Assembly (NCBI GenBank): GCA_021295715.1
Contig: JAGWBV010000021.1
Span: 1 to 62,610 of the forward strand
DNA from: Candidatus Poribacteria bacterium
GTDB taxonomy: Bacteria; Poribacteria; WGA-4E; WGA-3G
DNA: 62,610 nt
Reading direction: 5' to 3'
In this document: positions 1-62,610 of the stretch, one piece after another
Layout of the letters: the number at the start of each line of letters is the position of its first letter
Numbering within the stretch: the stretch's first letter is position 1
The notes under the pieces: model-generated
The model's database searches: none
Seen by the model: the letters and a program-made list of their open reading frames with translations, nothing else
What the model was told of the DNA's origin: nothing
Made by a program: the position numbers and the translations under genes

Positions 1-226
1 GTTGGGTTGCTTGAGACGGCAAAGCATTCCAATGCGGGTGCGTCGTCTTTTTCAAATCACTCAAGTGCGCGCACATTGCCTCATAACCGGCATACGGCAG
101 TCCGTCTTTATACCTTTGACGCTGCCACTGATGAAAATACTCGTGGACTTGCCACATATCGTCAAGCAGATTGCCAATGCGTATCGTGTTCGATTGTTTC
201 CCAAGCGGATATTTATAGGTTTTCAT
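1..226 (-). CDS. TnpB-like transposase (IS200/IS605 family), N-terminus only
   Basis: Reading the minus strand from an ATG at 226 gives 75 open codons that run off the left edge. The peptide starts MKTYKYPLGKQSNTIRIGN and continues with a YFHQWQRQRYKDG segment, HLSDLKK, and PHWNALPSQATQ. This matches the N-terminal helical region of TnpB/OrfB proteins, the RNA-guided nucleases of IS200/IS605 elements, whose N-terminus typically has a Y-K...LKK...W..L.SQ pattern. The RuvC residues, zinc finger and right end (with the guide RNA) would lie outside the window, so activity cannot be judged. No TnpA gene is visible. The plus-strand ORFs over this stretch are its antisense shadow. Identification rests on motif recall only. 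Confidence 0.68.
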   Translation of the reverse strand, partial: MKTYKYPLGKQSNTIRIGNLLDDMWQVHEYFHQWQRQRYKDGLPYAGYEAMCAHLSDLKKTTHPHWNALPSQATQ

Positions 227-546
227 GGTATATCGCGTATCGCGTCTTTAACCTTCAACCAAGATAGGTTAGAGACAGACACGCCTTGCAGCGTGCTTGG
301 TTGTGTCCCCAACGCGATAGTATACTTAGACTACAATTTGACCTTATTTTCAAATTTATTTCGTAGTGATTACGTCTTTAGCGGGAAACCTATATCCCAA
401 ACCTAAAGGATTGGGCTTTACGCCCGAATGCCCGTAAATCCAACCGCGTTCTGTACATAACTATATAGAGTCTACGAGAGTGAGAAAAGATAGTAAAACA
501 AACACCAGAAACGAAGGGCGAGGTATGGAGACCCCGCCTTACAATA
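227..546. other. Gene-free stretch upstream of the tnpB-like gene
   Basis: No coding signal is seen. It holds the leader side of the tnpB-like gene and the 3' flank of the Gfo/Idh/MocA gene. Small hairpins are present: CACGC/GCGTG with a 6-nt loop at 280-295, and GGGC/GCCC with a 5-nt loop at 413-425. One of them could belong to the left end of the IS element, since IS200/IS605 ends are subterminal palindromes, but no end can be defined without a second copy. Confidence 0.4.
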
Positions 547-1605
547 TTACAAAGTCGGCACTGTCACTGCAACTTCGCGTCCACCGGCATTTGAGGAATC
601 GATAACGCCTTGGATAATAACGTTCGTGAGCAGCACGCCGTAGGGATCGATCGGCGCAGGTTTTCCTTCACGGACAGCGTCAATAAACGCCGTATCTTCC
701 TCATGGAATACACTCACCGATTCAAACTCGGTGAACTCTTGGTCAAAAATCTCACCGTCTTTGTCGCCATAAACGCGGACACCGTCCTGCGGTCCACGGA
801 CCTCGCCAATGCCGAGACGGAGTCCCGCTTTTTTGCCAAGGAAAATCGTCCCGCCGAGCGAATCCATGTTCATACACCAGCACGTTTTGAAAACCATGCG
901 CGCACCGTTCTCGAAGACCACCCAACCGACACCGAAATCTTCAACTTCGGTCTCTTTAAGCGCAGGATTCCACGTGTTGTGTAGGCTCAGATAGTTAGAG
1001 GTAATACCAGAGACGGCTACAGGCTTAGGATGCCCCATCAAATAGAGCGCGGTATCCAGTGCGTAAACACCGATGTCTGCGGACGCGCCTAAACCCGCTG
1101 TCGCCTTGCGAATAAAACTACCACCCGGATTCCCACGTCGTCGATCTGCAACCGTTTCGACGTAGTAAATATCGCCAAGCGTGCCAGCGTCAACAATCTC
1201 TTTTGCTTTAACGACCTGTGGTGAATATCGGAGTTTCAAACCGACCATGAGGATTTTATCGTTTTCTTTTGCAGCACGCCACATTGAAGCCGCAGCGTCC
1301 AACGTTGCTTCCATCGGCTTCTCGCAGAAAACATGTTTGCCAGCGTTCAGCGCGGCGACGGTCGGTGCCGCATGCACACCGGTGGGAGTACAGACGTACA
1401 CCGCTTCAATCTCGTCCATTTTAAGCATTTCGTTGTAATCGGTAAACGTGCGCTTGATGTCCCACTGTTCTTTCGCACGCTCCAGGTTTGCGGGGACAAG
1501 ATCGGCAGCAGCGATAATCTCGGCACCTTCAATCTCAGCAAGCGTTTGACAGTGTGCCCCCGAAATGCCGCCCGCCCCAATCAAACCTAATTTAATTGTT
1601 CGCAT
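547..1605 (-). CDS. Gfo/Idh/MocA family NAD(P)-dependent oxidoreductase
   Basis: Predicted sugar or inositol-type dehydrogenase of 352 residues. The Rossmann fold opens with GAGGISG at residues 10-16, and the family signature CEKP is at 94-97, carrying the conserved catalytic-region lysine. A DIGVYALDTALYLMGHP segment provides the downstream Asp/His region of the C-terminal domain. An ATG six bases earlier (1611) touches the GAGGAG ribosome site at 1612-1617, so the second ATG at 1605, with six bases of spacing, is the better start. It stands alone, converging on the tnpB fragment and divergent from the alcohol dehydrogenase. Substrate unknown; the sugar-catabolic neighbours suggest an aldose or sugar acid derivative. 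Confidence 0.9.
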   Translation of the reverse strand: MRTIKLGLIGAGGISGAHCQTLAEIEGAEIIAAADLVPANLERAKEQWDIKRTFTDYNEMLKMDEIEAVYVCTPTGVHAAPTVAALNAGKHVFCEKPMEATLDAAASMWRAAKENDKILMVGLKLRYSPQVVKAKEIVDAGTLGDIYYVETVADRRRGNPGGSFIRKATAGLGASADIGVYALDTALYLMGHPKPVAVSGITSNYLSLHNTWNPALKETEVEDFGVGWVVFENGARMVFKTCWCMNMDSLGGTIFLGKKAGLRLGIGEVRGPQDGVRVYGDKDGEIFDQEFTEFESVSVFHEEDTAFIDAVREGKPAPIDPYGVLLTNVIIQGVIDSSNAGGREVAVTVPTL

Positions 1606-1703
1606 TTTCATCTCCTCATCAGATATTTTATTTTATTGATTTTATCCATTTCCCCTTTAGAAGTCAAGCGAAATTCTACGCACTTTAGGGCTATTCAACG
1701 CTT

Positions 1704-1836
1704 CTGTAGGAGGGAACTCCGATTCCCGACAATATTAGCATTCGGCAATCAGGGCGGTATCAGTGGGGGGCAGATACAACCTACGTCTTTTCTGCTGACC
1801 GCCGATTGCTGATCGCTGACGGCTAACCGCCGAAAC
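1704..1836. repeat. Composite intergenic repeat (F4 hairpin plus F2 words)
   Basis: The left part (1704-1730) is an F4 unit, GTAGGAGGGAACTCCGATTC..., with stem GGGAA/TTCCC around loop CTCCGA. The right part (1790-1836) is a run of F2 words of the TGACCGC/TGATTGC/TGACGGC type. The same two parts recur together at 38104-38194 and 41235-41304, and in part at 21191-21225. It sits just upstream of the promoter of the next gene. Confidence 0.75.
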
Positions 1837-1841
1837 TCATG

Positions 1842-1870
1842 TTGACACAATTCCAATCTTATGCTATATT
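1842..1870 (+). promoter_or_regulatory. Sigma-70-type promoter of the 1904 dehydrogenase operon
   Basis: TTGACA at 1842-1847, a 17-bp spacer, then TATATT at 1865-1870. The predicted transcription start near 1877 leaves a leader of about 27 nt containing GAGGAG (1892-1897). Confidence 0.75.
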
Positions 1871-1903
1871 CCAAACACACTCTTAACGTTTGAGGAGATC
1901 ATT

Positions 1904-2935
1904 GTGAAAGCGGCTCAATTTTACGGTGGAAAAGACATAAGGGTCGAAACCGTACCCGATCCAACACCCGAAAAAGGACAAGTGTTGGTCCAAGTAGAAG
2001 CAGCAGGGATCTGTGGTAGCGATCTGCATGGGTACCATCATCAGCCAGAGAAACCCCTATCGCCACGTATTGGTGGACATGAATTGATGGGAGAGATTAT
2101 CGACATAGGTAGAGACGTTACAGCGCATGAGAAAGGCACTCGCGTAGCGGTTGAACCGATCACGCCGTGTAACAACTGCCCCGAATGCTTCAATGGCTAT
2201 TACAATATCTGTGGGAACCTACGGCACGGTGGCGGTGGTTTTGCGGAGTTCATGGTCGCTCGGACACCGAACGTGTACACATTGCCGGATAGTGTTTCTG
2301 CTGAAGGCGGCGCATTAGCAGAGGTTTACGCAGTCGCCGTCCATGCCGTCAACAGGGCGATGGTATCACCTGGAGACCGTGTTGCCATTATCGGAAGCGG
2401 TCCCGTTGGGTTGACGATCGCTCAGGTAGCCGATGCCGCAGGAGCAACCTCTATCGCCATGCTCGGCAAGCCGGATGGTCCGGTACAGATCGCACACGAG
2501 GCGGTTGGAGCTATGCCTATCAATGTAGATAAGACGGATGCTGTTGAGGCTATCATGGACTGGAGCGACGGCAGAGGGGCGGATGTTGTCTTTGAGGCAG
2601 TGGGTGGGTCTGCGAATACACTCGAACAGGCGACAGAGATCGCCGCGAAACGCGGACGCATCTGTATGGTAGGCGGGCATCGCACTCCGCTCTCCTTTTC
2701 AGAACGATTCGCGCGAAGTAGGGAGCTTACAGTGATTTGGTCGTTCTGTTACGGTAGGCGAGGTGGGAAGACAGAGTTCCAAGTTGCCATCGACTTACTC
2801 GCTGCTGGCAAACTCGACCCGAATCCACTGATCACGCATCGGTTCGAGTTGGACGACGTTGCACAAGCGTTCGCAGTCGCAGCCGGACGTGATGAACACG
2901 GGTCCGTCAAAGTTCTCGTGCTGCCTAATAATTAA
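1904..2935 (+). CDS. Zinc-dependent medium-chain alcohol/polyol dehydrogenase
   Basis: A 343-residue MDR-superfamily enzyme of the sorbitol/threonine dehydrogenase type that would oxidise a polyol or sugar alcohol with NAD(P). Catalytic zinc ligands are Cys37 (GICGSD) and His59-Glu60 (GGHE). The structural zinc cysteines are Cys89, Cys92, Cys95 and Cys103. The dinucleotide-binding loop GSGPVGL is at 164-170. The start is a GTG seven bases after GAGGAG, preceded by a consensus promoter. The ThuA-like gene follows 14 bp downstream, so the two probably form one transcript. The exact substrate cannot be read from sequence. Confidence 0.9.
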   Translation: MKAAQFYGGKDIRVETVPDPTPEKGQVLVQVEAAGICGSDLHGYHHQPEKPLSPRIGGHELMGEIIDIGRDVTAHEKGTRVAVEPITPCNNCPECFNGYYNICGNLRHGGGGFAEFMVARTPNVYTLPDSVSAEGGALAEVYAVAVHAVNRAMVSPGDRVAIIGSGPVGLTIAQVADAAGATSIAMLGKPDGPVQIAHEAVGAMPINVDKTDAVEAIMDWSDGRGADVVFEAVGGSANTLEQATEIAAKRGRICMVGGHRTPLSFSERFARSRELTVIWSFCYGRRGGKTEFQVAIDLLAAGKLDPNPLITHRFELDDVAQAFAVAAGRDEHGSVKVLVLPNN

Positions 2936-2949
2936 TTAAAGGAAGTAAA

Positions 2950-3585
2950 ATGGAAAAACTTAAACTGCTCGTATTTGTCGGAACAGAAGGGATTTACCAC
3001 GATCATGCCGGGAACGGACAGTTCTTGACGGCGATGCTCAACGACACCGATAATATTGAAGCCGATTTCTCACAGGACTACAACCTGCTTGCGAATGGAC
3101 TTGACAAATACGATACCGTACTTTTCTACACCGATGTCGGGGAATTCACAGCGGCACAAGAAAGCGGTCTACTCACCTATATCCGAGCAGGCGGCGGGTT
3201 TTTCGGACTGCATACCGCAGCTGCTTCGTTCAGAGAGGCTGAAGGCTACCACGGTATGCTCAACGGGTTCTTTGACGGACACAGTCCCTATATGGACTTC
3301 ACCGTTAATGTGAGCGACTCTGAGCATCCGATTACTGAAGGATTAGCGGATTTTGAGGTGACGGATGAACTCTATTATCTGAAGCACAATCCCGATACAT
3401 CTCACCATCTCATGCATGCCTATGACGAAACAAAAGATGTGACGCATGTTATGGCGTTTCACCATACGTATGGTGAGGGCAGAGTGTTCTACTTCGCACT
3501 TGGACACGATATGGCTGTGCTTGAGAATCCGAGTTTTCAGACGGTTATCCGCCGCGGTGCACTGTGGGCTGGAAACCGGCTTTAG
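2950..3585 (+). CDS. ThuA-like domain protein
   Basis: 211 residues of ThuA/trehalose-utilization type, a class I glutamine amidotransferase-like fold. Visible family elements are an N-terminal VFVGTEGIYHDH segment (residues 8-19), GGGFFGLHTAAASFR, and a C-terminal GEGRVFYFALGHD strand-turn. These proteins are often found beside Gfo/Idh dehydrogenases and epimerases in 3-keto-sugar metabolism, though their chemistry is not firmly known. The start is an ATG behind AGGAAG, 14 bp after the dehydrogenase stop. It has no signal peptide, so it is cytoplasmic. The gene ends just before a strong hairpin shared with the convergent sulfatase. Confidence 0.85.
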   Translation: MEKLKLLVFVGTEGIYHDHAGNGQFLTAMLNDTDNIEADFSQDYNLLANGLDKYDTVLFYTDVGEFTAAQESGLLTYIRAGGGFFGLHTAAASFREAEGYHGMLNGFFDGHSPYMDFTVNVSDSEHPITEGLADFEVTDELYYLKHNPDTSHHLMHAYDETKDVTHVMAFHHTYGEGRVFYFALGHDMAVLENPSFQTVIRRGALWAGNRL

Positions 3586-3604
3586 GCAACCCATACGACC
3601 CCTG

Positions 3605-3632
3605 TTCGGACGGGTCCCCGTGCCCGTCCGAA
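3605..3632. terminator. Perfect 10-bp hairpin between convergent genes
   Basis: TTCGGACGGG (3605-3614) and CCCGTCCGAA (3623-3632) pair perfectly around an 8-nt loop. It lies between the 3' ends of the ThuA-like gene (+) and the sulfatase (-). No T-run follows on either strand, so it may be a bidirectional roadblock or processing hairpin rather than a classic intrinsic terminator. Confidence 0.5.
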
Positions 3633-3646
3633 TCCAATATACATCA

Positions 3647-4975
3647 CTACACCATTTCACGCGCCGGATAATGCTTATCGCCCGGTGATATATCCGTCGG
3701 ATCGTTCGACACAGCAGCCTCCGGTGGCACCATAATCTGATTTTCGTTCACCGGATCATCGGTTTCCGTCCGCCACTGTTCCAAACGGTTTCGCATCTCT
3801 GTCAAAACTTCTGCATAATCGGGATGCCCCGCGAGGTTATGTGCCTCCGACGCATCAAACACGACATCATACAACCGTTCTGATTCGACAGGCTGGTCGC
3901 TCCAACCCTGTTCCATCATAAAGGTTTTGCTGATACTATCATCGCAGTTCGGGAGTGCCCATTTTTCCGCAGTGTCATAGCGGCGGATGTATTTCCATCG
4001 TTTCGTTCGGATCGCGCGTTGCGGCTCATAACAGCAGTGATAGTTGACTTCAGCGAAGATGGCATCGCGAGTATCTTCCGCCTCACCACGAACTAACGGG
4101 AGAACAGAATGACCCTGTAGCCACGCCGGTGCTTCAATTCCTGCCAATTCACAAATCGTCGGGAAAAGGTCAATCTGACTGACTAACCCGTCCACGACTT
4201 GTCCATCGCTGAAGCCTCCGGGACCGCGGACGATAAGCATTATACCGATGCCGTGGTCGCTGAGATGGCACTTCATACGTGGGAAGGCGAGCCCGTGGTC
4301 GGTCGTGCATATCACAAGCGTGTTCTCAGCAAGACCGTTTTCCTCCAATGCGTCAAAAACCACACCCATTTTCTTATCCAACGTGCGTGCTGCGTCTATG
4401 TATTCTGCCATATCCTGTCGGGTAACGGGTGTATCGGGGAAGGGGGCAGGTGGTTTCACATAGCGCGGGTCGGTTTTCGGTTCTCCATCCGGCGGCGGAT
4501 CGAACCCTTTCGCTCGACGATGTGTTTCGCCAAATCCGACGTCTAAGAAGAAAGGAACATCATGCTTCTCCGAGATGAAATCGCGCGCGCGTTCCTCTGC
4601 CCCCGCTCGCACGGTGCCTTCGGATAAGAGCCGCTGGTATCCTGTCTCCTTAAGATCTCGGACGACATGCTGGAATCCTGCCAAGGCGGTGGTATATCCA
4701 GCCGCATTCAAGGTGTAAGTGATGAGATGCTCTGGTACCGGAAGGCTCCATCCCCGATTTGCCAAGCCTCCCATACCGCAGCTATGTGCCCATTGTCCAG
4801 TGAGGAGTGCAGCGCGAGAGGGTGAACAGGTTGGATTTGCACAAAAGGCGTTTCGGAAGACTACCCCTTCCTCCGCAAGTTGCTGGATATTTGGTGTCGG
4901 GATTGCATGCCCGTAAGGCTGGACATACCGACCCGTGTCGTGTGAGTGAATATAGACTATATTTGGTTTGTTCAT
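3647..4975 (-). CDS. Sulfatase (formylglycine-dependent, S1 family)
   Basis: A 442-residue sulfatase that would cleave sulfate esters or sulfamates. The signature is CSPSRAALLTG at residues 50-60, with Cys50 as the residue converted to formylglycine. The N-terminal metal site is NIVYIHSHDTGRY, closer to the SHDTG style of N-sulfoglucosamine sulfohydrolase-like members than to the usual ADD. TTDHGLAFPRMKCHLSDHGIG supplies the second Asp-His region and the conserved Lys. There is no signal peptide, so it appears cytoplasmic, acting on imported oligosaccharide. No formylglycine-generating enzyme is in the window. Sulfatases are expected in bacteria feeding on sulfated host or algal glycans. Confidence 0.9.
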   Translation of the reverse strand: MNKPNIVYIHSHDTGRYVQPYGHAIPTPNIQQLAEEGVVFRNAFCANPTCSPSRAALLTGQWAHSCGMGGLANRGWSLPVPEHLITYTLNAAGYTTALAGFQHVVRDLKETGYQRLLSEGTVRAGAEERARDFISEKHDVPFFLDVGFGETHRRAKGFDPPPDGEPKTDPRYVKPPAPFPDTPVTRQDMAEYIDAARTLDKKMGVVFDALEENGLAENTLVICTTDHGLAFPRMKCHLSDHGIGIMLIVRGPGGFSDGQVVDGLVSQIDLFPTICELAGIEAPAWLQGHSVLPLVRGEAEDTRDAIFAEVNYHCCYEPQRAIRTKRWKYIRRYDTAEKWALPNCDDSISKTFMMEQGWSDQPVESERLYDVVFDASEAHNLAGHPDYAEVLTEMRNRLEQWRTETDDPVNENQIMVPPEAAVSNDPTDISPGDKHYPAREMV

Positions 4976-4997
4976 ACAGTACCCTTAATATAAAGTA

Positions 4998-5018
4998 GGC
5001 GCGCTTCGCAAGCGCGCC
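4998..5018. terminator. Perfect 9-bp GC-rich hairpin
   Basis: GGCGCGCTT (4998-5006) pairs with AAGCGCGCC (5010-5018) around a CGC loop. It lies downstream of the small gene at 5073 (-) and just upstream of the sulfatase start, so it probably ends the small gene's transcript. The minus-strand side is followed by an AT-rich but not T-run sequence. Confidence 0.5.
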
Positions 5019-5072
5019 GATTCTGAAAAATACTTCTTTATTTACCGAGAACTCTTCTGCATAAGCCGGGAA

Positions 5073-5288
5073 TTATTCCGGCTGGAGGTGTGCCCGGGCA
5101 GCATCTTCCTCCAAAAGGTGCCAGTCTTGCGTAAGCATGGATTCGCTTAGCAAGGCGATTTCAGGAACTCGGAGTTCCTCGCTGAAAATTGTCGCAAATG
5201 CTCGTCTGAGTTTCGGCAACCGATTGGGTCGAGTGAATTTCGCAGTGCTCTGCGCATCGATTGTCGTTTCAACAATTTTTTCTGACAT
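5073..5288 (-). CDS. Small hypothetical protein, antitoxin-like tail
   Basis: A 71-residue protein starting MSEKIVETTIDAQ. The ATG at 5288 is chosen over an upstream ATG at 5345 because it follows an AGGGGGT ribosome site and leaves a leader of about 80 nt from the promoter at 5375-5403. The C-terminus has LLSESMLTQDWHLLEEDAAR, a pattern like the ends of many short VapB/DUF2281-type antitoxins (LLSE..L..DW..PEED). No toxin gene is adjacent, so a toxin-antitoxin role is not supported. Function unknown. Confidence 0.6.
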   Translation of the reverse strand: MSEKIVETTIDAQSTAKFTRPNRLPKLRRAFATIFSEELRVPEIALLSESMLTQDWHLLEEDAARAHLQPE

Positions 5289-5374
5289 GGTACACCCCCT
5301 ATGAACGTCCGCTCCACCAAAACTGAGAGCGGATAGGAAAGCCAATGCACATCTGGTTAATGTTGTATGACCCC

Positions 5375-5403
5375 AGTATACTTTAAATTCGCAAAAATGT
5401 CAA
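5375..5403 (-). promoter_or_regulatory. Promoter of the small gene at 5073-5288
   Basis: On the minus strand TTGACA (5398-5403), a 17-bp spacer and TATACT (5375-5380). It is divergent from another consensus promoter 33 bp away. Confidence 0.75.
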
Positions 5404-5435
5404 AGATTTTTTTTACAAAATATTTACCCATTCTG

Positions 5436-5464
5436 TTGACAGTAAATTGCGACTATCGTATCAT
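5436..5464 (+). promoter_or_regulatory. Promoter of the CmcJ-like gene
   Basis: TTGACA (5436-5441), 17-bp spacer, TATCAT (5459-5464). The transcript from here would carry an F1 repeat (5507-5593) in its 150-nt leader before the gene at 5618. Confidence 0.7.
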
Positions 5465-5506
5465 GTCAGAAAATGCGTCGGGTCGTAAAAATTAGTATCG
5501 AAAACG

Positions 5507-5593
5507 CAGCACGCAACAACGGCGCGGGCGGATACTATGAAAGAACCGTTAAATCTCGAATCGCGTCGTTCTTCCGCAAGGTATAATTAAAAA
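5507..5593 (+). repeat. F1 repeat, copy 1
   Basis: F1 elements are about 85-130 bp long. They have a 5' hairpin (typically GCCTGC, loop AACAACGGC, GCAGGC), a GGAT...GAGAAAGGCAC..TCAAA middle, and the tail CCGCAAGGTAAAATTAAAA. Here the stem is GCACGC/GCGGGC with one mismatch and the tail reads CCGCAAGGTATAATTAAAA. It lies in the leader of the CmcJ-like gene, 24 bp before its start. Confidence 0.8.
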
Positions 5594-5617
5594 TTTCCAG
5601 CACAAAGGAGATTACCC

Positions 5618-6556
5618 ATGGCACAACGAGAAACGCTACCGTTCGTGGAATCAACTGGTAGTTTTGCGAACGCAAGGTACCGAGGGACCCGCATGCCGCC
5701 CCCAGAATGGGTTAAAAATCCCGATGAACGGGAAAACATGTATGTGCGGGAGGCGATCAAGGTCTACAACGCGCGTCTGTTGCAGCCGCCTCCAAACCTT
5801 GAGGTAAACGGCTTCCAGTTGGTAGACGCAGATACGCAGGTGAGGAATCTGAACGATCAGGATGCCGTAACGACGCGCTTCTATCAGGAGTGCGCTGACC
5901 TCATCACGGCGATTACAGGTTGCAGCGAAACACGGGTCATGCAACACCAATATCGGAATGGGTTCGGGGGACTTCCTAAGGACCATCCACGTGGCAATAA
6001 ACCGACCCCAAACGGAAGCGAAGGCACCTACGGGGGCATCCATTCAGATGTCAGTCCATATTCCGAAGACGGGTTTGAAAAGATTGCCAATGGGAAGCAT
6101 TTTCAGATGTACAATGTGTGGCGGAGCACCGATCTGGAAAGAGATATTTACGTCATGCCACTCGCTATTTGTGACATGGCGACGGTTGCGCCGGAGGATA
6201 TAATTGCCGCCGATGCTTGGTCGCAGACGCAAACGCCGAGACGACTCGTCAGTTTACGACTCGTGCATAATCCGAACCAGCGTTGGTATTACTTTCCACG
6301 GATAACACCGCAGGAGACGCTGATTTTCAAGCAGTATGACACACGTCAAGAGCAGTCGAACATGCGGACAGCCTTTCACGGTGCGATAGACGATCCGACA
6401 ACACCGGAAGACGCGCCGCTCCGCGAAACGATTGAAGTGCGTCTGCTCGCGCTGTTCGATGAAGATACTGATCGGGAGGCAAGGAAAGCACGGTTTCAAG
6501 CCGAGGTCCCCGAGACCCACACCGACGGCAAAATCTCTGATTGGGTAGAGCAATAG
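5618..6556 (+). CDS. CmcJ/NvfI-family Fe(II)/2-oxoglutarate oxygenase-like protein
   Basis: 312 residues resembling the CmcJ/AsaB/NvfI family of non-heme iron oxygenases. The iron-binding HxD is in GGIHSDVSP (His142, Asp144). A distal FHGAID (His254) and the family-typical RETIEVR (269-275) would supply the third ligand and the 2-oxoglutarate-binding arginine. The start follows AAAGGAG with good spacing. It is monocistronic, with its own promoter, and converges on a Gfo/Idh/MocA gene across a three-hairpin element. Substrate unknown; family members modify antibiotics, toxins or small metabolites. Confidence 0.82.
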   Translation: MAQRETLPFVESTGSFANARYRGTRMPPPEWVKNPDERENMYVREAIKVYNARLLQPPPNLEVNGFQLVDADTQVRNLNDQDAVTTRFYQECADLITAITGCSETRVMQHQYRNGFGGLPKDHPRGNKPTPNGSEGTYGGIHSDVSPYSEDGFEKIANGKHFQMYNVWRSTDLERDIYVMPLAICDMATVAPEDIIAADAWSQTQTPRRLVSLRLVHNPNQRWYYFPRITPQETLIFKQYDTRQEQSNMRTAFHGAIDDPTTPEDAPLRETIEVRLLALFDEDTDREARKARFQAEVPETHTDGKISDWVEQ

Positions 6557-6578
6557 CCAGTATAAGTAAGGTAAACCT

Positions 6579-6670
6579 GGTTCGTAGTAGCGCAATTTAT
6601 TGCGCTTTCGGGACATGCGATAATGCACATCGCATTTGGGCGAGTACGCCGCAAAATCGAACGACGAACC
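6579..6670. other. Three-hairpin, cloverleaf-like element between convergent genes
   Basis: An outer stem GGTTCGT (6579-6585)/ACGAACC (6664-6670) encloses three separate hairpins. These are AGCGCAAT-TT-ATTGCGCT (6589-6606), ATGCGAT/ATCGCAT with a 7-nt loop (6615-6635), and GGCG-AGTA-CGCC (6639-6650). No tRNA features are present. It could be a terminator complex, a small structured RNA or a palindromic repeat unit. Confidence 0.6.
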
Positions 6671-6716
6671 TACCCTAAAATTCAAAATGGATGGAACGGT
6701 AGGGCTTGATATCCGA

Positions 6717-7769
6717 TTAACGATCTGCCGCTGCTTGTTTTGCTTTGTTGATTTCTGTCAATATGTTCATGGCGTGCAATGACTCCGCTTTGTCGTATTG
6801 CGGACACTGACGTAAACCCGCAGCGAGACAGCGGTGGACTGCTTCGGCTTGATAGAGAAAACCGTGTTGATTCGGAGAGGATCTCGCCATCGCGACAGAC
6901 CCGGGCAATGGATACTCAAAGTAATGCAGCGGTGCAGGTGCATTGCGTGTCCTGTATTGCGAAGGCACGCCGTTCGGTGGTGGGATTCGGATGGAAATAC
7001 GCGTCGGACAATGTGCGGGTCGCTCAAGTGTAATCCGCCCCTCGGTGCCCACGAGTTCTGTCACCTCTGGGAGTTCAGAGTTGCGCGGTGGGAATGTCAG
7101 TATCGCGTATTTATCTTCACCGTAGTCTACAATTGCCCCACCGGCGTTGTTGACGACGACAGTAACCGATATCGGCACAGCAGCGGCACCGAAGGCGAGC
7201 GGTGCCGCTTGAACAGTGTAGATTGGGTCGAAGAAGTCGGACTGTGTTAGCACAACCTCTCCAATCGTGCCTGCCTCAATGGCGGCGCGAGCATGCTCCA
7301 CCGCAGGGAAAAAACGGGTCCACATGCCGTCCTGCATCATCACATCCTTCTCCTCGGCTGCTGCATACATCTCTTGCGCATCGGAAAGGGTCTCGGTGAG
7401 CGGTTTCTCACAGAGCACATGTTTGCCCGCCTCAATGGCGAGAAGGGTATGTTCCTTGTGCAGTCGGTTGATCGTGCCGATGTATACAATATCTACGTCA
7501 TCGGCTGCAACCATTTCTCTATAGTCCCCGTAAGGAGTCGCGACCCCATACTGACTCGCAAATTCTTTCGCTCGGTCAATCTCCCGTGCCGCGACAGCAG
7601 TTACAGTTGCGCCTTCGCAGGCGTGTAAAGCCCACACCCACTGCGCTGAGATGTTACCAGCACCGAGAATACCCCAACGCAATGGAAAAGCGACATCTGC
7701 CGCACTTGTAAGCCCACGGCGAATATCCAGTGGTGTTGAGAGAGGCATGTTGTTTGTCATAGAGTTCAT
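6717..7769 (-). CDS. Gfo/Idh/MocA family oxidoreductase
   Basis: 350 residues; Rossmann loop GAGNISA at 36-42, CEKP at 120-123. It has the dihydrodiol/glucose-fructose oxidoreductase-like C-terminal barrel, with QDGMWTRFFPAV in the substrate region. The long N-terminal extension (MNSMTNNMPLSTPLDIRRG) is retained because AAAGGGG sits six bases before the ATG at 7769. Predicted cytoplasmic NAD(P)-dependent sugar dehydrogenase. An F1 repeat lies between it and the next minus-strand gene. Confidence 0.88.
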   Translation of the reverse strand: MNSMTNNMPLSTPLDIRRGLTSAADVAFPLRWGILGAGNISAQWVWALHACEGATVTAVAAREIDRAKEFASQYGVATPYGDYREMVAADDVDIVYIGTINRLHKEHTLLAIEAGKHVLCEKPLTETLSDAQEMYAAAEEKDVMMQDGMWTRFFPAVEHARAAIEAGTIGEVVLTQSDFFDPIYTVQAAPLAFGAAAVPISVTVVVNNAGGAIVDYGEDKYAILTFPPRNSELPEVTELVGTEGRITLERPAHCPTRISIRIPPPNGVPSQYRTRNAPAPLHYFEYPLPGSVAMARSSPNQHGFLYQAEAVHRCLAAGLRQCPQYDKAESLHAMNILTEINKAKQAAADR

Positions 7770-7860
7770 AGCGGTCCCCTTTCGTCAAAGCAGACTTAGT
7801 GAATAAGATGATTTAGAAGGGATGCTGTTAAGAAAATTAGGAAAATTATAGTTAACCGTT

Positions 7861-7949
7861 AGCCCGTAACGAAGTGGAGGGCGGATATACAGAAAGGCAC
7901 GCGAAAGTCTCAAACCCATGTCGTTTTTCCGCAAGGTAAAATTAAAAAA
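7861..7949 (+). repeat. F1 repeat, copy 2 (GTAACGAAGTGGA loop type)
   Basis: The hairpin is GCCC-GTAACGAAGTGGA-GGGC, a different stem and loop from the AACAACGG type but still paired. The tail CCGCAAGGTAAAATTAAAA ends four bases before the stop codon (7953-7955) of the convergent dehydrogenase gene. Confidence 0.8.
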
Positions 7950-7952
7950 CTG

Positions 7953-8966
7953 TTATGCCCACGCGTCGAGGACGACTTTTCCACAGTCATGTGTACACTG
8001 CAATGCCCAGGCTTCCTGAATCTGGCGCATAGGGAAGGTGTGCGTGATGAATGTATCCAACTGATCCTTCACTTGTGTAATCATCCGCATCATAGCAGGA
8101 GTGTCTGAAAGGTTGTAATGCCGCGTGCCGTGTAATATCAAGCCTTTATTGATAATAGCACTTCCCTGAATTTCCACGTCACCAATGCCGCCAATCAATG
8201 CAATGTGTCCTTTCGGGCGTGTTACGTCAATCAATAATCGGACTGCTGCGGAAGCCGCTGAGCACTCCACGCCTTTGTCTGCGCCTCTGCCATCTGTCAT
8301 ATCCCGAATCTGATCGGCGACATCTTCATCTTGTGGGTTAACGACTTCTGCCGCACCGAGTTTTTTCGCCAGGTCCGCTCGATACGGATGGCTCTCAACA
8401 GCGATGACGCGCGCACCTCTATACACTGCGTTAATCACACCACCAAGCCCAATAGGTCCCATCCCCGTAATCAGAATAGTATCAAACGCGCTGACATTCA
8501 TCAACCGCATGGCATTGGATGTTGATCCGAGTCCACAGCATGCCATTCCAGCGTGATCATAGGAGACCCCATCCGGGATCGGCACCAGTAGCCAGTCCTG
8601 CTTAAGGATGTACTGCGCGTAAGTCGCCGTCACACCTGTCTGTTCGGTAACGTGTAGGATCTTGTTGTCGTCTGGGCAGTGCGCATATTCGCCTGTTAAG
8701 CAGACATGACACTTTCCACAAGGATAGTGTGGCATGACGACAACGCGGTCGCCTACCTTAACAGTGCCTTCTTGTGCGATGTCTACCACTTCACCAGCCG
8801 CTTCGTGTCCGAAACTGTCGCCTTTATGTTCGCTTTTGAAGCCTTTGTATTCTGTACACATGGGTGCCGAATGAATTTTCACGACGACAAACTCACCCTT
8901 GGCAACCGGGTCGGGTTTATCTATTAAGCCCGCACTTTCGGGGCCGAATTTTGCAACGACTTTCAT
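7953..8966 (-). CDS. Zinc-dependent alcohol dehydrogenase (MDR family)
   Basis: 337 residues from an ATG at 8966 preceded by GGAGGT; an in-frame ATG at 8996 lacks a ribosome site. Catalytic zinc: Cys37 (APMCTEY) and His54-Glu55 (GHEAAGE). Structural zinc: Cys83, Cys86, Cys89, Cys97. The nucleotide loop is GMGPIGLGG. The substrate is not predictable; the enzyme may work with the neighbouring Gfo/Idh dehydrogenases in polyol or sugar oxidation. The 3' end abuts an F1 repeat tail. Confidence 0.88.
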   Translation of the reverse strand: MKVVAKFGPESAGLIDKPDPVAKGEFVVVKIHSAPMCTEYKGFKSEHKGDSFGHEAAGEVVDIAQEGTVKVGDRVVVMPHYPCGKCHVCLTGEYAHCPDDNKILHVTEQTGVTATYAQYILKQDWLLVPIPDGVSYDHAGMACCGLGSTSNAMRLMNVSAFDTILITGMGPIGLGGVINAVYRGARVIAVESHPYRADLAKKLGAAEVVNPQDEDVADQIRDMTDGRGADKGVECSAASAAVRLLIDVTRPKGHIALIGGIGDVEIQGSAIINKGLILHGTRHYNLSDTPAMMRMITQVKDQLDTFITHTFPMRQIQEAWALQCTHDCGKVVLDAWA

Positions 8967-9022
8967 CGATACCTCCATTCTTTGAAGAAGGCACAACCTA
9001 ACAGGCTATGCTACAAAACATT

Positions 9023-9107
9023 GACTGCAACACCGACGCAGGCGGATAGAGGGAAGGTGCATCAAACATGGAACCGATTCCACTACTCCGCAAGGAAAAG
9101 TTAAAAA
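9023..9107 (+). repeat. F1 repeat, copy 3, overlapping a stop codon
   Basis: The hairpin is CTGC...GCAG. The tail reads CCGCAAGGAAAAGTTAAAA. The TTA in the tail (9101-9103) is the TAA stop codon, read on the minus strand, of the MFS transporter gene. Confidence 0.75.
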
Positions 9108-10471
9108 TCCGTTTCTTCTGCGGTCTCATCTTCGTGCATAATTTCCTTTAACTGGAGTCCGATCCGGAAAGCAGCGAGGCAGATACCTACCGATATAGCG
9201 AACAACCACCGATAACCGATATAAGGCGCAAGAAACCCACCAAGGAGCGGCGCACAACTCACAGGCATAAGGAGCGTGTTCATGAAACCGATGTAACTCG
9301 GACGGTTCCGAGGCGGCGCGATGTTTAACATGTACGCCATGAAACCTACCATCATGCCGTTTGCCAAAATACCTCCAACGATGAAGATCAGGAGGAAGGC
9401 AGGCATTTGTAATGATGTCGGCAATATACCGGAAGAAAAGGCGAGCGCAGGCGGAATACCCATCAGAGCCGCTGTGATAATCAGCAACCATCGGACACCA
9501 TACTTTTCACCGATATGTCCCCACAATGCGTTTGAAATCACACCACTCAACGCAGAACAGACGATGAAAAATCCCATCGTCGCTTCTGAAAATCCTAACT
9601 CATTCAATGCATACGGCATGTAGAACGGAGATGCCATGCCGGAAAAGTGTGCAAAAACACGGAAGAAAATGAAACGTCGGTAATTTTCGTCTGTCCGCAG
9701 GAAGTAAGCACCGTGTTTTAGATGTTGCCACATCGGTTGCCGCCTCGGATGAACAGGATGAATAGGCTCGCGTACTCCTAAAAAACTCACAAAAGAGAAG
9801 AACGCTGCCGCCACCGAACAGACGAAGAGAAAAGCGTAGTTATACGGAAACCCAAGATCGGTATCCAGGCGACAAACGGAACCGATAAAATACATGGTGA
9901 CTGTTTTAAAAGTCTGTGTGATATTCCCCAATATGCCCGTAAATTCAGATTCGTCTCCGAGTACTGCGCGAACCAAGAATCCAACCCAAATCGCAAAAAA
10001 GCCACCATAGAGTTGGCGCAAGCTAAAGAAACGGGCGCGCTGCTGCGGTGCTATCGCTTTAGAAACGATGTCCATGTACGGAAGGGTCGAAACACCCATG
10101 GCGGAAGAGGATAAAAAATAAAGGCACAGAAAGGAGGCGGCGAGCAGCGTTGGGTTTTGTTCACCAATTGTGATCGTGCAGAAGAAGACAGCAAGCCATG
10201 CTAAAACCCGAACACTCATACCGAGCGCGTAGAATGGCATTTTTCTCGGACGGTGTTCAAGCAGGTTCGACATCAGCAGTTGGGGCCACATCCATCCTGC
10301 CGTCATCATTGAGCCCGTTAAACCTACCAGAATGTCGGAACCGCTTAATTTATGAATAAAAGCAGGAAGCACCGTCGATGAGTCCGCAAACGCTAAGTTA
10401 ATACGCATAAAGGTGCCTTGAAGCAGCGCAAATCGAAAATTTCTCCGTTGGTCACCTACTTTTTTAGGCAT
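9101..10471 (-). CDS. Major facilitator superfamily transporter
   Basis: 456 residues with about 12 hydrophobic segments and the MFS layout of two six-helix halves. There is a long cytoplasmic loop near the middle (VREPIHPVHPRRQPMWQHL) and a conserved WGHIGEKYGVRW loop in the second half, the duplicated MFS loop motif. Substrate unknown; the neighbours suggest uptake of a sugar or sugar derivative. The stop codon lies inside an F1 tail, so the last residues were probably set by the repeat. The ATG at 10471 follows AAGAGAG at short spacing. Confidence 0.85.
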   Translation of the reverse strand: MPKKVGDQRRNFRFALLQGTFMRINLAFADSSTVLPAFIHKLSGSDILVGLTGSMMTAGWMWPQLLMSNLLEHRPRKMPFYALGMSVRVLAWLAVFFCTITIGEQNPTLLAASFLCLYFLSSSAMGVSTLPYMDIVSKAIAPQQRARFFSLRQLYGGFFAIWVGFLVRAVLGDESEFTGILGNITQTFKTVTMYFIGSVCRLDTDLGFPYNYAFLFVCSVAAAFFSFVSFLGVREPIHPVHPRRQPMWQHLKHGAYFLRTDENYRRFIFFRVFAHFSGMASPFYMPYALNELGFSEATMGFFIVCSALSGVISNALWGHIGEKYGVRWLLIITAALMGIPPALAFSSGILPTSLQMPAFLLIFIVGGILANGMMVGFMAYMLNIAPPRNRPSYIGFMNTLLMPVSCAPLLGGFLAPYIGYRWLFAISVGICLAAFRIGLQLKEIMHEDETAEETDF

Positions 10472-10940
10472 TCTCTCTTTTGTTCCTATCCAAACTTTTT
10501 GTTTTTACGGTGGATCCTAAAAATAAGTAGACATTCCACAGAACGACAGACCTATTCCCACCACTGCTGGCGGGGTTTGCAACCCCGCCTATAATTTTCA
10601 AGTAATTTTAATATCCGCTATATAGTTGTCATCCCGCAGCCAGAGCACCTTTGCGTGTTACAATCATTAGCAGTTCACCTTACTGACTGCTGAAAGCGGA
10701 GCGACCTGATTGCTAACGGCTACTTATCTTTTGACATAATTTTCGCAATTAGGTTGAATTGAAATTTCCATCGTGTCTTCGGTCCCCAAACAAAATTTCC
10801 TTTACAGTGTCTCAAAGTCGTGCTAAATTTTATAGAGTTTACACAATTTTGACCAGATTCCGCTCGCTGAGATGGCGAACCGTCAAAAGACACACGCGGT
10901 TTCCTGGTACATCCTTACAGGTTATGCTACAATAACCTCA
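10472..10940. other. Gene-free stretch with dispersed repeat pieces
   Basis: No ORF with coding character is seen. It contains an F3 hairpin (10569-10589), F2-like TGACTGCTGA words near 10680-10725, and AT-rich sequence towards 10860. A TTGACA occurs at 10734-10739 without a convincing -10 element. Confidence 0.6.
10569..10589. repeat. F3 hairpin
   Basis: GGCGGGGTT-TGC-AACCCCGCC, a perfect 9-bp stem preceded by GCT. Related units with compensated stems are at 13862-13883 and 33927-33948, and degenerate ones at 36378-36435 and about 54690. Confidence 0.75.
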
Positions 10941-11072
10941 AAACCCGTAGCGCGTAATGAAATTGTGCCTTAAAGTGCATAATTTGTCTTTGCTTTACAT
11001 TTGGAGAGCGGATATAAGAAAGGCACTCCAAAGATAGAACCCGCGTCATTTAACCGCAAGGAAAAATTAAAA
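10941..11072 (+). repeat. F1 repeat, copy 4, with internal insertion
   Basis: Carries the GTAATGAAAT...GGAG loop type, but with about 35 extra bases between GTAATGAAAT and TGGAGAGCGGAT compared with the copy at 45651. The tail is CCGCAAGGAAAAATTAAAA. It is followed by a second F1 copy. Confidence 0.7.
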
Positions 11073-11100
11073 TCTGACCATCCCTTTTAAAAACGGATTG

Positions 11101-11190
11101 CCAGCCTGCAACAACGGCGCAGGCGATTCCAGAGAAGGATGTGTCAAAGTTCTAACCTATGTCGTTCTCCCGCAAGGAAAAATTAAAAAA
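11101..11190 (+). repeat. F1 repeat, copy 5, abutting a start codon
   Basis: The stem GCCTGC/GCAGGC is perfect. The tail CCGCAAGGAAAAATTAAAA ends two or three bases before the ATG at 11192. The tail is open in the reading frame of the gene, so a longer but false start at 11159 is possible by ORF calling. Confidence 0.8.
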
Positions 11191-11191
11191 T

Positions 11192-12145
11192 ATGGAACCT
11201 CTTCGAATTGGATTTCTCGGTGCCGGCGGATTCGCAAGGCATACCATTTATCCGGCACTACATCTCGCCCCTGTCGCATTACAAGCTGTTTGCGATGCCG
11301 ACGAAAATCGTGCAAAGGACGCTGCCGGCAAATTCGGTACAGGAAGATATTACACCGATCGGCACGAAATGTTTGAAAAGGAAGACTTGGAAGCAGTCAT
11401 CATCAGCATGGGACCCGACCCAAGGCAGCCGCTCGTGCTTGAAACGCTCGCGGCGGGGTATCATGTATTCACACCAAAACCGCCAGCACCATCGCTCGCC
11501 GAAACGATCACGCTGGCGGAAACCGCAGAACAGCACAATAAAACATTGATGGTAAACTTCCAACGTCGGTTCAGCCTCGGTGTGCGGGAGGCAAGACAGA
11601 TTATGCAAACCGAATCCTTCGGACAACTCACACAACTCTTCTGCTCATTCTGTAGCGGTAAGTACCCGACGGTCAAAAGTTACCTGCTCGATTTCGCCAT
11701 CCACCACTTCGATTTGGCGCGGCACATCGCTGGCGCGGATGTGAAAGAACTCAGCGTTTTTCACAATGAAGTCGATGGACAAGGTGCCTTTGCTGTCGCC
11801 GTAGAATACACAAACGGCGCGGTGGGAAGTTTACAGTTGACCAGCCAACGCTTGTGGCAGCGTAACTATGACTACATCGAAATTACAGGACAACACGAAT
11901 ACATCGTTTTAGACGGGTTGTGGGGGGCACAGCACTTCACCGAATCCGGGAACACTTTTACCTCAAATTTCTCCGATCAGCGCAACGGAGAGCTGACAGG
12001 CGATGGTATCAGTCTTACCGAGTTCGTCAATGCCATTCGTGAAGACCGAGAGCCAATATCCAGCATACATGACTGTGTTGGCACGATGCGGTTCTACGAT
12101 GCTGTCCTTCAACGCAAAAAAGGCGTTATTTCCTTAGTTGATTAG
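11192..12145 (+). CDS. Gfo/Idh/MocA family oxidoreductase, atypical TPKP motif
   Basis: 317 residues starting MEPLRIGFLGAGGF. The Rossmann loop is GAGGFARH (10-17). The usual (C)EKP is replaced by TPKP at 94-97, so the lysine is kept but the glutamate is lost. DFAIHHFDLARHIAG gives the conserved His/Asp of the C-terminal domain. An upstream in-frame ATG at 11159 would translate the F1 repeat tail and is rejected. A ribosome site would have to come from the repeat (AAGG about 12 bases before the ATG). Probably a sugar dehydrogenase acting with the next, convergent polyol dehydrogenase. Confidence 0.85.
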   Translation: MEPLRIGFLGAGGFARHTIYPALHLAPVALQAVCDADENRAKDAAGKFGTGRYYTDRHEMFEKEDLEAVIISMGPDPRQPLVLETLAAGYHVFTPKPPAPSLAETITLAETAEQHNKTLMVNFQRRFSLGVREARQIMQTESFGQLTQLFCSFCSGKYPTVKSYLLDFAIHHFDLARHIAGADVKELSVFHNEVDGQGAFAVAVEYTNGAVGSLQLTSQRLWQRNYDYIEITGQHEYIVLDGLWGAQHFTESGNTFTSNFSDQRNGELTGDGISLTEFVNAIREDREPISSIHDCVGTMRFYDAVLQRKKGVISLVD

Positions 12146-12232
12146 CGCGTCACCTCTCCCGCATCTCCATGTCTCGCCTCATAAGCAAGGGGCGAGACAC
12201 GCAGCATAGGCTAACAGTCTATGCCGCAAAAA

Positions 12233-12322
12233 GCAGCCCGCAACAACGGCGCAGGCGAATCCTGAGAATGGCGCGTCAAAGTGATAATCTACGTCGTTCC
12301 TCCGCAAGGAAAAATTAAAAAA
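12233..12322 (+). repeat. F1 repeat, copy 6, overlapping a stop codon
   Basis: The AACAACGGC loop type is present and the tail is CCGCAAGGAAAAATTAAAA. The TTA at 12315-12317 inside the tail is the stop codon, read on the minus strand, of the dehydrogenase 12315-13763. Confidence 0.8.
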
Positions 12323-13763
12323 TGCTTTCTAATACCTCAAGACACGTCTCTCCGTTAACCAACCGATGATAATATCCGCTGACGCGTTCCATAAAGTCCC
12401 GGTTCCCGTCCAAGCCGCTCGGTGACGCAGCACTGGCAGGCGACCACAATGCCGTGTTTGAGAGGATCGCCTTGATCCGTTCTGCTACATCTGATTCACT
12501 TACCCCAAACGTCCCTTTCAGAATGTCCTGTATCGTCCGATCAGGATCACGGATTTCGTATACCTCGCCAGTATCGGTAATACCTTTATAGTCGTCAGGA
12601 GGCGAGATTGTATGCGGTGTCAGAAACCGAAGTACGGTTGCGAAGGAATACGCGAAGTCAGATTTGAAGAGTTCTGTACTCGCATCATAGTTCGGTGAAC
12701 GAACAATATCGGCGGCGCGTTCACGAAGTTTCACTGTTTCAATGATGTTGATCCGGGCGTTGTCGTCTTTGACTCGACGGATGCGCGCAACGAATTCCAA
12801 TGAATATGCCAGCGCGCTTTTCCCTGCTATCGGGATGTCCGCCTCTACAATCTTAGCGTATCCATCCATCAGACGTTCGAGATGTGGTGCAAACGTTGGG
12901 TGTGCCGCTGCTTCGTTGACATATTCAATACCAGAGAGTGTTCCTTTGTGCGTAATCCCCGGCACATGCACAGAATTCACCAAAAGCAACTTCCAGTCGT
13001 GATACGATTCAATACTCTCCTGACTCACAACAACACCGTAGTCTTGAAGTTCACCGAACGGCACACGCAATAGGTCGTCCGAATCCTCCAGGATAAGTGG
13101 TGTCGCTGGCATTGCCTCGGCGTATGTTATCAATTCATCTTGGCTTTCGATCCGTGCACGCGCCTCCTCTTGAATCTCATCGGGCACAGCATAGACTTGC
13201 GGCACAAGGCGGTCTCCCATTTCATTGAGAAACCCCACGTTTGTTTCCAACCACGCCGCGTAATCATCGTTCCGTTTCGGATACTCGTTGCAGAGAATAT
13301 CGCGGAGAATATCGCCGTTATTTCGGAGGTTATCGGTGTTGATGACACAAAGCGTCGCCTCCGCACCGTGATGACAGAAATAGCAATAGAGCGTCTCTTC
13401 CAAAACATCCATCGCCAGTTCACCCTTGGCGATTCCGGCTTCAGTTACACCGATAAGGAGGAGGTCCAATGAATGTTCCGTCTGAGCATAAAACTGCTCG
13501 CGTCCTGCCGCTGTGGCAAGTGTTGTCGCCCCAACGACGCTTGAGACCTGTTGGATGTCGTGAACACCGCTCATATCGAACGTGACAACATGGTATACGC
13601 CGCCTTGTTGGTTGAAGGCATCGGCTTTCTCAGTGCCACGCGGCTGACCCACAAAGATACCGCCGTCATAGAGGTTCCGTTGGTTGAGGATATGAACAAA
13701 TTCATGGGTTAAGGCGCGTTGTAAACCACCCGCACCGATAGCAAGTATTTTGGTTGGCAGCAT
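12315..13763 (-). CDS. Mannitol dehydrogenase / altronate oxidoreductase family protein
   Basis: 482 residues of the polyol-specific long-chain dehydrogenase family (UxaB, MtlK). The N-terminal KILAIGAGGLQRAL is the nucleotide-binding loop. VINTDNLRNNGDIL matches the N.DN...NG signature. KLLLVNSVHVPG corresponds to the K.x(n)NG.H catalytic region. It would interconvert a hexuronate or ketose and a polyol or aldonate. A GGAGGT lies 13 bases before the ATG, longer than usual. Its last residues (ESIF) and stop fall in an F1 repeat. Closest named relatives are tagaturonate reductases; the substrate is uncertain. Confidence 0.78.
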   Translation of the reverse strand: MLPTKILAIGAGGLQRALTHEFVHILNQRNLYDGGIFVGQPRGTEKADAFNQQGGVYHVVTFDMSGVHDIQQVSSVVGATTLATAAGREQFYAQTEHSLDLLLIGVTEAGIAKGELAMDVLEETLYCYFCHHGAEATLCVINTDNLRNNGDILRDILCNEYPKRNDDYAAWLETNVGFLNEMGDRLVPQVYAVPDEIQEEARARIESQDELITYAEAMPATPLILEDSDDLLRVPFGELQDYGVVVSQESIESYHDWKLLLVNSVHVPGITHKGTLSGIEYVNEAAAHPTFAPHLERLMDGYAKIVEADIPIAGKSALAYSLEFVARIRRVKDDNARINIIETVKLRERAADIVRSPNYDASTELFKSDFAYSFATVLRFLTPHTISPPDDYKGITDTGEVYEIRDPDRTIQDILKGTFGVSESDVAERIKAILSNTALWSPASAASPSGLDGNRDFMERVSGYYHRLVNGETCLEVLESIF

Positions 13764-13799
13764 TTTTTACGTTTAAACCTCCGTTTTCCATTTCTATTT

Positions 13800-13922
13800 T
13801 CCATTTGGCTGTCGGCTGTCGGTTTCCATCAGCAAAGGGGGTTCTGTTATTTTTTCCCGCTGGTGAGATTTCCCAATCTCGCCTACTGACTGCTAATTGC
13901 TGACAGCTGACAGGGTTGTGTC
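13800..13922. repeat. Composite F2/F3 repeat region
   Basis: F2-like GGCTGTCGGCTGTCGG words are followed by an F3 hairpin at 13862-13883 (GGTGAGATT-TCCC-AATCTCGCC), then more F2 words (TGACTGC, TAATTGC, TGACAGC). Compared with the 10569 copy, the F3 stem has changed on both sides and still pairs. Confidence 0.7.
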
Positions 13923-13940
13923 AGCAACCCGTGCTGATGG

Positions 13941-15077
13941 CTATTCTAAAATATCATCATAAAGGGCTAAATAAGCGTCGGCGATGTGTTTCCAATCGTA
14001 GGGCTTAACACGCTCAACGCTCGTTTTGCCCATCTTAACACGATCTTCACCGGCGTTAATCAGTTTGACAAGCGAGTGCGCGAGTCCTTCAACATCACCC
14101 GCGTCGAACAACGCACCGTTAACGTTCTCAACCACGAGTTCATCAATGCCTTGAACACGACTGGCAACGATTGGTAACCCTGTCCCCATCGCCTCCAAAA
14201 CAACGAGCGGCATCCCTTCCGCGAGCGAAGGCAAAATGAAAACGTCAGCATCGCGATACTTTTGTGGCAACTCGGAATACGGCACTGACCCCGCAAAGCG
14301 GATATGTGGTGCTACGCCGAGATCTTCTGACAATCTTAGAAGTTCCCCTTGATACGGTCCGTCGCCGACAATTTCAATTTCAAAGTCGTGTGCCGCGTTT
14401 TCGATAATATCTGGAAGCGCACGGATCAAAAACTGGAAACCTTTACGTGGTATGAGCCTCCCAATTGTAAGCACTCGGACCTTTTCCGGACAGGCATCGC
14501 GTTGAACCGGTTCAAAACGTCCTAAATCCAAGCCATCAGGAATCACGTCCATTTTCACAACCGAATCCGTTTCTCGTGCCAATTCGCGTAAACCGTCGCT
14601 ACACGCCACAACCGCAGATGCATTACCCCAAATCGCTCGGATGATCGGTTTCAGAAGCAGGTATAACCACCGATAATAGGGCGGATCTGGGTTACGACTC
14701 GGCACATCACGCCCTCCTAAAAATACGACATACGGCACATTGCGAAGTTTCCGCAGAAGATACGCGCCACCACCCGCGGGGATACCGAAAAAGACCTGAA
14801 CGATGTCGGGTTGGAACGGCTTCGCGAACCGCAAGCCGTAGAGACTTGAACTCACCGCGTAAGTCAGCATTTCGTGGACCGCACACACATCACGGTTCTT
14901 CCGAAGCGCACGCACGCGGTGCACGTGAAAACCCTCCATTCTCTCGTCTGTTGCGCAGTCGAGAAACTGAGAGGTAATCAGATGCACTTCATGCCCCGCC
15001 GCCGCGAAGTGTTTGCCTAAGAAGTAGCTAACCCAACCACCACCCCCACCGATCGGTGGAAATTCGTGATTGAACAT
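13941..15077 (-). CDS. Glycosyltransferase, GT4 (GT-B fold)
   Basis: 378 residues starting MFNHEFPPIGGGGGW, the donor-side glycine-rich N-terminus of GT4 enzymes. The C-terminal Rossmann half has IGRLIPRKGFQFLI and the acidic signature EGMPLVVLEAMGTGLPIVAS. It would transfer a sugar from a nucleotide-sugar donor to an exopolysaccharide or glycolipid at the cytoplasmic membrane face. An upstream in-frame ATG at 15197 would translate repeat DNA and is rejected; ATG 15077 (or TTG 15080) fits the family. An F1 repeat tail lies 13 bases upstream on the same strand. Confidence 0.88.
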   Translation of the reverse strand: MFNHEFPPIGGGGGWVSYFLGKHFAAAGHEVHLITSQFLDCATDERMEGFHVHRVRALRKNRDVCAVHEMLTYAVSSSLYGLRFAKPFQPDIVQVFFGIPAGGGAYLLRKLRNVPYVVFLGGRDVPSRNPDPPYYRWLYLLLKPIIRAIWGNASAVVACSDGLRELARETDSVVKMDVIPDGLDLGRFEPVQRDACPEKVRVLTIGRLIPRKGFQFLIRALPDIIENAAHDFEIEIVGDGPYQGELLRLSEDLGVAPHIRFAGSVPYSELPQKYRDADVFILPSLAEGMPLVVLEAMGTGLPIVASRVQGIDELVVENVNGALFDAGDVEGLAHSLVKLINAGEDRVKMGKTSVERVKPYDWKHIADAYLALYDDILE

Positions 15078-15090
15078 CAAAATTTTTTTC

Positions 15091-15220
15091 TTTTTAATTT
15101 TTCTTTGCGGTTTGGTCAGGTGAGTCTGAATATTAGCGTGCCTCCCGTAGAGCTGAAGAACACCCAAGCAATACGCAGAAATACCCAAGCAAAACATGCC
15201 TCCGTTTCATTACGGGCTAC
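15091..15220 (-). repeat. F1 repeat, copy 7, with nested F5 element
   Basis: Minus-strand copy of the GTAATGAAACGGAG loop type. F5 words (TTTTGCTTGGGTATTTCTGCG and a second GCTTGGGTGTTCTTC) are inserted between the hairpin and the middle. The tail CCGCAAAGAAAAATTAAAA lies just upstream of the glycosyltransferase start. Confidence 0.75.
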
Positions 15221-15235
15221 GCGCTTTGAATGATC

Positions 15236-16114
15236 TTAAGTAATCACATACGACGTTACAAATTCAATAATCACGCCAGCGATATTGATGCCTGTGACCG
15301 ACTCCAACGCCTCAAATCCCGGCGATGGGTTGACTTCCAGAACGACGGGTCCCCCGTTTGTCTGGAGCAGATCAACCCCGGCTATTTCCAATTCCAGTGC
15401 TGCTGCCGCTGCTATAGCCAAGCGAGTGTATTCGTCTGTCAGTGCTATAGCCTCTCCAGACGCGCCTTTGTGAATATTCGCTCGGAATTCACCCTGAGGC
15501 GCGCTCCTTTTCATCGCCGCAACGGCTTCGCCTCCTACGACCAGAACACGGATGTCAACCCCACCGGCTTCCGCAATAAAGGACTGGATAACATAGTCCT
15601 GATGGAGGTCGCACAGCGCATCTACAGTCGAGCTAAGCGATGTCGGCGTATCTAACAACATAACGCCCGTGCCGTGTGTGCCGTGAAACGGTTTTAAAAT
15701 AAAGGGATACTCCCCGACTTCCGCCACAGCGTCATCTAAAAATGTGGCGGAACCGACGGTGAGACTCGGTGGGATAGGTAAGCCGTGCTGCGCAAGGATG
15801 CGGAGGGAGTGGAATTTGTGGCGTGCCGTCGCAATCGATTTTGCCCGATTCACCACAGGCGTTCCGATCCATTCAAAATGCGCCAAGACCTCTTCGCCGT
15901 ACTGCGCTGTCGTCCGGCTGAGCCGTGGCACGATGACATCAAAATCTTCTGCCGGTTTCCCATGATAGGTAATACGATTACCGGTGCCACCGATATGGAG
16001 ATAGAAACCGAAGGGATCTAAAATTTCTGCGGCGTGTCCTGAAGTGATGGCTATTTCGCTAAGCCTGCGTGTGGAGTGATTTTGAGGTCCCCGTGAGAGG
16101 ATACCAATTTTCAT
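15236..16114 (-). CDS. RimK-like ATP-grasp ligase
   Basis: 292 residues. The N-terminal pre-ATP-grasp domain begins MKIGILSRGPQNHSTRRL. The ATP-grasp core shows YPFILKPFHGTHGTGVMLLD (glycine loop with the ATP lysine), VIQSFI hinge, DIRVLVVGG, FRANIHKGA and a C-terminal VLEVNPSPGFEALE metal site. The family ligates glutamate or other amino acids to peptides, proteins or cofactors (RimK, LysX, MptN). It ends with FVTSYVIT. No ribosome site is obvious before the ATG. No LysW or F420 partner is adjacent, so the substrate is unknown. Confidence 0.88.
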   Translation of the reverse strand: MKIGILSRGPQNHSTRRLSEIAITSGHAAEILDPFGFYLHIGGTGNRITYHGKPAEDFDVIVPRLSRTTAQYGEEVLAHFEWIGTPVVNRAKSIATARHKFHSLRILAQHGLPIPPSLTVGSATFLDDAVAEVGEYPFILKPFHGTHGTGVMLLDTPTSLSSTVDALCDLHQDYVIQSFIAEAGGVDIRVLVVGGEAVAAMKRSAPQGEFRANIHKGASGEAIALTDEYTRLAIAAAAALELEIAGVDLLQTNGGPVVLEVNPSPGFEALESVTGINIAGVIIEFVTSYVIT

Positions 16115-16247
16115 AGTGTTATGACAGAATCAAAATCCTCTGCTGATGGAACAGATGTAGAAATAAACGCTAAAAAACCTACTTTTCCATTCCAAGTCAA
16201 TCCAGATTTTGAGTGTTTACTTCCCTTGCTCGAATGGAGACATAATC

Positions 16248-16781
16248 CTATTTCGATGCTGGTGAATTCCCGCCTATGAGCAGTTCCAACGGTTCCGTTG
16301 ATTCTCGCAAAAGTTTGAGTGCCGCTTCTCCCCGACAGCGATGCTCGTTTTGAAGTTCGGATACGCGTGTTCTGAAAAGCAGCATCGTCTCAGCAACCCC
16401 CGGTTCGGTAACAGCACCAGCAAGCAGACCTCGAATAATCAATTGAACATTTTTTAGCGCGGGGTTTTGTTGAACAGAATGTGTGGCACACTCGTTGATT
16501 AAAGAGCGATACTCGTTTAGCAAATCGGGTCCTACAAGCGCATTGCTCTCTGTAACCAATGACTCAGCATCCAAGACAAAACCGAAAGTGTTATCTTTTC
16601 CGTTCTCGTCAAAAATACTATAGCGATCATTGACAAACATAAAAATGTACTGGTGATCACCTGCTAAAAAATCTTCGATGCAAAACCTTTTGCCGTACCA
16701 ATCTTTCTTCGGAACAATAGTTCCCTTCTCAAGACACGCATTATAATGAGATTGGTCAGTTGTGTAATAGGCATCAGCCAT
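16248..16781 (-). CDS. Hypothetical protein
   Basis: 177 residues from the ATG at 16781, which has AAAGGT seven bases upstream; an earlier in-frame ATG at 16811 has none. It starts MADAYYTTDQSHYNACLEKG and has an FMFVNDRYSIFDENGKDNTFGFVLDAE block, followed by a helical C-terminal half with LLFRTRVSELQNEHRCRG. No signal peptide or membrane segment. I do not recognise a named domain. A repeat-filled gap separates it from the 76-residue gene upstream, which is on the same strand. Confidence 0.7.
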   Translation of the reverse strand: MADAYYTTDQSHYNACLEKGTIVPKKDWYGKRFCIEDFLAGDHQYIFMFVNDRYSIFDENGKDNTFGFVLDAESLVTESNALVGPDLLNEYRSLINECATHSVQQNPALKNVQLIIRGLLAGAVTEPGVAETMLLFRTRVSELQNEHRCRGEAALKLLRESTEPLELLIGGNSPASK

Positions 16782-16809
16782 AGGGTAAACCTTTCTATAG
16801 GTATAACTC

Positions 16810-16960
16810 AAGTTACTACTAACAAATTTTGGTGTTTTGCTTGGGTATTTCTGCGGATTCTAACAAAGATTTCAGGCACTTTCCTCACCCCGTTAGGGGC
16901 GATATATCTGTAGAAAATGGCGTATTTAAGCAACTGCCCCCTGTAGGGGTGCTATGTCTA
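16810..16960. repeat. Mixed repeat block with F5 and tandem CCCC hairpins
   Basis: Begins with CAAGTTACTACTAACAAATT, shared at 22 of 24 positions with 33397 onwards. It then has F5 (TTTTGCTTGGGTATTTCTGCG). Two similar units follow: CCCC-GTTA-GGGG plus ATATCTGTAGAAA, and CCCC-CTGTA-GGGG plus ATGTCTATAGAGA. No coding signal. Confidence 0.7.
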
Positions 16961-16979
16961 TAGAGATAGGTGACTCACG

Positions 16980-17210
16980 TTATTGTATTAGAGTTTTAAG
17001 GGTTTTGACGACACACTCAGAGTCGTTTTCAGCCTCTTGAATCTGTTTGGCGAGCGTTTCAACGTCGGACATGCCTACCCATTGCTGCCGTTCTTCGGTG
17101 TAATCGCCTGTGCCAGCCCGAAACTGATGGATAAAACGTACCATTCCAACGGGTCCAAGTTTGTCAACTAATGCCTTAAAACCGAGTTCCAAAATTTGCT
17201 CATCTGTCAT
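16980..17210 (-). CDS. Small hypothetical protein
   Basis: 76 residues, MTDEQILELGFKALVDKLG..., with a GMVRFIHQFRAGTGDYTEERQQW core and a charged helical tail. Short proteins with this L.LGAL...LG...RFI..F..G.GDYT.ER layout occur widely in cyanobacteria and related genomes and are usually unnamed. No strong ribosome site. It is followed by the unknown gene at 16248 on the same strand. Function not known. Confidence 0.65.
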   Translation of the reverse strand: MTDEQILELGFKALVDKLGPVGMVRFIHQFRAGTGDYTEERQQWVGMSDVETLAKQIQEAENDSECVVKTLKTLIQ

Positions 17211-17252
17211 TCTGCTATTCTGTCAACTGGAATTTCAAGGGAAACCATGCCT

Positions 17253-18275
17253 TTATTTTTTCCTGCTCTTATAGGTAGCAATCAGAAAATCCCCCAACTC
17301 CTCAAAGGTATCAAAAATCCGATCACACAAATTCTCAAAGAAGATACTCCGCGTTCCAGGGTAAACCGCATATACGGGCTTATTATGGCGGGAAGCGTAA
17401 TTCATTTCACTCAGAACACCGGGCGATAATTTATCCGTCGGATAAATGACAACCACGAAATCGCTCTGGTGAACGAACTGATAATCCCGTGAAATTGTTC
17501 GCGTTTGAATCTGTTCAATCACTTCCTCACCCATGTCACTCACACGTGGCGCGTCAGCACCTTCATCTTGCGTGAGGGTAACGAGTTCCATATCCTTGAT
17601 CGTGAGTGGATCGAAAACAATAAACGAACGACTCAGTTTTTCCCCAATCTCGCGAATTTTCTCAATTTCCTTTGGCGTATCTCTCAGGAGCGTAATCGGG
17701 TAGCTGAGGTAAAATTTCGGTTTCGGTGAAAAGAGGAGTTCGTAGAAATTCTCGAGATTGTGTTGTCTTGCAACCGTATAATGTGGCTTCTCTGTGAAAT
17801 GTGCCAGTTGCCTCGTCAGAAATTCTTCTTCATCTAACCAAACATTGAGTGCCGCTTTTCCCACGCCTTCCCATTGTGCTGTTTTTTCCATCCGTTCCGA
17901 TATATCGGTGATGTTGTCAACAACGTTAATCAGCAGATCCGGTAGAAGAATTTCGATATCTCTGAAAGAGAACCCTTCAATCAGGCTACCACGCCATCGA
18001 AAGCAGGCGTGCAACCCGATAACAGCGTGCTCATAGTCTTCGGCGCGGCGTGCGATTTCATAGAAAGCCGTCCGTCTTGCCAATGATAAAACCGCTGGAT
18101 CCGAGTCAAGCACTTTGTCTGTGAAATGAACACGAGCCTCCGCAGCAACACGGTGCATAACATCGCCGACGTTGAAGAAACCGATGTTCAGCTTCCTTTT
18201 CATGCACAGTATTTTAAAATTCGCCATCAGTTCTTTGCGACCTGAACAACTGATCCCCGTACAAATGATTTTCAT
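17253..18275 (-). CDS. P-loop kinase-like protein fused to a deoxyribosyltransferase-like domain
   Basis: 340 residues. The N-terminus has a degenerate P-loop, TGISCSGRKE (residues 6-15), in an adenylate-kinase-like domain; the canonical GKS/T lysine position reads as RK. A middle region lines up with LID-type helices (NVWLDEEEFLTRQLAHF). The C-terminal part (about 190-340) resembles nucleoside 2-deoxyribosyltransferases: FYLSYPITLLRD, then DFVVVIYPTDKLSPGVLSEMN at about 272-292 with a candidate catalytic Glu near 290, then KPVYAVYPG. It may sense or modify a nucleotide. The ATG directly follows an F1 tail. No partner gene is clear. Confidence 0.6.
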   Translation of the reverse strand: MKIICTGISCSGRKELMANFKILCMKRKLNIGFFNVGDVMHRVAAEARVHFTDKVLDSDPAVLSLARRTAFYEIARRAEDYEHAVIGLHACFRWRGSLIEGFSFRDIEILLPDLLINVVDNITDISERMEKTAQWEGVGKAALNVWLDEEEFLTRQLAHFTEKPHYTVARQHNLENFYELLFSPKPKFYLSYPITLLRDTPKEIEKIREIGEKLSRSFIVFDPLTIKDMELVTLTQDEGADAPRVSDMGEEVIEQIQTRTISRDYQFVHQSDFVVVIYPTDKLSPGVLSEMNYASRHNKPVYAVYPGTRSIFFENLCDRIFDTFEELGDFLIATYKSRKK

Positions 18276-18276
18276 G

Positions 18277-18363
18277 TTTTTAATTTTCCTTGCGGAGTAA
18301 TCAAGCGGGTTTGAACTGTTGTGTGCCTTCCACCTATCCGTCCTCCACTTCGTTACGGACTAC
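18277..18363 (-). repeat. F1 repeat, copy 8, abutting a start codon
   Basis: Minus-strand copy; hairpin GTCC-GTAACGAAGTGGA-GGAC, a third paired version of the stem. The tail CCGCAAGGAAAATTAAAAA ends one or two bases before the ATG of the kinase-like gene at 18275. Confidence 0.8.
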
Positions 18364-18411
18364 AGGTTTTTGAGGGTGTCGTAAGAGAGACCCTTTGTTA
18401 GACGGGAACCT

Positions 18412-18450
18412 CTTAACTGACTGCCGATTGCCGACTGCTAATTGCGAATT
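18412..18450. repeat. F2 words overlapping the end of the PhyH gene
   Basis: TTAACTGACTGCCGATTGCC and following TGCTAATTGC units. Read on the minus strand, the AATTAG of the repeat gives the last Asn codon and stop codon of the PhyH gene at 18438. Confidence 0.65.
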
Positions 18451-19226
18451 GCCGCGAGTGCTTCCTGCTCCTCTTTCTGCCACGGACGATGCGCGGGTGT
18501 ATCCAGTTTCTTGGGCGGTCCGCTGAACACAAGGATATACGCTCTACGCACTTCCGGTGTGCTGTTCGGTGCAGAATAGTGCAAAGTCCGACAATGATGA
18601 AACGTCGCACCGCCTGCCGGTATCGGGCACGCCACTGCCTCTGATACGTCGACATCATCTGTCACCAACCCGTGCACCAGTGGATCGTTATCAATGTGCC
18701 GATGCCAACGCACCGCGCCTTTGTGAGATTTCGGGATAAATTGTAGGCACCCACTCTCAACTGTCGCCTTGTTCAGCGGGAGCCAAACACTCAAGCTGTG
18801 CGGCAGTACCTCTGGATTCCAGTACGCTTCATCTTGATGCCAAGGCGTTTCATTGCCGTAGTGCGCAGGCTTCAAAATCATGTGTCCACCACCGCTCACC
18901 TTGTCAGTCAATACACGAAGCAATTTCGCCGCGAGTCGCTGCGCGTTTCGGAAATAGACAGTCTCACGGAGTTCCGGGAATCGTGCCTCTGGACCCAACA
19001 CTTGCGGCAACGTCTCTCGTCCGTTATGCGCACGTGGACCCGCAAGATCGAAGTAGCGTCCCTCCGCTTCCCCAGTCCGTTTCGTGAAGAGTTCATCGTA
19101 AATGCCTTTAAGCCATTCAACCTCTTCATCTGTTGTAATACGCGGAATACTCAAGTATCCGTTCTCTTGAAAGAAGGTGACCTGTTCATCAGTTACATCA
19201 ACGTAAAAATCATTCTTGGATTTCAT
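18438..19226 (-). CDS. Phytanoyl-CoA dioxygenase family protein
   Basis: 262 residues of the PhyH family of Fe(II)/2-oxoglutarate dioxygenases. The iron site is His130 and Asp132 in WHQDEAYW, with the distal His216 in RTLHYSAPNS. Arg227 or Arg228 should bind 2-oxoglutarate. The surrounding GNETPWHQD, LPLNKATVESGCLQFIPKSH and PIPAGGATFHH segments are typical. It starts 4 bp after the sppA stop on the same strand, so the two are probably cotranscribed. The C-terminal Arg-Asn and stop come from an F2 repeat. PhyH paralogues are known to be abundant in Poribacteria; the substrate is unknown. Confidence 0.9.
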   Translation of the reverse strand: MKSKNDFYVDVTDEQVTFFQENGYLSIPRITTDEEVEWLKGIYDELFTKRTGEAEGRYFDLAGPRAHNGRETLPQVLGPEARFPELRETVYFRNAQRLAAKLLRVLTDKVSGGGHMILKPAHYGNETPWHQDEAYWNPEVLPHSLSVWLPLNKATVESGCLQFIPKSHKGAVRWHRHIDNDPLVHGLVTDDVDVSEAVACPIPAGGATFHHCRTLHYSAPNSTPEVRRAYILVFSGPPKKLDTPAHRPWQKEEQEALAAIRN

Positions 19227-19230
19227 AAAA

Positions 19231-21084
19231 TCACCGGATTAAGAGGTCGTAAGGTAAAATTGTTACGACTTGTGTCCCATCTTCAAAACCAAACAGGCTC
19301 AGCCACGTGACGACATGTTGCCACCGCGCTCCAAACAGGAAATGGAAGGCAGGAAGGAGAGAAGGTGGGAATCCCCATCCTTCCAATCTTCCAACCTTCC
19401 AATCTCCTAACTGAATCGAACCCTCCATGTCTTTGATCATCCGTTCCATGAGTTGCTCAAAAAAGGGTTTCTGCTCTGGTAACACGATAAGGTTAATTGC
19501 GTCATCATCGGTAAAACCCGCCTGCTCTTTAGCGATAGACAGTGCAGTTTCAAGCCCACCGAGTTCATCAACGAGTCCAAGTGTTTTCGCCTGCTTACCT
19601 GTCCAGACGCGGCCTTGTGCGATCTCATCAATTTCATCAAAGGATTTGCTTCTACCCGCTGCTGCCTTACTGACAAAATCCTTATACACCGTTTTCATCA
19701 TCTTTTCGACGCGTTCCCGCTCGGTCGGTGTAAAGCCACCGTAGTCCGAGTAGAGGGTCGCGTTCTGCCCGTGTGCGATGATTTCCTTCGTCAACCCAAC
19801 TTTCTTATAAAACCCCTTCATGTTCAGTTTACCACCGAACACACCGATTGAGCCTGTCAGTGTGCTGGGGTGTGCGACGATTGTCCCCGCTGCCATCGCG
19901 ATATAATAACCACCAGATGCCGCAATATCTCCCATAGAAACGACGACCGGCTTCTCGCGCTGTGTGAGCATCACTTCCCGCCAAATCAGATCCGAGGCGA
20001 GGGCAGAACCCCCCGGACTGTCTATACGTAGCACGACTGCCCGAACGGAGTCATCGGTGCGTGCTTTCTCAAACGCCTCCTTTAACGTCTCTGGCGTAAT
20101 CACCGGCATCGAAGCGAGAAACGACTCAACATCCGGTAATATGGGTCCATCCGCATAAATAAGCGCGATCTGATTTTCCGACGTGCTGGTCGGTGTCCGC
20201 TGGGGTGGATTTAACAGACTCAGTAACTGCATGAGTCCGGCGAAGCTGTTCATATCTGGCACTTTTCGCTTACGCTCGTAGTCCGGTTTAACGACCTGAA
20301 CATCTTCGTCTGGAGACGCTGTTTTCAAGGTATCAAGAAGTTCGTCGTAGTATTGCAACGCATCAACCAAATTCTCCTGATGTGCCTCTTTCGCAGTGAA
20401 CGGTCCGCTGTTTATCAAGTCCGACACGCCTTCCGCAGTGATACCCTCTCGGCTCTCTGCAATATGCGCCAACAATTGGGCATATAAATCGTCCAGCAAC
20501 GTAGTCATCGACTCACGAAAGGCATCAGACATGCCGTCCCGCATATAAGGCTCAACACCCGACTTGTATTTTCCCATTACCAACATATCGGCTTCGATGT
20601 CCAACTTGTCCAGCAACCCCTTATAGAAGAGGACTTCGGCACGTAACCCCATTAAATTGAGGCTTCCAGTAGGCATCAGGACAACACGTTCCATCGTAGC
20701 GGCGAGGAGATATTCGGCATTACCGCCACTTTCCAGGTACCCGATTGTTTCTTTTTCGGTTTCTCCGAATTCATGGAGTTTATTGCGAATCTCTTGGAGC
20801 GTTGCCCACCCCACGCTGACATTGTCTATTTTGAAAATAATCCCTGTAATGTCATCATCTGTTTTGAGCGTATCTAATTTTTTAAAGAGACCACGTAGTG
20901 TTTTTGTCGAGGAGGTCCCAAAGGTGCTGATCGTTTTGGTATCGGCGTAGGCGCCGTTCAATGTAAACTCAACATATTTTTTAACAAGGGGCGCGGCTTC
21001 TTCCACCGCGTGTTCCTCAGCAAACACCGGCGAAGCGAGGACAAGCAACGCCAATAGAAACGTGTATTTTTGTAGGAATCTCAT
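19231..21084 (-). CDS. sppA: Signal peptide peptidase SppA, long (67K) type
   Basis: 617 residues from the ATG at 21084, six bases after AAGGAG; longer ORF starts lack this. The signal peptide or anchor is MRFLQKYTFLLALLVLASPVFA. Two tandem S49 domains are present. The N-terminal one carries the general-base Lys174 (GKYKSGVEPYMRD) and the C-terminal one the nucleophile Ser390 (DIAASGGYYIAM). It would degrade cleaved signal peptides in the membrane. The tail is unusual: residues 559-583 are encoded by a low-complexity intergenic-type repeat inserted in frame just before the conserved final LPYDLLIR. It lies between the WD40 genes and PhyH on the same strand. A short SppA is also present at 50476. 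Confidence 0.92.
   Translation of the reverse strand: MRFLQKYTFLLALLVLASPVFAEEHAVEEAAPLVKKYVEFTLNGAYADTKTISTFGTSSTKTLRGLFKKLDTLKTDDDITGIIFKIDNVSVGWATLQEIRNKLHEFGETEKETIGYLESGGNAEYLLAATMERVVLMPTGSLNLMGLRAEVLFYKGLLDKLDIEADMLVMGKYKSGVEPYMRDGMSDAFRESMTTLLDDLYAQLLAHIAESREGITAEGVSDLINSGPFTAKEAHQENLVDALQYYDELLDTLKTASPDEDVQVVKPDYERKRKVPDMNSFAGLMQLLSLLNPPQRTPTSTSENQIALIYADGPILPDVESFLASMPVITPETLKEAFEKARTDDSVRAVVLRIDSPGGSALASDLIWREVMLTQREKPVVVSMGDIAASGGYYIAMAAGTIVAHPSTLTGSIGVFGGKLNMKGFYKKVGLTKEIIAHGQNATLYSDYGGFTPTERERVEKMMKTVYKDFVSKAAAGRSKSFDEIDEIAQGRVWTGKQAKTLGLVDELGGLETALSIAKEQAGFTDDDAINLIVLPEQKPFFEQLMERMIKDMEGSIQLGDWKVGRLEGWGFPPSLLPAFHFLFGARWQHVVTWLSLFGFEDGTQVVTILPYDLLIR
19336..19410 (-). repeat. Low-complexity repeat inserted in frame in sppA
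   Basis: On the coding strand it reads as TTGGAAGGTTGGAAGATTGG followed by GAAGGATGGGGATTCCC and CT-rich words. It encodes 25 residues (LGDWKVGRLEGWG...). It has the look of an intergenic repeat and no counterpart in SppA families, yet keeps the reading frame open. Confidence 0.7.
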
Positions 21085-21190
21085 CGATTTCTCCTTCTTT
21101 TTATGTATCCAATTTGACGTTGCTATTCTACTATAAAACCGTGAGTGTGTCAAGTCACAAATCCTTCTGAACCAGAGGTGTCCAATTTCT

Positions 21191-21225
21191 CTGTAGGAGG
21201 GAACTCCGATTTCCGACTCTTCCTG
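21191..21225. repeat. F4 hairpin unit
   Basis: CTGTAGGAGGGAACTCCGAT followed by TTCCGACTCTTCCTGA. Same unit as 1704-1730; here one stem pair is a G-T wobble. It lies between the WD40 gene stop (21227) and the sppA start. Confidence 0.7.
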
Positions 21226-21226
21226 A

Positions 21227-23305
21227 CTATTCTCCAATATGCTGCGCAACCAAAGTCAAATCCAAGATATTGACGACCCCATCGCCGTTGAGATCCGGTG
21301 AATTCTCTCCAAAGCGCGAGGCAATAAACGTCAGGTCCAGGATATTCACGACCCCATCGCCGTTGACATCCCACGGAACTTGTGATGGTGGCGATGCAAT
21401 CTCCCACAAGAGAATCGTGCCGTCCCAACTCCCACTCGCAAGTGTCCTGCTATCGGGTGAAAACGTCAACTGTGTTATATCTTTTGTATGCCCCTTGAGG
21501 ACAGTAGCAGGTGAGTCTTGAGGTCCGTGTGTACGGAAGGTGGATGCATCCCATAGTAGAATTGTGCTGTCCCAACTCCCACTCGCAAACGACCCCCCAT
21601 CTGGCGAGAATGCTAAGGCACCCACCTCACCTGTATGCCCTCTGAGAATAGAAAGCCGCTCTGTAGTCTCTGCATCCCATAACTGAATCGGTCCGTAAGC
21701 TCCACTACTTGCCAAGGTTTTACTATCCGGCGAGAACGCCAACCCAAAAACATCATCCCTACGTCCGCCAGCCCTTTCCTGTTTGCCAAGTGTCGCGCGA
21801 TGTTGCCCTGAAGCGACATCCCACAAGAGAACTGCTTTGTCCCCACCGCCACTTGCCAACGTCTTGCCATCCGGCGAAAACGCCAATTCAAAAATCCAGT
21901 GTATATGTCCTTCAAGGGTAGTTTGGTGTTCTCCAGTTGCTAAATCCCACAGAAGAATCTTATTACTTCCATTCGTACTCGCAAGGGTTCTACCGTCTGG
22001 AGAAAACGCCGCTGTACCGAAGAAATCTGGCAACGTGAGGAGTGTCTGTGCGCCATCGGTTACATGCCAGAGATGAACCCTGCCTTCAGAACTTACCCTA
22101 TTGATATAAGCTATGCCATCCGGTAAAAACGCTGCTGCCCGAATCCAACCGTTATGTCCGGTAAAGACGGATTCCTGCTCTCGTGCTGTTTCTGCATTCC
22201 ATAGACGGAGGATACCCTCCTCACTTCCATTCACAAGCATGCTGCCATCTGGAAAAAAGTCAAGTGCCGTAACAACCCTTGGGTGTGCATGGAGCACAGT
22301 CTTCGGTTGAATATCAACAGTGTTTGGTGTCTGCAGGGTGTCCCACAATCGAACTGTATTATCATCACCTACACTGGCAAGTGTTCTGCTATCCGGCGAA
22401 AACGCAAGGGAATGGATATGCCATCCATGTGCTGCAAGCATCCTCCGCTGTTGTCCGGTGCCTGTATCCCACAAGCGAATTGTGCCGTTTCCACTCCCAC
22501 TGGCGAGGAATGTGCCCTCCGGTGAGAACGCGACGGCAGAAACAATATGTGTATGTCCTGTGAAGCTATCTCGAAGTTGATGCGTCTCCATATCCCACAA
22601 GCGAATTCTATTGGCACTGTCTCCACTCGTGAGGGTCGTGCCATCAGAAGAAAATGCCAAAGCCCAAACCGGAGTCCTTATATGAACAACATCGTGTTCA
22701 CCAGTGGCAACATCCCACAACCGAACCTTGCCATCCCGACTCCCGCCTGCAAGTGTTCTGCCATCCGGCGAAAACGTCACGGCTCTGAGACCTTCCGTGT
22801 GTCCTATAAAGGTAGCACGATGTTGGGCAGTAGCGACATCCCACAACTGGACGATATCCTCATAATCCGCACCACTCGCGAGCATGCTACCATCCGGGGA
22901 AAAAGCGAGCGTTACGATTCGACGCGCATGCGCGTTGAGTGTAGCATGCAATTGTCCGGTCGCGACATCCCACAAAAGAAGCGCACCATCCTCACCGCCA
23001 CCAGCGAGTATCGTCCCATCAGGCGAATATACACAGGACCAGATGCCACGCGTCTGATCCGTGAGCAGGTCAATTTCTTGGTAGGTCTGCGCATCATAAA
23101 TCCAGATGCCTATGGAACTTCCTACAGCGATTTGGGTGCCATCCGGCGAAAACTGAACACCAGTCGGCTTGCCTTTACTCAGCCGCGCACTCGTACCTTC
23201 GGGCAAATGCCAGCGAGCGGAGTCTACCGTGAAACCTTCGGGCAAAAACAGAACAAAAGTGAATAGCGGAGAGAAAAGAAAAAAGAGAATCTTTGGTTTT
23301 TGCAT
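21227..23305 (-). CDS. Secreted WD40-repeat protein with C-terminal dockerin-like calcium loops
   Basis: 692 residues: a signal peptide (MQKPKILFFLFSPLFTFVLFLP), then about 13 WD40 repeats each built as LAFSPDG..LASG...-I.LWD, forming one or two beta-propellers. The last 47 residues (646-692) contain two DxNGDGVVNILDLT loops, the calcium-binding pattern of dockerin type I. Probably exported and anchored or docked outside the cell, with the propellers as protein- or glycan-binding surfaces. The start follows a GGAGGTGGAG site overlapping the stop of the preceding paralogue (3-bp gap), implying translational coupling. Ligand unknown; no cohesin is seen in the window. Confidence 0.88.
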   Translation of the reverse strand: MQKPKILFFLFSPLFTFVLFLPEGFTVDSARWHLPEGTSARLSKGKPTGVQFSPDGTQIAVGSSIGIWIYDAQTYQEIDLLTDQTRGIWSCVYSPDGTILAGGGEDGALLLWDVATGQLHATLNAHARRIVTLAFSPDGSMLASGADYEDIVQLWDVATAQHRATFIGHTEGLRAVTFSPDGRTLAGGSRDGKVRLWDVATGEHDVVHIRTPVWALAFSSDGTTLTSGDSANRIRLWDMETHQLRDSFTGHTHIVSAVAFSPEGTFLASGSGNGTIRLWDTGTGQQRRMLAAHGWHIHSLAFSPDSRTLASVGDDNTVRLWDTLQTPNTVDIQPKTVLHAHPRVVTALDFFPDGSMLVNGSEEGILRLWNAETAREQESVFTGHNGWIRAAAFLPDGIAYINRVSSEGRVHLWHVTDGAQTLLTLPDFFGTAAFSPDGRTLASTNGSNKILLWDLATGEHQTTLEGHIHWIFELAFSPDGKTLASGGGDKAVLLWDVASGQHRATLGKQERAGGRRDDVFGLAFSPDSKTLASSGAYGPIQLWDAETTERLSILRGHTGEVGALAFSPDGGSFASGSWDSTILLWDASTFRTHGPQDSPATVLKGHTKDITQLTFSPDSRTLASGSWDGTILLWEIASPPSQVPWDVNGDGVVNILDLTFIASRFGENSPDLNGDGVVNILDLTLVAQHIGE

Positions 23306-23308
23306 TTT

Positions 23309-24781
23309 CTACTCCACCTCCTCAGAAAGATGACTCGCCACGGATGTCAAATCCAAAATATTGACGATACCATCACCGTTGACATCTGCTGGTGATTGTT
23401 CTAAACGTGAGGCAACCAGCGTCAAATCCAAAATATTGACGACACCATCGCCGTTAACATCCGGGAAATCCTGTCCGAAACTATTGGCAACCAGCGTCAA
23501 GTCTTCGACATTAACAACACCATCACCATTAACCTGCCTTGTATGCGCTTTTAACACTGTTTCCGATCGTTGTGTATCTACATTCCACAACCGAATCGGG
23601 GCTTCCCAACTGCCACTGATAAGTCTGCGACCATAAGTTCCACTCGCAAGCGTCCGACCGTTCGGAGAGAGTGCCATCGCAGTAATCCCATCCGTATGCC
23701 CTTTTAGCGTGGTTTCTTGGAGGTGACCGCCACTCGCGTCCCACGATCGAATTGTCCCGTCACGACTTGCACTGGCAAAAGTTGTGCCATCCATCGAAAA
23801 GACAATATCGGCGACTTCTTGCGTATGCGCGCTGAGTGTCCTGATGTGTTGTCCAGTGCTCGCGTCCCATAAGCGAATTTCACCGCGCCGACTGCCACTG
23901 ACAAGCATTTCGCCATCTGCGGAAAACGCAACCGAGGTGAGCCAATCCGCACTCCCTATGAAAGTGGATAGCTGGCTTTTAGTGCTTACATCCCACAACC
24001 GAATTGTACCGTCCCAGCTCGCACTGACGAGTGTTTTTCCATCCGATGAAAACACAACCGCTTCAATCTCTGACGTGTGTCCTTCAAGCGTCGCGAGGTG
24101 TTGGTTCGTGGCGATGTCCCACAACTGAATCAGATAATTGCTACTTGTAAGCGGTAACTCTTGCCCCCCATTGGCAAGGAGCCTGCCATCTGGTGAGAAC
24201 GCGAGAGCCCTGGCTCTGCCCGTATACGCTTTTAGGCGAGCCTTGTGTTGTCCAGTTTCTACATCCCACAAACGCACAGATCCGTAACTACTACTGGCAA
24301 GGGTTTTACCAGCCGGCGAAAATGCCACAGCCCAGATGCCATACCTGTGCTGCGTAAAAGAAACTTTGTGTTGCTGGGTTTCCACATCCCACAAACGGAT
24401 GGTGGTATCCGAACTACCACTGGCGAGGGTCTTGCCATCTGGTGAGAACGCCACACTCAAGACTGACTGTGTATGCCCCGTGAACAGGGCAACCTCTGCA
24501 CCCGTGCGTACATTATAGAGCCAAACACCGATAGAGCCAGCGACGGCAACAAGGTGTCCATCAGGTGAAAACTTTATATCATTTATAGTCCCTTTTCCGA
24601 TGCGGGTTTTCGCACCTACAGGTAACTGCAATTGGGTATAATCTTGCGCATGGATGTTGAGCGGAAAGAGGATGGCAGTTAAAAGCAACGCCAAACTAAA
24701 AAATTGGAGATGGATAGTGCCGCGCAACTGGACCCGCGTGTAAAGTGTCTCCATGCGAAAACGTAGTTGCTTAGTCTGCAT
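23309..24781 (-). CDS. Secreted WD40-repeat protein with three dockerin-like calcium loops
   Basis: 490 residues. An N-terminal basic stretch is followed by a hydrophobic FFSLALLLTAILFPLNIHAQ segment (signal peptide). Some eight WD40 repeats follow. Residues 416-490 hold three NGDG(V/I)VN loops. The propeller runs directly into the loops at KAHTRQVNGDG, so the last blade looks cut short. AGGAGC lies six bases before the ATG. It is the middle gene of three tandem paralogues in one operon. Loop number (two, three, two) varies between them, indicating duplication within the loop module. Confidence 0.87.
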   Translation of the reverse strand: MQTKQLRFRMETLYTRVQLRGTIHLQFFSLALLLTAILFPLNIHAQDYTQLQLPVGAKTRIGKGTINDIKFSPDGHLVAVAGSIGVWLYNVRTGAEVALFTGHTQSVLSVAFSPDGKTLASGSSDTTIRLWDVETQQHKVSFTQHRYGIWAVAFSPAGKTLASSSYGSVRLWDVETGQHKARLKAYTGRARALAFSPDGRLLANGGQELPLTSSNYLIQLWDIATNQHLATLEGHTSEIEAVVFSSDGKTLVSASWDGTIRLWDVSTKSQLSTFIGSADWLTSVAFSADGEMLVSGSRRGEIRLWDASTGQHIRTLSAHTQEVADIVFSMDGTTFASASRDGTIRSWDASGGHLQETTLKGHTDGITAMALSPNGRTLASGTYGRRLISGSWEAPIRLWNVDTQRSETVLKAHTRQVNGDGVVNVEDLTLVANSFGQDFPDVNGDGVVNILDLTLVASRLEQSPADVNGDGIVNILDLTSVASHLSEEVE

Positions 24782-24791
24782 AAGTTTGCTC

Positions 24792-25970
24792 CTATTGCCT
24801 TATATGTTGTGCAACGAGTACCAAATCCAAAACGTTGACGATACCATCGCCGTTGAGGTCGGGTGAACTTTGCCCAAAACGCGACGCAACAAACGTCAAG
24901 TCCAAGATATTCACGACCCCATCGTTATTGACATCCGACGGCATCCGGGCAAGACGAGCAGTCAGAGGTCTCAGTTGGATTGTGCCATCCAAACTTGCGG
25001 TTGCGAGTGCTTTGCCATCGGAACCATGGACATCCGGTAGGAACGCTAAAGCGAGGACTGGAGCGGTATACTCTCCAAATATTGCCTGTAATTGCTCGGT
25101 ATGTGGATCCCACATACGAATTGTGTTATCCCAACCCGCACTCGCAAGCGTTATCCCATTAATGCCGTAGACATCCGGTGCAAACGCTAAAGCGAAAACC
25201 GGGGCAGTGTGGTTCTCAAAAGTCGTCATGAGTTGCCCGGTGTGTATATGCCACACACGAATTGTACTCTCTGCGTCCGAGTTCCAATATCCGCCGCTTG
25301 CCAAAGTTTGACTATCCGGCGAGAATGCGAGTGCCTGAATTGAATCGACAGGTGCGGAGAGGCGATGTCGGAGTTGAAAAGTTTCTACATCCCATAACAA
25401 GATTGTGCCATAGAAACTCGCACTCGCAAGCGTCTTGCTATCGGGTGAGAAGGCTAACGTGGTAACCATATCCCGGTGTCCGCGAAGGACTGTGGCACGG
25501 TTAATCTGTCCCAAAGTTAAATCCCACAAACGTATCTCCTTGAAACTTCCACTGGCGAGCATGTTCCCATCGGGAGAGAATGCCAACGCAACGACCGGAT
25601 CGGTATGGCTTATAAGATTTGTTATGTTTTCACGGGTCTGTGCGTTCCAGAGGTGGATAGTAGAACTTTCATTCGTACTTGCGATGATGCGATTGTCGGG
25701 GGAAAATGCCAACGCCGTCACGTGCCGAATTAACGAGGGTAGCAGGGCAAATGCTTCACCAGTATAGGTATCATATAGGGTAATACCGTTTATGCCTGCG
25801 ATGGCGAGTTGTGTGCCATCAGGGGAGAAGACTATAGCGTTTGTTAAGGTTGGGCCGGGGTAGGTCTTGTTGCCTTTGAACACGTGCCATTGCGTCACAT
25901 CTTGGGCGAAACTGCCGGGTAGGAGCAGGGCATAGACGAACAGGGGGATAAAGATTCGGTAGTATTTCAC
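24792..25970 (-). CDS. Secreted WD40-repeat protein with dockerin-like calcium loops
   Basis: 392 residues from a GTG at 25970 with no clear ribosome site. Signal peptide MKYYRIFIPLFVYALLLPGSFA, then about seven WD40 repeats (one propeller). Residues 346-392 have two calcium loops (DVNNDGVVNILDLT and DLNGDGIVNVLDLV). First gene of the three-paralogue operon that continues to 21227. Two blades carry odd insertions (PDVYGINGITLA and PDVHGSDGKALA) not seen in the other paralogues. Role unknown beyond extracellular binding. Confidence 0.86.
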   Translation of the reverse strand: MKYYRIFIPLFVYALLLPGSFAQDVTQWHVFKGNKTYPGPTLTNAIVFSPDGTQLAIAGINGITLYDTYTGEAFALLPSLIRHVTALAFSPDNRIIASTNESSTIHLWNAQTRENITNLISHTDPVVALAFSPDGNMLASGSFKEIRLWDLTLGQINRATVLRGHRDMVTTLAFSPDSKTLASASFYGTILLWDVETFQLRHRLSAPVDSIQALAFSPDSQTLASGGYWNSDAESTIRVWHIHTGQLMTTFENHTAPVFALAFAPDVYGINGITLASAGWDNTIRMWDPHTEQLQAIFGEYTAPVLALAFLPDVHGSDGKALATASLDGTIQLRPLTARLARMPSDVNNDGVVNILDLTFVASRFGQSSPDLNGDGIVNVLDLVLVAQHIRQ

Positions 25971-26115
25971 GGTTCAGTAGTTAACAGTCGTCATGCTTTG
26001 CAGTGAGAACAGTTATCAGAAGAATAGTTGTCAGATGTTAGTCGGAGGGTTTTGTTTAACAACATCCTCTTGTCACTGAAACTAATACCTCTGATAACTG
26101 ATGACTGACAACTAT
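25971..26115. other. Short gap with inverted GTTATCAGA/TCTGATAAC words
   Basis: AGTTATCAGA and AGTTGTCAG near 26005-26035 recur inverted as TCTGATAACT and CTGACAACT near 26090-26112. It lies between the hslU stop and the first WD40 gene and could act as a terminator for hslUV. Confidence 0.45.
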
Positions 26116-27603
26116 TTAGAGGATGTATCTGCTCAGGTCCTGATCTTTGACAATTTCCGACAATTCCGCTCTGACATACGCCGCATCAATAGTAATCTCA
26201 TTTTTTTCGAGGTTAGGCGCGTCAAAAAAGAGGTTCTCGAAGAGTTTTTCCATGATAGTGTGCAGACGGCGTGCACCGATATCCTCAACTGACTCGTTAA
26301 CTTGGAAGGCAAGCGCAGCGATCTCATCAATCGCATCATCGGTAATAGTCGCCTCAATACCTTCAGTACTTAGCAACGCAACATACTGTTTAACCAACGC
26401 GTTCTTCGGTTCCGTCAGAATAGATTTAAAGTCCTCCTTATTCAGACTCTTTAATTCGACTCGGATCGGAAACCTACCTTGTAGTTCCGGAATGAGGTCA
26501 GATGGGCTTGAAACGTGGAATGCACCGGCGGCGATAAACAGGATGTGATGCGTCCGGACCGCCCCGTATTTCGAGGTCACCGTGCTACCTTCGATAATAG
26601 GAAGGATATCCCGTTGCACACCTTCACGCGAAATGTCAGGTCCATGCCGAGATTCCCTGCCCGCAATCTTATCAATCTCGTCCAAAAAAACGATACCGGA
26701 ATCTTCAACCCGTTGGATCGCTTCGGTGATGACGGCATCCATATCAATAAGTTTTTCAGATTCTTCCTGCATCAAGAGAATTCGCGCTTCAGAGACTGGA
26801 ACTCTCCGTTTCTTCGTCTGATTCGGTAGGATGTTACTGAACATATCCTTGAAATTGATGTCCATCTCCTCAATACCGCCGGGCGAGAAGATTTCTACAA
26901 AGGGCATGTTCTGATGCTTCACATTGATTTCAACCGGTTTCTCCTCAAGTCTACCTTCTCGTAGCCACTCCCTAAATTTCTCTCTCGTTTTCAGATAACG
27001 TTCGCGCTCTTTCTCTCTGGCTTCCTCAGCTTCAACATCTACGTCGGGACCCAGGTCAAATGGGAGTTGCAGGACACCGTCATCCTCTTCCTCTGGCTCC
27101 TCAAGTGCATCATCTTCTTGTAAACGCGGCCGTCGTTGGAGAGAACGCGGAACTGGAAAAATGCAATCAAGCAGTCGTTCTTCAGTCGATTCCCGTGCTT
27201 TTTCTTCTACCGCCTCCGTTTGCTCGGCTTTGACACGGCTAATGGCTGTTTCAGTCAGGTCGCGGATCATGGATTCAACATCTCGACCCACGTAACCGAT
27301 TTCGGTATACTTTGATGCCTCTACTTTGATGAAAGGCGCGTCAACAAGGCGCGCCAACCTGCGTGCAATTTCGGTTTTTCCCACGCCTGTTGAACCGATC
27401 ATAATTATGTTTTTTGGCGACACTTCGTCCTGCATATCTTCTGCGAGCATCTGCCGCCGCGCACGGTTGCGAAGCGCGATGGCAACACAACGTTTCGCTT
27501 CAAACTGTCCAACGATATACTTATCTAATTCCTCGACAATCTGCCGAGGTGTAAGAGATGCTGCTAAAGTGTTCTCCTCGCGTTTTACTTTTGGTCTGTC
27601 CAA
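26116..27603 (-). CDS. hslU: ATP-dependent protease ATPase subunit HslU
   Basis: 495 residues of the AAA+ unfoldase that feeds substrates to HslV. Walker A GSTGVGKT is at 70-77 and Walker B FLDEIDKI is in the second half. The C-terminal LSRYIL tail is the type that docks into HslV. It is longer than the usual 440-460 residues because of an acidic [13 protein letters not shown] segment in the intermediate domain. The start is a TTG at 27603, seven bases after GGAGG; no better ATG is available. It follows hslV on the same strand with a strong hairpin between them. Confidence 0.95.
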
Positions 27604-27716
27604 AGGTAAACCTCCGTAGAATTAACAATCCTATCGCCGTCTCATAACCGTTTTGTTTGGATAAAGCCCGGTATTTCTCCCGACAACCGTTTATTATGAG
27701 AGGGGCATCCATAATT

Positions 27717-27746
27717 AATGCGATGCTACTCGAATAGCATCGCATT
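27717..27746. terminator. Perfect 12-bp hairpin between hslV and hslU
   Basis: AATGCGATGCTA (27717-27728) pairs with TAGCATCGCATT (27735-27746) around a 6-nt loop. It may attenuate hslU relative to hslV or stabilise the hslV mRNA end. No T-run follows. A second inverted pair, TCTCATAA and TTATGAGA, brackets about 50 bp nearer to hslU. Confidence 0.5.
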
Positions 27747-27759
27747 AGGCATTTTAAGT

Positions 27760-28290
27760 CTATATCGTATCAATTTCAATTTTTCCATTCGTGTAAATAC
27801 AGATTTCACTCGTCAGTTGAAGTGATTCTGAAATAATCTCTTTGGCAGTCAAGTCTGAGTATTTAAGGAGTGCCTTTGCTGCCGCCAAGGCAATGGAGCC
27901 ACCGGAACCGATTGCCAGAACATCGTCGTCAGGCGAAATTACATCACCGCTCCCAGAAATGAGGTAACTATCGTCGATATCCGCGGCGATTAATAGGGCG
28001 TCTACCTGTCTCAAAACCCTATCGCTACGCCATTCCCGCGCAAGTTCCACCGCTGATTTCTGAAGGTTTCCACGATACTGTTCCAGTTTCTTCTCCAAAT
28101 TCTCATAGAGGGTGATCGCATCCGAGGCGGAACCCGCGAAACCGATCAGCACCTTGTCGTTATGAATTTTGCGTACTTTGCGGGCACCGTGTTTAATCGC
28201 TGTATCCCCTAAAGTGACTTGACCATCACCACCGATCGCAACCTCACCATCACGGCGAACCGCTAAAATCGTTGTTGAACGAATACGCAT
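27760..28290 (-). CDS. hslV: ATP-dependent protease peptidase subunit HslV
   Basis: 176 residues of the proteasome-like N-terminal nucleophile hydrolase. Start MRIRSTTILAVRRDG; the nucleophile is Thr6 (first Thr of TTILAV), which needs removal of five residues. Other marks are GDGQVTLGDTAIKHGARKVRK, LIGFAGSASDA and ISGSGDVISPDDDVLAIGSGG. The longer start at 28323 (MDAQSRSNKLK) would translate a degenerate F1 repeat and is rejected. The gene opens the hslVU operon. Confidence 0.95.
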   Translation of the reverse strand: MRIRSTTILAVRRDGEVAIGGDGQVTLGDTAIKHGARKVRKIHNDKVLIGFAGSASDAITLYENLEKKLEQYRGNLQKSAVELAREWRSDRVLRQVDALLIAADIDDSYLISGSGDVISPDDDVLAIGSGGSIALAAAKALLKYSDLTAKEIISESLQLTSEICIYTNGKIEIDTI

Positions 28291-28340
28291 TTTTAATTTA
28301 TTACTCCTGGACTGCGCGTCCACTTCGTTCGGCGCAGGTT
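28291..28340 (-). repeat. Degenerate, shortened F1 repeat upstream of hslV
   Basis: The hairpin TGCGC-CGAACGAAGTGGAC-GCGCA is joined directly to a worn tail, AGGAGTAATAAATTAAAA, that ends at the hslV ATG. The middle section is missing. It is another paired stem with different bases. Confidence 0.65.
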
Positions 28341-28419
28341 TTTGATGATCCTATGCATTATTCTTAAAATAGAACGGTAACGCGTTGATGAAATGAACCG
28401 ACATCTTATCAACCCGCAC

Positions 28420-29151
28420 CTATTGCCAAACATGAAACAGAAGGAAGCTGAAGAACTGCAGGGCTCCCATAAAGATCCCACACCGTATCCCAGCGACACC
28501 CGCGTGTTGTTCTCTCGGAAAACCACCCGCTACCCCGAAAAAGTAAGGGCACAGCAGGAAAGTCACCAAAAAAGAAACCGGCACAAAAACCGGTACAGAT
28601 GCAATCTCTGGCATCCGATCCACCTGTGTTGCATTCCACAGCCACAAATGCGATTCCCCCAGCGCGTAAATAATGTTACTTCCTACCGCCGCACCGATGC
28701 CAGTGACAACCGCCGCCAGCATCGCAGTTCCCATAAAACCAATTCTCGGATTACCAACCCCAGACGTGAAATAGGTTTGGAAAATCGTTGTAAGTCGCTG
28801 ATAGCAGTAGCCTGCCAGCGTCGCAAACACTATCCAATTCAGGATTATTCCAATCGGGGTCGTTAGATTCGCCAGAAAGTCTGGACGTAGGTAAAAAACC
28901 AAACCCGCTTGTCGCGAGAACAGCCAGTCCATCGGCACGTATGTCAACGCCGTCGCAATCCCAAAAATGGAACTATTTAAAAGGAACGAGGCATCTTCGT
29001 CATTCTGCCAAATACAATAAACGCACAAGAAGACTGCAATTAGCACATTTGGATAAAGCATCCAAATAGTCCCGATGCGACTTGCCATTAAGAACGTTAA
29101 AAGCGTCGTCCCTGTTACAGCAAAAACCGCTTTGTCCGTTTTGATACCCAT
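28420..29151 (-). CDS. Integral membrane protein coupled to the ArsA-like ATPase
   Basis: 243 residues with about seven hydrophobic segments (for example FAVTGTTLLTFLMASRIG, SSIFGIATALTYVPMDW, IGFMGTAMLAAVVTGIGAAV, and a final GIFMGALQFFSFLLFHVW). I recognise no domain family. The ATG lies five bases after the stop of the ArsA-like gene, with GAGG overlapping that stop, so the two are translationally coupled. That makes it the best candidate partner of the ATPase. It has no arsenite-channel (ArsB) length or motifs. Confidence 0.75.
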   Translation of the reverse strand: MGIKTDKAVFAVTGTTLLTFLMASRIGTIWMLYPNVLIAVFLCVYCIWQNDEDASFLLNSSIFGIATALTYVPMDWLFSRQAGLVFYLRPDFLANLTTPIGIILNWIVFATLAGYCYQRLTTIFQTYFTSGVGNPRIGFMGTAMLAAVVTGIGAAVGSNIIYALGESHLWLWNATQVDRMPEIASVPVFVPVSFLVTFLLCPYFFGVAGGFPREQHAGVAGIRCGIFMGALQFFSFLLFHVWQ

Positions 29152-29156
29152 ATACC

Positions 29157-30350
29157 TCAGGTTCGATTCTCTCCTTCAAACTGAATCACGAGTTGGTCGC
29201 CGGTGAGTTTTGCACCAGTTGTTTTTTTGTTCGAGAGCGTCCGCGGCAACGCGATATGTTGCTTGAAGCCACCCACTGTCACAATTAACTCATCACCGTG
29301 TTTTGTCAATCCAATTTCCTCTTTGCTCAGAAACGGAAGACGCATAGACAACTGGTAGGCATCTGCCATTTTTTGGAATTGATACGGACGTTCTTCAGAG
29401 AACTGATCTGCGGGGTTAATCCCAGAATAGAGCGTGTCCGCCAATCGATGCAGTCCCTGTTCCCCTACAATTTCTTCCGTGAAGAGGTTCACCTTCCAAA
29501 TCGGGACATCCGAAAAATAGTCCGTCGCCTCCTCAATATAGTGCTGTTGTGACTGCTTCCAAGCCTCAAAGTATGCCAAATCAACATCATCAGGAAAGAT
29601 GCGGTTGATAATCACAGCGTCAATACACAACCCGTAGAGGCAAAAATACATAAATGCCCGCTGGGTCTCTTTGATAACGATTTTTTCCGGATTCGTCACT
29701 AAGCGGACCGTCGTAATTTTCGGATCTGTCAGGACCCCATCAATCCCTTCCAATTTATCGAATAAATCTTGAATATTCTGAAAATAATTATCTCGTGGAA
29801 TCGGGACGGAACTCACCCGTTCGATGACCGGACCCGCAACTCTCGCAAGATTACGTTCCAATTTGAAAATGTGGCTCATGTACCACTCCAGCGTCGTCGG
29901 GATACTTACAAACCGAAGCGACTCACCGGTCGGGGCGCAATCAAGGATAATCACATCATAACTTTTTTCGCGAACATATTGATTGATGTACAGAAGCGCG
30001 CAAATTTCCTCCATTCCCGGAAATACCGCTATTTCCTCTGCGACGAGGCTGTCAAGTCCAGAACGATTCAACAACGAACGGATATAGCCATATACATCGT
30101 TCCAGTATTCAACAATTGCTTCTTGGACGTTAATTTCTTGTATCCAGAGGTTCTCTCTGATTTGGATCTGTCTCTCTTCGCTTTGGTGAACAAGTTTTTC
30201 ATGGTTATCAAAAGCATCTCGGAGTGAATGCGCCACGTCAAGCGAAATGACAATCGTTCTGTAACCGAGTTCTGCGAGTTTGATACCCGTAGCCGCGGCA
30301 ATCGTTGTTTTACCGACACCCCCTTTACCTGTGTAAAGAATAATTCGCAT
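29157..30350 (-). CDS. ArsA/TRC40-type ATPase with C-terminal HSP20-like domain
   Basis: 397 residues of the anion-pump/Get3-like SIMIBI ATPases. The P-loop GKGGVGKTT is at 8-16, switch I is DVAHSL (38-43; usually DPAHSL) and switch II is DCAPTGESLRFVSIP (usually DTAPTGHTLR). The last 50 residues (VGGFKQHIALPRTL...GDQLVIQFEG) fit the HSP20-like domain that ends many bacterial ArsA homologues. The start is the ATG at 30350 with AGGAAA upstream; a longer ORF has no support. No ars genes are nearby, so arsenic export is unlikely and protein or lipid targeting is an open possibility. Confidence 0.85.
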   Translation of the reverse strand: MRIILYTGKGGVGKTTIAAATGIKLAELGYRTIVISLDVAHSLRDAFDNHEKLVHQSEERQIQIRENLWIQEINVQEAIVEYWNDVYGYIRSLLNRSGLDSLVAEEIAVFPGMEEICALLYINQYVREKSYDVIILDCAPTGESLRFVSIPTTLEWYMSHIFKLERNLARVAGPVIERVSSVPIPRDNYFQNIQDLFDKLEGIDGVLTDPKITTVRLVTNPEKIVIKETQRAFMYFCLYGLCIDAVIINRIFPDDVDLAYFEAWKQSQQHYIEEATDYFSDVPIWKVNLFTEEIVGEQGLHRLADTLYSGINPADQFSEERPYQFQKMADAYQLSMRLPFLSKEEIGLTKHGDELIVTVGGFKQHIALPRTLSNKKTTGAKLTGDQLVIQFEGENRT

Positions 30351-30404
30351 TATTTTTGATTTCCTATATCTTATTGTTAGTTTATCCAGAGGTATATTGT
30401 ATAT

Positions 30405-30434
30405 AGTATACCATAAAAAAGAGGGAATATGCAA
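30405..30434 (-). promoter_or_regulatory. Promoter of the ArsA-membrane protein operon, with palindrome
   Basis: On the minus strand TTGCAT (30429-30434), 18-bp spacer, TATACT (30405-30410). The -10 lies in an inverted repeat GGTATA...TATACC (30391-30412) that could be an operator. Confidence 0.6.
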
Positions 30435-30787
30435 AATAGAATAACGCGTTTTCCCAAGTAAATTGGGGATTTATTGATTGATCTGACCTATTACAATTAT
30501 AATATAATACGTCTATATGACTATTCGCGGTTCAAACCTCAATTTTTACTTAATTCATATCTTAAATTGACAGTAAAATAAACAATTTTTGCTGCAGCGT
30601 GTCAAAGTAATTCTAAATCCACCATGGTGTGTAGGTTATGGGCTTTACTATGAAAACTGAGGTTTGGGCATCTCGTACAAATTAGCCACATTCGGATTGT
30701 ATACTGCTCCAGCGGAACGGTATGTGAATAACCAAGTTAATTTCGTATTGTGCCAAAAACTTTACACACTTCAGAATTGTAAAAAAT
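30435..30787. other. AT-rich gene-free stretch upstream of rplM
   Basis: No ORF of coding character. AT-rich, with no copy of the F1-F5 repeats recognised. It separates the divergent arsA and rplM promoters. Confidence 0.5.
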
Positions 30788-30817
30788 TTGACAAACATTC
30801 TCTTTATATGGTATAAT
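30788..30817 (+). promoter_or_regulatory. Strong promoter of rplM-rpsI
   Basis: TTGACA (30788-30793), 18-bp spacer, TATAAT (30812-30817). The predicted start near 30824 gives a leader of about 130 nt. Confidence 0.8.
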
Positions 30818-30829
30818 ATTACGCGGTTG

Positions 30830-30876
30830 TGTTCGCAATTATGAAAATACCTTTCTGAGAAAGGCACACCCGAACA
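30830..30876 (+). promoter_or_regulatory. Structured leader of rplM, possible autoregulatory site
   Basis: An outer stem TGTTCG (30830-30835)/CGAACA (30871-30876) encloses a hairpin CCTTTC-TGA-GAAAGG (30850-30864). Ribosomal protein operons are often controlled by such leader structures; binding of L13 here is inference only. Confidence 0.4.
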
Positions 30877-30954
30877 AGAAACTACAAAAACAGTGTAAAG
30901 CAAAGCCAAATTTAACCACGTATCGGCTAAATTCGGTTGAAGGGACAGGAAATC

Positions 30955-31392
30955 ATGGTACTCAAAACGAAAACCTATTTTCCGAAAACGGAAAAAGATA
31001 TTAGATGGTATGTGGTGGACGCTGATGGACAGGTGCTCGGGCGTTTAGCATCCCGGATCGCACAGGTACTACGCGGAAAGAATGACCCGCGGTATACACC
31101 CCACGCCGATTTAGGTTTTCGCGTTGCTGTTGTGAATGCGGAAAAAGTGGTCGTCACAGGCGATAAAAGGGAACAGAAAACCTATTTTAGGCATAGCGGC
31201 TACCCCGGCGGCGATAAATATCGAACCTTCGATGAACAGATGGCTCGTAAACCAGAGGTAATTATCACCAACGCTGTTAAGGGGATGCTCCCAAAAAATC
31301 ACCTCGGTCGACAACTGATGAAGGGACTCAGAGTTTACACCGGACCGACACACCCGCACCAAGCTCAGGAACCGGAAGTCTTAACACTTTAA
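30955..31392 (+). CDS. rplM: 50S ribosomal protein L13
   Basis: 145 residues, the normal length. Contains WYVVDADGQVLGRLASRIA, GDKREQKTYFRHSGYPGG and the signature VKGMLPKNHLGRQLMKGLRVY. The start is the ATG at 30955 behind AGGGACAGGA; a TTG at 30937 is less likely. First gene of the rplM-rpsI transcript, the arrangement usual in bacteria. Confidence 0.97.
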   Translation: MVLKTKTYFPKTEKDIRWYVVDADGQVLGRLASRIAQVLRGKNDPRYTPHADLGFRVAVVNAEKVVVTGDKREQKTYFRHSGYPGGDKYRTFDEQMARKPEVIITNAVKGMLPKNHLGRQLMKGLRVYTGPTHPHQAQEPEVLTL

Positions 31393-31452
31393 GCTAAGTT
31401 GAGGAGTCGTCAACGCAAGAGACTCTTACCAACTACGGAGAGTACGAATAGT

Positions 31453-31848
31453 ATGGCTATTGAACAATTCTGGGGAACCGGCAGACGCAAAACCTCGGTC
31501 GCGCGTGTCCGGATCATTCCCGGTGGTGAAGCCGGGGTTACCGTTAACAAAAAACCGATTCAAGAGTACTTTGAACGCGCAGACCACTGGCAGGCAGCAC
31601 AACGCCCCATTGAGCATGTTGAGAAAATGGGCGAATACGCCATCCACGTCAACGTAAAAGGCGGTGGAAAGACTGGACAGTCCGGCGCAATCTCACACGG
31701 ACTCGCACGCGCACTCGTCAAAGCGGATGAATCCTTAAAGCCTTCATTGAAAAAGGCAGGATTTTTAACGCGCGATTCGAGAATGGTCGAACGGAAGAAG
31801 TACGGACAGAAAGGCGCACGGGCACGCTTCCAATTCTCCAAGCGTTAG
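31453..31848 (+). CDS. rpsI: 30S ribosomal protein S9
   Basis: 131 residues. GTGRRKTSVARVRIIPGG at the N-terminus, SGAISHGLARAL in the middle and the basic tail KKYGQKGARARFQFSKR that reaches the P-site. The ATG at 31453 follows GGAGAG; the earlier in-frame start at 31399 is not supported. It lies 60 bp after rplM on the same transcript. Confidence 0.97.
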   Translation: MAIEQFWGTGRRKTSVARVRIIPGGEAGVTVNKKPIQEYFERADHWQAAQRPIEHVEKMGEYAIHVNVKGGGKTGQSGAISHGLARALVKADESLKPSLKKAGFLTRDSRMVERKKYGQKGARARFQFSKR

Positions 31849-31889
31849 AATTGTTGAGTTCTTCGGACATTTACAACGTTTAACGCAAG

Positions 31890-31940
31890 TCTCCATCTCT
31901 CGCTGGCAGGGTTTCAATCCTCTTTGGAAACCCCTTCTGG
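31890..31940. repeat. Degenerate F3-like hairpin after rpsI
   Basis: CTCGCTGGCAGGGTTTC, a short spacer, then GGAAACCCC. The GGTTTC/GGAAACC stem may serve as the end of the rplM-rpsI transcript. It shares the CTCGCTGGC lead-in with F3 units. Confidence 0.5.
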
Positions 31941-32088
31941 AGTGCCACACGTGTATTCCTTCTCCGCCAGCAACAGCGTACCGTTTAATCATCAGTTTTA
32001 CTATAATGTTAAAAGGGCGCGTAGGCTATAAAACAAACGCGGACAGGCATCGCGCCTACAAGCGTTTGTGAGTATCAAGAGGTTTCGC

Positions 32089-33369
32089 ATGTCAAACATT
32101 GTCATCTTAGGCGCACAGTGGGGCGATGAAAGTAAAGGGAAATTGACCGATGTTTTTGCCGCAGATGCGGATATTGTCGCTCGCTATCAAGGCGGCGATA
32201 ACGCAGGGCATACCATCGTTCTCGGAGAAAAAACGTTTATTCTCCACTTGATTCCATCTGGTATCCTGCGTCCCGATACTGTCAACGTTATCGGCAACGG
32301 TGTCGTCATTAATTTGGAAACACTTTTCGGTGAGATTGATCGGCTACAGGCACAGGATATTGAAGTCAGTAGCGATAACCTGAAAATCAGCGATCGCGCA
32401 CATCTTATCATGCCATACCACAAGGTCGTTGAACAGTGGGAACAGATGGGGAGTGCAACCAAAATCGGAACTACCTCGCGTGGTATCGGTCCCACTTACT
32501 CCGATAAGATGAACCGACATGCTGGTATTCGCGTTGGCGACCTCCTTGAATTTGACCAGTTCCAAAAGAAGTTGGATTACAACCTCGAAGCCAAAGCAGA
32601 CGCACTCCAAATAGGTGGACCCGAACGACACGTCCTGCTCGAAACTTATCACAGTTACGCACAGCGGATCGCACCCTATGTGACAGATACTGTCGCTTTC
32701 ATGCACGACGCGCTCGCTTCCGAGAAACGGATCCTCTTTGAGGGCGCACAGGGGACTATGCTCGATATAGATTTCGGGACCTATCCCTACGTTACCTCTT
32801 CTAACTGCACCGCCGGTGCCGCTTGTACCGGACTCGGTATAGGACCGAAAGCAATTGAGGAGATACTCGGTGTTTCCAAAGCCTACGTCACACGCGTCGG
32901 CGGCGGTCCATTCCCCACCGAGATGCCTCCTGACTTAGATGAGAAAATTCGGGAAATCGGCAAAGAGTATGGTGCCACGACGCGCCGTCCAAGACGCTGC
33001 GGCTGGTTAGACCTCGTCGCACTCCGATATGCCGCACAAATTAACGGATTAACTGCTATTGCGATGACAAAATTGGATGTATTTGATACCCTCGACGATC
33101 TCCAGGTCTGTGTCGCCTATCGGTACAAAGGTAAACAAACAACGGCTTTCCCAAGTAGTCTGCAGGTCTTGGAGGAATGCGAACCCGTCTACGAAACATT
33201 ACCCGGATGGCAGCAATCCTTGACCGAAGCACGCACCGCCGAGGACATTCCGCAGCGCACTAAAGATTACATCGCATATGTCGCAGATTATCTTGACGTG
33301 CCAATTCCAATTATCTCCGTCGGACCCGACAGAGATCAGATCGTGCAACTCGGACGTTCCCTTTGGTAA
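32089..33369 (+). CDS. purA: Adenylosuccinate synthetase
   Basis: 426 residues, normal length; makes adenylosuccinate from IMP, aspartate and GTP in AMP synthesis. QWGDESKGKLTDVFA (the GDEGKGK loop, with Ser in place of Gly), QGGDNAGHTIV, GTTSRGIGPTYSDKMNR, FEGAQGTMLDIDFGTYPYVTSS and TRRPRRCGWLDLVALRYA are all present. The ATG at 32089 follows AGAGGT; an earlier start at 32068 would add MSIKRFR. Single gene, not linked to other pur genes here. Confidence 0.97.
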   Translation: MSNIVILGAQWGDESKGKLTDVFAADADIVARYQGGDNAGHTIVLGEKTFILHLIPSGILRPDTVNVIGNGVVINLETLFGEIDRLQAQDIEVSSDNLKISDRAHLIMPYHKVVEQWEQMGSATKIGTTSRGIGPTYSDKMNRHAGIRVGDLLEFDQFQKKLDYNLEAKADALQIGGPERHVLLETYHSYAQRIAPYVTDTVAFMHDALASEKRILFEGAQGTMLDIDFGTYPYVTSSNCTAGAACTGLGIGPKAIEEILGVSKAYVTRVGGGPFPTEMPPDLDEKIREIGKEYGATTRRPRRCGWLDLVALRYAAQINGLTAIAMTKLDVFDTLDDLQVCVAYRYKGKQTTAFPSSLQVLEECEPVYETLPGWQQSLTEARTAEDIPQRTKDYIAYVADYLDVPIPIISVGPDRDQIVQLGRSLW

Positions 33370-33396
33370 TTGACACACTCCCTACGGCTAAATAAT

Positions 33397-33530
33397 ACAA
33401 GTTGCTACTAACAAGTTTTGAAGGTTCAAAGAGATTTGTCACGCATTTTCCTCACTCCAGATGGGTGATATTGCTTCGCAGTGAGAATAGAAAAGGCTTG
33501 GGTGTTTCCCCGCGTATTTCTTTAACATCT
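33397..33530. repeat. Repeat block related to 16810-16960
   Basis: CAAGTTGCTACTAACAAGTT and TTTTCCTCACTCC match the block at 16810, and GGCTTGGGTGTTTCCCCGCG is F5-like. It lies between purA and the tRNA promoter. Confidence 0.65.
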
Positions 33531-33567
33531 GCATGGAATAAGTGGTCTAAAATTTCTGAATTTTAAT

Positions 33568-33596
33568 TTGACATCCGCCTTAAAGTATGGTATTAT
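33568..33596 (+). promoter_or_regulatory. Promoter of the tRNA-Lys/tRNA-Glu unit
   Basis: TTGACA (33568-33573), 17-bp spacer, TATTAT (33591-33596), about 17 bp before the tRNA-Lys 5' end. Confidence 0.8.
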
Positions 33597-33612
33597 TAAA
33601 TGTTGTGAGTTT

Positions 33613-33685
33613 GAGCCGTTAGCTCAGCTGGTAGAGCATCTGACTTTTAATCAGGTGGTCACAGGTTCGATCCCTGTACGGCTCA
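33613..33685 (+). tRNA. tRNA-Lys (TTT anticodon)
   Basis: Acceptor GAGCCGT/ACGGCTC, D-arm GCTC...GAGC, anticodon loop CTTTTAA, T-arm ACAGG-TTCGATC-CCTGT and discriminator A are all in place. CCA is not encoded. Confidence 0.96.
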
Positions 33686-33703
33686 CATATGTACGGCTCA
33701 CAT
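33675..33703. repeat. 14-bp direct repeat of the tRNA-Lys 3' end
   Basis: TGTACGGCTCACAT at 33675-33688 is repeated exactly at 33690-33703. It duplicates the end of tRNA-Lys, as att-like scars or slippage would. Confidence 0.7.
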
Positions 33704-33709
33704 TCTTCC

Positions 33710-33784
33710 GCCCCCGTCGTCTAGCCTGGCCAAGGACACCGCCCTTTCACGGCGGCGACACGAGTTCAAATCTCGTCGGGGGTA
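33710..33784 (+). tRNA. tRNA-Glu (TTC anticodon)
   Basis: Acceptor GCCCCCG/CGGGGGT (one G-T pair), D-arm with GTCT and AGGAC, anticodon stem CCGCC/GGCGG with loop CTTTCAC, T-loop TTCAAAT, discriminator A. Confidence 0.95.
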
Positions 33785-33818
33785 TCTCACTCAAAGCAAA
33801 CGCAAAAATAGTTCCTTT

Positions 33819-33859
33819 AAAAGACAAGCCTCTGTTGCCAGGGGGCTTGTCTTTTTGTT
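33819..33859 (+). terminator. Intrinsic terminator of the tRNA unit
   Basis: AAAAGACAAGCC (33819-33830) pairs with GGCTTGTCTTTT (33844-33855) and is followed by further T residues. A classic rho-independent terminator. Confidence 0.9.
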
Positions 33860-33926
33860 ACCAAACTCAGACTGAATTCTTTTCTGTTCTATGCTACAAT
33901 CTTTTTATAGGACTTCTCCTCTCGCT

Positions 33927-33948
33927 GGCGAGGTTTCCTAACCTCGCC
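33927..33948. repeat. F3 hairpin
   Basis: GGCGAGGTT-TCCT-AACCTCGCC, perfect 9-bp stem preceded by CTCGCT. Differs from the 10569 copy at a compensated pair. Confidence 0.75.
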
Positions 33949-33998
33949 AACTATAAGGTATATAGGTTTTACTATGAAGAAGTCAAAGGAACTCTTAC

Positions 33999-35546
33999 AT
34001 GAACAACACGAGTATCACCCGCTCGATTTTACTGCTAATCTTTCTCTGGACTGGCTCCGGTATTTGCCAAACACTACCAGATAACACCACCTTCTATGGT
34101 ACGTTCGTTGATACCCAAGATGGGCATCCTATTCCCGAGGTCCTCGTGCGCGTTGATGCTGAAAAAATTGAGCAGGCCTATCCTGATCGGGAGTTCGCAC
34201 ACGCAACCGTAACGGACGCGAAAGGCACTTTTTCGATTACCATTCCCAGCGAAAACCAAACCTACCACGCCTTCTCACTCATGGCACTCCATCCACAGTA
34301 TCAAGCGAAACGCTTACGAAAGGAAATGTCCCCCAGTAAAAGCAAATATAATGTGGGGGTGATTGCGTTGAGACGGACACTCCCCTTACAAGGCAACGTT
34401 TCTGGTGAGAAAAATGTCGTTGGACTTGTTGTGAACCTGAAAATGCACGACAAATCAGCGGACTTCTTTCGCGCCGCTGCACCGATTGAACACGCTGTGA
34501 AGACCGATCCGACGGGAAATTTCCATTTTGCCGAGCTCTACCCAATCGAATACACCTTGACAATTTCCCGGAACGGTCTTATCATAGCCTTTATAGAGTC
34601 CATTCATCCACAAAAACAGGCACAGGTTTCTATCCGCCTACCACAATTGCAGACCTTACGCGGCACAGTTGTCGATGCGCAAGAACGACCCATAGCAGAT
34701 GCCCAGATCCACGCAACTCGGCACACTGAAACTGGGCACGGGGTACGCCTCTCATCAGCGCAAACAAACGAGGCAGGCAACTTTCAGATGGAAGTCGTAG
34801 AGACTGAGCCGCGACTTCTCTCACTTGAAGTCAGCAAAAAGGGATTCTTTTCAAGAGTATACCAGAACGTAGACATCGGTAAGATGCCGCCAATTTTACC
34901 ACTCAAGGAAGGGGCGAGTATTAAAGGGCGTGTGACCCTCCCGCAGAATATACCGCCCGATGGGCAGTATGCTGTGAAAGTGTTCTCCATAGACGCACCG
35001 ATGGAGCCAAGCCTGAATCCGTTAGTATTATACAAACCCATTTTGTCAAGACACTTTCCTGTGACGGAATCTACTTTTGTTGTTGATGGACTATTTGCGG
35101 AAAAATATACGCTCTATATCGTTGGAGACGGCATCTCGGCAACCCGATTTGACGCGGACGTCTTGATGAATCCTGAACAGTTCCCTGTTATAGCCGATCA
35201 ACCCACGACAACACTACAAGGACAAATTTTCTGGGCAGATACAGGTCAGCCTGTCCACGATGCCATCATTTCGCGTTCATGGTATCCTTGGGAATTACAC
35301 CCGTATGATATGTCAATGACACTGGATCGATTTGAAGTAAAAACGGACACACATGGCAAATTTGAATTCCACAATCTAACACAGGCGAGTTATCAACTTC
35401 ATATCCGTGCTGTTGATGCAGTATTTGAAGGGACGGCAGAACGTTATCAACGGACACTGATTCACAAACAGGTTGAAATTCCTGCCTCTGATACCGAATA
35501 TCGCATCTACATAGGCAGGCGAGACGGCACCCCCTTTGCAAAGTAG
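33999..35546 (+). CDS. Secreted protein with carboxypeptidase-regulatory-like beta domains
   Basis: 515 residues: signal peptide (SITRSILLLIFLWTGSGICQ), then repeated transthyretin-like beta-sandwich units of the carboxypeptidase D regulatory type. These are seen as YGTFVDTQDGHPIPEVLVRVD, LRGTVVDAQERPIADAQIHA, IKGRVTLPQNIPPDG and LQGQIFWADTGQPVHDAIIS. Typical DA.GTFSI, EAGNFQMEV and HGKFEFHNL closing strands are present. No peptidase motif. Probably an extracellular adhesion or scaffold protein. AAGGA lies eight bases before the ATG. It heads a run of secreted genes on the same strand. Confidence 0.8.
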   Translation: MNNTSITRSILLLIFLWTGSGICQTLPDNTTFYGTFVDTQDGHPIPEVLVRVDAEKIEQAYPDREFAHATVTDAKGTFSITIPSENQTYHAFSLMALHPQYQAKRLRKEMSPSKSKYNVGVIALRRTLPLQGNVSGEKNVVGLVVNLKMHDKSADFFRAAAPIEHAVKTDPTGNFHFAELYPIEYTLTISRNGLIIAFIESIHPQKQAQVSIRLPQLQTLRGTVVDAQERPIADAQIHATRHTETGHGVRLSSAQTNEAGNFQMEVVETEPRLLSLEVSKKGFFSRVYQNVDIGKMPPILPLKEGASIKGRVTLPQNIPPDGQYAVKVFSIDAPMEPSLNPLVLYKPILSRHFPVTESTFVVDGLFAEKYTLYIVGDGISATRFDADVLMNPEQFPVIADQPTTTLQGQIFWADTGQPVHDAIISRSWYPWELHPYDMSMTLDRFEVKTDTHGKFEFHNLTQASYQLHIRAVDAVFEGTAERYQRTLIHKQVEIPASDTEYRIYIGRRDGTPFAK

Positions 35547-35601
35547 TAGGCATGCTCCGCGGGTTCTCCGTTACTAATAATAGACAATATGACATCCACG
35601 C

Positions 35602-36363
35602 ATGACACATAAACACTTCTTTACACACACACTCACAACAATGATCCTTATCTTATTTCTCCTTCTTCCCGCAAATGCTGGCTTGCACGGCATACTCAAA
35701 GATGGAGAAAGAATCATCCTTCAGGAAATTGCCATTCCTGAAGCCGCAGGCGACTACTACCGAAGACCCGGCAAATTAATAGCATCCGAAGGCGAAAATC
35801 GCTGGTTCGGACCGGAAATCGACAGCCGAGTGCTTTGTCACATGATTGCGCACCCATTTAACGACGCAGGATTTTTTGACATCATCTATACCAGAGAAGA
35901 AGCCAAAGTCTGGCCCTCCTCAAGACCCGGGAGAGTCTGGTGGTATCGGAAACAGGAGTGGCGTTTCGCAACTGCCGACACACCTTGGGGCACAGACACC
36001 GTTCGCCTCATCCTCGTATCCGAGATCGGTTGGACAGATATCGACTCCGGAAACAGCACTACTGGATTCCCTTGGAGCGGATTCGAGGAACACTGGCGCG
36101 ATGGAGACTTCGTGAAATCCAAAGCCGAAATAATCGGTTACTACCCCTACGAGCGCAACGGCAAAAGATACCTCGCGCCGAAGTATTACAAAAGTGGAAC
36201 CTTGGACTACATCTGTGCGACTGGGACAGGACGGCTTAACTTGAAGGTACTCGGTCACACCGAAGGACACTTTACAGATCCAGTATTTCGTTCCAAATCT
36301 AACCAACTCAGTCGCCGCGAAAAAGGCACAGATAATTGGTACGACTGTCTGCCCTTAAAATAA
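35602..36363 (+). CDS. Secreted protein of unknown family A (copy 1)
   Basis: 253 residues with a signal peptide (TTMILILFLLLPANAG). The conserved blocks shared with copy 2 at 37352 are WFGPEI, HPFN/NPFN, TPW.T, GW..I, TTG(F/Y)PWSG.E.HWRDG, IG...Y, YYK.G and a terminal WYDC. Aromatic-rich with few cysteines, so probably a beta-rich extracellular domain. I recognise no named family. It alternates with family B genes as A-B-A'-B'. No ribosome site is visible before the ATG. Confidence 0.72.
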   Translation: MTHKHFFTHTLTTMILILFLLLPANAGLHGILKDGERIILQEIAIPEAAGDYYRRPGKLIASEGENRWFGPEIDSRVLCHMIAHPFNDAGFFDIIYTREEAKVWPSSRPGRVWWYRKQEWRFATADTPWGTDTVRLILVSEIGWTDIDSGNSTTGFPWSGFEEHWRDGDFVKSKAEIIGYYPYERNGKRYLAPKYYKSGTLDYICATGTGRLNLKVLGHTEGHFTDPVFRSKSNQLSRREKGTDNWYDCLPLK

Positions 36364-36377
36364 CCGAATTATAATTC

Positions 36378-36435
36378 GCTGGCGGGGTTCTAACCCCACA
36401 CCATAATTTGCTGGCGAGGTTTCTAACCTTGTTCC
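36378..36435. repeat. Two tandem degenerate F3 units
   Basis: GCTGGCGGGGTTCTAACCCC and GCTGGCGAGGTTTCTAACC, about 30 bp apart, between A and B of the secreted module. The distal pairs rely on wobbles or mismatches. Confidence 0.65.
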
Positions 36436-36445
36436 TGTGAACGAA

Positions 36446-37138
36446 ATGAAAAACATCACGCGCACATTCAACGCACTCATTATCGTTTATATCTTTCTCC
36501 TTTCGGCGGGGAACACGAATGCCGCTTTCTGGGAAGACCACTTTGAACAAGAGGCAGTAGATGACTGGCAGCACATGGGAAACGATTCCGTCTGGAGGGT
36601 CGAGGATGGGTTTTTAAGGGCAGAAATTCAGGCACAGAACCAATGGAGTATCATATTTGAACGCTACCAACTCATCGCCTATCCCGGTCCCTATAATGAT
36701 TTTACAATTACCCTTGAAACCGTCGGCGCGGCGCAAGCGCGATTCGGCATTGCACTCGCAAAGCACTTCCAAAATCCTGTGGCCGAGGTAGCGGAGAACG
36801 GCTACTACCTCTTTTTCACAAACGATATGCAAGCCTCAAGAGACAGCGGCGTGTTTGTGGGACCCGAACGACGCTGGGACACCGACGCACTCCAACAAAT
36901 GGAACTCCACTTCAAGGACGGCAGATTCCAATTGAATGCGGATGGCGAATCACGCCTCGACTTCAGGGACGCGAACTTCGATCACATTGATACCATCGCC
37001 TTCGTACTCGCCGGATTTGTCACAGAGGACGTTAACACAGGGAGTGCGTGGGTAGACACGTTTACGATTGACGGACTCTCAGTCTCACCGAAACGAAAAT
37101 TAACAACCACATGGGCACACTTGAAGCAGCAGCCTTGA
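36446..37138 (+). CDS. Secreted LamG/DUF1080-like protein of family B (copy 1)
   Basis: 230 residues from ATG 36446 (a GTG at 36437 is possible). The signal peptide ends near GNTNA. The mature part starts FWEDHFEQEAVDDWQHMGND and has SVWRVEDGFLRAE, FTITLE, FGIAL and LDFRDANFDHIDTIAFVLAG. These fit a concanavalin-like jelly-roll of the 3-keto-disaccharide hydrolase or LamG type, seen in sugar-binding extracellular domains. Its paralogue is at 38201. Enzymatic activity is not evident. Confidence 0.68.
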   Translation: MKNITRTFNALIIVYIFLLSAGNTNAAFWEDHFEQEAVDDWQHMGNDSVWRVEDGFLRAEIQAQNQWSIIFERYQLIAYPGPYNDFTITLETVGAAQARFGIALAKHFQNPVAEVAENGYYLFFTNDMQASRDSGVFVGPERRWDTDALQQMELHFKDGRFQLNADGESRLDFRDANFDHIDTIAFVLAGFVTEDVNTGSAWVDTFTIDGLSVSPKRKLTTTWAHLKQQP

Positions 37139-37242
37139 TATTTGTTGGTTGGCGATTAGCAATTATGGTAGATATCAGAATTAAGTAGACACTTCGGAGT
37201 CGGTGCGGTTAGGAAACCGTACCTACTTTCTAATCAAAAACG

Positions 37243-37350
37243 GAGCCCGCAACAACGGCGCGGGGTTTTTGCTTGGGCGTTTCTTCAACTCGAATACGAG
37301 AACCTTCAAAGTTCATAAGGGTCTTTCTTATCCGCAAGGTAAAATTAAAA
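37243..37350 (+). repeat. F1 repeat with nested F5, abutting a start codon
   Basis: GCCCGC...GCGGGG hairpin of the AACAACGG type, then F5 (TTTTTGCTTGGGCGTTTCTTC). The tail CCGCAAGGTAAAATTAAAA ends one base before the ATG at 37352. Confidence 0.8.
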
Positions 37351-37351
37351 G

Positions 37352-38095
37352 ATGTTGCGTAAAAACTTGGATCTGATTTTTAATGCATTTCTACTCGTTG
37401 TGGTGCTTGCCATTGCGTTTTGGACCACCTACGCCGGAGCGAGATTGAACCCTGGGGAAAGTGCGAGACCCGCAAATTCAGGGTTCTACTATAGAACCCC
37501 GGGTGTAAGCGGCACGTGGTTCGGACCTGAAATCAACTCGCTTACCCTCTGCTCCGGTGTCCACAACCCTTTTAACAATAGAGGGCGGTTCGACATCGTA
37601 GAAACCATCGAAAATGCCGCGGTGTCCCGTTCAAGTATCCGAGGCGCGCTCCGTTGGTATCGTGGACAACGGTGGTATTTCGGCACGGACGACACGCCGT
37701 GGGAGACAAACTTCTCCTACATTACGCTCCGCGACGATTTAGGATGGGATGAAATTAGTGTAGGGGGAGGAACAACCGGCTATCCGTGGAGCGGCATCGA
37801 ACGACACTGGCGGGACGGGAATATTATCCGAGCACAAGCCTCTGTCATCGGCTGGCGGCGGTATGCCCGAGGTGCAGAACGATGGGTCTGTCCGATGTAC
37901 TACAAAATCGGAGGGTGGGAAGGCGAAACCCTTGAAGTCAACTGCAAAACCCTCAGAACATGGTTTCCCCCGGATTGGAACGTCCTGAAACAGAAAGATG
38001 GAGACTTCGGTCCCCCTGTTGAGCGCGAACCCGGGGTCCTGAGTCGAAAAGGAAAGAAAACACAACAGTGGTACGACTGCATCAAAATCAATTAG
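37352..38095 (+). CDS. Secreted protein of unknown family A (copy 2)
   Basis: 247 residues with an N-terminal signal or anchor (NAFLLVVVLAIAFWTTYAGA). Shares family A blocks with the gene at 35602: TWFGPEINS, NPFNNRGRFDIV, DDTPWETN, LGWDEI, TTGYPWSGIERHWRDG, MYYKIG and QQWYDC. The two copies are clearly related but diverged, so the duplication is not recent. The start codon directly follows an F1 tail, which provides the only AAGG upstream. Function unknown. Confidence 0.72.
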   Translation: MLRKNLDLIFNAFLLVVVLAIAFWTTYAGARLNPGESARPANSGFYYRTPGVSGTWFGPEINSLTLCSGVHNPFNNRGRFDIVETIENAAVSRSSIRGALRWYRGQRWYFGTDDTPWETNFSYITLRDDLGWDEISVGGGTTGYPWSGIERHWRDGNIIRAQASVIGWRRYARGAERWVCPMYYKIGGWEGETLEVNCKTLRTWFPPDWNVLKQKDGDFGPPVEREPGVLSRKGKKTQQWYDCIKIN

Positions 38096-38103
38096 GAATC
38101 TCT

Positions 38104-38194
38104 TGCTGACTGCTGATGGATACCGACTGCCAACGGTAGGAGGGATCTCCGAATCCCCACTCTTACTGACCGCTGACTGCTGATTGCCGACAAC
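38104..38194. repeat. Composite F2-F4-F2 repeat
   Basis: F2 words (TGACTGCTGATGG, CGACTGCC), an F4 unit with stem GGGAT/ATCCC around CTCCGA (38144 onwards), then more F2 words. Relative to 1704 the F4 stem pair A-T is swapped to T-A, a compensated change. Confidence 0.75.
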
Positions 38195-38200
38195 TATCTT

Positions 38201-38902
38201 ATGCTAAACAAAAACACAACACTTCTCATACTGTTTTATACGCTCATTCACTGTCCCCTTTCTGTCTTCGCCGAGACGTGGCACGACGATTTCGATGCGG
38301 AAAAACCCGATGCGTGGCGGGTCGTCGGGAACGATTCCATCTGGAAAATCAGCGACGGTTTCTTACACGCGGAGGTCAACCGGGACTGGGATGTCCAATA
38401 CGAACTCTACCAATTCATCGCGCGCCCACCCCCCTACAGAAACTTCACAATCACGATAAACGACTTCGGTGGCGACAAAACACGTTTCGGTTTTTGTGTA
38501 GGACGCCGCTTTCCCGACACTCCAGAAGAAGATCCCTTCTTCTACGTGTTTTTCCCCGATGAAATCAGGGCAAGGCGTTTCGATGGTAAAGGGAGCAGCC
38601 ACCCCTTCCGAACTCGGCTCTCCAGAGAACCACGCACCCGCTGGGAAACGGATGTCCTCTCAAAGATGGAACTGCAATTTAATGCCGGGCATTTCGTGTT
38701 GTTGACAGACGGTAAACTCCGGACAGCATTTCAGGATGCGAACTTTGATAAGATCGAAATTCTCGGTTTCGTCATGGAAGGCATCAACATCGCAAACGAG
38801 TGGGTCGGCGCGGCGTGGGCGGATTCCTTCACCATTTCTGGTCTGAACGTCGCTCCAGAGATAAGATTAACCCTAATTTGGGGAAGACTCAAGCAAAGAT
38901 AA
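38201..38902 (+). CDS. Secreted LamG/DUF1080-like protein of family B (copy 2)
   Basis: 233 residues: signal peptide (LLILFYTLIHCPLSVFA), then ETWHDDFDAEKPDAWRVVGN, DSIWKISDGFLHAEV, NFTITI, TRFGFCVG and AFQDANFDKIEILGFVMEG. It parallels copy 1 along its whole length, including the closing GRLKQ/AHLKQ ending. Likely a secreted carbohydrate-binding jelly-roll. It completes the A-B-A'-B' array; the next gene is an unrelated transporter. Confidence 0.68.
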   Translation: MLNKNTTLLILFYTLIHCPLSVFAETWHDDFDAEKPDAWRVVGNDSIWKISDGFLHAEVNRDWDVQYELYQFIARPPPYRNFTITINDFGGDKTRFGFCVGRRFPDTPEEDPFFYVFFPDEIRARRFDGKGSSHPFRTRLSREPRTRWETDVLSKMELQFNAGHFVLLTDGKLRTAFQDANFDKIEILGFVMEGINIANEWVGAAWADSFTISGLNVAPEIRLTLIWGRLKQR

Positions 38903-38914
38903 AAAACACCCAGT

Positions 38915-39248
38915 TCAAGAACGGCGTAGGCGGCTCGTAAGAGAGGCTGCCGATCTACAGACCGCCTTTATTCCTCCGCAAGGTAAGTTTAAAATTTAGT
39001 AATTTCATAAATGGCAGCCTGCAACAACGGCGCAGGCGACTCGTGAGGAAGACAGTCGTTCTGCGAATCACCTTTATTACTCGGCGAGGTGGGTTTAAAT
39101 CTTAGTGGTTCTGTAAACGGCAGCCTGCAACAACGGCGCAGGCGACTCGTGAGAAAGGCAGTTGTTCTAAAACCCCCTTCATTACTCCGCAAGGTAAAAT
39201 TAAAAATTCGCAAGATAAACTTAAAAATTCGCAAGGTAAGTTTAAAAA
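38915..39248 (+). repeat. Three tandem F1 repeats with a triplicated tail
   Basis: Copies begin near 38915, 39014 and 39120; the second and third are 105 bp apart. The last copy ends with three tail units of about 21 bp (CCGCAAGGTAAAATTAAAA, then CGCAAGATAAACTTAAAA, then CGCAAGGTAAGTTTAAAAA). The final one touches the ATG at 39249. Confidence 0.85.
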
Positions 39249-40145
39249 ATGTTGGAAAAAGAATTTAGGAATGAAGACCCATCAAGTAAAATTATCGTTC
39301 TTGCCTCACTGATCGTTTCCCTTATGGGGGGCGGTGCCCTTGCCGTTAAAATCGGGCTCCAAGGCTTCCCACCGCTAAAAATGGCACTCTTCCGTTGCAT
39401 ATTGGGAATTATTGCTGTTGGCGGAATAGGATTCTATTATGGGATGTCCATGCGGATGCGTTTCGAGGAACTCCGTCGGTTGCTGCTGATTGCCGTCCTC
39501 TACGCCCTACATACGATTACCTTGAACATCGGCACCCAATTCACAACAGCCTCTCGGGCAACCATTTTTTTCTATCTCTACCCATTCTTCACAGTCCTGT
39601 TCGGACACTTCTATCTTCCAAGCGATCGACTCTCTGCCACGAAAACAGTGGGAATTTTCATCGCCTTCGGTGGCGTTTTTCTCTCGCTCATGCCGGATTT
39701 ACAAGGTCTTTCTACAGGATACCTCATCGGCGACCTGATCGTAACCCTTGGATCGTGTTTCTTGGGACTCCGCATCACAGTGACAAAGATGTTCGTTCAG
39801 GAGATTCACCCCTACCGACTCCTCGTCTGGCTGTTAGGTCTAAACATTCCGTGCTTTTATGTCCTGAGCCTCATTTTTGAGGGCGATAAGCCGATCGGAT
39901 GGACGTTAGAAAGTACTGCAGGATTGCTCTACCAAGGGTGGATTATTACAGGTTTCTGTTTTTTGGTGTTGACATCCCTACTAAGAAAATACAAGGCAAG
40001 CAAATTGGTAATTTTAGGTTTCCTAATGCCAGTATCGGGTGTTCTGTTCAGCTATCTAATTTTAGGGGAGGAACTGACCGCCGGCTTGTTGGCAGGTACT
40101 GGATTAGTAGCAATCGGGATTTACCTTGTGAACAGGCAGCCTTAA
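39249..40145 (+). CDS. DMT-superfamily (EamA) transporter
   Basis: 298 residues with about ten membrane helices in two EamA repeats. The first repeat starts IIVLASLIVSLMGGGALAVKIG, and the second runs from LIGDLIVTLGSCFLGLRITV to GLVAIGIYLVNRQP. It would export or exchange small metabolites. The ATG lies directly behind an F1 tail; no other ribosome site exists, so translation may use the repeat's AAGG or be leaderless-like. No substrate clue from neighbours. Confidence 0.87.
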   Translation: MLEKEFRNEDPSSKIIVLASLIVSLMGGGALAVKIGLQGFPPLKMALFRCILGIIAVGGIGFYYGMSMRMRFEELRRLLLIAVLYALHTITLNIGTQFTTASRATIFFYLYPFFTVLFGHFYLPSDRLSATKTVGIFIAFGGVFLSLMPDLQGLSTGYLIGDLIVTLGSCFLGLRITVTKMFVQEIHPYRLLVWLLGLNIPCFYVLSLIFEGDKPIGWTLESTAGLLYQGWIITGFCFLVLTSLLRKYKASKLVILGFLMPVSGVLFSYLILGEELTAGLLAGTGLVAIGIYLVNRQP

Positions 40146-40272
40146 AACGTGCACAAGCGACGGGGAATACGTAGAAGTTGCACATGATAACTCGAAAAGA
40201 AATCGCAATTAATAGTTTTGGACATAAAAAAAATTGAAAAAAAGGCGATAACCCCTTGATTTTATTCGGTTT

Positions 40273-40290
40273 ATAGCACTTTTGTGCTAT
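40273..40290. promoter_or_regulatory. Hairpin just upstream of the 51-residue ORF
   Basis: ATAGCAC-TTTT-GTGCTAT followed by TTT and the ribosome site of the small ORF at 40306. It may be a terminator of the preceding gene or a translational control hairpin. Confidence 0.45.
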
Positions 40291-40305
40291 TTTGGAGGAA
40301 AGGAA

Positions 40306-40461
40306 ATGATCATGAAAAAGAGAGGCATCTTTGAGGAAGTGGATAGCCTCACGCAACAGGAGCTGGAAGCGTTGCAGAGTCAAGACTTCCCTGAAGTCAA
40401 AACTTCGCCGAGTTACGTCAGTAGATTTTTACAATGGCTCCGGCATGCCTTTAATGTTTAG
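40306..40461 (+). CDS. Small hypothetical protein (51 residues)
   Basis: An ORF starting MIMKKRGIFEEVDSLTQQEL with one of the strongest ribosome sites in the window (GGAGGAAAGG, then AA, then ATG). It has an acidic helical middle and a basic-aromatic end (YVSRFLQWLRHAFNV) that could be an amphipathic helix. No homologue is recognised. The ribosome site and clean codons support expression, but length limits certainty. Confidence 0.5.
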   Translation: MIMKKRGIFEEVDSLTQQELEALQSQDFPEVKTSPSYVSRFLQWLRHAFNV

Positions 40462-40531
40462 AGATATTCCAGTTCAATTAAGCTGAAAAACAGGCATATC
40501 AACAATAGATATTGTTCTTAAGCCATCGTTT

Positions 40532-41254
40532 ATGTCCAAACGCACACTCCTCACAACCATCGTCATCCCCGCACTGCTCATCTCAGGGCTTATCATCTTC
40601 CTCATCAACAACCGAGAGGAACCCTCAGCCGAACTCGTCCTGACACAGCAACAGATTCACTTCGGAACACTCCGAGAATGGGAGGGACCCGTAACACGCT
40701 CCGTAACAGCACGAAACGTAGGCAAATACCCACTCCACATCCAAAGGATTCACATAGGGTGCAGCTACGCCGAAATCACAGGACCAGGGGTCATCCAACC
40801 CGATACAGAAGCCACATTCCAGATACGCCTCAACCCAGAACGTCTGCCCGATGACGAGACCTCAGCAACCGCCACTATCTTCACAGACAGCCCCAAGACC
40901 CCGATTGTGTATCTCACAATTGTTGCTATAGCTAAACGATTCGCGACACTCACGCCGAACATTTGTGAGTTTGGTGATATTCACCCCGATACGATGTATC
41001 AAAAGACCATTGATCTCACTGTGAATGCCCCCCTTGACACATCGGACATCCGCCTTCTCCCATCCGGACATGAAGCACTCACAGGGGAGATAACACCCAA
41101 TCTGCAGACAGATACCTCTCTCATTACAATCCAACTCGGTCCTCTGAAAGACAAAGGTGCCTTTTCATCGCTACTCACTGTCCATTTCCCAAACCAACGA
41201 ACACTCACCCTCCTTGTCACCGCCGAAGTCGTCCCAACTGACCGCCAACGATAG
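40532..41254 (+). CDS. Membrane-anchored DUF1573-like protein
   Basis: 240 residues. One N-terminal transmembrane anchor (LLTTIVIPALLISGLIIFLI) is followed by two Ig-like ASH/DUF1573-type sandwiches. The first shows QIHFGTLREWEGPVTRSV, ARNVGKYPLHIQRIHIGCSY and the usual F..N..G...L.I..V..SC pattern. The second starts ICEFGDIHPD. Probably exported or periplasm-facing; role unknown. The last residues (TDRQR) and stop codon are encoded by an F2/F4 repeat (41235-41304), suggesting that the repeat replaced the original C-terminus. Confidence 0.75.
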   Translation: MSKRTLLTTIVIPALLISGLIIFLINNREEPSAELVLTQQQIHFGTLREWEGPVTRSVTARNVGKYPLHIQRIHIGCSYAEITGPGVIQPDTEATFQIRLNPERLPDDETSATATIFTDSPKTPIVYLTIVAIAKRFATLTPNICEFGDIHPDTMYQKTIDLTVNAPLDTSDIRLLPSGHEALTGEITPNLQTDTSLITIQLGPLKDKGAFSSLLTVHFPNQRTLTLLVTAEVVPTDRQR

Positions 41255-41304
41255 AAGGAATCTCCGAACCCCGGTTCTTTCTGACTGCTGATGGCTGACT
41301 GCCA
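41235..41304. repeat. Composite F2-F4-F2 repeat supplying a stop codon
   Basis: CTGACCGCCAACGATAGAAG, then an F4-like GGAATCTCCGAACCCC, then TGACTGCTGATGGCTGACTG. Same order as 38104-38194. The TAG at 41252-41254 ends the DUF1573-like gene. Confidence 0.75.
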
Positions 41305-41327
41305 TTCTTCTGATAACCAATAAACAC

Positions 41328-41357
41328 TTGACAAAAACCTCCAAATTGTCGTATCAT
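41328..41357 (+). promoter_or_regulatory. Promoter of the membrane-protein gene at 41397
   Basis: TTGACA (41328-41333), 18-bp spacer, TATCAT (41352-41357). Confidence 0.7.
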
Positions 41358-41396
41358 TAAATACAAGAACACGCAAAAAAGCAGAAGAACCCCTTC

Positions 41397-42482
41397 ATGG
41401 AAAAACGCTACTTCGATTTCAGGGATATTTTCCAAGTTATCCGCTACGGATTCAGTGGGCGAAAGATCGCAGTTCATTTCATCGGACTCGTTCTCGCATA
41501 TCTAATCTATGAAACTTTGGTGTATCTCAGTCTCGTCATTGTAGGAGGCACCGCCGTGCAGGACTTCTGGAATAAGTATGCACTCCTACCCCTACCACCC
41601 TTCGGTGATGCAGGACTGACGCAGACAACTGAAATCGCAATGTGGATAGGGATAATTGGCTTCGCCTGCATCTTCTTCTTAGCAAGCACCGTGGCTTCCA
41701 AAATCACCATTGAACAACTCCGCGGGGAGATCTTCTTTTCGGTCGGAGATGCCTTAAATTTTCTCAAGGGGCATTGGAAATCCGTTTTCGGCGCGTTTAT
41801 CGGCTTACTTCTCATCCAAATATTTCTCGCGATAATCCCCCTCAGCATCGCGGGGCTCGCGAAGTTACCAGCAGTGGGAAAACCGTTTCTCATGCTCACC
41901 TCACTGCTCATGCCAATCGGATTTTTCCTCGGTCTCCTGATGGCGTTGATAGCGATCGTTTTCAGTGTCAGTTTACTCTTTGTGCCAGCCGTTGCCGCAA
42001 CGACAGGTGCCGATGCGTTTGAAATCATTTATCAGCAATTCGCCATCGTTTGGAACAAACCTTGGCTGTTAGTGTGTTATGAGGCGATGTTGCTCCTTAT
42101 CAAATTTATTTTTGTCCCCATTTGGGCGTTCTTTTGTCTCACAGGCTTTTCCATCGTGATACTGCCGACACGTCTCTTCCATACCGAAGCGATGCAACAG
42201 TTCATGAGCTACGCGAACTTATGGCTCGGTGGGGCTGTCGAAAGGATAGCAACACTACACTATATTAACAGTCTCGGGATCTTCAACACCGGTACAAGCG
42301 ATCAAATGCTGACACTAACAGGGATAGCGACAATTACGACCCCAGTGACCGCTATTTTCCTGACGATCACGCTCCTCATGAGTGTGGGATTGATAATTGC
42401 ATATCTGTTTTCAATCGCTTCCGCCGGAAACACGATAATTTATACAATAGTGCGAAAGAAAATCGACGGACAGAATTTGTGA
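41397..42482 (+). CDS. Polytopic membrane protein of unknown function
   Basis: 361 residues with about eight hydrophobic segments, among them VHFIGLVLAYLIYETLVYLS, IGIIGFACIFFLASTVAS, FGAFIGLLLIQIFLAIIPLS, LMALIAIVFSVSLLFVPAVA and a C-terminal ITLLMSVGLIIAYLFSIASA. A soluble loop follows the second segment. No channel, transporter or enzyme signature is recognised. It has its own promoter and lies about 120 bp before secA on the same strand, so a role in the envelope is possible but not shown. Confidence 0.75.
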   Translation: MEKRYFDFRDIFQVIRYGFSGRKIAVHFIGLVLAYLIYETLVYLSLVIVGGTAVQDFWNKYALLPLPPFGDAGLTQTTEIAMWIGIIGFACIFFLASTVASKITIEQLRGEIFFSVGDALNFLKGHWKSVFGAFIGLLLIQIFLAIIPLSIAGLAKLPAVGKPFLMLTSLLMPIGFFLGLLMALIAIVFSVSLLFVPAVAATTGADAFEIIYQQFAIVWNKPWLLVCYEAMLLLIKFIFVPIWAFFCLTGFSIVILPTRLFHTEAMQQFMSYANLWLGGAVERIATLHYINSLGIFNTGTSDQMLTLTGIATITTPVTAIFLTITLLMSVGLIIAYLFSIASAGNTIIYTIVRKKIDGQNL

Positions 42483-42599
42483 GTCCCATCCGAATCGCAA
42501 GTGCCTGGAACGAACGGGACATGAATGCCAAGTCAATCGTGGCTTGGAGATATATCGCCTTCACAGCGTGAAAGGTGCCAAGGAGCAGTAGTTAAAAAG

Positions 42600-45395
42600 A
42601 TGTTCCAAAAAATGATAACCAAAGTCTTCGGCAGCAAAGAAGATCGCGACGTCAGAAAATTTCGCGACATTGTCGAAGCCGTCAACCAGCGCGAACCTGA
42701 AACCAAAAAACTCACCGACGCACAACTGCAATCCAAAACACCGGAGTTTCGCCGACAGTTAGATGCCGGGGCATCGCTTGATGACCTCTTACCTGATGCC
42801 TTCGCTGTCACCCGTGAAGCCGCCGTGCGAACCTTAAACCAGCGACACTACGATGTCCAAATTATGGGAGGTGTCGCACTCCATCAAGGCAGTATCGCAG
42901 AGATGCGCACAGGTGAAGGCAAAACCCTTACCTCAACTCTCGCCGTCTACCTGAACGCTTTGACTGGAAAAGGTGTACATCTTGCCACCGTCAATGACTA
43001 CCTTGCACGCCGAGATGCCGAATGGATGGGCAGGATTTACAACTTTCTCGGACTCTCCGTTGGATTGACACTCAGCCTAATGCCGAAGGAACAGAAAAGG
43101 CTCGGCTACAAATCAGACATCATCTACGGCGTTCACAGCGAATTTGGATTCGATTACCTCTGGGACAACAAATCACTCTCAGTTGAAGATAAGGTCCAGC
43201 GTGGGCATGTCTACGCCATCCTTGACGAAGTTGACAGCATCCTCATTGATGAATCCCGGACCCCACTCATCATCTCAGAACCCTCCGGTAAACCACCAGA
43301 ACTTTACAGACAAATTAACAGCGTTGTCGCACAACTCCGAGAGGGTGAACACTTTCAAATCGATCAACAGGGGAAATCACGCGGCAGTGTAACCCTTACC
43401 GATGAAGGCGTTGAGGAGGTCGAACGTCGTCTCGGCGTAGGGAATCTCTATGAACACACGAACATCGCTATGGTGCATCACGTCAATCAGGCACTCTCCG
43501 CGCACCATCTCTATAAGCTCGATGTCGATTACCTCGTTGAAAATGGCGAAGTCCTCCTCGTTGACGAATTCACAGGACGAAAACAGATTGGGAGACGGCT
43601 CAGCGAGGGACTCCATCAAGCAATCGAAGCAAAGGAACGCGTCAAAGTCGTCGAGGAAAGCGAAACTGGAGCGAAAATTACCTACCAAAACTACTTCCGT
43701 ATGTACGACAAACTCGCAGGTATGACAGGGACCGCCGCGACGGAAGCCAACGAATTCGCACACATCTACGGATTAGAGGTCTCCGTTATCCCGACCAACG
43801 AACCGATGATCCGGATGGACAATCCCGATCAAATTTACAGCACTGAAGACGCAAAATACAACGCCGTTCTGGAAGATATCGTCGAACAGACCGAAAAGGG
43901 GCGGCCAGTCCTTGTGGGCACTGTGTCGATTGAAAATTCCGAGAAATTGAGCAAAATGCTCAGAACCAAACACCGAAAAATTCGACATCAGGTTCTGAAT
44001 GCCAAAGAGCACACACGCGAAGCCGACATCATCGCGCAAGCGGGGATCCCCGGTGCTGTGACAATCGCAACGAATATGGCAGGTAGGGGTGTAGACATTC
44101 TCCTTGGTGGTAACCCCGAGGGAATGGCGATGGAAACGCTCCGGAAACAGAAAGCGAAGACAGAAGCACTCTCCCCGGAGTCCGAAGAATACCAAGCCGC
44201 ACTCGCAGAAGCGGAAGCCATTTGCGACGAAAGCAGAGAGAAGGTATTAGCCGCTGGCGGACTTCATATTATTGGTACTGAACGCCACGAGTCCCGCCGT
44301 ATTGATAACCAACTTCGTGGTCGTGCCGGTAGACAGGGAGATCCAGGCTCATCTCGATTCTATCTCTCCCTTGAAGACGAATTGATGCGAAAATTCGGAT
44401 CTGAACGTTTGCAAGGGTTAATGTCTCGCGTCGGAATAGAGGAAGATGTTCCGTTAGAGCATCCATGGGTCACCAAATCCATTGAGAAAGCACAGACGCG
44501 TGTTGAACAGATGTATTTTGAGATCCGAAAAAATCTCCTCAAATTCGATGACGTCATGGATACACAGCGCGACACCATCTACACCTTGCGTGACACCGTT
44601 TTGGCTGCTGCCACAGATGTCGCCGAATTATCAGAAGAATACGAAGAGACAACCGAAGAGGGAGGACTCGCCGCACTCGCTGACAAGGATGCCAAAGCCC
44701 CGACCTCTCTCAAAACTACAATTTGGGGGATGATTGAGAGGGTCGTCAGAGATGCAATTGAGGACAATATGGGAGAAAAGGCGGAAAGCCCCCTTGAGAC
44801 ACCTGATAGGTTTCAACAGTGGTTGACGACGACATTTCCAATCGAGCCAATATGGAAAACGCCCTTGGCACAAGCGAGTCCCGAGGATGTTCAAGAACAA
44901 ACGCTGGAGGTTTTGCGTGCCGCTTATGAAGAACGCGAAACCGAAATGGGTCCAGAGATGATGCGTGTCCTCGAACGTCTACTCCTTTTGGATAGAATTG
45001 ATGATCATTGGAAGGAACACCTCCATAACATCGACTATATTGAGGAGGGGATTCGGTTCGGTGCAGGATATGGTGGCAAAGATCCGATCGTCGTTTTCAA
45101 AAACGAAGCACTCTCTGTCTTTGAAAGTATGTATCAACAGATTGAGGAACAGGTCAGTGAGTTTATCTTCAAATCTCGCGTCAATACCGAGGCACCGCGC
45201 AGGGTTCCGAATCGACGAACGGGTAGACAGCGTAGACCACAGCCGAGGGCACCGCGAGGTAACAGCGCAGCCGCAGCCAATGATAATGCTGAATTTGCTT
45301 CACAACAGGCAATGGGGAACATGCCGAAGGTCGGTAGAAATGCACCTTGTCCATGCGGAAGCGGCAAGAAATATAAGAGATGCCACGGTGGTTAA
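42600..45395 (+). CDS. secA: Protein translocase ATPase SecA
   Basis: 931 residues; drives proteins through SecYEG. Walker [25 protein letters not shown] box with [28 protein letters not shown]-type motif as [40 protein letters not shown] and [17 protein letters not shown] are all seen. The C-terminal zinc site is [17 protein letters not shown], binding SecB-type chaperones or lipids. The ATG at 42600 is chosen for family fit ([18 protein letters not shown]), with AGGAG 14 bases upstream; ATG 42612 is also possible. It is followed by F1 repeats. Confidence 0.97.
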
Positions 45396-45412
45396 AACTT
45401 TGCACTAAATCT

Positions 45413-45525
45413 GTAGCCTGCAACAATACGCAGAAACACCTAAGCGAAAACACGCAGGCGGGTCTACGGAGAGGCAGGTAAAAGTTCAAACCCACCTGAC
45501 CGAACCGCAAGGTAAAATTAAAAAA
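45413..45525 (+). repeat. F1 repeat with nested F5 in the hairpin loop
   Basis: GCCTGC and GCAGGC arms are separated by an inverted F5 (ACGCAGAAACACC...AAGCG). The tail CCGCAAGGTAAAATTAAAA is followed by ATG, but only a very short ORF follows. Confidence 0.8.
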
Positions 45526-45536
45526 TGAACTGGAGG

Positions 45537-45624
45537 GGTTTTTGCTTGGGTGTTTCTTCAGATCTGCGGAGAGGATCGTTGTTCATTCAGGCGACCTCAC
45601 CGAACCGCAAGGAATAATTAAAAT
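45537..45624 (+). repeat. F5 plus F1 tail section
   Basis: TTTTTGCTTGGGTGTTTCTTC, then GCGGAGAGGATCGTTG and the tail CCGCAAGGAATAATTAAAA. The middle and tail are nearly identical to the next copy. Confidence 0.75.
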
Positions 45625-45650
45625 TTGTATTCAGTTAAGGTTCAAGATTG

Positions 45651-45737
45651 TAGCCCGTAATGAAATGGAGGGCGGCTCTACGGAGAGGATCATTGTTCAT
45701 TCAAGCGACCTCACCGAACCGCAAGGAATAATTAAAA
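45651..45737 (+). repeat. F1 repeat running into the Trm112-like gene
   Basis: Hairpin GCCC-GTAATGAAATGGA-GGGC, middle identical to the previous copy except for a few bases, tail CCGCAAGGAATAATTAAAA. At the point where other copies meet ATG, this one meets ATT (45737). Confidence 0.8.
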
Positions 45738-45919
45738 TTTCAAAAACGCTACTTGAGATTCTGGCGTGTCCAGCATGTAAAGGTGGAATAGAACACGATG
45801 AAGCAGGACAGAAACTGGTATGTGTCGGCGAATGTCACCGTCGCTATCCGATCCGTGAAGGCATCCCAGTCATGCTGATTGATGAAGCGGAATTACCCGA
45901 CGAAAAACTTGGCGAATGA
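45737..45919 (+). CDS. Trm112-like zinc-ribbon protein, possible ATT start
   Basis: About 60 residues of the Trm112/UPF0434 (YcaR-like) family: SKTLLEILACPACKG, a second CVGECHRRYPIREG and IPVMLIDEAE. The four cysteines give a zinc ribbon. Family members normally begin M-(x)KKLLEIL, which aligns the first residue with an ATT codon at 45737, nine bases after AAGGA in the F1 tail. The nearest in-frame ATG (45665) lies inside the F1 repeat and would add 24 repeat-encoded residues. The gene thus either uses a non-standard start or has gained an N-terminal extension from the repeat. It is followed 21 bp later by the glycosyltransferase gene. Confidence 0.7.
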   Translation: MSKTLLEILACPACKGGIEHDEAGQKLVCVGECHRRYPIREGIPVMLIDEAELPDEKLGE

Positions 45920-45940
45920 AGATGTCCGATAGTTAAAAAG

Positions 45941-47167
45941 ATGAAGATTCTATTTTTAAGCCTCCGATGTCCGTATCCACCGCATCGGGGTGATCGGATC
46001 CGGTCTTACAATTTTATTAAACAACTTTCGAAACAACATGCCGTAACGCTCGTTTACTTTGCAGAATCTGAAAGCGATATTGAATCCGCGAAGCATTTAG
46101 AACCTTTTTGTGAACGCGTAGAATGGGTCCGTTTTCATCGTTCTTTTGCTTTCATGAATACAGGGATCCACTGCTTATCGCGTCGTCCCCTTCAGTTGCA
46201 TTACTGGTACGCGCCCCAGATGCAACGCAAGATTAACCAACTCCTCGAGCAAGAAGACTTTGAATTGATTCACGCACAACTCTTTCGGATGGGACAATAC
46301 GTGGCGGAAGTCCAGGGTCCCACCAAAGTCTTAGATTTGTGTGATTCATTGGCACTAAATCTCAGTCGCCGCGCCGAACTTGAAAGCAATCCGTGGCTTG
46401 CAAAAATTAAATTAGATTGCACTCCGAAGCGTTTTTTGGTAAAATTAGAAGAAAAGCGGGTCCGGCGTTACGAAGTCAACATTATGAAGGCTTTTGACTG
46501 CGGCACCGTTGTCGCACGTTTTGATCAGGACTATCTCCTGAAGCAGGACAACAGTCTAAATCTGTCGATAGTTCCAATGGGGGTCGATCTCGGGTATTTT
46601 CAACCGAAGCCAACAACACACTCCGCACCGTTGATGCTCTTTACCGGCACAATGAACTATTTTCCGAACTCGGATGCTGCGATCTATTTTTGTAACGAAA
46701 TTTTTCCACGTATCCGAGAAAGTCATCCAAACGCGCAGTTTTATATAGTAGGCAATCATCCATCGGATCAGGTAAAGCGGCTTGAGACACACGACGGTGT
46801 AGTCGTTACAGGTTATGTCCCGGACGTTCGTCCCTATTTTGAAAAGGCATCTGTTTTTGTTGCCCCTTTACGTGCAGGGTCAGGCATACAAACAAAGAAT
46901 CTGGAGGCAATGGCGATGGGAGTCCCAGTCGTCACAACCTCCGTCGGCGCAATGGGGTTGGAGGCAGACATCGGCAAGGAATTGCTTGTTGCCGATACTC
47001 CTGTCGACTTCGCAAAACAGGTCATTCATTTACTGAATAATCAGCAGTCGCGAGAGACCCTCGCCCAAACTGCCAGAACCCGTGTCGAAACCAATTATAG
47101 TTGGGAAGCCATCGGCGAACGCTTAAAGCACGTCTATGCACAAGCAGTTCATACACGGGAAATTTAA
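45941..47167 (+). CDS. Glycosyltransferase, TIGR03087-like (GT4)
   Basis: 408 residues. MKILFLSLRCPYPPHRGDRI matches the start of sugar transferases linked to PEP-CTERM/EpsH exopolysaccharide systems (TIGR03087 type). LFTGTMNYFPNSDA and SGIQTKNLEAMAMGVPVVTT are the donor-binding signatures of GT4. It probably adds a sugar to a lipid-linked polysaccharide. It lies between the Trm112-like gene and the epimerase, all on the plus strand. Its stop codon (47165-47167) lies in the tail of a minus-strand F1 repeat. No exosortase is visible. Confidence 0.87.
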   Translation: MKILFLSLRCPYPPHRGDRIRSYNFIKQLSKQHAVTLVYFAESESDIESAKHLEPFCERVEWVRFHRSFAFMNTGIHCLSRRPLQLHYWYAPQMQRKINQLLEQEDFELIHAQLFRMGQYVAEVQGPTKVLDLCDSLALNLSRRAELESNPWLAKIKLDCTPKRFLVKLEEKRVRRYEVNIMKAFDCGTVVARFDQDYLLKQDNSLNLSIVPMGVDLGYFQPKPTTHSAPLMLFTGTMNYFPNSDAAIYFCNEIFPRIRESHPNAQFYIVGNHPSDQVKRLETHDGVVVTGYVPDVRPYFEKASVFVAPLRAGSGIQTKNLEAMAMGVPVVTTSVGAMGLEADIGKELLVADTPVDFAKQVIHLLNNQQSRETLAQTARTRVETNYSWEAIGERLKHVYAQAVHTREI

Positions 47168-47281
47168 TTTTACCTTGCGGCGTATTGTCCCACAGGTTTC
47201 CTCTATAGGAGACTGCGCAAAGATCATTTGAACTGTTGCGTGCGTTCCATCTATTCGTCCTCCACTTCGTTACGGACTATA
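47166..47281 (-). repeat. F1 repeat overlapping a stop codon
   Basis: Minus-strand copy, hairpin GTCC-GTAACGAAGTGGA-GGAC, tail CCGCAAGGTAAAATTAAA. The tail reaches the TAA of the glycosyltransferase gene coming from the other side. Confidence 0.8.
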
Positions 47282-47316
47282 ATGTATAGTGATCTATAGC
47301 ACGCCCTTACAAGAAG

Positions 47317-47350
47317 GTAGCTTGCAACAACGGCGTAAGCGGACCTTAAG
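47317..47350 (+). repeat. Solo F1 hairpin
   Basis: GCTTGC-AACAACGGC-GTAAGC: the loop is conserved while the stem has changed on both arms relative to GCCTGC/GCAGGC. No tail follows. Confidence 0.7.
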
Positions 47351-47419
47351 CGGAAACATCTATGAAACAAATTGCTTTATTTAACGGCTTGCGACTAATT
47401 ATAAATTTGAGGAGGGAAT

Positions 47420-49453
47420 ATGGATAAACCGAAAATAAAATGGAGTTTTACAATTGTTGTTGATGTGCTTCTCGTCAACTTCGCATTTCTATTCGCTTAT
47501 TTGACCAGCAGGCAACTCGGCTTTGATTTTTTAGAACAATCCACAGTGCTCTCCACCATACTGCAGAATGCTGACATATCTCCCTTCCAACCACAGCATG
47601 TTATCGGATTCGGTATCGCCACTGCTGTCACTATAGTCCGTATCGGTTTACTACTGGCTTTCAATCTCTACAAACCGATATGGCAATATGCCGCAGCTCA
47701 GGAATTTCGCACGTTGGCAACCGCGATTATCGTTGCGACTGTAGGACTCATTGGGCTTTCAATGCTACTGAAAATTGCTTGGGTCCTCTTCTTAATCGAT
47801 GGATTTTATAACTTCGCACTCATCGGGTTTACCAAGTTTTCTGCACAAATCTTCCAGCGAGATAAAGGGGCGCTACACAGAAGATCCCAAAGCAATAAAG
47901 GTGCCATAGGACTACACTCCGAATCGCAGCCGTCCATGCAAAGACCGCCAACAAAAGTCCTTATTGTTGGCGCAGGTGAAACAGGTATCGGTGTGCTCCG
48001 CGCCCTTAGGAACCACCCTGAAAAAGGCTACGTACCAATCGGCTTCATTGACGATGCACCACACAAGGTCGGCAGAAGTGTCGCAGGGCTTGAAGTATTG
48101 GGCACGACCCGCGATCTAACCTATATTGCTCGCAAGCGCGAGATTGATGAAGTCGTCATCGCTATCCCTTCAGCACCAGGTGGTAAAATTCGTGATATTA
48201 TCCGACAGTGCGAATACCGCGGATGTCAGTTTAAAATCGTCCCGAACATTCATGCCATCCTTGAAGGACGAGCCAGCGTCAGTCAGATTCGGGAAGTCCG
48301 ATTTGAGGATCTTCTGAATCGGTCTACCTCCCAAATGGACCTCGCTGAAGTCTCTAAATATCTTTCAGGAAAACGCGTGATGGTAACCGGAGCAGGTGGC
48401 TCAATCGGGTCTGAACTCTGTCGCCAAGTGGCGAAACTCGACCCCGAACTCCTTATTCTCTTCGGGCGCGGTGAAAACAGTCTCTACCATACAGATATAG
48501 AACTCCGAGAGTCCGAACCGCAGCTCAATCGCGCTTTAGTTATCGGCGACATCCGGGATAATGCGAAAGTTTCACAAGTTACACGTAAATATCGTCCTGA
48601 TATTATTTTCCACGCTGCTGCACACAAGCATGTTAAATTCATGGAGAACCATCCCGATGAAGCCGTCAAAAACAACATACTTGGCACGCAAAACCTCATC
48701 AATGCAGCAATTGAGCATGAGGTAGAGGCTTTCATCCTCGTCTCATCGGATAAAGCCGTGAACCCAACGAGCGTTTACGGCGCATCCAAACGTGTGACAG
48801 AGAAATTGGTTCAATGCAAAGCGAAGCAGAACCGCACCCGATTTATCGCTGTCCGCTTCGGGAACGTTATTGGAAGTCGGGCAAGTGTAATCCCGAACTT
48901 CAAACGGCAAATCGCTAAGGGGGGCCCCGTCACCGTCACACATCGCGAAGCGACGCGCTATTTTATGACGATCCCAGAAGCGGTGCAACTTCTCATCCAA
49001 GCAGGGGCTATGGGAAACGATGGCGAAATTCTGATGTTAGACATGGGGGAACCCATTAAAATTCTTGACCTCGCCCAAGATCTTATCCGACTTTCTGGGC
49101 TTGAAGTCGACACGGACATCAAAATTGAATTTACAGGGTTGGAACCGGGCGAAAAGTTGTACGAGGAACTTCTGACCCCTCAAGAGGGTGTTACAGCAAC
49201 AAAACACCAGCGCATTTTCGTCGCACAGTTGGAGCAGATAGAGGAACGCCAACTCCTTTCCCAGATAGGAGAACTCTCACAACTCGCAGACGCATTGGAT
49301 TCAGAAGGTATTGTTTCTAAATTCCAAGAATTGGTCCCAACATACCAGCCGAACCGCGCATTTCTCACAGATAGCGATGAAGATAGCGCGTCTGATATTA
49401 TCCAGTTTCCTACGGAAACGGAGACGGAAACCGTCAGAGCAAACCGCCGTTAG
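47420..49453 (+). CDS. Polysaccharide biosynthesis nucleotide-sugar epimerase/dehydratase (CapD/PglF type)
   Basis: 677 residues. Four N-terminal membrane segments, a CoA-binding-like Rossmann domain (KVLIVGAGETGIGVLRAL), then the extended SDR domain with VTGAGGSIGSELCRQ, FHAAAHKHVKFMENHPDEA and SSDKAVNPTSVYGASKR. These mark membrane-bound UDP-sugar 4,6-dehydratases such as WbpM and PglF. It supplies a deoxy-amino-sugar precursor. GAGGAGGGA gives a strong ribosome site. Functional partner of the glycosyl-1-phosphate transferase at 49621. Confidence 0.92.
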   Translation: MDKPKIKWSFTIVVDVLLVNFAFLFAYLTSRQLGFDFLEQSTVLSTILQNADISPFQPQHVIGFGIATAVTIVRIGLLLAFNLYKPIWQYAAAQEFRTLATAIIVATVGLIGLSMLLKIAWVLFLIDGFYNFALIGFTKFSAQIFQRDKGALHRRSQSNKGAIGLHSESQPSMQRPPTKVLIVGAGETGIGVLRALRNHPEKGYVPIGFIDDAPHKVGRSVAGLEVLGTTRDLTYIARKREIDEVVIAIPSAPGGKIRDIIRQCEYRGCQFKIVPNIHAILEGRASVSQIREVRFEDLLNRSTSQMDLAEVSKYLSGKRVMVTGAGGSIGSELCRQVAKLDPELLILFGRGENSLYHTDIELRESEPQLNRALVIGDIRDNAKVSQVTRKYRPDIIFHAAAHKHVKFMENHPDEAVKNNILGTQNLINAAIEHEVEAFILVSSDKAVNPTSVYGASKRVTEKLVQCKAKQNRTRFIAVRFGNVIGSRASVIPNFKRQIAKGGPVTVTHREATRYFMTIPEAVQLLIQAGAMGNDGEILMLDMGEPIKILDLAQDLIRLSGLEVDTDIKIEFTGLEPGEKLYEELLTPQEGVTATKHQRIFVAQLEQIEERQLLSQIGELSQLADALDSEGIVSKFQELVPTYQPNRAFLTDSDEDSASDIIQFPTETETETVRANRR

Positions 49454-49461
49454 TTTTTTGC

Positions 49462-49564
49462 CTATTGAATCTGGAAATCGCTCCAAATGTAAATGCAGAA
49501 AACCGAAGCCATTCAATAGCGAGTAGCGTATGGAGGACAAATTATGCCATTTAAGGCATAATTT
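49462..49564. terminator. Two hairpins between epimerase and sugar transferase genes
   Basis: CTATTGAAT (49462-49470) pairs with ATTCAATAG (49511-49519). A second hairpin, AAATTATGCC/GGCATAATTT with a 6-nt loop, spans 49539-49564. Either could attenuate read-through. Confidence 0.45.
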
Positions 49565-49620
49565 CGTTTCGCGGTGGTTTCTGGTCAAGTGAGGGTTGAA
49601 TCCGGAACAAGGGGAATTCT

Positions 49621-50289
49621 ATGGATCATACGAAGCGTTTCGCGGTAGACTCTCAAAATGTGATAAAGTTCAACCGCGACTGGGCAAAACGAACCTTCGA
49701 TGTCCTATTCGCGACAATTGGATTCCTGTTTTTGTCCCCCCTTTTTTTCCTTGGGAGCCTGCTCGCAAAATTTCAGTCAAAAGGACCTGTATTTTACAAG
49801 GCAAAGCGCGTCGGCAGAGGCGAAACTATCTTTGAAATGTATAAATTCAGGACCATGGTAGTCAACGCCGATGCGATCGGTGGTAGCTTGACAACCTATA
49901 GGGATGAACGGATTACACCTATTGGTAGGTTCTTGCGGTGGACAAAGTTGGACGAACTCCCAAACTTAATCAACGTTATCAAAGGTGAAATGAGTCTCAT
50001 TGGACCACGTCCAGAGGCACCCGATTACGTCAAGCACTACACACAGACGCAGAAACAGGTCCTACAAGTGAAGCCAGGAATGACCGGTCCATCACAGCTC
50101 GCGAATCGCGATGAAGAGGAGAAACTCAAAGGTCAACTCGATGCGGAGCATTACTACATAACAGAGTTGATGCCAAAAAAGCTTGCGTTGGATCTCCACT
50201 ATATTGCAACACAGAGCATCGCTGCTGATATAGGGTGGTTGCTAAAAACTTTTTGGGTGGTCATCTTCACACCGCGCCGCTCCAAATGA
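49621..50289 (+). CDS. Undecaprenyl-phosphate sugar-1-phosphate transferase
   Basis: 222 residues of the WbaP/PglC-type initiating transferases. One N-terminal membrane hairpin (FDVLFATIGFLFLSPLFFLGS) is followed by the catalytic FEMYKFRTM region, WTKLDELPNLINVIKGEMSL and IGPRPEAP. It loads a sugar phosphate onto undecaprenyl phosphate to start exopolysaccharide or O-glycan assembly. AGGGG lies upstream of the ATG. It works with the epimerase and glycosyltransferase just upstream. Confidence 0.93.
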   Translation: MDHTKRFAVDSQNVIKFNRDWAKRTFDVLFATIGFLFLSPLFFLGSLLAKFQSKGPVFYKAKRVGRGETIFEMYKFRTMVVNADAIGGSLTTYRDERITPIGRFLRWTKLDELPNLINVIKGEMSLIGPRPEAPDYVKHYTQTQKQVLQVKPGMTGPSQLANRDEEEKLKGQLDAEHYYITELMPKKLALDLHYIATQSIAADIGWLLKTFWVVIFTPRRSK

Positions 50290-50344
50290 GGAATAAAGGT
50301 AAAATCGGTTATCGGTGAAGAGGTTTTCGTTAGCTCCAAGCATA

Positions 50345-50475
50345 TAGCCTGCAACAATACGCAGAAATACCCAAGCAAAAACACGCAGGCGGATTCGAGG
50401 GATGTACTTCAAAATCCAGACGCACACTGTTCCTCCGCAAGGTAAAATTAAAGATCCGCAAGGTAAAATTAAAAA
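50345..50475 (+). repeat. F1 repeat with nested F5 and doubled tail, abutting a start codon
   Basis: GCCTGC...GCAGGC with an inverted F5 in the loop. The tail occurs twice (from about 50436 and 50457), and the second CCGCAAGGTAAAATTAAAA touches the ATG at 50476. Confidence 0.85.
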
Positions 50476-51342
50476 ATGAAAAAAAGACGAGTTTACATTA
50501 TTTTAGGAACTATCATCGCGTTGTTCTTTTTGCTGCTGATTTTACGGTCGATAGGCAGCAACGTGTCACTCGGAGAGAAGGTCGCAGTCGTAGACATTAC
50601 GGGTATTATCTCCCGATCAGATGCCACGATTAAACTCATTCACACCTACCGCGATGATCCGGGTATCAAAGCAATTGTGGTTAGAATCGACTCCCCCGGC
50701 GGCAGTGTCGCCCCCGTCCAAGAGATTTACAGCGAATTGCAGAAGATAGAAAAACCGATAGTCGCTTCTATGGGAGGCAGTGCCGCATCTGGCGGTTATT
50801 ACGTCGCGTGCGCCGCTGACACAATCTTCGCAAACCCCGGCACCTTAACAGGTAGCATCGGCGTTATTATGCAATTCACACAACTAAAAGGTTTGTATGA
50901 CAAAATCGGTTTAGGGCATCAGGTCATTAAAAGCGGCGACTTTAAAGATACAGGTTCACCTTTCCGTGATTTGACCGAGCAGGAGCGGGCAGTCCTCCAA
51001 TCCACTGTAGACGATGTTTACAATCAATTTGTGGATACAATCTTCGAGGCTCGCGGGGATTTATTAACGCGCGACGAAATTGTTAAACTCGCAGATGGAC
51101 GCATTTACTCTGGAAATCAGGCATTAGATTCAAAGTTGCTAGACCAACTCGGCAACCTCCCGGATGCAATTAAAACCGCTGGAGAGTTAGCAGGTATTGA
51201 AGGTAAACCCAAGGTTGTTCGTAAGGAGAAAAAAACCTCACTACTTGAACAACTCACCGGTATTCAACAGATACCCCCTTTGAATGAAATGTTCAGTCCT
51301 CCCGGTGTCACCTTTCGTTATGAAATGCACCTTGGCAAATAG
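50476..51342 (+). CDS. sppA: Signal peptide peptidase SppA, short (36K) type
   Basis: 288 residues: one N-terminal membrane anchor (VYIILGTIIALFFLLLIL), then a single S49 domain. The nucleophile is Ser105 (GGSAASGGYYVA) and the general base is Lys157 (KSGDFKDTGSPFRDLT). Compared with the 617-residue paralogue at 19231 this is the one-domain form found in Bacillus. It degrades leftover signal peptides. The ATG follows a doubled F1 tail with no other ribosome site. It may be cotranscribed with the kinase gene downstream. Confidence 0.92.
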   Translation: MKKRRVYIILGTIIALFFLLLILRSIGSNVSLGEKVAVVDITGIISRSDATIKLIHTYRDDPGIKAIVVRIDSPGGSVAPVQEIYSELQKIEKPIVASMGGSAASGGYYVACAADTIFANPGTLTGSIGVIMQFTQLKGLYDKIGLGHQVIKSGDFKDTGSPFRDLTEQERAVLQSTVDDVYNQFVDTIFEARGDLLTRDEIVKLADGRIYSGNQALDSKLLDQLGNLPDAIKTAGELAGIEGKPKVVRKEKKTSLLEQLTGIQQIPPLNEMFSPPGVTFRYEMHLGK

Positions 51343-51347
51343 CTCTC

Positions 51348-51434
51348 AGCAGGATTAGCCGTCAGCCATCGGCTTTCAGTTTCTGTCAGTAAGTAGATTC
51401 TCTTGCTGACCGCTGATTGCTGATAGCCGAAAGC
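51348..51434. repeat. F2 repeat region before the Clp1/Grc3-like gene
   Basis: GCCGTCAGCCATCGGCTTTC, then CTTGCTGACCGCTGATTGCTG and ATAGCCGAAAGCC. The GGCTTTC and GAAAGCC words are inverted and could fold back. It ends just before the ATG at 51442. Confidence 0.65.
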
Positions 51435-51441
51435 CAAAAAA

Positions 51442-52646
51442 ATGAATGACACCTATCAAGTTAACCAACACTGGGAAAAACTTGAGAGTCGAATTCTCAA
51501 GCCGCAACAGGTTGTACTTGTGATAGGGGCAACCGATGTTGGAAAATCGACGTTCTGTCGTTTTTTGGTTGATTCTGCTATTGATCGGGGGTTGAAAACC
51601 GCTTTTGTAGATACAGATGTCGGTCAATCTCAAATCGGTCCTCCCACCACAATTGGTATGAAATCCTTTGATCCAGAAAGTTCCCCCGTCCAGTTCGATG
51701 GTGTCGCCGATCAGCTGTATTTTGTCGGGGATTTGTCGCCGCGAGGGCACTATCTGGAAGTGCTAACAGGGGCGCGGTTGATGGTAGATCGAGCGCGTGA
51801 AACCCACGCTGATTTCATTGTCGTTGATACGAGTGGTTACCTCCACGACGCACCTGCTGTTACTCTCAAACAGCGCAAAATCGAACTCATCAGACCGAAC
51901 CACGTGGTATGCCTCGGGCGTTCCAGCGAATTGAAACAGATAACCGCATACTACAGTCAACAGGACTGGCTCAATATTCATTACCTTCTGCCACACCGGA
52001 ATGCCCGATCTAAAAGTAGCAAGGCGCGCAGCCGATACCGAAAAGCCCAATTTGAGGCGTATTTTGGCGATGCTTGCGAGCCAAAACTTGCTGTTAGAAG
52101 TGGCGATGCTTGCGAGCCAAAACTTGCTGTTAGAAGTGGCGATGCGATGCTTGCGAGCCAAAACTTGCTGTCGAAAGTGGTGAGACTGGCGAGTCTTCAG
52201 AACCTGTTCTACAAGCGTCCGAAAATAGCATCCAATACCTACCGTTTGAACAGATTCGTGGTGAGCGCACCCTTTTCTTTACCGGACGCATCGCAAATGA
52301 GAAGGAATTGGAAATCCTCTCTGGACTCGCCGAGACGCAAATTTACCACGCCGAATGGGGGCATCGTACCTTGTGCCTCATTCCGTCAAATCCGCTTTCC
52401 AAAGCAACTATTACCCACATCAAAAACTACTTAAGTTTGGCACGTGTCACAGCAGGAGTTCGCACTTATTTTGAACGCCGTTTGATCGGATTAATCGACG
52501 CTGCCGGTAATACGTACGCCATTGGGATCATTGAAGGTGTTGATTTCCAGAAGCGAGAACTCAGTATCCGTTGTCCATCTTCAAAGGCGGACGATGTCGC
52601 GAAACAGGCATGTGCCATCCAATTTGGCAGTTACCAATTGAAATAA
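51442..52646 (+). pseudogene. Clp1/Grc3-type polynucleotide kinase, frameshifted in a tandem repeat
   Basis: The N-terminal 200 residues form the Clp1/NOL9 P-loop domain that phosphorylates RNA 5'-hydroxyls: Walker A GATDVGKS at 29-36, FVDTDVGQSQIGPPTTIGM and VVDTSGYLHD. A 36-bp unit encoding GDACEPKLAVRS is then repeated. The third copy (52138-52178) has a 5-bp duplication that shifts the frame. The downstream frame (ESGETGESSEP..., then FFTGRIANEKELEILSG to QFGSYQLK ending at 52646) reads as normal protein, so the gene would be about 400 residues without the 5 bp. As given, the first frame ends at 52434. It may be a pseudogene, a phase-variable gene, or a sequencing or assembly error in a repeat. 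Confidence 0.8.
52066..52178 (+). repeat. 36-bp tandem repeat, three copies, in a coding region
   Basis: Units at 52066-52101, 52102-52137 (identical) and 52138-52178 (41 bp, with GATGC duplicated). The unit length is a multiple of three, so copy number alone keeps frame; the 5-bp change does not. Confidence 0.92.
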
Positions 52647-52697
52647 AGCAAATCCGTTGGGTGGACTTGCGGTTCAGACCCAACGAATAGACTCCGC

Positions 52698-54623
52698 ATG
52701 GATAAAAAAACTTTCACAAAAAACCCAACCTTTACTCGATTTGTTCGATACCACGCACCCTACACCGGTTCTCTTCTCTTGGCGATGGTTTTTGCCTTGG
52801 TAATTGCTGTGTGCGAATTAGGGGCTGTTCAGATTTTAGCCGATACGATTAATACACTTGAAATTGTAGGTGGAAATCCATTTGACGAGACTGTATCTAT
52901 CCGATACTTCCAGCGCGAAGGTCTGTTCGCTTTTGAAGGGTTCGAGATGTCGTTGATAGATGCCGGTGATGCTCTCAAAGTCTTTCTATGGCTGCTCGGC
53001 GGGTTGCTGAGCCTCGTATTCATCAAGGGGTTCTTCGTTTACGGCAACGATTACGTGATGGCGCGTGTCGGACACAAACTATCTTTCCGGCTGCGGAACG
53101 CTCTTTACGAACGCGTCGTATCTGCACCCTTAGGCATCTTACGCGAAGAACGCACCGGCGATCTCATGGCACGCATTACAGACGATGTCCGGGTCTGGCA
53201 GAACCTTGTCGCCGCAATGGCGAACATCATCCGCGCTGTCGTTCTTGTGAGTGTCTTTGTCTCTGTAATGTTGGTTACAAGCTTCAAACTCACCCTGTTC
53301 GTCCTCCTGATTCTCCCATTTCTTGCCTACTTCATCACATCTATCGGCGTGCGAATTCGCGGTGCCAGCATAGAAATTCAGCAGCAGAGTGCAAATATCT
53401 ATTCACAACTCAAAGAGACGTTTGCAGGTATCAAAATCATCAAAAGTTTTACCTCTGAACAGGCTGAAATCAAACGTTTCCAAGCCATCAACTGGAATCA
53501 GTACTGCTCAGCGATCCGACGCGCCCGTTTCGCTGCACTTCTCCCACCAACCATTGAATGGTTGGGAGCTCTCGGCGTTGCAACTGTTTTCGCGTTAGGG
53601 TGCTGGCAGGTCATTATAGGGCAACTCTCCACAGGATGGTTTATCGGCTATGTTACGATGGTCAGCTGGATGTTCAAGCCCATTAAAACCATTGGCAGCG
53701 TCAATAGTGCCTTACAGCAGTGCCTCGTCTCCGCGGAGCGGATCTTTTATCTCCTCGACTTCGGACCAGAGAGGCCTCAGGAGAACGACGAACCTCAGTA
53801 TGATCGTGATCGCGTGATCTCCGAAGGGGACGCAGCAGATGGAATTCAACTGCAGAATATCCACGGTGCCGTTACATTTCAGAATGTTTCCTTTTCCTAC
53901 CCACAACCTTTAACAACGAATGCGGAGAGTCCGCGCACAAGATCGAAATCCGTCATTCACAACGTAACCTTTGGAGCAAAGCCGGGGGAGGTTGTGGCAC
54001 TTGTCGGACCGAGTGGCAGTGGAAAAACAACCCTCCTTAACCTCCTGTTACGTTTCTATGAGGTGAGTTCCGGAAAAATCCTGATCGACGATGTCTCTAT
54101 TTCCGAAGTAAATTTGGAGTCATTGCGACAAAATATTGCGCTTGTGCCACAGGACACGTTCCTATTTGATGGCACGATTTTGGAAAATATTGGCTACGGA
54201 TGCCCAAGTGCTACTGATGCAGCGATTATCGATGCGGCGAAAAAGGCGAACGCTCACGAGTTTATTACGAAAACACCCCAAGGTTATAAGACCCCAATAG
54301 GTGAAGCAGGTATGAAGCTCTCAGGAGGTGAACAGCAACGCTTATCTATCGCCCGTGCGATCTTAAAAGATGCGCCGATTCTCATCTTAGATGAAGCCAC
54401 ATCCTCATTGGATACACAGTCTGAAGCACTCATCCAAAAATCGCTGGTAAACCTGATGGAAGGGAGAACCAGTTTTATTATTGCGCACCGGCTTTCAACC
54501 GTTGTTCGGGCTGACAAAATTCTTGTTATCAAGGATGGGGAGATTCTGGAAACTGGAACACACGAAACACTCTTAACAAGCGGTGGGTTGTATCAAAAAC
54601 TCTGCGAAATGCAGCTCAGCTAA
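52698..54623 (+). CDS. ABC exporter, fused permease-ATPase (MsbA-like)
   Basis: 641 residues. Six membrane helices in the first 340 residues, with a longer first extracytoplasmic loop (TLEIVGGNPFDETVSIRYFQ...). The nucleotide-binding domain shows Walker A GPSGSGKTTLLN, signature LSGGEQQRLSIARA, Walker B ILILDEATSSLD and the switch His in IIAHRLST. Homodimeric lipid, peptide or polysaccharide exporter; lipid A-type flipping is a guess from similarity. It begins about 50 bp after the kinase gene. Confidence 0.92.
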   Translation: MDKKTFTKNPTFTRFVRYHAPYTGSLLLAMVFALVIAVCELGAVQILADTINTLEIVGGNPFDETVSIRYFQREGLFAFEGFEMSLIDAGDALKVFLWLLGGLLSLVFIKGFFVYGNDYVMARVGHKLSFRLRNALYERVVSAPLGILREERTGDLMARITDDVRVWQNLVAAMANIIRAVVLVSVFVSVMLVTSFKLTLFVLLILPFLAYFITSIGVRIRGASIEIQQQSANIYSQLKETFAGIKIIKSFTSEQAEIKRFQAINWNQYCSAIRRARFAALLPPTIEWLGALGVATVFALGCWQVIIGQLSTGWFIGYVTMVSWMFKPIKTIGSVNSALQQCLVSAERIFYLLDFGPERPQENDEPQYDRDRVISEGDAADGIQLQNIHGAVTFQNVSFSYPQPLTTNAESPRTRSKSVIHNVTFGAKPGEVVALVGPSGSGKTTLLNLLLRFYEVSSGKILIDDVSISEVNLESLRQNIALVPQDTFLFDGTILENIGYGCPSATDAAIIDAAKKANAHEFITKTPQGYKTPIGEAGMKLSGGEQQRLSIARAILKDAPILILDEATSSLDTQSEALIQKSLVNLMEGRTSFIIAHRLSTVVRADKILVIKDGEILETGTHETLLTSGGLYQKLCEMQLS

Positions 54624-54639
54624 TCCTAAAGTTAGGAGT

Positions 54640-55072
54640 GTTTAGTTTTTCTGTGGGAGGAAAATTCGCTGCCCGACCCTTACACTCCGGGCTGTCGAGG
54701 TCTCTAACCTTGCCATACCGGCAACTGATGGCATTCTTTCGTAGGAGGGTGTTTTTACATGGGTATTTCTTCGTATTTCTGTGGATTTCTTCCGATTCTT
54801 ACTGATTGCCGACTACTGACTGCTGACGTGCGACACTCTTTTTGAAGTCTTAAACTGTTTATGAGATGCGCTGTGAATTGTCGAAATTCCAAAAAAAATG
54901 AAATTTAGGTAAACCTCTTACCTCTTGTTAACGTCACACATATTAAAGAAACGCAGTCAGTGCTATTCAATTTTTTGCAATCTCGATTCTCGAGCGGTGG
55001 GTAAGGTCGGTAGATCGAAACTACATGGACGAAATTGGTAGACGCTATGGCGAAAACAAAAAGATCCGATGC
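54640..55072. other. Gene-free stretch with repeat pieces
   Basis: Contains worn F4 (CTGTGGGAGG, about 54649), F3 (GCTGTCGAGGTCTCTAACC, about 54690), F5 (GGGTATTTCTTCGTATTTC, about 54762) and F2 words (54795-54832). Near 55028 there is GGACGAAATTGGTAGACGC, which resembles the D-arm of tRNA-Leu, but no full tRNA can be folded. Confidence 0.6.
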
Positions 55073-55648
55073 TTAATTTCGCCCTTTTTTCGTAATAGCA
55101 CCTTCAAGGTCGGCTTCACGATAGACGGCTTCAGAGAGGTCAACTTCATATAGATACGCATCTTTGAAGTTGGCGCCGAGCAAGACAACACCTATCAGCT
55201 TGATTTCACCGAAAATCGCCTCTCCGAGATTCGCGTTCTCAAAACTGGTGAGTGAACCGAAAGGTCCTGACACCTCACATCTTGGACAACCGAGGGTAGC
55301 ACGACGCAGATCGGCACGTCGGAAGTTCGTACCACAGAGTAGACTTCCGCTGAGGAACGCACCACATAGATTCGCTTCTTCAAGGTTGGTATCCGTTAAA
55401 TTAGAACCGACCAAATACGTCCGATGTAAAGTCGCACCAGAAAGATTCGCACCGGTGAGATTGGCATCGTTCAGATTCGCATCTGTTAAATCCGCGTTCT
55501 GTAGATCCGTGCCGCTCAAATCCGCTTCCGACAAATCAACACCTACGAGCGGTTGATTCGCTAAATCTAAGTTTGCCAGATTTTCACCAGAAAGAGATTC
55601 ACCGGCTTGGCACTTTTTAATTATTTCATTCTGTGTGAGTTGAGCCAT
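55073..55648 (-). CDS. Pentapeptide-repeat protein
   Basis: 191 residues. From about residue 35 it is built of A(D/N)Lxx units (ADLSGTDLQNADLTDANL, ANLTGANLSGATL), the right-handed quadrilateral beta-helix. A break at GCPRCEVSGPFGSLTSF (about residues 122-138) splits the helix into two parts. The short N-terminal piece MAQLTQNEIIKKCQAGESL resembles leaders of cytoplasmic members. Some relatives mimic DNA and protect gyrase, but no such role can be claimed here. GGAGG lies ten bases before the ATG, with a promoter just upstream. Confidence 0.9.
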   Translation of the reverse strand: MAQLTQNEIIKKCQAGESLSGENLANLDLANQPLVGVDLSEADLSGTDLQNADLTDANLNDANLTGANLSGATLHRTYLVGSNLTDTNLEEANLCGAFLSGSLLCGTNFRRADLRRATLGCPRCEVSGPFGSLTSFENANLGEAIFGEIKLIGVVLLGANFKDAYLYEVDLSEAVYREADLEGAITKKGRN

Positions 55649-55666
55649 TAATTAACTGCCTCCAGT

Positions 55667-55696
55667 ATTATACGGCGTTTTAGGGGCTACTTGCAA
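55667..55696 (-). promoter_or_regulatory. Promoter of the pentapeptide-repeat gene
   Basis: On the minus strand TTGCAA (55691-55696), 18-bp spacer, TATAAT (55667-55672). The leader would be only about 12 nt, with the GGAGG near the 5' end. Confidence 0.6.
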
Positions 55697-55849
55697 GCCA
55701 ATCGTGTTATCCAGAAAATATACAAGTTATGTTTAATAGCATACCACATACATAATTAAAAGTTAAACTTTTTTCATGATTTTTGCTGTGTTAGGCAACC
55801 ATAAATAACATCTCGTTCGGGAGATCGAGGCTACAGTGAGGTTGAAGAA

Positions 55850-57484
55850 ATGAGAGACTATTACCCGGCATACCCAATAGAATCTGAGCTTTTTGTAGAG
55901 GATGAGGACAGGGAAGAAACCCCCACAGAATCACCAAGGGATGAAACCTTTGCGTACCTACAGAAAATTGCGAAGACCCCTTTGTTGGAACCTGAACAAG
56001 AAACCACACTCTTTGAAAAATACCAAGAGGGTTTCCAGGCGTTCACTAACCTGCTAAATCAACTCCCAGATTGGATGATAGCCTCGCTTAACATTGCTGA
56101 GAATAATACTTCGGACAAAAACCAAAAATTAGAACCCGCACAGTCAGAACACGGATTAATTATAGACCAGGTCCGCGCCGAAATCCAAGCACTTGGGGTC
56201 CTATTGGATAAATTAGAGGCGAAGGCGAATTTGTTAGAGCAGGCACGCTGGAAAATCTTTGAAGAAAACTTATATCTCCTACAAAAATATGTTGACCGCA
56301 CAGCATCGCGCGAATTGATGCAGGTGGGAAGCCTCGGACTCTTGAAAGCTATTGACGACAGCGGCACAAAACGTGGTACGGAATTTCGGACATACGCTCG
56401 CAAAGCGATCCGCAGCAACATCAATACCTTCAATAAAAAAACGACAAAAGTGCAGCAACGACAAGCGGAATTCCCTTTGGCAGAATCACATCGGATCCCA
56501 GAACTCTCTCGTATCGCAGCGGCATGCTTTGACAAAGAACAGGAGTCCTTGGCTTTTCAGGAATTCGACGTTATCTACCACGAAATCGGAACGCTCTTGG
56601 AAGAATTACCGACCGATATGTTAGGCGGACGGACGACGACCTGCAAGCCGCACACACTCCGGTTTGTACTTGAAGATGTCCGACGGGAATTTGCACATGT
56701 CAGGTGGTTGGCGGAACAATTGGAAGCGGCGGACCAAGTCACACACGGAACAAAACTAAAAATTGTCGAAGCGAATCTGCGCCTCGTCGCCAGTATTGCG
56801 AAACAACATCACTTTAGTAAAACATCCTTAACCTTCCTTGATTTGATGCAAGAAGGCAGCCTCGGACTGATGCGAGCCGTAGATAAGTTTGACCACACCT
56901 TGCGATTCCGATTTAGCACTTACGCTACTTGGTGGATTATGCAATCTATTAAACGTGCCCTCGATCAGCAAGGACAGATGATTCGTGTTCCATGCTATAT
57001 CGGTGAAGCGCGTCGCGCTATTAAGCAGGCACAGTCAGATCTGACAACCCAACTCGGACGCGAACCCACTACGACTGAAATTGCCAAAGAAGTCGAGCTT
57101 ACGGAGAAAAAGGTTTCCGAAATTTTCAACGCCACAAAGGATCCGGTTCCGCTCGACGCACCGATCAATGAAGACTCCCCAGACGGCTCGTTTTCCGAAC
57201 TGATTCCGGATCAATCCCAAATTACGCCTGAAAACTATTTGCTCGATTACGCAAAAATCGAGGTTATCACAGAGGTTCTCAACCGAACACTCAATCCCCG
57301 TGAGACACAGGTGATCATTCTGCGATACGGTTTAATGGACGGTACCGAGTATACCTTAGCCGACATCGGAGATAAACTTCGGATTAGTCGTGAACGGGTC
57401 CGACAGATAGAAGCTGAAGCTATTGTTAAGCTCAAACGCCACGACTCGAAAACATTACTCCAAGATCTGCTGAAAGATTTCTAA
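55850..57484 (+). CDS. Sigma-70 family RNA polymerase sigma factor with a duplicated region 2
   Basis: 544 residues. Region 1.2-like TFAYLQKIAKTPLLEPEQE is near 33-51. Regions 2 (about 303-372: DLMQEGSLGLMRAVDKF, FRFSTYATWWIMQSI), 3 (380-440) and 4 (475-544: YTLADIGDKLRISRERVRQI) are intact. Unusually, residues 134-200 form a second, weaker region 2 (LMQVGSLGLLKAIDD, EFRTYARKAIRSNI). The segments before each copy also correspond (QLPDWM..QVRAEIQALGVLLDKLEA and ELPTDM..DVRREFAHVRWLAEQLEA), so about 145 residues look internally duplicated. GAGG precedes the ATG. LarC follows 13 bp later. Its rank (primary or alternative) cannot be fixed. Confidence 0.9.
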   Translation: MRDYYPAYPIESELFVEDEDREETPTESPRDETFAYLQKIAKTPLLEPEQETTLFEKYQEGFQAFTNLLNQLPDWMIASLNIAENNTSDKNQKLEPAQSEHGLIIDQVRAEIQALGVLLDKLEAKANLLEQARWKIFEENLYLLQKYVDRTASRELMQVGSLGLLKAIDDSGTKRGTEFRTYARKAIRSNINTFNKKTTKVQQRQAEFPLAESHRIPELSRIAAACFDKEQESLAFQEFDVIYHEIGTLLEELPTDMLGGRTTTCKPHTLRFVLEDVRREFAHVRWLAEQLEAADQVTHGTKLKIVEANLRLVASIAKQHHFSKTSLTFLDLMQEGSLGLMRAVDKFDHTLRFRFSTYATWWIMQSIKRALDQQGQMIRVPCYIGEARRAIKQAQSDLTTQLGREPTTTEIAKEVELTEKKVSEIFNATKDPVPLDAPINEDSPDGSFSELIPDQSQITPENYLLDYAKIEVITEVLNRTLNPRETQVIILRYGLMDGTEYTLADIGDKLRISRERVRQIEAEAIVKLKRHDSKTLLQDLLKDF

Positions 57485-57497
57485 AGAGGGCAATATA

Positions 57498-58844
57498 GTG
57501 AAAATAGCGTATTTCGACTGCTTCTCAGGCATTAGCGGCGATATGACGCTTGGTGCCCTTGTTGATGTTGGCGTACCACCCGATATACTTAGGGAGGGAT
57601 TGTCTACACTCAAACTTGATGCTGAGTTCAGCCTACACTTTGAAAAGGCCACGAAACACAGTATCACCGGTACCAGGGCGATTGTGGAGGTGCACCCTGC
57701 ACACACCTCACATGCAGATTCACACCACGAGCATAGGCATGCCCATCATCATGACCACGAAGATCATCACGAGCATGGGCATGCCCATCATGACCACGAC
57801 CACGATCATGATCATCACCATGATCACGGACCGACTCGCCATCTCTCCGATATTTTCAAATTGCTTGATGACAGCGATTTAGACACAGAAATTCGGGATA
57901 CCGCGAAACACGTCTTCGACCGACTCGCTGAAGCAGAGGCGAAGGTTCACAATATGAACAAAGCCGACGTTCATCTCCACGAAGTGAGTGGGATCGATTC
58001 AATTGTGGACATTGTCGGTTCTGTCATCGGTTTGGCACATCTGGACGTTGATGCGGTTTATGCATCACCACTTTCTCTCGGTAGGGGCTTTGTTCGATGT
58101 GCTCACGGATTCATGCCCGTTCCTGTCCCCGGCACAATGGAACTCCTAAAAGGTGTTCCGATTCATCAAACCGATATACCCAAGGAACTGGTAACGCCGA
58201 CTGGAGCCGCACTCATCACGACCTTATCGCAGGAATTCGGTGTCATGCCCGAAATGCGATTGGATCGCGTTGGGTACGGTGCTGGCACTCGCGATCTTGA
58301 ACAACGCCCAAACCTCCTCCGCCTCTGTCTCGGCGAAAAAATATCAAGTAGTAGTTTACAAACGAACCACCATCACGCCGAAACTGACAGCGTGGACATC
58401 ATTGAAACCAATGTAGACGATATGTCACCCGAGATTACGGGGTATGTCACCTCTCGGCTCTTTGAACACGGGGCGCTTGATGTTTTTCTGACACCCATTT
58501 TCATGAAAAAGAACAGGCCCGCCACACAGATAACCGTCCTCTGTCCTACTGCGCATCGCAACGAACTCATCGAACTCTTGCTCACCGAAACCACTACCTT
58601 TGGTGTCAGACTCTCATCCGCCAATCGGGTCAAACTACGCCGCGACTTCATCCAAGTCGAGACGCAGTGGGGAACAATTCAAGCGAAACGTGGGTATCTC
58701 AACGGCACTCTTATCAAGACTGTTCCCGAATATGAGGACTGCAAACGGCTTGCAGAGCAAAACAACGTTCCACTCCGACAGATCTATGCAGAAGCACTCG
58801 GCAACCTTGATCCTATTGATGCCGTAAGTCAATCTAAAACCTAA
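57498..58844 (+). CDS. larC: Nickel pincer cofactor biosynthesis protein LarC
   Basis: 448 residues from a GTG with AAAGAGGG upstream. MKIAYFDCFSGISGDMTLGAL is the family N-terminus. A His/Asp-rich metal-binding segment covers about residues 66-115. VHLHEVSGIDSIVDIVG and VPVPGTMELLKG follow. The C-terminal LarC2 part (ETNVDDMSPEITGYV, PIFMKKNRPATQI) is in the same frame. In Lactobacillus the two halves need a programmed frameshift, whereas here they are one ORF. LarC inserts nickel into the pyridinium cofactor used by lactate racemase-type enzymes. larB and larE are not in the window. Confidence 0.93.
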   Translation: MKIAYFDCFSGISGDMTLGALVDVGVPPDILREGLSTLKLDAEFSLHFEKATKHSITGTRAIVEVHPAHTSHADSHHEHRHAHHHDHEDHHEHGHAHHDHDHDHDHHHDHGPTRHLSDIFKLLDDSDLDTEIRDTAKHVFDRLAEAEAKVHNMNKADVHLHEVSGIDSIVDIVGSVIGLAHLDVDAVYASPLSLGRGFVRCAHGFMPVPVPGTMELLKGVPIHQTDIPKELVTPTGAALITTLSQEFGVMPEMRLDRVGYGAGTRDLEQRPNLLRLCLGEKISSSSLQTNHHHAETDSVDIIETNVDDMSPEITGYVTSRLFEHGALDVFLTPIFMKKNRPATQITVLCPTAHRNELIELLLTETTTFGVRLSSANRVKLRRDFIQVETQWGTIQAKRGYLNGTLIKTVPEYEDCKRLAEQNNVPLRQIYAEALGNLDPIDAVSQSKT

Positions 58845-59257
58845 ACTTCCCTTCCAACTGTTTCTCCCGTCCCACATACCCAGAATTCTGGCTCTTATTT
58901 TTTGCAACCTTTTTGCCGAAAATCTACCTCTTTATAACCATAGCAACGTCCGAACAGGTGAATTTTCAAGTAAAAACGGGGTTTAAACACTTGTGATTCT
59001 TTAGATTGCCACTTGCGTGAAACTTCTTGAATCCGTTGAAAGTGCATCCAAAGGTCCGTATAAGTGGAAGTTCTTTGTAGAGATCCGGTCTTCTGATGAA
59101 CATAACCTCGTCTTTCGCGGCGTTCCTTTGCAGAACTCGCAAGCCAAGATTTACTTAAAAAACAGCAATTCTACCATACAGAGGTTCCCAGTGCGTCTCG
59201 TTGTCCAACCTTGTCGAGAAACAGGAAAGGACATAGGCACACCTGATTTAAAAGAAA
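58845..59257. other. Gene-free stretch between larC and the MacB-like permease
   Basis: A 12-bp palindrome CCAGAATTCTGG at about 58882-58893 is followed by a T-rich run (TTATTTTTTG), a possible end for the larC transcript though it has no loop. A GTG-initiated ORF from 59017 overlaps the next gene and lacks a ribosome site. Confidence 0.45.
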
Positions 59258-60523
59258 ATGAAATTTCGTGCTGCTATCACCGCAGGTATTGCGCACCTTG
59301 TTCAAAATAAACTCCGCGCCGGTCTGTCCATTCTCGGTATCTTCATCGGAATAGCCAGCGTGCTTTGTATGATCGCAATCGGCGATGGGGCGAAGTTGCT
59401 CATCGCCCAGGACATCGAAACACTCGGCGGCGCAAACCAAGTCCAATTCTGGACCCGAACGTCTATTTGGAAACGGCATCGGCTTGTTCGGCGTACCACC
59501 GAGCGATATACCCTCGAAGACGCTTATGCTATTGAAGCAGAATGTCCGAATGTTCTATATGTCTTGCCCAAACATGAAGGCTACACAACTTTCGTTACCG
59601 CCCGAAACGGGAGCCAAGCCAGACCCCTTTTAGAAGGTGTTACTGCAGACTATGCACACGGCATGAGATGGGAACTTCAGACTGGCAGATTCCTCGTCGA
59701 GGGTGATATTGAAAACGCAAAGCAGGTGTGTGTTTTGGGTGCCGACACTGCGACTGAACTATTTGGAGAGGAATCGCCAATTGGACAAGAGGTAAAGGTT
59801 CGGTATCATTGGCGGGGAGCGACGGTCAGGCTACGGGTCGTGGGTGTGATGAAAAAAAAGGGGCGCAGTCTCAGCATCTGGTACTCTTTAGATGATGCTT
59901 TATGTGTGCCGCTAACAACATATCAGCAACGGATCACAGGTACCCGTTATCTTGAAGACATGGTCGTCTTTTTTGAAAAAGGCACAGAGATTGAAAGCAT
60001 CATCGATTCAGTCAAGCAGATCTTACGTAAAAGACACCGTGGTAAAGATGACTTTATCGGACTTTGGATAGCAAAACGGACAGCGAGACGTCTTGACCAC
60101 ATTGAAAAAGTGATTAAAATCACTCTGGGGAGCATTGCCGGATTTTCGCTATTTGTCAGCGGCATCGGCATCATGAATATATGCCTCGTTTCCGTCGGTG
60201 AGAAGACGCGGGAGATAGGCTTGCGGAAATCAGTTGGGGCGAAACAGATTCACATTTTCTATCAGTTCTTGACGGAATCGATCTGTCTCTGTTTGTGTGG
60301 TGCGGTTCTCGGTATTGCGGGAGGTTGGCTGGCAGCGCACGGTATGGCACAACTTGCTGTCCGAATTGTAAGGGTTGTGCCAGAATGGCCCGTTGTTCTC
60401 TCTTTGCCGTGGATGTTGACTTCCGTTATCTTCTCAATTGTCATGGGCATCACTTTTGGAGTCTATCCAGCGATACTCGCTGCTCGGCTTTCACCGATTG
60501 AAGCACTCCGCACCGAAAATTAA
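59258..60523 (+). CDS. MacB/FtsX-type ABC transporter permease
   Basis: 421 residues with the four-helix MacB layout. The first helix is LSILGIFIGIASVLCMIAIG, followed by a large extracytoplasmic MacB_PCD-like domain (residues about 45-270) and three C-terminal helices (IAGFSLFVSGIGIMNICLVS, ICLCLCGAVLGIAGGWLAAH, and VIFSIVMGITFGVYPAILAA). VSVGEKTREIGLRKSVGAK is the typical cytoplasmic loop. The cognate ATPase and periplasmic adaptor are not adjacent, so it must pair with a distant subunit. Probably acts in lipoprotein or small-molecule mechanotransmission. Confidence 0.9.
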   Translation: MKFRAAITAGIAHLVQNKLRAGLSILGIFIGIASVLCMIAIGDGAKLLIAQDIETLGGANQVQFWTRTSIWKRHRLVRRTTERYTLEDAYAIEAECPNVLYVLPKHEGYTTFVTARNGSQARPLLEGVTADYAHGMRWELQTGRFLVEGDIENAKQVCVLGADTATELFGEESPIGQEVKVRYHWRGATVRLRVVGVMKKKGRSLSIWYSLDDALCVPLTTYQQRITGTRYLEDMVVFFEKGTEIESIIDSVKQILRKRHRGKDDFIGLWIAKRTARRLDHIEKVIKITLGSIAGFSLFVSGIGIMNICLVSVGEKTREIGLRKSVGAKQIHIFYQFLTESICLCLCGAVLGIAGGWLAAHGMAQLAVRIVRVVPEWPVVLSLPWMLTSVIFSIVMGITFGVYPAILAARLSPIEALRTEN

Positions 60524-60623
60524 ATGACGGTGGTTCGTAAATTATGGATTCAGAATACAAGGAACGCGGAGGCATATTGGAAAGTTTCAATAGGAGTGGT
60601 TATTGGCAACCTTCAGCAAAGAG

Positions 60624-60662
60624 GTTCTCTTTCTGACCGCTGACTGCTAATTGCTGACAGCT
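60624..60662. repeat. F2 words supplying the end of recQ
   Basis: CTTTCTGACCGCTGACTGCT followed by AATTGCTGACAGC. On the minus strand this gives the last residues (AVSN) and TAG stop of recQ. Confidence 0.65.
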
Positions 60663-62524
60663 TGCGTTTGGCACAAATCACAGGTCCCGCACCGGTAATC
60701 TTCGTCAACAGGTTCACCGAAATAGCCTCGAATCACACGCATTCGGCAGGTAGTCTCTAACGCATAAACAACCATCTGATCGAGTTGACTCTGTTTTCGG
60801 CGGACATAGTCGCCTACCTCAATCTGCTCATCTGTCAGTGTGCTCAGCATTTGGCTGTCCTCAAGCAGTTCAATGAGGAGCAAATCTTCCTGTCCCCAGT
60901 ACTGAATATAGCCATCGCTTTGCAGCTCAGCGAGCCCTTCCATGATCTCCTTTGGATTTTCTCCAACGGCTTCACAGAGTTCTAAAATCGTTTTTTGCGG
61001 AGGCACGCCATCATGATGATCGTGATGGCGTGACCTCCGAAATTTTCCACCTCGCAGTTGACCGAGCAATGCACGCTGAGTTGCTTCCGCTGGTTCGCCT
61101 TTTTCAACCCAAAATCCACGAAATCTCACAGAAAGCTGAGACGGCACATTATACCACCGCTTCAAAAACCCGAGTTTTTCCAAATAACTGAGGCAGACGT
61201 GGATTTTTGTCCCTTTCGCACTGCTCATCCATTCCAACTCATCGTTAGAAATTGTGCGATATTTTTCGCTTCCCTTGAAATTTTCAACAACCTTTAAGAG
61301 TTTAAGTAAAAACTGCTTATCCGGGGCACTCTCTTTGATAAACCACTCGTGTAACCCGCGGTCATCGTTACAAAAAAGTAGGATACAGAGCGCATCCTCT
61401 TCATCTCTCCCTGCCCTACCGACTTCTTGGCAGTACTCTTCAAGCGTGCCAGTGAGCGTCCAATGCACGATGTATCGGATATCCGGTTTGTCTATACCCA
61501 TACCGAAGGCGTTTGTGGCAACAACGATATCTAAGCCATTCTCACTATTATCAAAAAAGGCTTCTTGCACGCGTGTGCGTTCGTGGGGTTCAAGCCCCGC
61601 GTGATAGAAATCTGCTCGAAATCCGCGCCTTTGAAGAAAATCCGCAATTTCTTCAGTCTCTCGCCGTCGTCCCGCATAGATAATCCCGTTTTTCGGTGAA
61701 GTCTTCAGATTCCCCAAACGAATTGGTAGATGATTTGGATCCTCATCGGTGAGAAACCTTTCGAGTTGTTGATACTTTTCATCGTCATCTTCGTTCTGTT
61801 GGACGACCAATTTCAAATTGGGACGCTCGATCCCTTGTGCCAGAGTACGAGGTGTCGGTATATTTAGCACATTGAGGATATCTTCTTGAATCTCCGGCGG
61901 TGCTGTTGCGGTGAAAAGTGCGATAACACGCGGTTGGAGAACGTCGATCGTATCTTTGAGCGATAGATAGGCAGGACGGAAATCGCGTCCCCATTGTGAG
62001 ATGCAGTGCGCCTCATCAATGACGAATAGCGAGATAGGGAACGCATTCAAGATGTCCAAGAACCGTCGGCTCCGAAGCCGTTCTGGTGAGATATAGAGCA
62101 GTTTTATTTCGTTGCGTCTCAGGCGCGCCAATTCACTCTGGTATTCTTCCCATGTCTGCGTGCTGTTTATGAGCGCAACCGAATGAATTCCTTGTTCTCG
62201 CAAGGCATCAACCTGGTCCTTCATCAATGAAATGAGGGGTGAAATCACGATCGTTACGCTGTCGAGCATCAGCGCAGGAAGTTGGTAACACAAAGACTTT
62301 CCGTGTCCCGTTGGGAATACAGCAAATACATTTTCGCCATCTAAGATTGCCTCGACAATCTCGCGTTGCCCTTTACGGAAAGAAGTATAACCGAAGTGGG
62401 TACCGAGTGCTACCAAAAGGCGGTCTGCTGGCGGTTCACACGCCTGTGTCGGAAGCCCTGATACATCGGTTTCCGAGTTGAGAATAGCATCTACCTCTTT
62501 AAGCAAGTCTCGCAAATTAGACAT
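60647..62524 (-). CDS. recQ: ATP-dependent DNA helicase, RecQ family
   Basis: 625 residues. The helicase core has FRKGQREIVEAILDGENV (motif 0), Walker A PTGHGKSLC (71-79), DEAHCISQWGRDFRP (motif II and aromatic loop), TATAPPEIQ, ATNAFGMGIDKPDIR and QEVGRAGRD. A zinc site (Cys593, Cys612, Cys615, Cys618) sits at the extreme C-terminus, after the winged-helix-like region, rather than before it as in E. coli RecQ. There is no HRDC domain. It acts in 3'-5' DNA unwinding for repair and recombination. Terminal AVSN and stop come from an F2 repeat. Confidence 0.93.
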   Translation of the reverse strand: MSNLRDLLKEVDAILNSETDVSGLPTQACEPPADRLLVALGTHFGYTSFRKGQREIVEAILDGENVFAVFPTGHGKSLCYQLPALMLDSVTIVISPLISLMKDQVDALREQGIHSVALINSTQTWEEYQSELARLRRNEIKLLYISPERLRSRRFLDILNAFPISLFVIDEAHCISQWGRDFRPAYLSLKDTIDVLQPRVIALFTATAPPEIQEDILNVLNIPTPRTLAQGIERPNLKLVVQQNEDDDEKYQQLERFLTDEDPNHLPIRLGNLKTSPKNGIIYAGRRRETEEIADFLQRRGFRADFYHAGLEPHERTRVQEAFFDNSENGLDIVVATNAFGMGIDKPDIRYIVHWTLTGTLEEYCQEVGRAGRDEEDALCILLFCNDDRGLHEWFIKESAPDKQFLLKLLKVVENFKGSEKYRTISNDELEWMSSAKGTKIHVCLSYLEKLGFLKRWYNVPSQLSVRFRGFWVEKGEPAEATQRALLGQLRGGKFRRSRHHDHHDGVPPQKTILELCEAVGENPKEIMEGLAELQSDGYIQYWGQEDLLLIELLEDSQMLSTLTDEQIEVGDYVRRKQSQLDQMVVYALETTCRMRVIRGYFGEPVDEDYRCGTCDLCQTQAVSN

Positions 62525-62610
62525 ATTTTTCTATGAACTCATAGCGAGTAGAAGTTAAGAATCGTTGAAAGTTACACGAAAGTTAATCATTGAATATGCT
62601 AAATAACGAA

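Follow-up and report, generated by a model that had tools for sequence, protein, structure and literature searches.

Small dispersed repeats of bacteria are usually viewed as neutral passengers or as structures of the DNA or the transcript, and in cyanobacteria very small repeats are nested inside other small dispersed repeats. Pneumococcal BOX elements are modular small repeats which, according to the sections of PMC3049150 that deal with them, can form part of operon transcripts as extensions at the 5' end; in the same sections, BOX, RUP and SPRITE are described as over-represented between convergent genes. TAACTGA repeats of marine Beggiatoaceae lie within several nt of the start codons of functionally unrelated genes, as described in the relevant part of PMC4679880. 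ERIC, RUP and Correia-type miniature elements are presented in PMC2229807, in the passages concerned with them, as non-autonomous and at times co-transcribed with genes.

F1 is a hairpin-forming non-coding repeat of ~97 nt in a sponge-associated Candidatus Poribacteria bacterium. In the window, i.e. the whole stretch of 62,610 nt that was analyzed, the original prediction had counted about 20 whole or partial intergenic copies in both orientations. This was confirmed by 19 tails at ≤4 mismatches and by 18 copies found with the covariance model R1 (15 on the plus and 3 on the minus strand; Table 1). The proposed search of the full genome and its relatives yielded 464 tails with ≤2 mismatches in this genome, compared to one for the reversed-pattern control, and R1 matches in 37 of the 38 genomes of the genus; outside the genus, 5 of 46 genomes gave 1-4 matches each. 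Each copy is built from a 5' hairpin (P1), a weaker second stem in the middle of the element and an AT-rich 3' tail (CCGCAAGGTAAAATTAAAA). GTAG is present at the P1 foot in 60 of 110 full-length copies, the remainder having GCAG, ATAG, CAAG and others. R24, a 24-nt repeat, is found nested in P1 loops. Direct reading of the sequence recovered the predicted stems GCCTGC/GCAGGC (11101, 39014, 39120), GCTTGC/GTAAGC (47317), GCCC/GGGC (7861, 45651) and GTCC/GGAC (18277 and 47166, minus strand), and the two loop types and the conserved 3' tail were likewise borne out. The hairpin at 28291 (TGCGC/GCGCA) had also been assigned to F1, but R1 gave no match there at E ≤ 0.1; its stem and loop are of a similar kind, but its flanks differ, and it was therefore taken for another repeat family.

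At gathering score, Rfam matched two tRNAs in the window and did not match F1. A scan of positions 5000-19000 at E ≤ 5 gave three matches, all far under gathering score and at chance level; a ZFAT-AS1_3 match that overlaps one F1 copy is also far below gathering score (20.1 of 70 bits, E 1). Carriage of F1 by viruses is unsupported, as no entry of the viral collection matched the tail exactly. No description of F1 was found in the literature searched, including a term search within PMC3909097. F1 is a new family of an already known type, the small dispersed repeats, with an unusual placement.

Table 1. F1 copies and tail units in the window.
Position	Strand	Basis	Feature
5498..5593	+	R1 75.3 bits	Type-1 loop; tail 25 nt before ATG at 5618
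7851..7948	+	R1 88.2 bits	Type-2 loop; antisense in tandem gene pair, 5 nt from minus-strand gene end
9012..9107	+	R1 58.4 bits	Antisense to minus gene 9101-10471
10939..11073	+	R1 72.8 bits	Other repeat within P1 loop
11093..11189	+	R1 75.5 bits	Tail 3 nt before ATG at 11192
12225..12321	+	R1 79.9 bits	Tail gives TAA to minus gene 12315-13763
15091..15228	-	R1 35.9 bits	Degenerate copy containing R24 copies (reverse)
18276..18371	-	R1 80.9 bits	Tail 1 nt before ATG at 18275 (minus strand)
37234..37351	+	R1 40.8 bits	Reverse R24 past P1 3' arm; tail 1 nt before ATG at 37352
38902..38995	+	R1 45.8 bits	Tandem array, copy 1
39006..39101	+	R1 42.9 bits	Tandem array, copy 2, degenerate tail
39112..39206	+	R1 75.6 bits	Tandem array, copy 3
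39208..39247	+	sequence	Two more tandem tail units, the last 1 nt before ATG at 39249
45405..45524	+	R1 80.1 bits	R24 variant in P1 loop; joined to AATGAACTGGAGG
45525..45624	+	R1 33.1 bits	R24 (reverse) after P1 arm
45642..45738	+	R1 83.9 bits	Type-2 loop
47161..47288	-	R1 52.8 bits	Type-2 loop; reverse tail is stop of plus gene 45941-47167
47309..47405	+	R1 33.7 bits	GCTTGC/GTAAGC stem, decayed tail
50336..50454	+	R1 66.6 bits	R24 in P1 loop
50456..50474	+	sequence	Second tandem tail unit, 1 nt before ATG at 50476 (S49 peptidase gene)

Two regularities of placement had been missed in the earlier reading, namely a fixed distance between tail and start codon and the stop codons of reverse copies. 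In the genome's own DNA, a start codon follows the tail at a distance of 0-3 nt in 37 of 75 copies, and in 27 the distance is exactly 1 nt; non-ORF positions drawn at random give about 0.3% per position. Four other genomes show the same placement for 39 of 92 copies, with 31 at a distance of 1 nt (some copies are shared by descent). This 1-nt register is sharper than we would expect from selection on spacing alone. In start-adjacent copies the AAGG of the tail sits 12 nt before the ATG, plausibly a Shine-Dalgarno position. At one gene the F1 AAGG lies 11 nt before the ATG, and G073 has AAGGAG there, with AAGG 10 nt before the ATG. Downstream of the copy at 47309..47405, a canonical GAGGAGG stands ahead of the ATG at 47420. 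AAGG is kept in 34 of 35 copies at starts versus 32 of 38 elsewhere; as it is nearly as conserved away from starts, where about half of the examined copies lie, the tail is kept for a reason other than translation as well. Sense copies outnumber antisense copies in tandem gene pairs (42 vs 12), and the F1-led genes of the window are unrelated.

Reverse copies have a register of their own. A gene end was found at -6 in 9 of 14 and at -7 in one more, in a tally that holds 24 sense copies at distance 1; in other genomes it was at -6 in 3 of 4. Reverse tails at gene ends mostly supply an in-frame TAA. The tail at 9012..9107 gives TTT TAA to gene 9101-10471, the G082 orthologue of which ends in GCC TAA. 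The copy at 12225..12321 is followed by the letters AATG, which do not represent a start codon.

Judged from these sequence patterns, F1 is probably a dispersed leader element whose 3' end doubles as a ribosome-binding site. It would be a non-autonomous element that has spread inside one Poribacteria genus. Upon a sense landing with the tail against a start codon, AAGG and the A-rich spacer would assume the role of ribosome-binding site, which would turn the F1 copy into the 5' leader of the gene. A reverse landing against a gene end would provide an in-frame TAA by means of the tail. Copies would pile up at gene edges because such landings are presumably tolerated, and would afterwards be lost, recombined or entered by other small repeats in the P1 loop. 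It seems rather doubtful that F1 goes further and acts as a mobile translation-initiation module which is aimed at start codons and overwrites leaders genome-wide, with unrelated repeat families competing for the pre-ATG slot and ribosome-binding sites being exchanged faster than coding sequences diverge.

The sharp 1-nt register could also be a by-product of strand joining, if F1 spread from one gene start to another through recombination or template switching, using microhomology at the ATG and no transposase. Two loci have the tail fused to an ATG that lies in an old P1 loop and is no start codon, which suggests that the manner of joining may be the source of the register. At one orthologous site of ~95% identical genomes, P1 loop and R24 modules vary, as expected from module exchange. 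The AATGAACTGGAGG joined to the copy at 45405..45524 looks like the P1 loop of an older copy. Furthermore, no 4-6-mer flank match indicative of a target-site duplication was enriched in 108 copies, and no correlate of F1 was found among Y1, RVT_1 and IS110. A TSD-like AATGA was seen at a single site. However, only 3 of 38 copies away from starts are followed by NATG, and homology at the ATG leaves the in-frame stops at reverse-copy junctions unexplained, so that template switching is regarded as a tentative possibility.

F1 might instead be a GTAG REP-type element, moved in trans as single-stranded hairpin DNA by a RAYT (Y1) transposase. In agreement with this, a hairpin is present, with GTAG at its foot in 60 of 110 full-length copies, no target-site duplication was found, and REPs are reported in the pertinent section of PMC3733652 to give TAG stops to flanking ORFs. 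However, no F1 tail was found within 1.4 kb of the gene at 19 Y1 loci (a subset of the Y1 loci, some with shorter flanks), and Y1 gene number does not track F1, with 1 gene in G000, 0 in G076 (89% complete), 1 in G049 and 12 in the low-copy G081. In addition, a second stem and a long tail are missing from simple REPs. On the first two grounds RAYT-driven movement was rejected as an established fact, and as an explanation it is somewhat unlikely. Several of the inspected Y1 loci carry other hairpin repeats. IS110 was absent from 16 of 16 genomes tested and RVT_1 had no match in G000, G073, G076, G082 and G049, so that neither IS110 nor reverse transcriptase is supported as a driver of F1. The earlier statement that no transposase is linked thus agrees with our data, in that none of the tested families Y1, RVT_1 and IS110 tracks F1.

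The paired stem changes that had been noted were also recovered with more copies. In 80 aligned copies 171 cells were changed on both sides (shuffles gave 62.5±10, slid controls 13-42), which supports constraint on the F1 structure at the DNA or RNA level. The second stem is long-range, imperfect and covarying; columns 41-80, for example, show CG, AU, GC and GU. With wobble asymmetry taken as a possible mark of RNA, GU outnumbers AC over five of its pairs (71 vs 33), an excess that hinges on the single column pair 43-78, without which the counts are 28 vs 31. RNAalifold on 36 copies displayed P1 and not the second stem. Chimera folding of the second stem, a weak test, gave one z of -3.1 (a single subtype and region), the five remaining tests ranging from +0.6 to -1.4; therefore, column covariation was used for this stem. 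For inserts in the P1 loop, the automatic count of 64 included many false arm matches, and 25 were accepted by eye (two from a mixed class). It is unlikely that the compensation in P1 reflects correction of one arm of the inverted repeat from the other as template when the DNA is replicated, instead of selection on the fold. P1 is nearly devoid of wobble intermediates (UG 3 and CA 4 cells; three pairs, 105 copies), as such correction would predict, but the second stem covaries despite being long-range and imperfect, and pairing of the P1 arms persists where inserts of tens of bases lie between them.

Turnover of copies between close relatives was observed, in line with the mobile-like dispersal that had been proposed. 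In the ~95% identical genomes G052 and G073, 18 of 28 G052 copies were shared and 10 absent, and in the reverse comparison 17 of 22 were shared and 5 absent; these are unpolarised differences, and loss explains some of them. Of 80 listed gaps between genomes of ~95% identity, 21 differed in F1 number, representing 18 distinct places. At the site of 7851..7948, 159 nt separate the aligned blocks, compared to 12 nt in G082, and at that of 47161..47288, G065, G073 and G052 hold just a 3' half of F1 in opposite orientation. Shared and absent copies, partly double-counted across comparisons, numbered 9/4 at starts and 9/6 elsewhere from G052 to G073, 8/0 and 9/5 from G073 to G052, 3/2 and 2/5 from G000 to G082, and 1/3 and 2/4 from G000 to G052; six further comparisons of 5 to 7 copies each point both ways. 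A longer persistence of start-adjacent copies is weakly suggested by these partly double-counted numbers.

The original prediction had left the choice between a mobile element and a regulatory RNA, and constrained structure as well as dispersal with turnover were found. Covarying secondary structure is a trait of cis-regulatory RNAs, and a regulon-controlling leader under regulatory selection, either riboswitch-like or protein-binding, would account for two covarying stems directly ahead of the presumed ribosome-binding site, the fixed distance to the ATG and the sense bias in tandem pairs. Retention at orthologous genes, another such trait, was not observed, since 10 of 28 and 5 of 22 copies were missing from the relative and G079, a one-contig genome of the same genus, is nearly devoid of F1: its tails do not exceed the control, and it gave at most one marginal R1 match (obtained when 150 candidates were scored; none among 49). 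G083 gave 6 R1 matches. With downstream genes that are unrelated where examined, about half of the copies away from starts and no Rfam family except tRNA at gathering score in the window, such a leader is improbable. That F1 copies derive from a known IS end or represent a classical MITE, which would likewise be short, dispersed, intergenic and non-coding, is a very remote prospect, since no IS end carrying F1 was found in the Y1 neighbourhoods (19 loci inspected), IS110 is absent from all 16 genomes tested, and a DDE-type MITE is not supported, with no terminal inverted repeats apparent (by inspection, the ends CCAAAACC..GTAG and ..GTAAAATTAAAA are not inverted repeats) and no target-site duplication of 4-6 nt enriched in 108 copies.

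F1 represents a large natural set of dispersed elements that end at a constant spacing from start codons and carry a plausible Shine-Dalgarno motif. Should it serve as a ribosome-binding site, translation signals could be spread by repeat dispersal and the expression of many genes rewired together. Relatives with and without each copy lend themselves directly to a comparative test, and the varied inserts of the P1 loop make this loop a site at which it can be asked how very small repeats nest.

Compared by description, F1 resembles the small dispersed repeats of cyanobacteria in nesting, as with R24 in P1 loops. Classical MITEs have terminal inverted repeats, according to the part of PMC2229807 concerned, and none are apparent in F1. 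The GTAG REP/RAYT system, as far as PMC3733652 was consulted, shares with F1 the GTAG at the foot of a short palindrome (seen in 60 of 110 F1 copies), many intergenic copies, and ends that touch coding regions and supply stop codons; F1 differs by its second covarying stem, its 19-nt tail locked to start codons, and the 19 of 19 examined Y1 loci that have no F1 nearby. With BOX it has modular sub-repeat assembly in common (P1 loop, R24 modules), the two being compared by description; in the BOX sections of PMC3049150 no lock to start codons is reported, and unlike BOX, RUP and SPRITE as portrayed there, F1 is mostly sense in tandem gene pairs. The TAACTGA repeats, in the relevant part of PMC4679880, are likewise dispersed close to the start codons of unrelated genes; they are heptamer direct repeats with little Shine-Dalgarno character, whereas F1 has AAGG at Shine-Dalgarno distance together with covarying stems.

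The most informative new fact on F1, a dispersed hairpin repeat of about 97 nt, is that its AT-rich 3' end (the tail) sits at a fixed position relative to the starts and stops of genes. Within 462 kb of the window's own genome (the window plus stretches L013-L032), 37 of 75 non-tandem copies ended 0-3 nt before the start codon of an ORF of 80 or more codons, with 27 at a distance of 1 nt, six at 2, two at 0 and two at 3. For 2726 random positions outside long ORFs, the corresponding frequency was 0.2-0.5% per position (0.3% at 1 nt). The same placement was found for 39 of 92 copies, 31 of them at 1 nt, in four relatives (G052, G073, G082, G053), the copies of G052 and G073 being partly common by descent, and for 85 of 178 non-tandem copies (60 at 1 nt) in pattern-scan loci, which were picked for the tail and overlap with G082.

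At a distance of 1 nt, 12 nt separate the AAGG of the tail from the ATG. Among 337 genes (about 480 kb), GCAAGG was located 8-14 nt upstream of the ATG in 35 and a canonical 5-mer in 128. In the 73 of 80 covariance model matches that were checked for the tail, AAGG was intact in 34 of 35 copies at starts and in 32 of 38 other copies; since it is nearly as intact away from starts, its conservation alone is no proof of a use in translation. Window genes with F1 0-3 nt upstream encode, according to Pfam, an EamA transporter, an S49 peptidase, an AAA-domain protein and an oxidoreductase, while one of the five had no Pfam family, and no common functional theme was apparent in this small sample.

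In tandem gene pairs 42 copies were in sense and 12 in antisense orientation; eight copies were located in divergent pairs, two in convergent pairs, six inside ORFs and five at contig edges, gene models being greedy ORF calls, so that reverse copies with an ORF running through them in a different frame may sit in other classes. The reversed tail reads TTT TAA, and among the 14 antisense or convergent copies the stop codon was positioned exactly 6 nt inside the tail in nine (three of these in the window, at 9012, 12225 and 47161) and at 7 nt in one. At the 9012 site the G082 orthologue ends with GCC TAA at the identical position, and in G052, G073, G082 and G053 the 6-nt position was found for three of four such copies. 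With stops inside the reverse tail and starts behind the sense tail, one end of F1 touches starts and stops alike.

In the whole 5.14 Mb genome, which includes the window as contig C21, the tail (CCGCAAGGTAAAATTAAAA) was detected 464 times at up to two mismatches (220 forward, 244 reverse), versus once for the reversed pattern. The window harbors 19 listed tails at up to four mismatches and 18 copies by covariance model. Genomes named for exact tail matches, among 80 loci listed of 118 stretches, all belonged to Poribacteria; the record of the window itself may be missing from the matches listed. A copy consists roughly of CCAAAACCCGTAG, the 5' hairpin P1, a middle part, CCGC, AAGG and the tail. 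The foot of P1 is GTAG in 60 of 110 copies, and its loop occurs in two types. In 105 copies the pairs of P1 were CG 91/TA 11, CG 78/TA 20/AT 5 and CG 51/TA 48, the last tracking loop type in part, and the inner pair was CG 75/TA 30. Around 108 full-length copies, conservation started about 10 nt upstream of the AG at the P1 foot and was near background at 15-20 nt, and no enrichment of a 4-6-mer target duplication was seen.

The original prediction of a dispersed family was right, and its named stems are present in the window except for 28291; the hairpin assigned to F1 there gave no model match at E ≤ 0.1 and does not belong to F1. This region carries a separate hairpin repeat with a type-2-like loop and its own ends, which had been merged with F1. 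The claim that paired changes preserve a structure, in DNA or RNA, holds in an alignment of 80 copies taken from the 110 full-length ones (all six from the window and 74 selected randomly by script), in which a column scan yielded a second stem (columns 41-80, 42-79 and 47-70). For a 13-pair structure, 84.8% of cells were paired (72.5±0.7 in shuffles), 171 cells showed two-sided changes (62.5±10) and the covariation score was 0.431 (0.213±0.011), the structure having been picked on the same alignment from related copies, so that these controls favour it. None of 500 shuffles matched any of the three values, and slid versions of the structure gave 13-42 two-sided cells. No excess was observed for the number of pairs with two-sided change (8 versus 7.5 in shuffles) or of further pair types (24 versus 23.3). 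Pairing in the second stem is weaker than in P1: its helices 4 and 5 are paired in 83.2% and 70% of cells, P1 in 97.5%. Wobbles of either kind are few in P1; in the second stem GU exceeds AC, due to one column pair.

F1 precedes the same ATG of the gene at 50476 in G052, G076 and G082; G065 shows F1 up to the tail, where its compared stretch ends, and the stretch compared in G073 has the P1 part, with repeats inside and after P1. G053, G060 and G049 have different sequence at this position. Even among G052, G065 and G073 the P1 loop varies at this site. At one site, 15 nt between aligned flanks in G073 (GGAAAATGAATCG) correspond to 149 nt in G052 that include an F1 tail ending 1 nt from the ATG; at another, AAGGAGAAAGCATTATG in G073 corresponds to AAGGAAAATTAAAAAATG in G052, with AAGG 10 versus 11 nt from the ATG. 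At two loci the tail is joined to AATGAAATGG or a similar sequence within an older copy's P1 loop, and the ATG there is not a start codon.

By script, 103 of 275 non-redundant tails had an intact, short P1, 64 a loop insert, 18 the 24-nt repeat R24 after P1, 16 were mixed and 74 lacked P1. Inserts with both P1 arms kept numbered 25 by eye and were of at least six kinds. Copies of R24 (ACGCAGAAATACCCAAGCAAAAAC, with variants) run in either direction and were seen within P1 loops, behind P1 and on their own. In relatives, CTGAYNGC-type repeats were seen directly before a start codon where the window's genome carries F1.

Positions of R24 and of other repeats in the window
Feature	Position	Remark
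R24	15170-15196	
R24	16833-16859	
R24	~37262-37285	
R24	~45430-45450	
R24	50356-50384	
R24	54749-54777	
CTGAYNGC-type tandem repeats (D12/D14)	1792, 13883, 38163, 51403, 54799, 60630	intergenic
~126-nt repeats (D1-D5)	21227-25970	gene cluster made of the repeats; perhaps WD40-like repeat proteins
Imperfect tandem repeats, about 36-41 nt (D20)	52067-52193	within ORF

Among 38 genus genomes, nine contained 76-301 tails at up to one mismatch, 28 contained 1-40 and one none; the eight genomes most similar to the window in DNA over a single 5.4-kb region are the remaining eight high-copy ones. Model matches at E ≤ 0.001 were found in 37 of the 38, the counts being floors with 49 of more than 1000 first-look candidates scored per genome, and in five of 46 genomes outside the genus (1-4 each). 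G079 gave none in the 49-candidate scan; with 150 of its 1235 candidates scored, one match was obtained (33 bits, E 0.001), and it has one tail at up to three mismatches versus two in the control. Full copies were seen in other genera of the phylum (L009 in G018, L010 in G045; one or three matches per genome), for which transfer between lineages is possible. G052, G073 and G065 are mutually 94.8-95.9% identical; of 80 gaps listed between them, 26 contain an F1 tail and 21, at 18 distinct places, differ in tail number. An orthologous flank in G073 was available for 28 G052 copies, 18 of which were common to both genomes and 10 absent from G073; of 22 G073 copies 17 were shared and five absent from G052, and each difference may reflect insertion or loss.

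No candidate driver was identified among RAYT-type transposases (Y1), reverse transcriptases (RVT_1) and IS110. Of the 38 genus genomes 37 carry Y1 genes, but neither their presence nor their number tracked F1 number, and no tail lay within 1.4 kb of a Y1 gene at 19 loci, as far as flanks were fetched. RVT_1 was found in six of 16 genomes tested and IS110 in none. Next to several Y1 genes in L209-L219 are clustered hairpin repeats of other kinds, such as GTAGGAGGGAACTCCG or CACCCCGTAGGGGTG.

A search of open-licence full texts yielded no paper recognised as describing F1, nor was a description found in the consulted passages of PMC4679880, PMC2229807, PMC3049150, PMC3733652 and PMC3909097. F1 is a new form of small dispersed repeat and a likely candidate for a portable ribosome-binding leader.

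Follow-up and report, generated by a model that had tools for sequence, protein, structure and literature searches.

The window analyzed is a stretch of 62,610 nucleotides from a Candidatus Poribacteria genome of 5.1 Mb (G000). The features of the locus studied within it are summarized in Table 1. Genes of two families, A and B, alternate twice on the plus strand, and the four open reading frames are found as a preliminary description of this DNA had stated. The sequence motifs that it quoted are likewise all present, being WFGPEI, TTG[FY]PWSG.E.HWRDG and WYDC in the A family, and GNDS.W...DGFL.AE and DANFD.I in the B family. A signal peptide had been assigned to each protein, and all four do begin with a hydrophobic, signal-like stretch. 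A crude rule finds such an N-terminus in 79/80 A-family and 121/136 B-family ORFs, compared with 208/430 background ORFs. A and A' are identical at 100 of 247 positions over their full length (40%, E = 2e-57), and B and B' at 89 of 229 (39%, E = 3e-58). A scan for promoters and terminators across the locus gave counts close to chance or modestly above it.

Table 1. Genes and peptide features of the A/B locus, numbered from the first nucleotide of the window.
Feature	Coordinates	Strand	Properties
CpD	33999..35546	+	Several carboxypeptidase-regulatory-like (transthyretin/Ig-like) domains; exported; Pfam PF13620, E = 4.8e-28
A (A1)	35602..36363	+	253 aa; orphan protein, exported; untagged, C-terminus WYDCLPLK; many relatives lack A1
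B (B1)	36437..37138	+	233 aa; exported concanavalin-like jelly-roll protein; C-terminal tag
C-terminal tag of B	37097..37135	+	KLTTTWAHLKQQP; strict pattern match at G000:C21:37100-37126
A' (A2)	37352..38095	+	247 aa; orphan protein, exported; part of the conserved core; C-terminus WYDCIKIN; model all beta
B' (B2)	38201..38902	+	233 aa; exported concanavalin-like jelly-roll protein; C-terminal tag
C-terminal tag of B' (divergent form)	38864..38899	+	RLTLIWGRLKQR; separate low-confidence helix predicted, residues 219-232
DUF1573-domain protein	40532..41254	+	Pfam PF07610, E = 1.6e-8; frequent but not constant neighbor of A/B clusters

We counted the co-occurrence of A and B in 97 genomes and mapped 60 neighborhoods. 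A is present in 56 genomes and B in 60, and every genome with A also has B (56/56), the genes lying tightly adjacent. The two families therefore do belong together, as first suggested. The preliminary description proposed that finding them usually apart would speak against a functional pair. This is not the case for A. It is the case for B, which often occurs without A, both in B-only genomes and in tandem B arrays (G040 and G055). From the 60 neighborhoods a conserved block emerges, CpD-(A1)-B1-A2-B2, and in most genomes its genes are closely spaced. Where the contigs of relatives are intact, CpD nearly always lies directly upstream of the A and B genes. The A-B-A'-B' set as first delineated thus exists, but it left out CpD, which is a member of the conserved block.

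The core kept in relatives is CpD-B1-A2-B2. Between CpD and B1 no A gene was found in 13 congeneric genomes, nor in either of the family's other two genera, and A is a less constant partner than B. In a tree of the B proteins B1 and B2 form separate clades, each spanning three genera. A first tree of the A proteins places A1 as the sister group of all A2. Once the long rows are dropped, joining all A copies of the genus (g1) is slightly better, and is not rejected (p-AU = 0.587). The A tree does not decide whether A1 and A2 split long ago or A alone was duplicated later, within the genus; A1 may be a genus-level duplicate. Duplication of A-B as a single unit is not established, because A1 is missing from relatives that retain B1 and B2, and the A tree is undecided. 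The earlier argument that both members had been kept through duplication of the pair is consequently not supported. B1 and B2 have been kept throughout the family, and A1 has not.

Structure prediction had been suggested as a check on both families. The model of A2 (pLDDT 83.7) is mostly beta. Comparison of the full-length model with the PDB by Foldseek gave no relative at E < 0.1 (best E = 0.12), comparison with structures by VIA gave Z of at most 2.9, and in BFVD there was nothing at E < 0.01 (best E = 0.049). No known family was found for A among Pfam, NCBIfam or PDB sequences, and a weak match to Zincin_1 (E = 0.11), falling below the cut-off, was set aside. Judged by its predicted structure against the PDB and BFVD, A is without a recognizable relative in sequence or fold; we do not claim a new fold.

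The jelly roll previously assigned to B agrees with the model of B2 (pLDDT 85.2), where it spans residues 24-216. The model resembles the laminarinase 3azx (Foldseek E = 3e-7) and 3d6e (VIA Z = 15.6, rmsd 2.9 over 164 residues). On this predicted structure B is a concanavalin-type jelly roll of the carbohydrate-binding type, as are GH16 enzymes and LamG domains. It differs from that superfamily in having no significant sequence match. Searches of Pfam, NCBIfam and PDB sequences revealed no known family for B, and no Pfam family, including the laminin G-like PF13385, matched B or B' at E up to 1. The GH16 catalytic motif ExDx(x)E is absent from both proteins, and the pattern E.D.{1,2}E occurs in only 15/136 members of the B family. 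B is thus rejected as a GH16 enzyme, and since the motif is missing it is more probably a binding protein than a hydrolase.

These properties might suggest that A-B-A'-B' is simply a duplicated pair of glycan-binding lectins. That would account for the adjacency of A and B in all genomes with A, and for the jelly roll. Yet there are tandem B arrays without A, A1 is absent where B1 stays, and the trees reveal no joint duplication. No named system with the A-B pairing was present in the family libraries searched (Pfam and NCBIfam), consistent with the initial statement that none was recognized. We consider the lectin pair an unlikely description of the locus; under it the C-terminal sequence shared by B and B' would be incidental. 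That C-terminus was overlooked in the preliminary description. It is the more consequential feature, and a larger finding than the pairing of A and B.

In the B family 135/136 proteins end with W-x-x-[LIVMF]-[KR] followed by one to seven residues, the sole exception being cut by the end of a contig. The corresponding C-terminal pattern W..[LIVMF][KR] is found in 0/80 A-family proteins. Members of the B family were chosen independently of the pattern, and in them W and K are invariant and L and T variable; the invariance of W and K extends over 50 aligned B proteins of ~31-90% identity. In orthologs of B the W, L and K are 97-100% conserved compared with 78-82% for the body of the protein, and the residues around them vary. 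The model of B2 finishes in a 14-residue helix set apart from the jelly roll, with pLDDT near 55. Other ORFs within the A/B neighborhoods that are unrelated to B share the same type of ending.

The ending is widespread in the genome. A strict DNA pattern encoding L-[TA]-T-x-W-[GA]-x-[LI]-K gave 98 matches in the 5.1 Mb of G000, and one in the reversed control. All 98 matches were fetched and lie in frame near a stop codon, 96 with 1-8 residues remaining and two with 11 and 17. The consensus is V-[ED]-[PA]-x-[GD]-K-L-[TA]-T-T-W-[GA]-x-[LI]-K followed by 1-8 residues, with a core of roughly KLTTTWGxLK; since T, W and K are set by the pattern, their conservation in G000 is in part built in. Conservation also extends beyond the pattern, with V at -6 in 77/98 and K at -1 in 78/98. 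Synonymous codons vary freely and 96/98 of the 27-mers are distinct, and hence selection acts on the peptide. For the same reason we reject an element acting as RNA or DNA in the 3' end as the cause of the tag. We regard the tag as almost certainly a real, selected peptide feature.

The proteins carrying the tag are diverse. When the 86 carriers of at least 200 residues were compared by BLAST without their tags, 19 clusters resulted, of which the LamG-like proteins (51/86) and PD40 propellers (12) are the largest. Pfam identified LamG, PD40, CBM_4_9, CBM9, F5/8-C, Big_12 and LTD domains among them. A signal-like N-terminus was found in 84/86 by the crude rule, compared with 48% (208/430) of background ORFs, and the two exceptions also begin with hydrophobic sequence. 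Several carriers are tandem duplicates, and some of the sharing of the tag is descent, because so many carriers are LamG-like. One could therefore regard the tag as mere shared ancestry, a conserved final strand or linker in an expanded LamG-like family, and as playing no part in signaling. This is disfavored, and we consider it very improbable. The tag is also carried by PD40 propellers and by CBM4_9, CBM9, F5/8-C and Ig/LTD proteins, and in the B orthologs its W, L and K are conserved well beyond the rest of the protein.

The tag pattern is present in all 84 Poribacteria genomes searched (G000 plus 83 relatives), with 1-119 copies each. By comparison, it occurs at most once in each of 61 genomes that do not belong to the phylum, six times in all, which is the level of chance. 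In two genomes from other families, outside the class of the window (G081 and G082), all 24 of the matches read are at extreme C-termini, and nearly all of their carriers with a complete N-terminus open with a signal-like stretch. By the pattern matches, the tag is phylum-wide in Poribacteria. A further genome, G071, has a single match, so the tag is not required in number everywhere. None of the NCBIfam models matched the tag in seven carriers. Six tag strings were absent from the papers that we searched by text, and the tag is not described in the Poribacteria literature that we searched. A tag shared by so many exported proteins points to an undescribed protein-delivery tag, and from its sequence and distribution we think it probably acts as a sorting or docking signal.

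The tag may be compared with known C-terminal signals. LPXTG, PEP-CTERM and GlyGly-CTERM signals comprise a motif, a transmembrane helix and a basic cluster (PMC3237569). Like these, the tag occurs on many non-homologous exported proteins (98 carriers, 19 clusters), with many clients per genome and a patchy taxonomic spread tied to lineage. It differs in having neither a transmembrane helix nor a long basic tail, the stop codon following after 1-8 residues in 96/98, and in having no known cognate enzyme.

The type IX secretion system (T9SS) offers a second comparison. Its C-terminal domain (CTD; Por_Secre_tail, TIGR04183) occurs in the same genomes and is likewise a C-terminal signal for delivery past the inner membrane, on proteins with an N-terminal signal peptide. 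An earlier study reported T9SS-type domains in Poribacteria, though without structural Por genes (Kamke et al. 2014, PMC3909097). We find 9-77 TIGR04183 domains in each of 20 Poribacteria genomes, and SprA-like ORFs in 20/20, mostly of about 2,000-2,300 residues and mostly scoring below the curated cut-off. The tag could be an additional type IX secretion signal, read by an SprA-like translocon. In one tagged protein, L187, the tag follows, by our reading of the sequence, a domain that commonly precedes the T9SS domain in Bacteroidota, which favors such a signal. However, the T9SS domain is folded and about 70 residues long, whereas the tag has ~15 residues and is found on other, mostly smaller proteins. 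The 72-position TIGR04183 model does not match B, B' or five further tagged proteins. In G000 there are 35 CTD sites and 98 tag sites at different places, and no protein with both signals was seen in the coordinate lists. The genes and places being separate, we reject the tag as part of the T9SS domain itself. The number of tags follows that of CTDs only weakly (Spearman 0.49, n = 20), both tracking genome size, and G071 has 27 CTDs and SprA for its one tag. An extra type IX signal is thus quite unlikely.

Encapsulin cargo-loading peptides and the targeting peptides of bacterial microcompartments are very short C-terminal sequences that attach varied cytosolic clients to one receptor. The tag resembles them in its shortness, its C-terminal place and its hydrophobic spacing, but differs in that its carriers have signal peptides and look exported, which speaks against an encapsulin-type cargo peptide. 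The tag could be a retained docking peptide instead of a secretion signal, a helix-like LxxxWxxLK that plugs exported proteins into a single surface scaffold or S-layer-like receptor, in the manner of dockerin and cohesin. It is short and without a membrane helix, a separate tail helix is predicted in B', and the carriers are mostly binding modules. Set against this, the predicted helix of B' is of low confidence. The helical and strand moments of the tag both exceed those of shuffled sequences, and helical amphipathicity is not specifically supported. We consider docking of this kind possible, if somewhat unlikely; sequence alone does not reveal whether the tag is cleaved off, as a sorting signal, or stays on for docking.

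We can suggest how the tag and the CpD/A/B cluster might function together, and think the following scheme reasonably likely. Tagged proteins would leave via Sec, using their signal-peptide-like N-termini. After export a single shared component of Poribacteria would read the tag, acting as a transport or anchoring machine of the outer membrane or as a surface scaffold. This reader would place the tagged proteins, most of which are ligand-binding modules (LamG, CBM, F5/8-C and PD40), on the cell surface. B would be one such client, and the untagged A its dedicated partner. CpD is probably a further surface component, and CpD, A and B together would form a complex for surface recognition or attachment. 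That A and B bind each other is suggested by their adjacency, and we give it an even chance. More tentatively, and with some doubt, we can conceive that Poribacteria possess a delivery system of their own, outside those of sortase, exosortase, rhombosortase and T9SS. Here the helix-free tag V-x-P-x-x-K-L-T-T-T-W-G-x-L-K would be read by one phylum-specific receptor serving ~100 or more surface proteins per cell, CpD/A/B would be a dedicated complex, and A would have a new fold.

Poribacteria are abundant, uncultured symbionts of sponges, and their surface proteins are believed to mediate their existence within the host. As a phylum-wide feature the tag would list at once some 15-120 proteins in each genome that are delivered or lie at the surface. 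Comparative genomics could also use it to find the delivery machine, and the C-terminal sorting signals known so far would gain a short, helix-free class.

The neighborhood map provides two further observations. EamA genes, like those for DUF1573 proteins, are frequent neighbors of A/B clusters. In addition, divergent extra copies of A and B occur at the loci L130 and L133, where CpD and a DUF1573 gene are again nearby.

SprA-like ORFs, corresponding to the T9SS translocon, are present in 20/20 Poribacteria genomes, including that holding the window (G000). They are mostly about 2,000-2,300 aa in length, and the majority score below the family cut-off. Their presence stands against a 2014 single-cell study of Poribacteria, which reported no structural Por secretion genes (PMC3909097). 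G000 also has three ORFs for C25 peptidases of the gingipain type. They are 1,765-2,197 aa long, and each contains a match to the T9SS C-terminal domain.

Two further loci of G000 carry the C-terminal tag. The 742-aa Big_12/LTD protein of L187 ends with the tag, and before the tag comes an FN3-like region. In Bacteroidota, regions of this type are found ahead of T9SS domains, and the arrangement looks as though the tag had been substituted for such a domain. At L222 three TolB-like PD40 propeller genes lie side by side, and all three products end with the variant LLTTxWGxLK. A genome of the same class (G071, family f5) is nearly tag-free, with a single match, and has 27 T9SS domains plus a SprA-like ORF. 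It provides a useful contrast in the search for a tag receptor.

At L114 and L130 at least four B-family genes lie in tandem, adjoined by CpD and DUF1573 genes, and A is absent beside some of these genes or arrays. Within the window, a conserved 361-aa protein of multi-pass appearance has no match in Pfam; the neighbourhood map shows its adjacency to secA retained in relatives.

Coordinates of the features discussed
Feature	Position	Location
SprA-like ORF	G000:C27:22463-26359	outside window
Gingipain-type C25 peptidase	G000:C8:40844-41980	
Gingipain-type C25 peptidase	G000:C29:14151-15203	
Gingipain-type C25 peptidase	G000:C34:20831-21958	
Big_12/LTD protein (L187)	G000:C62:70500-73100	
PD40 propellers (L222)	G000:C151:300-5950	
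Tandem B array (L114)	G040:C68:18066-24148	
Tandem B array (L130)	G055:C92	
361-aa protein	window 41397-42482	between DUF1573 and secA
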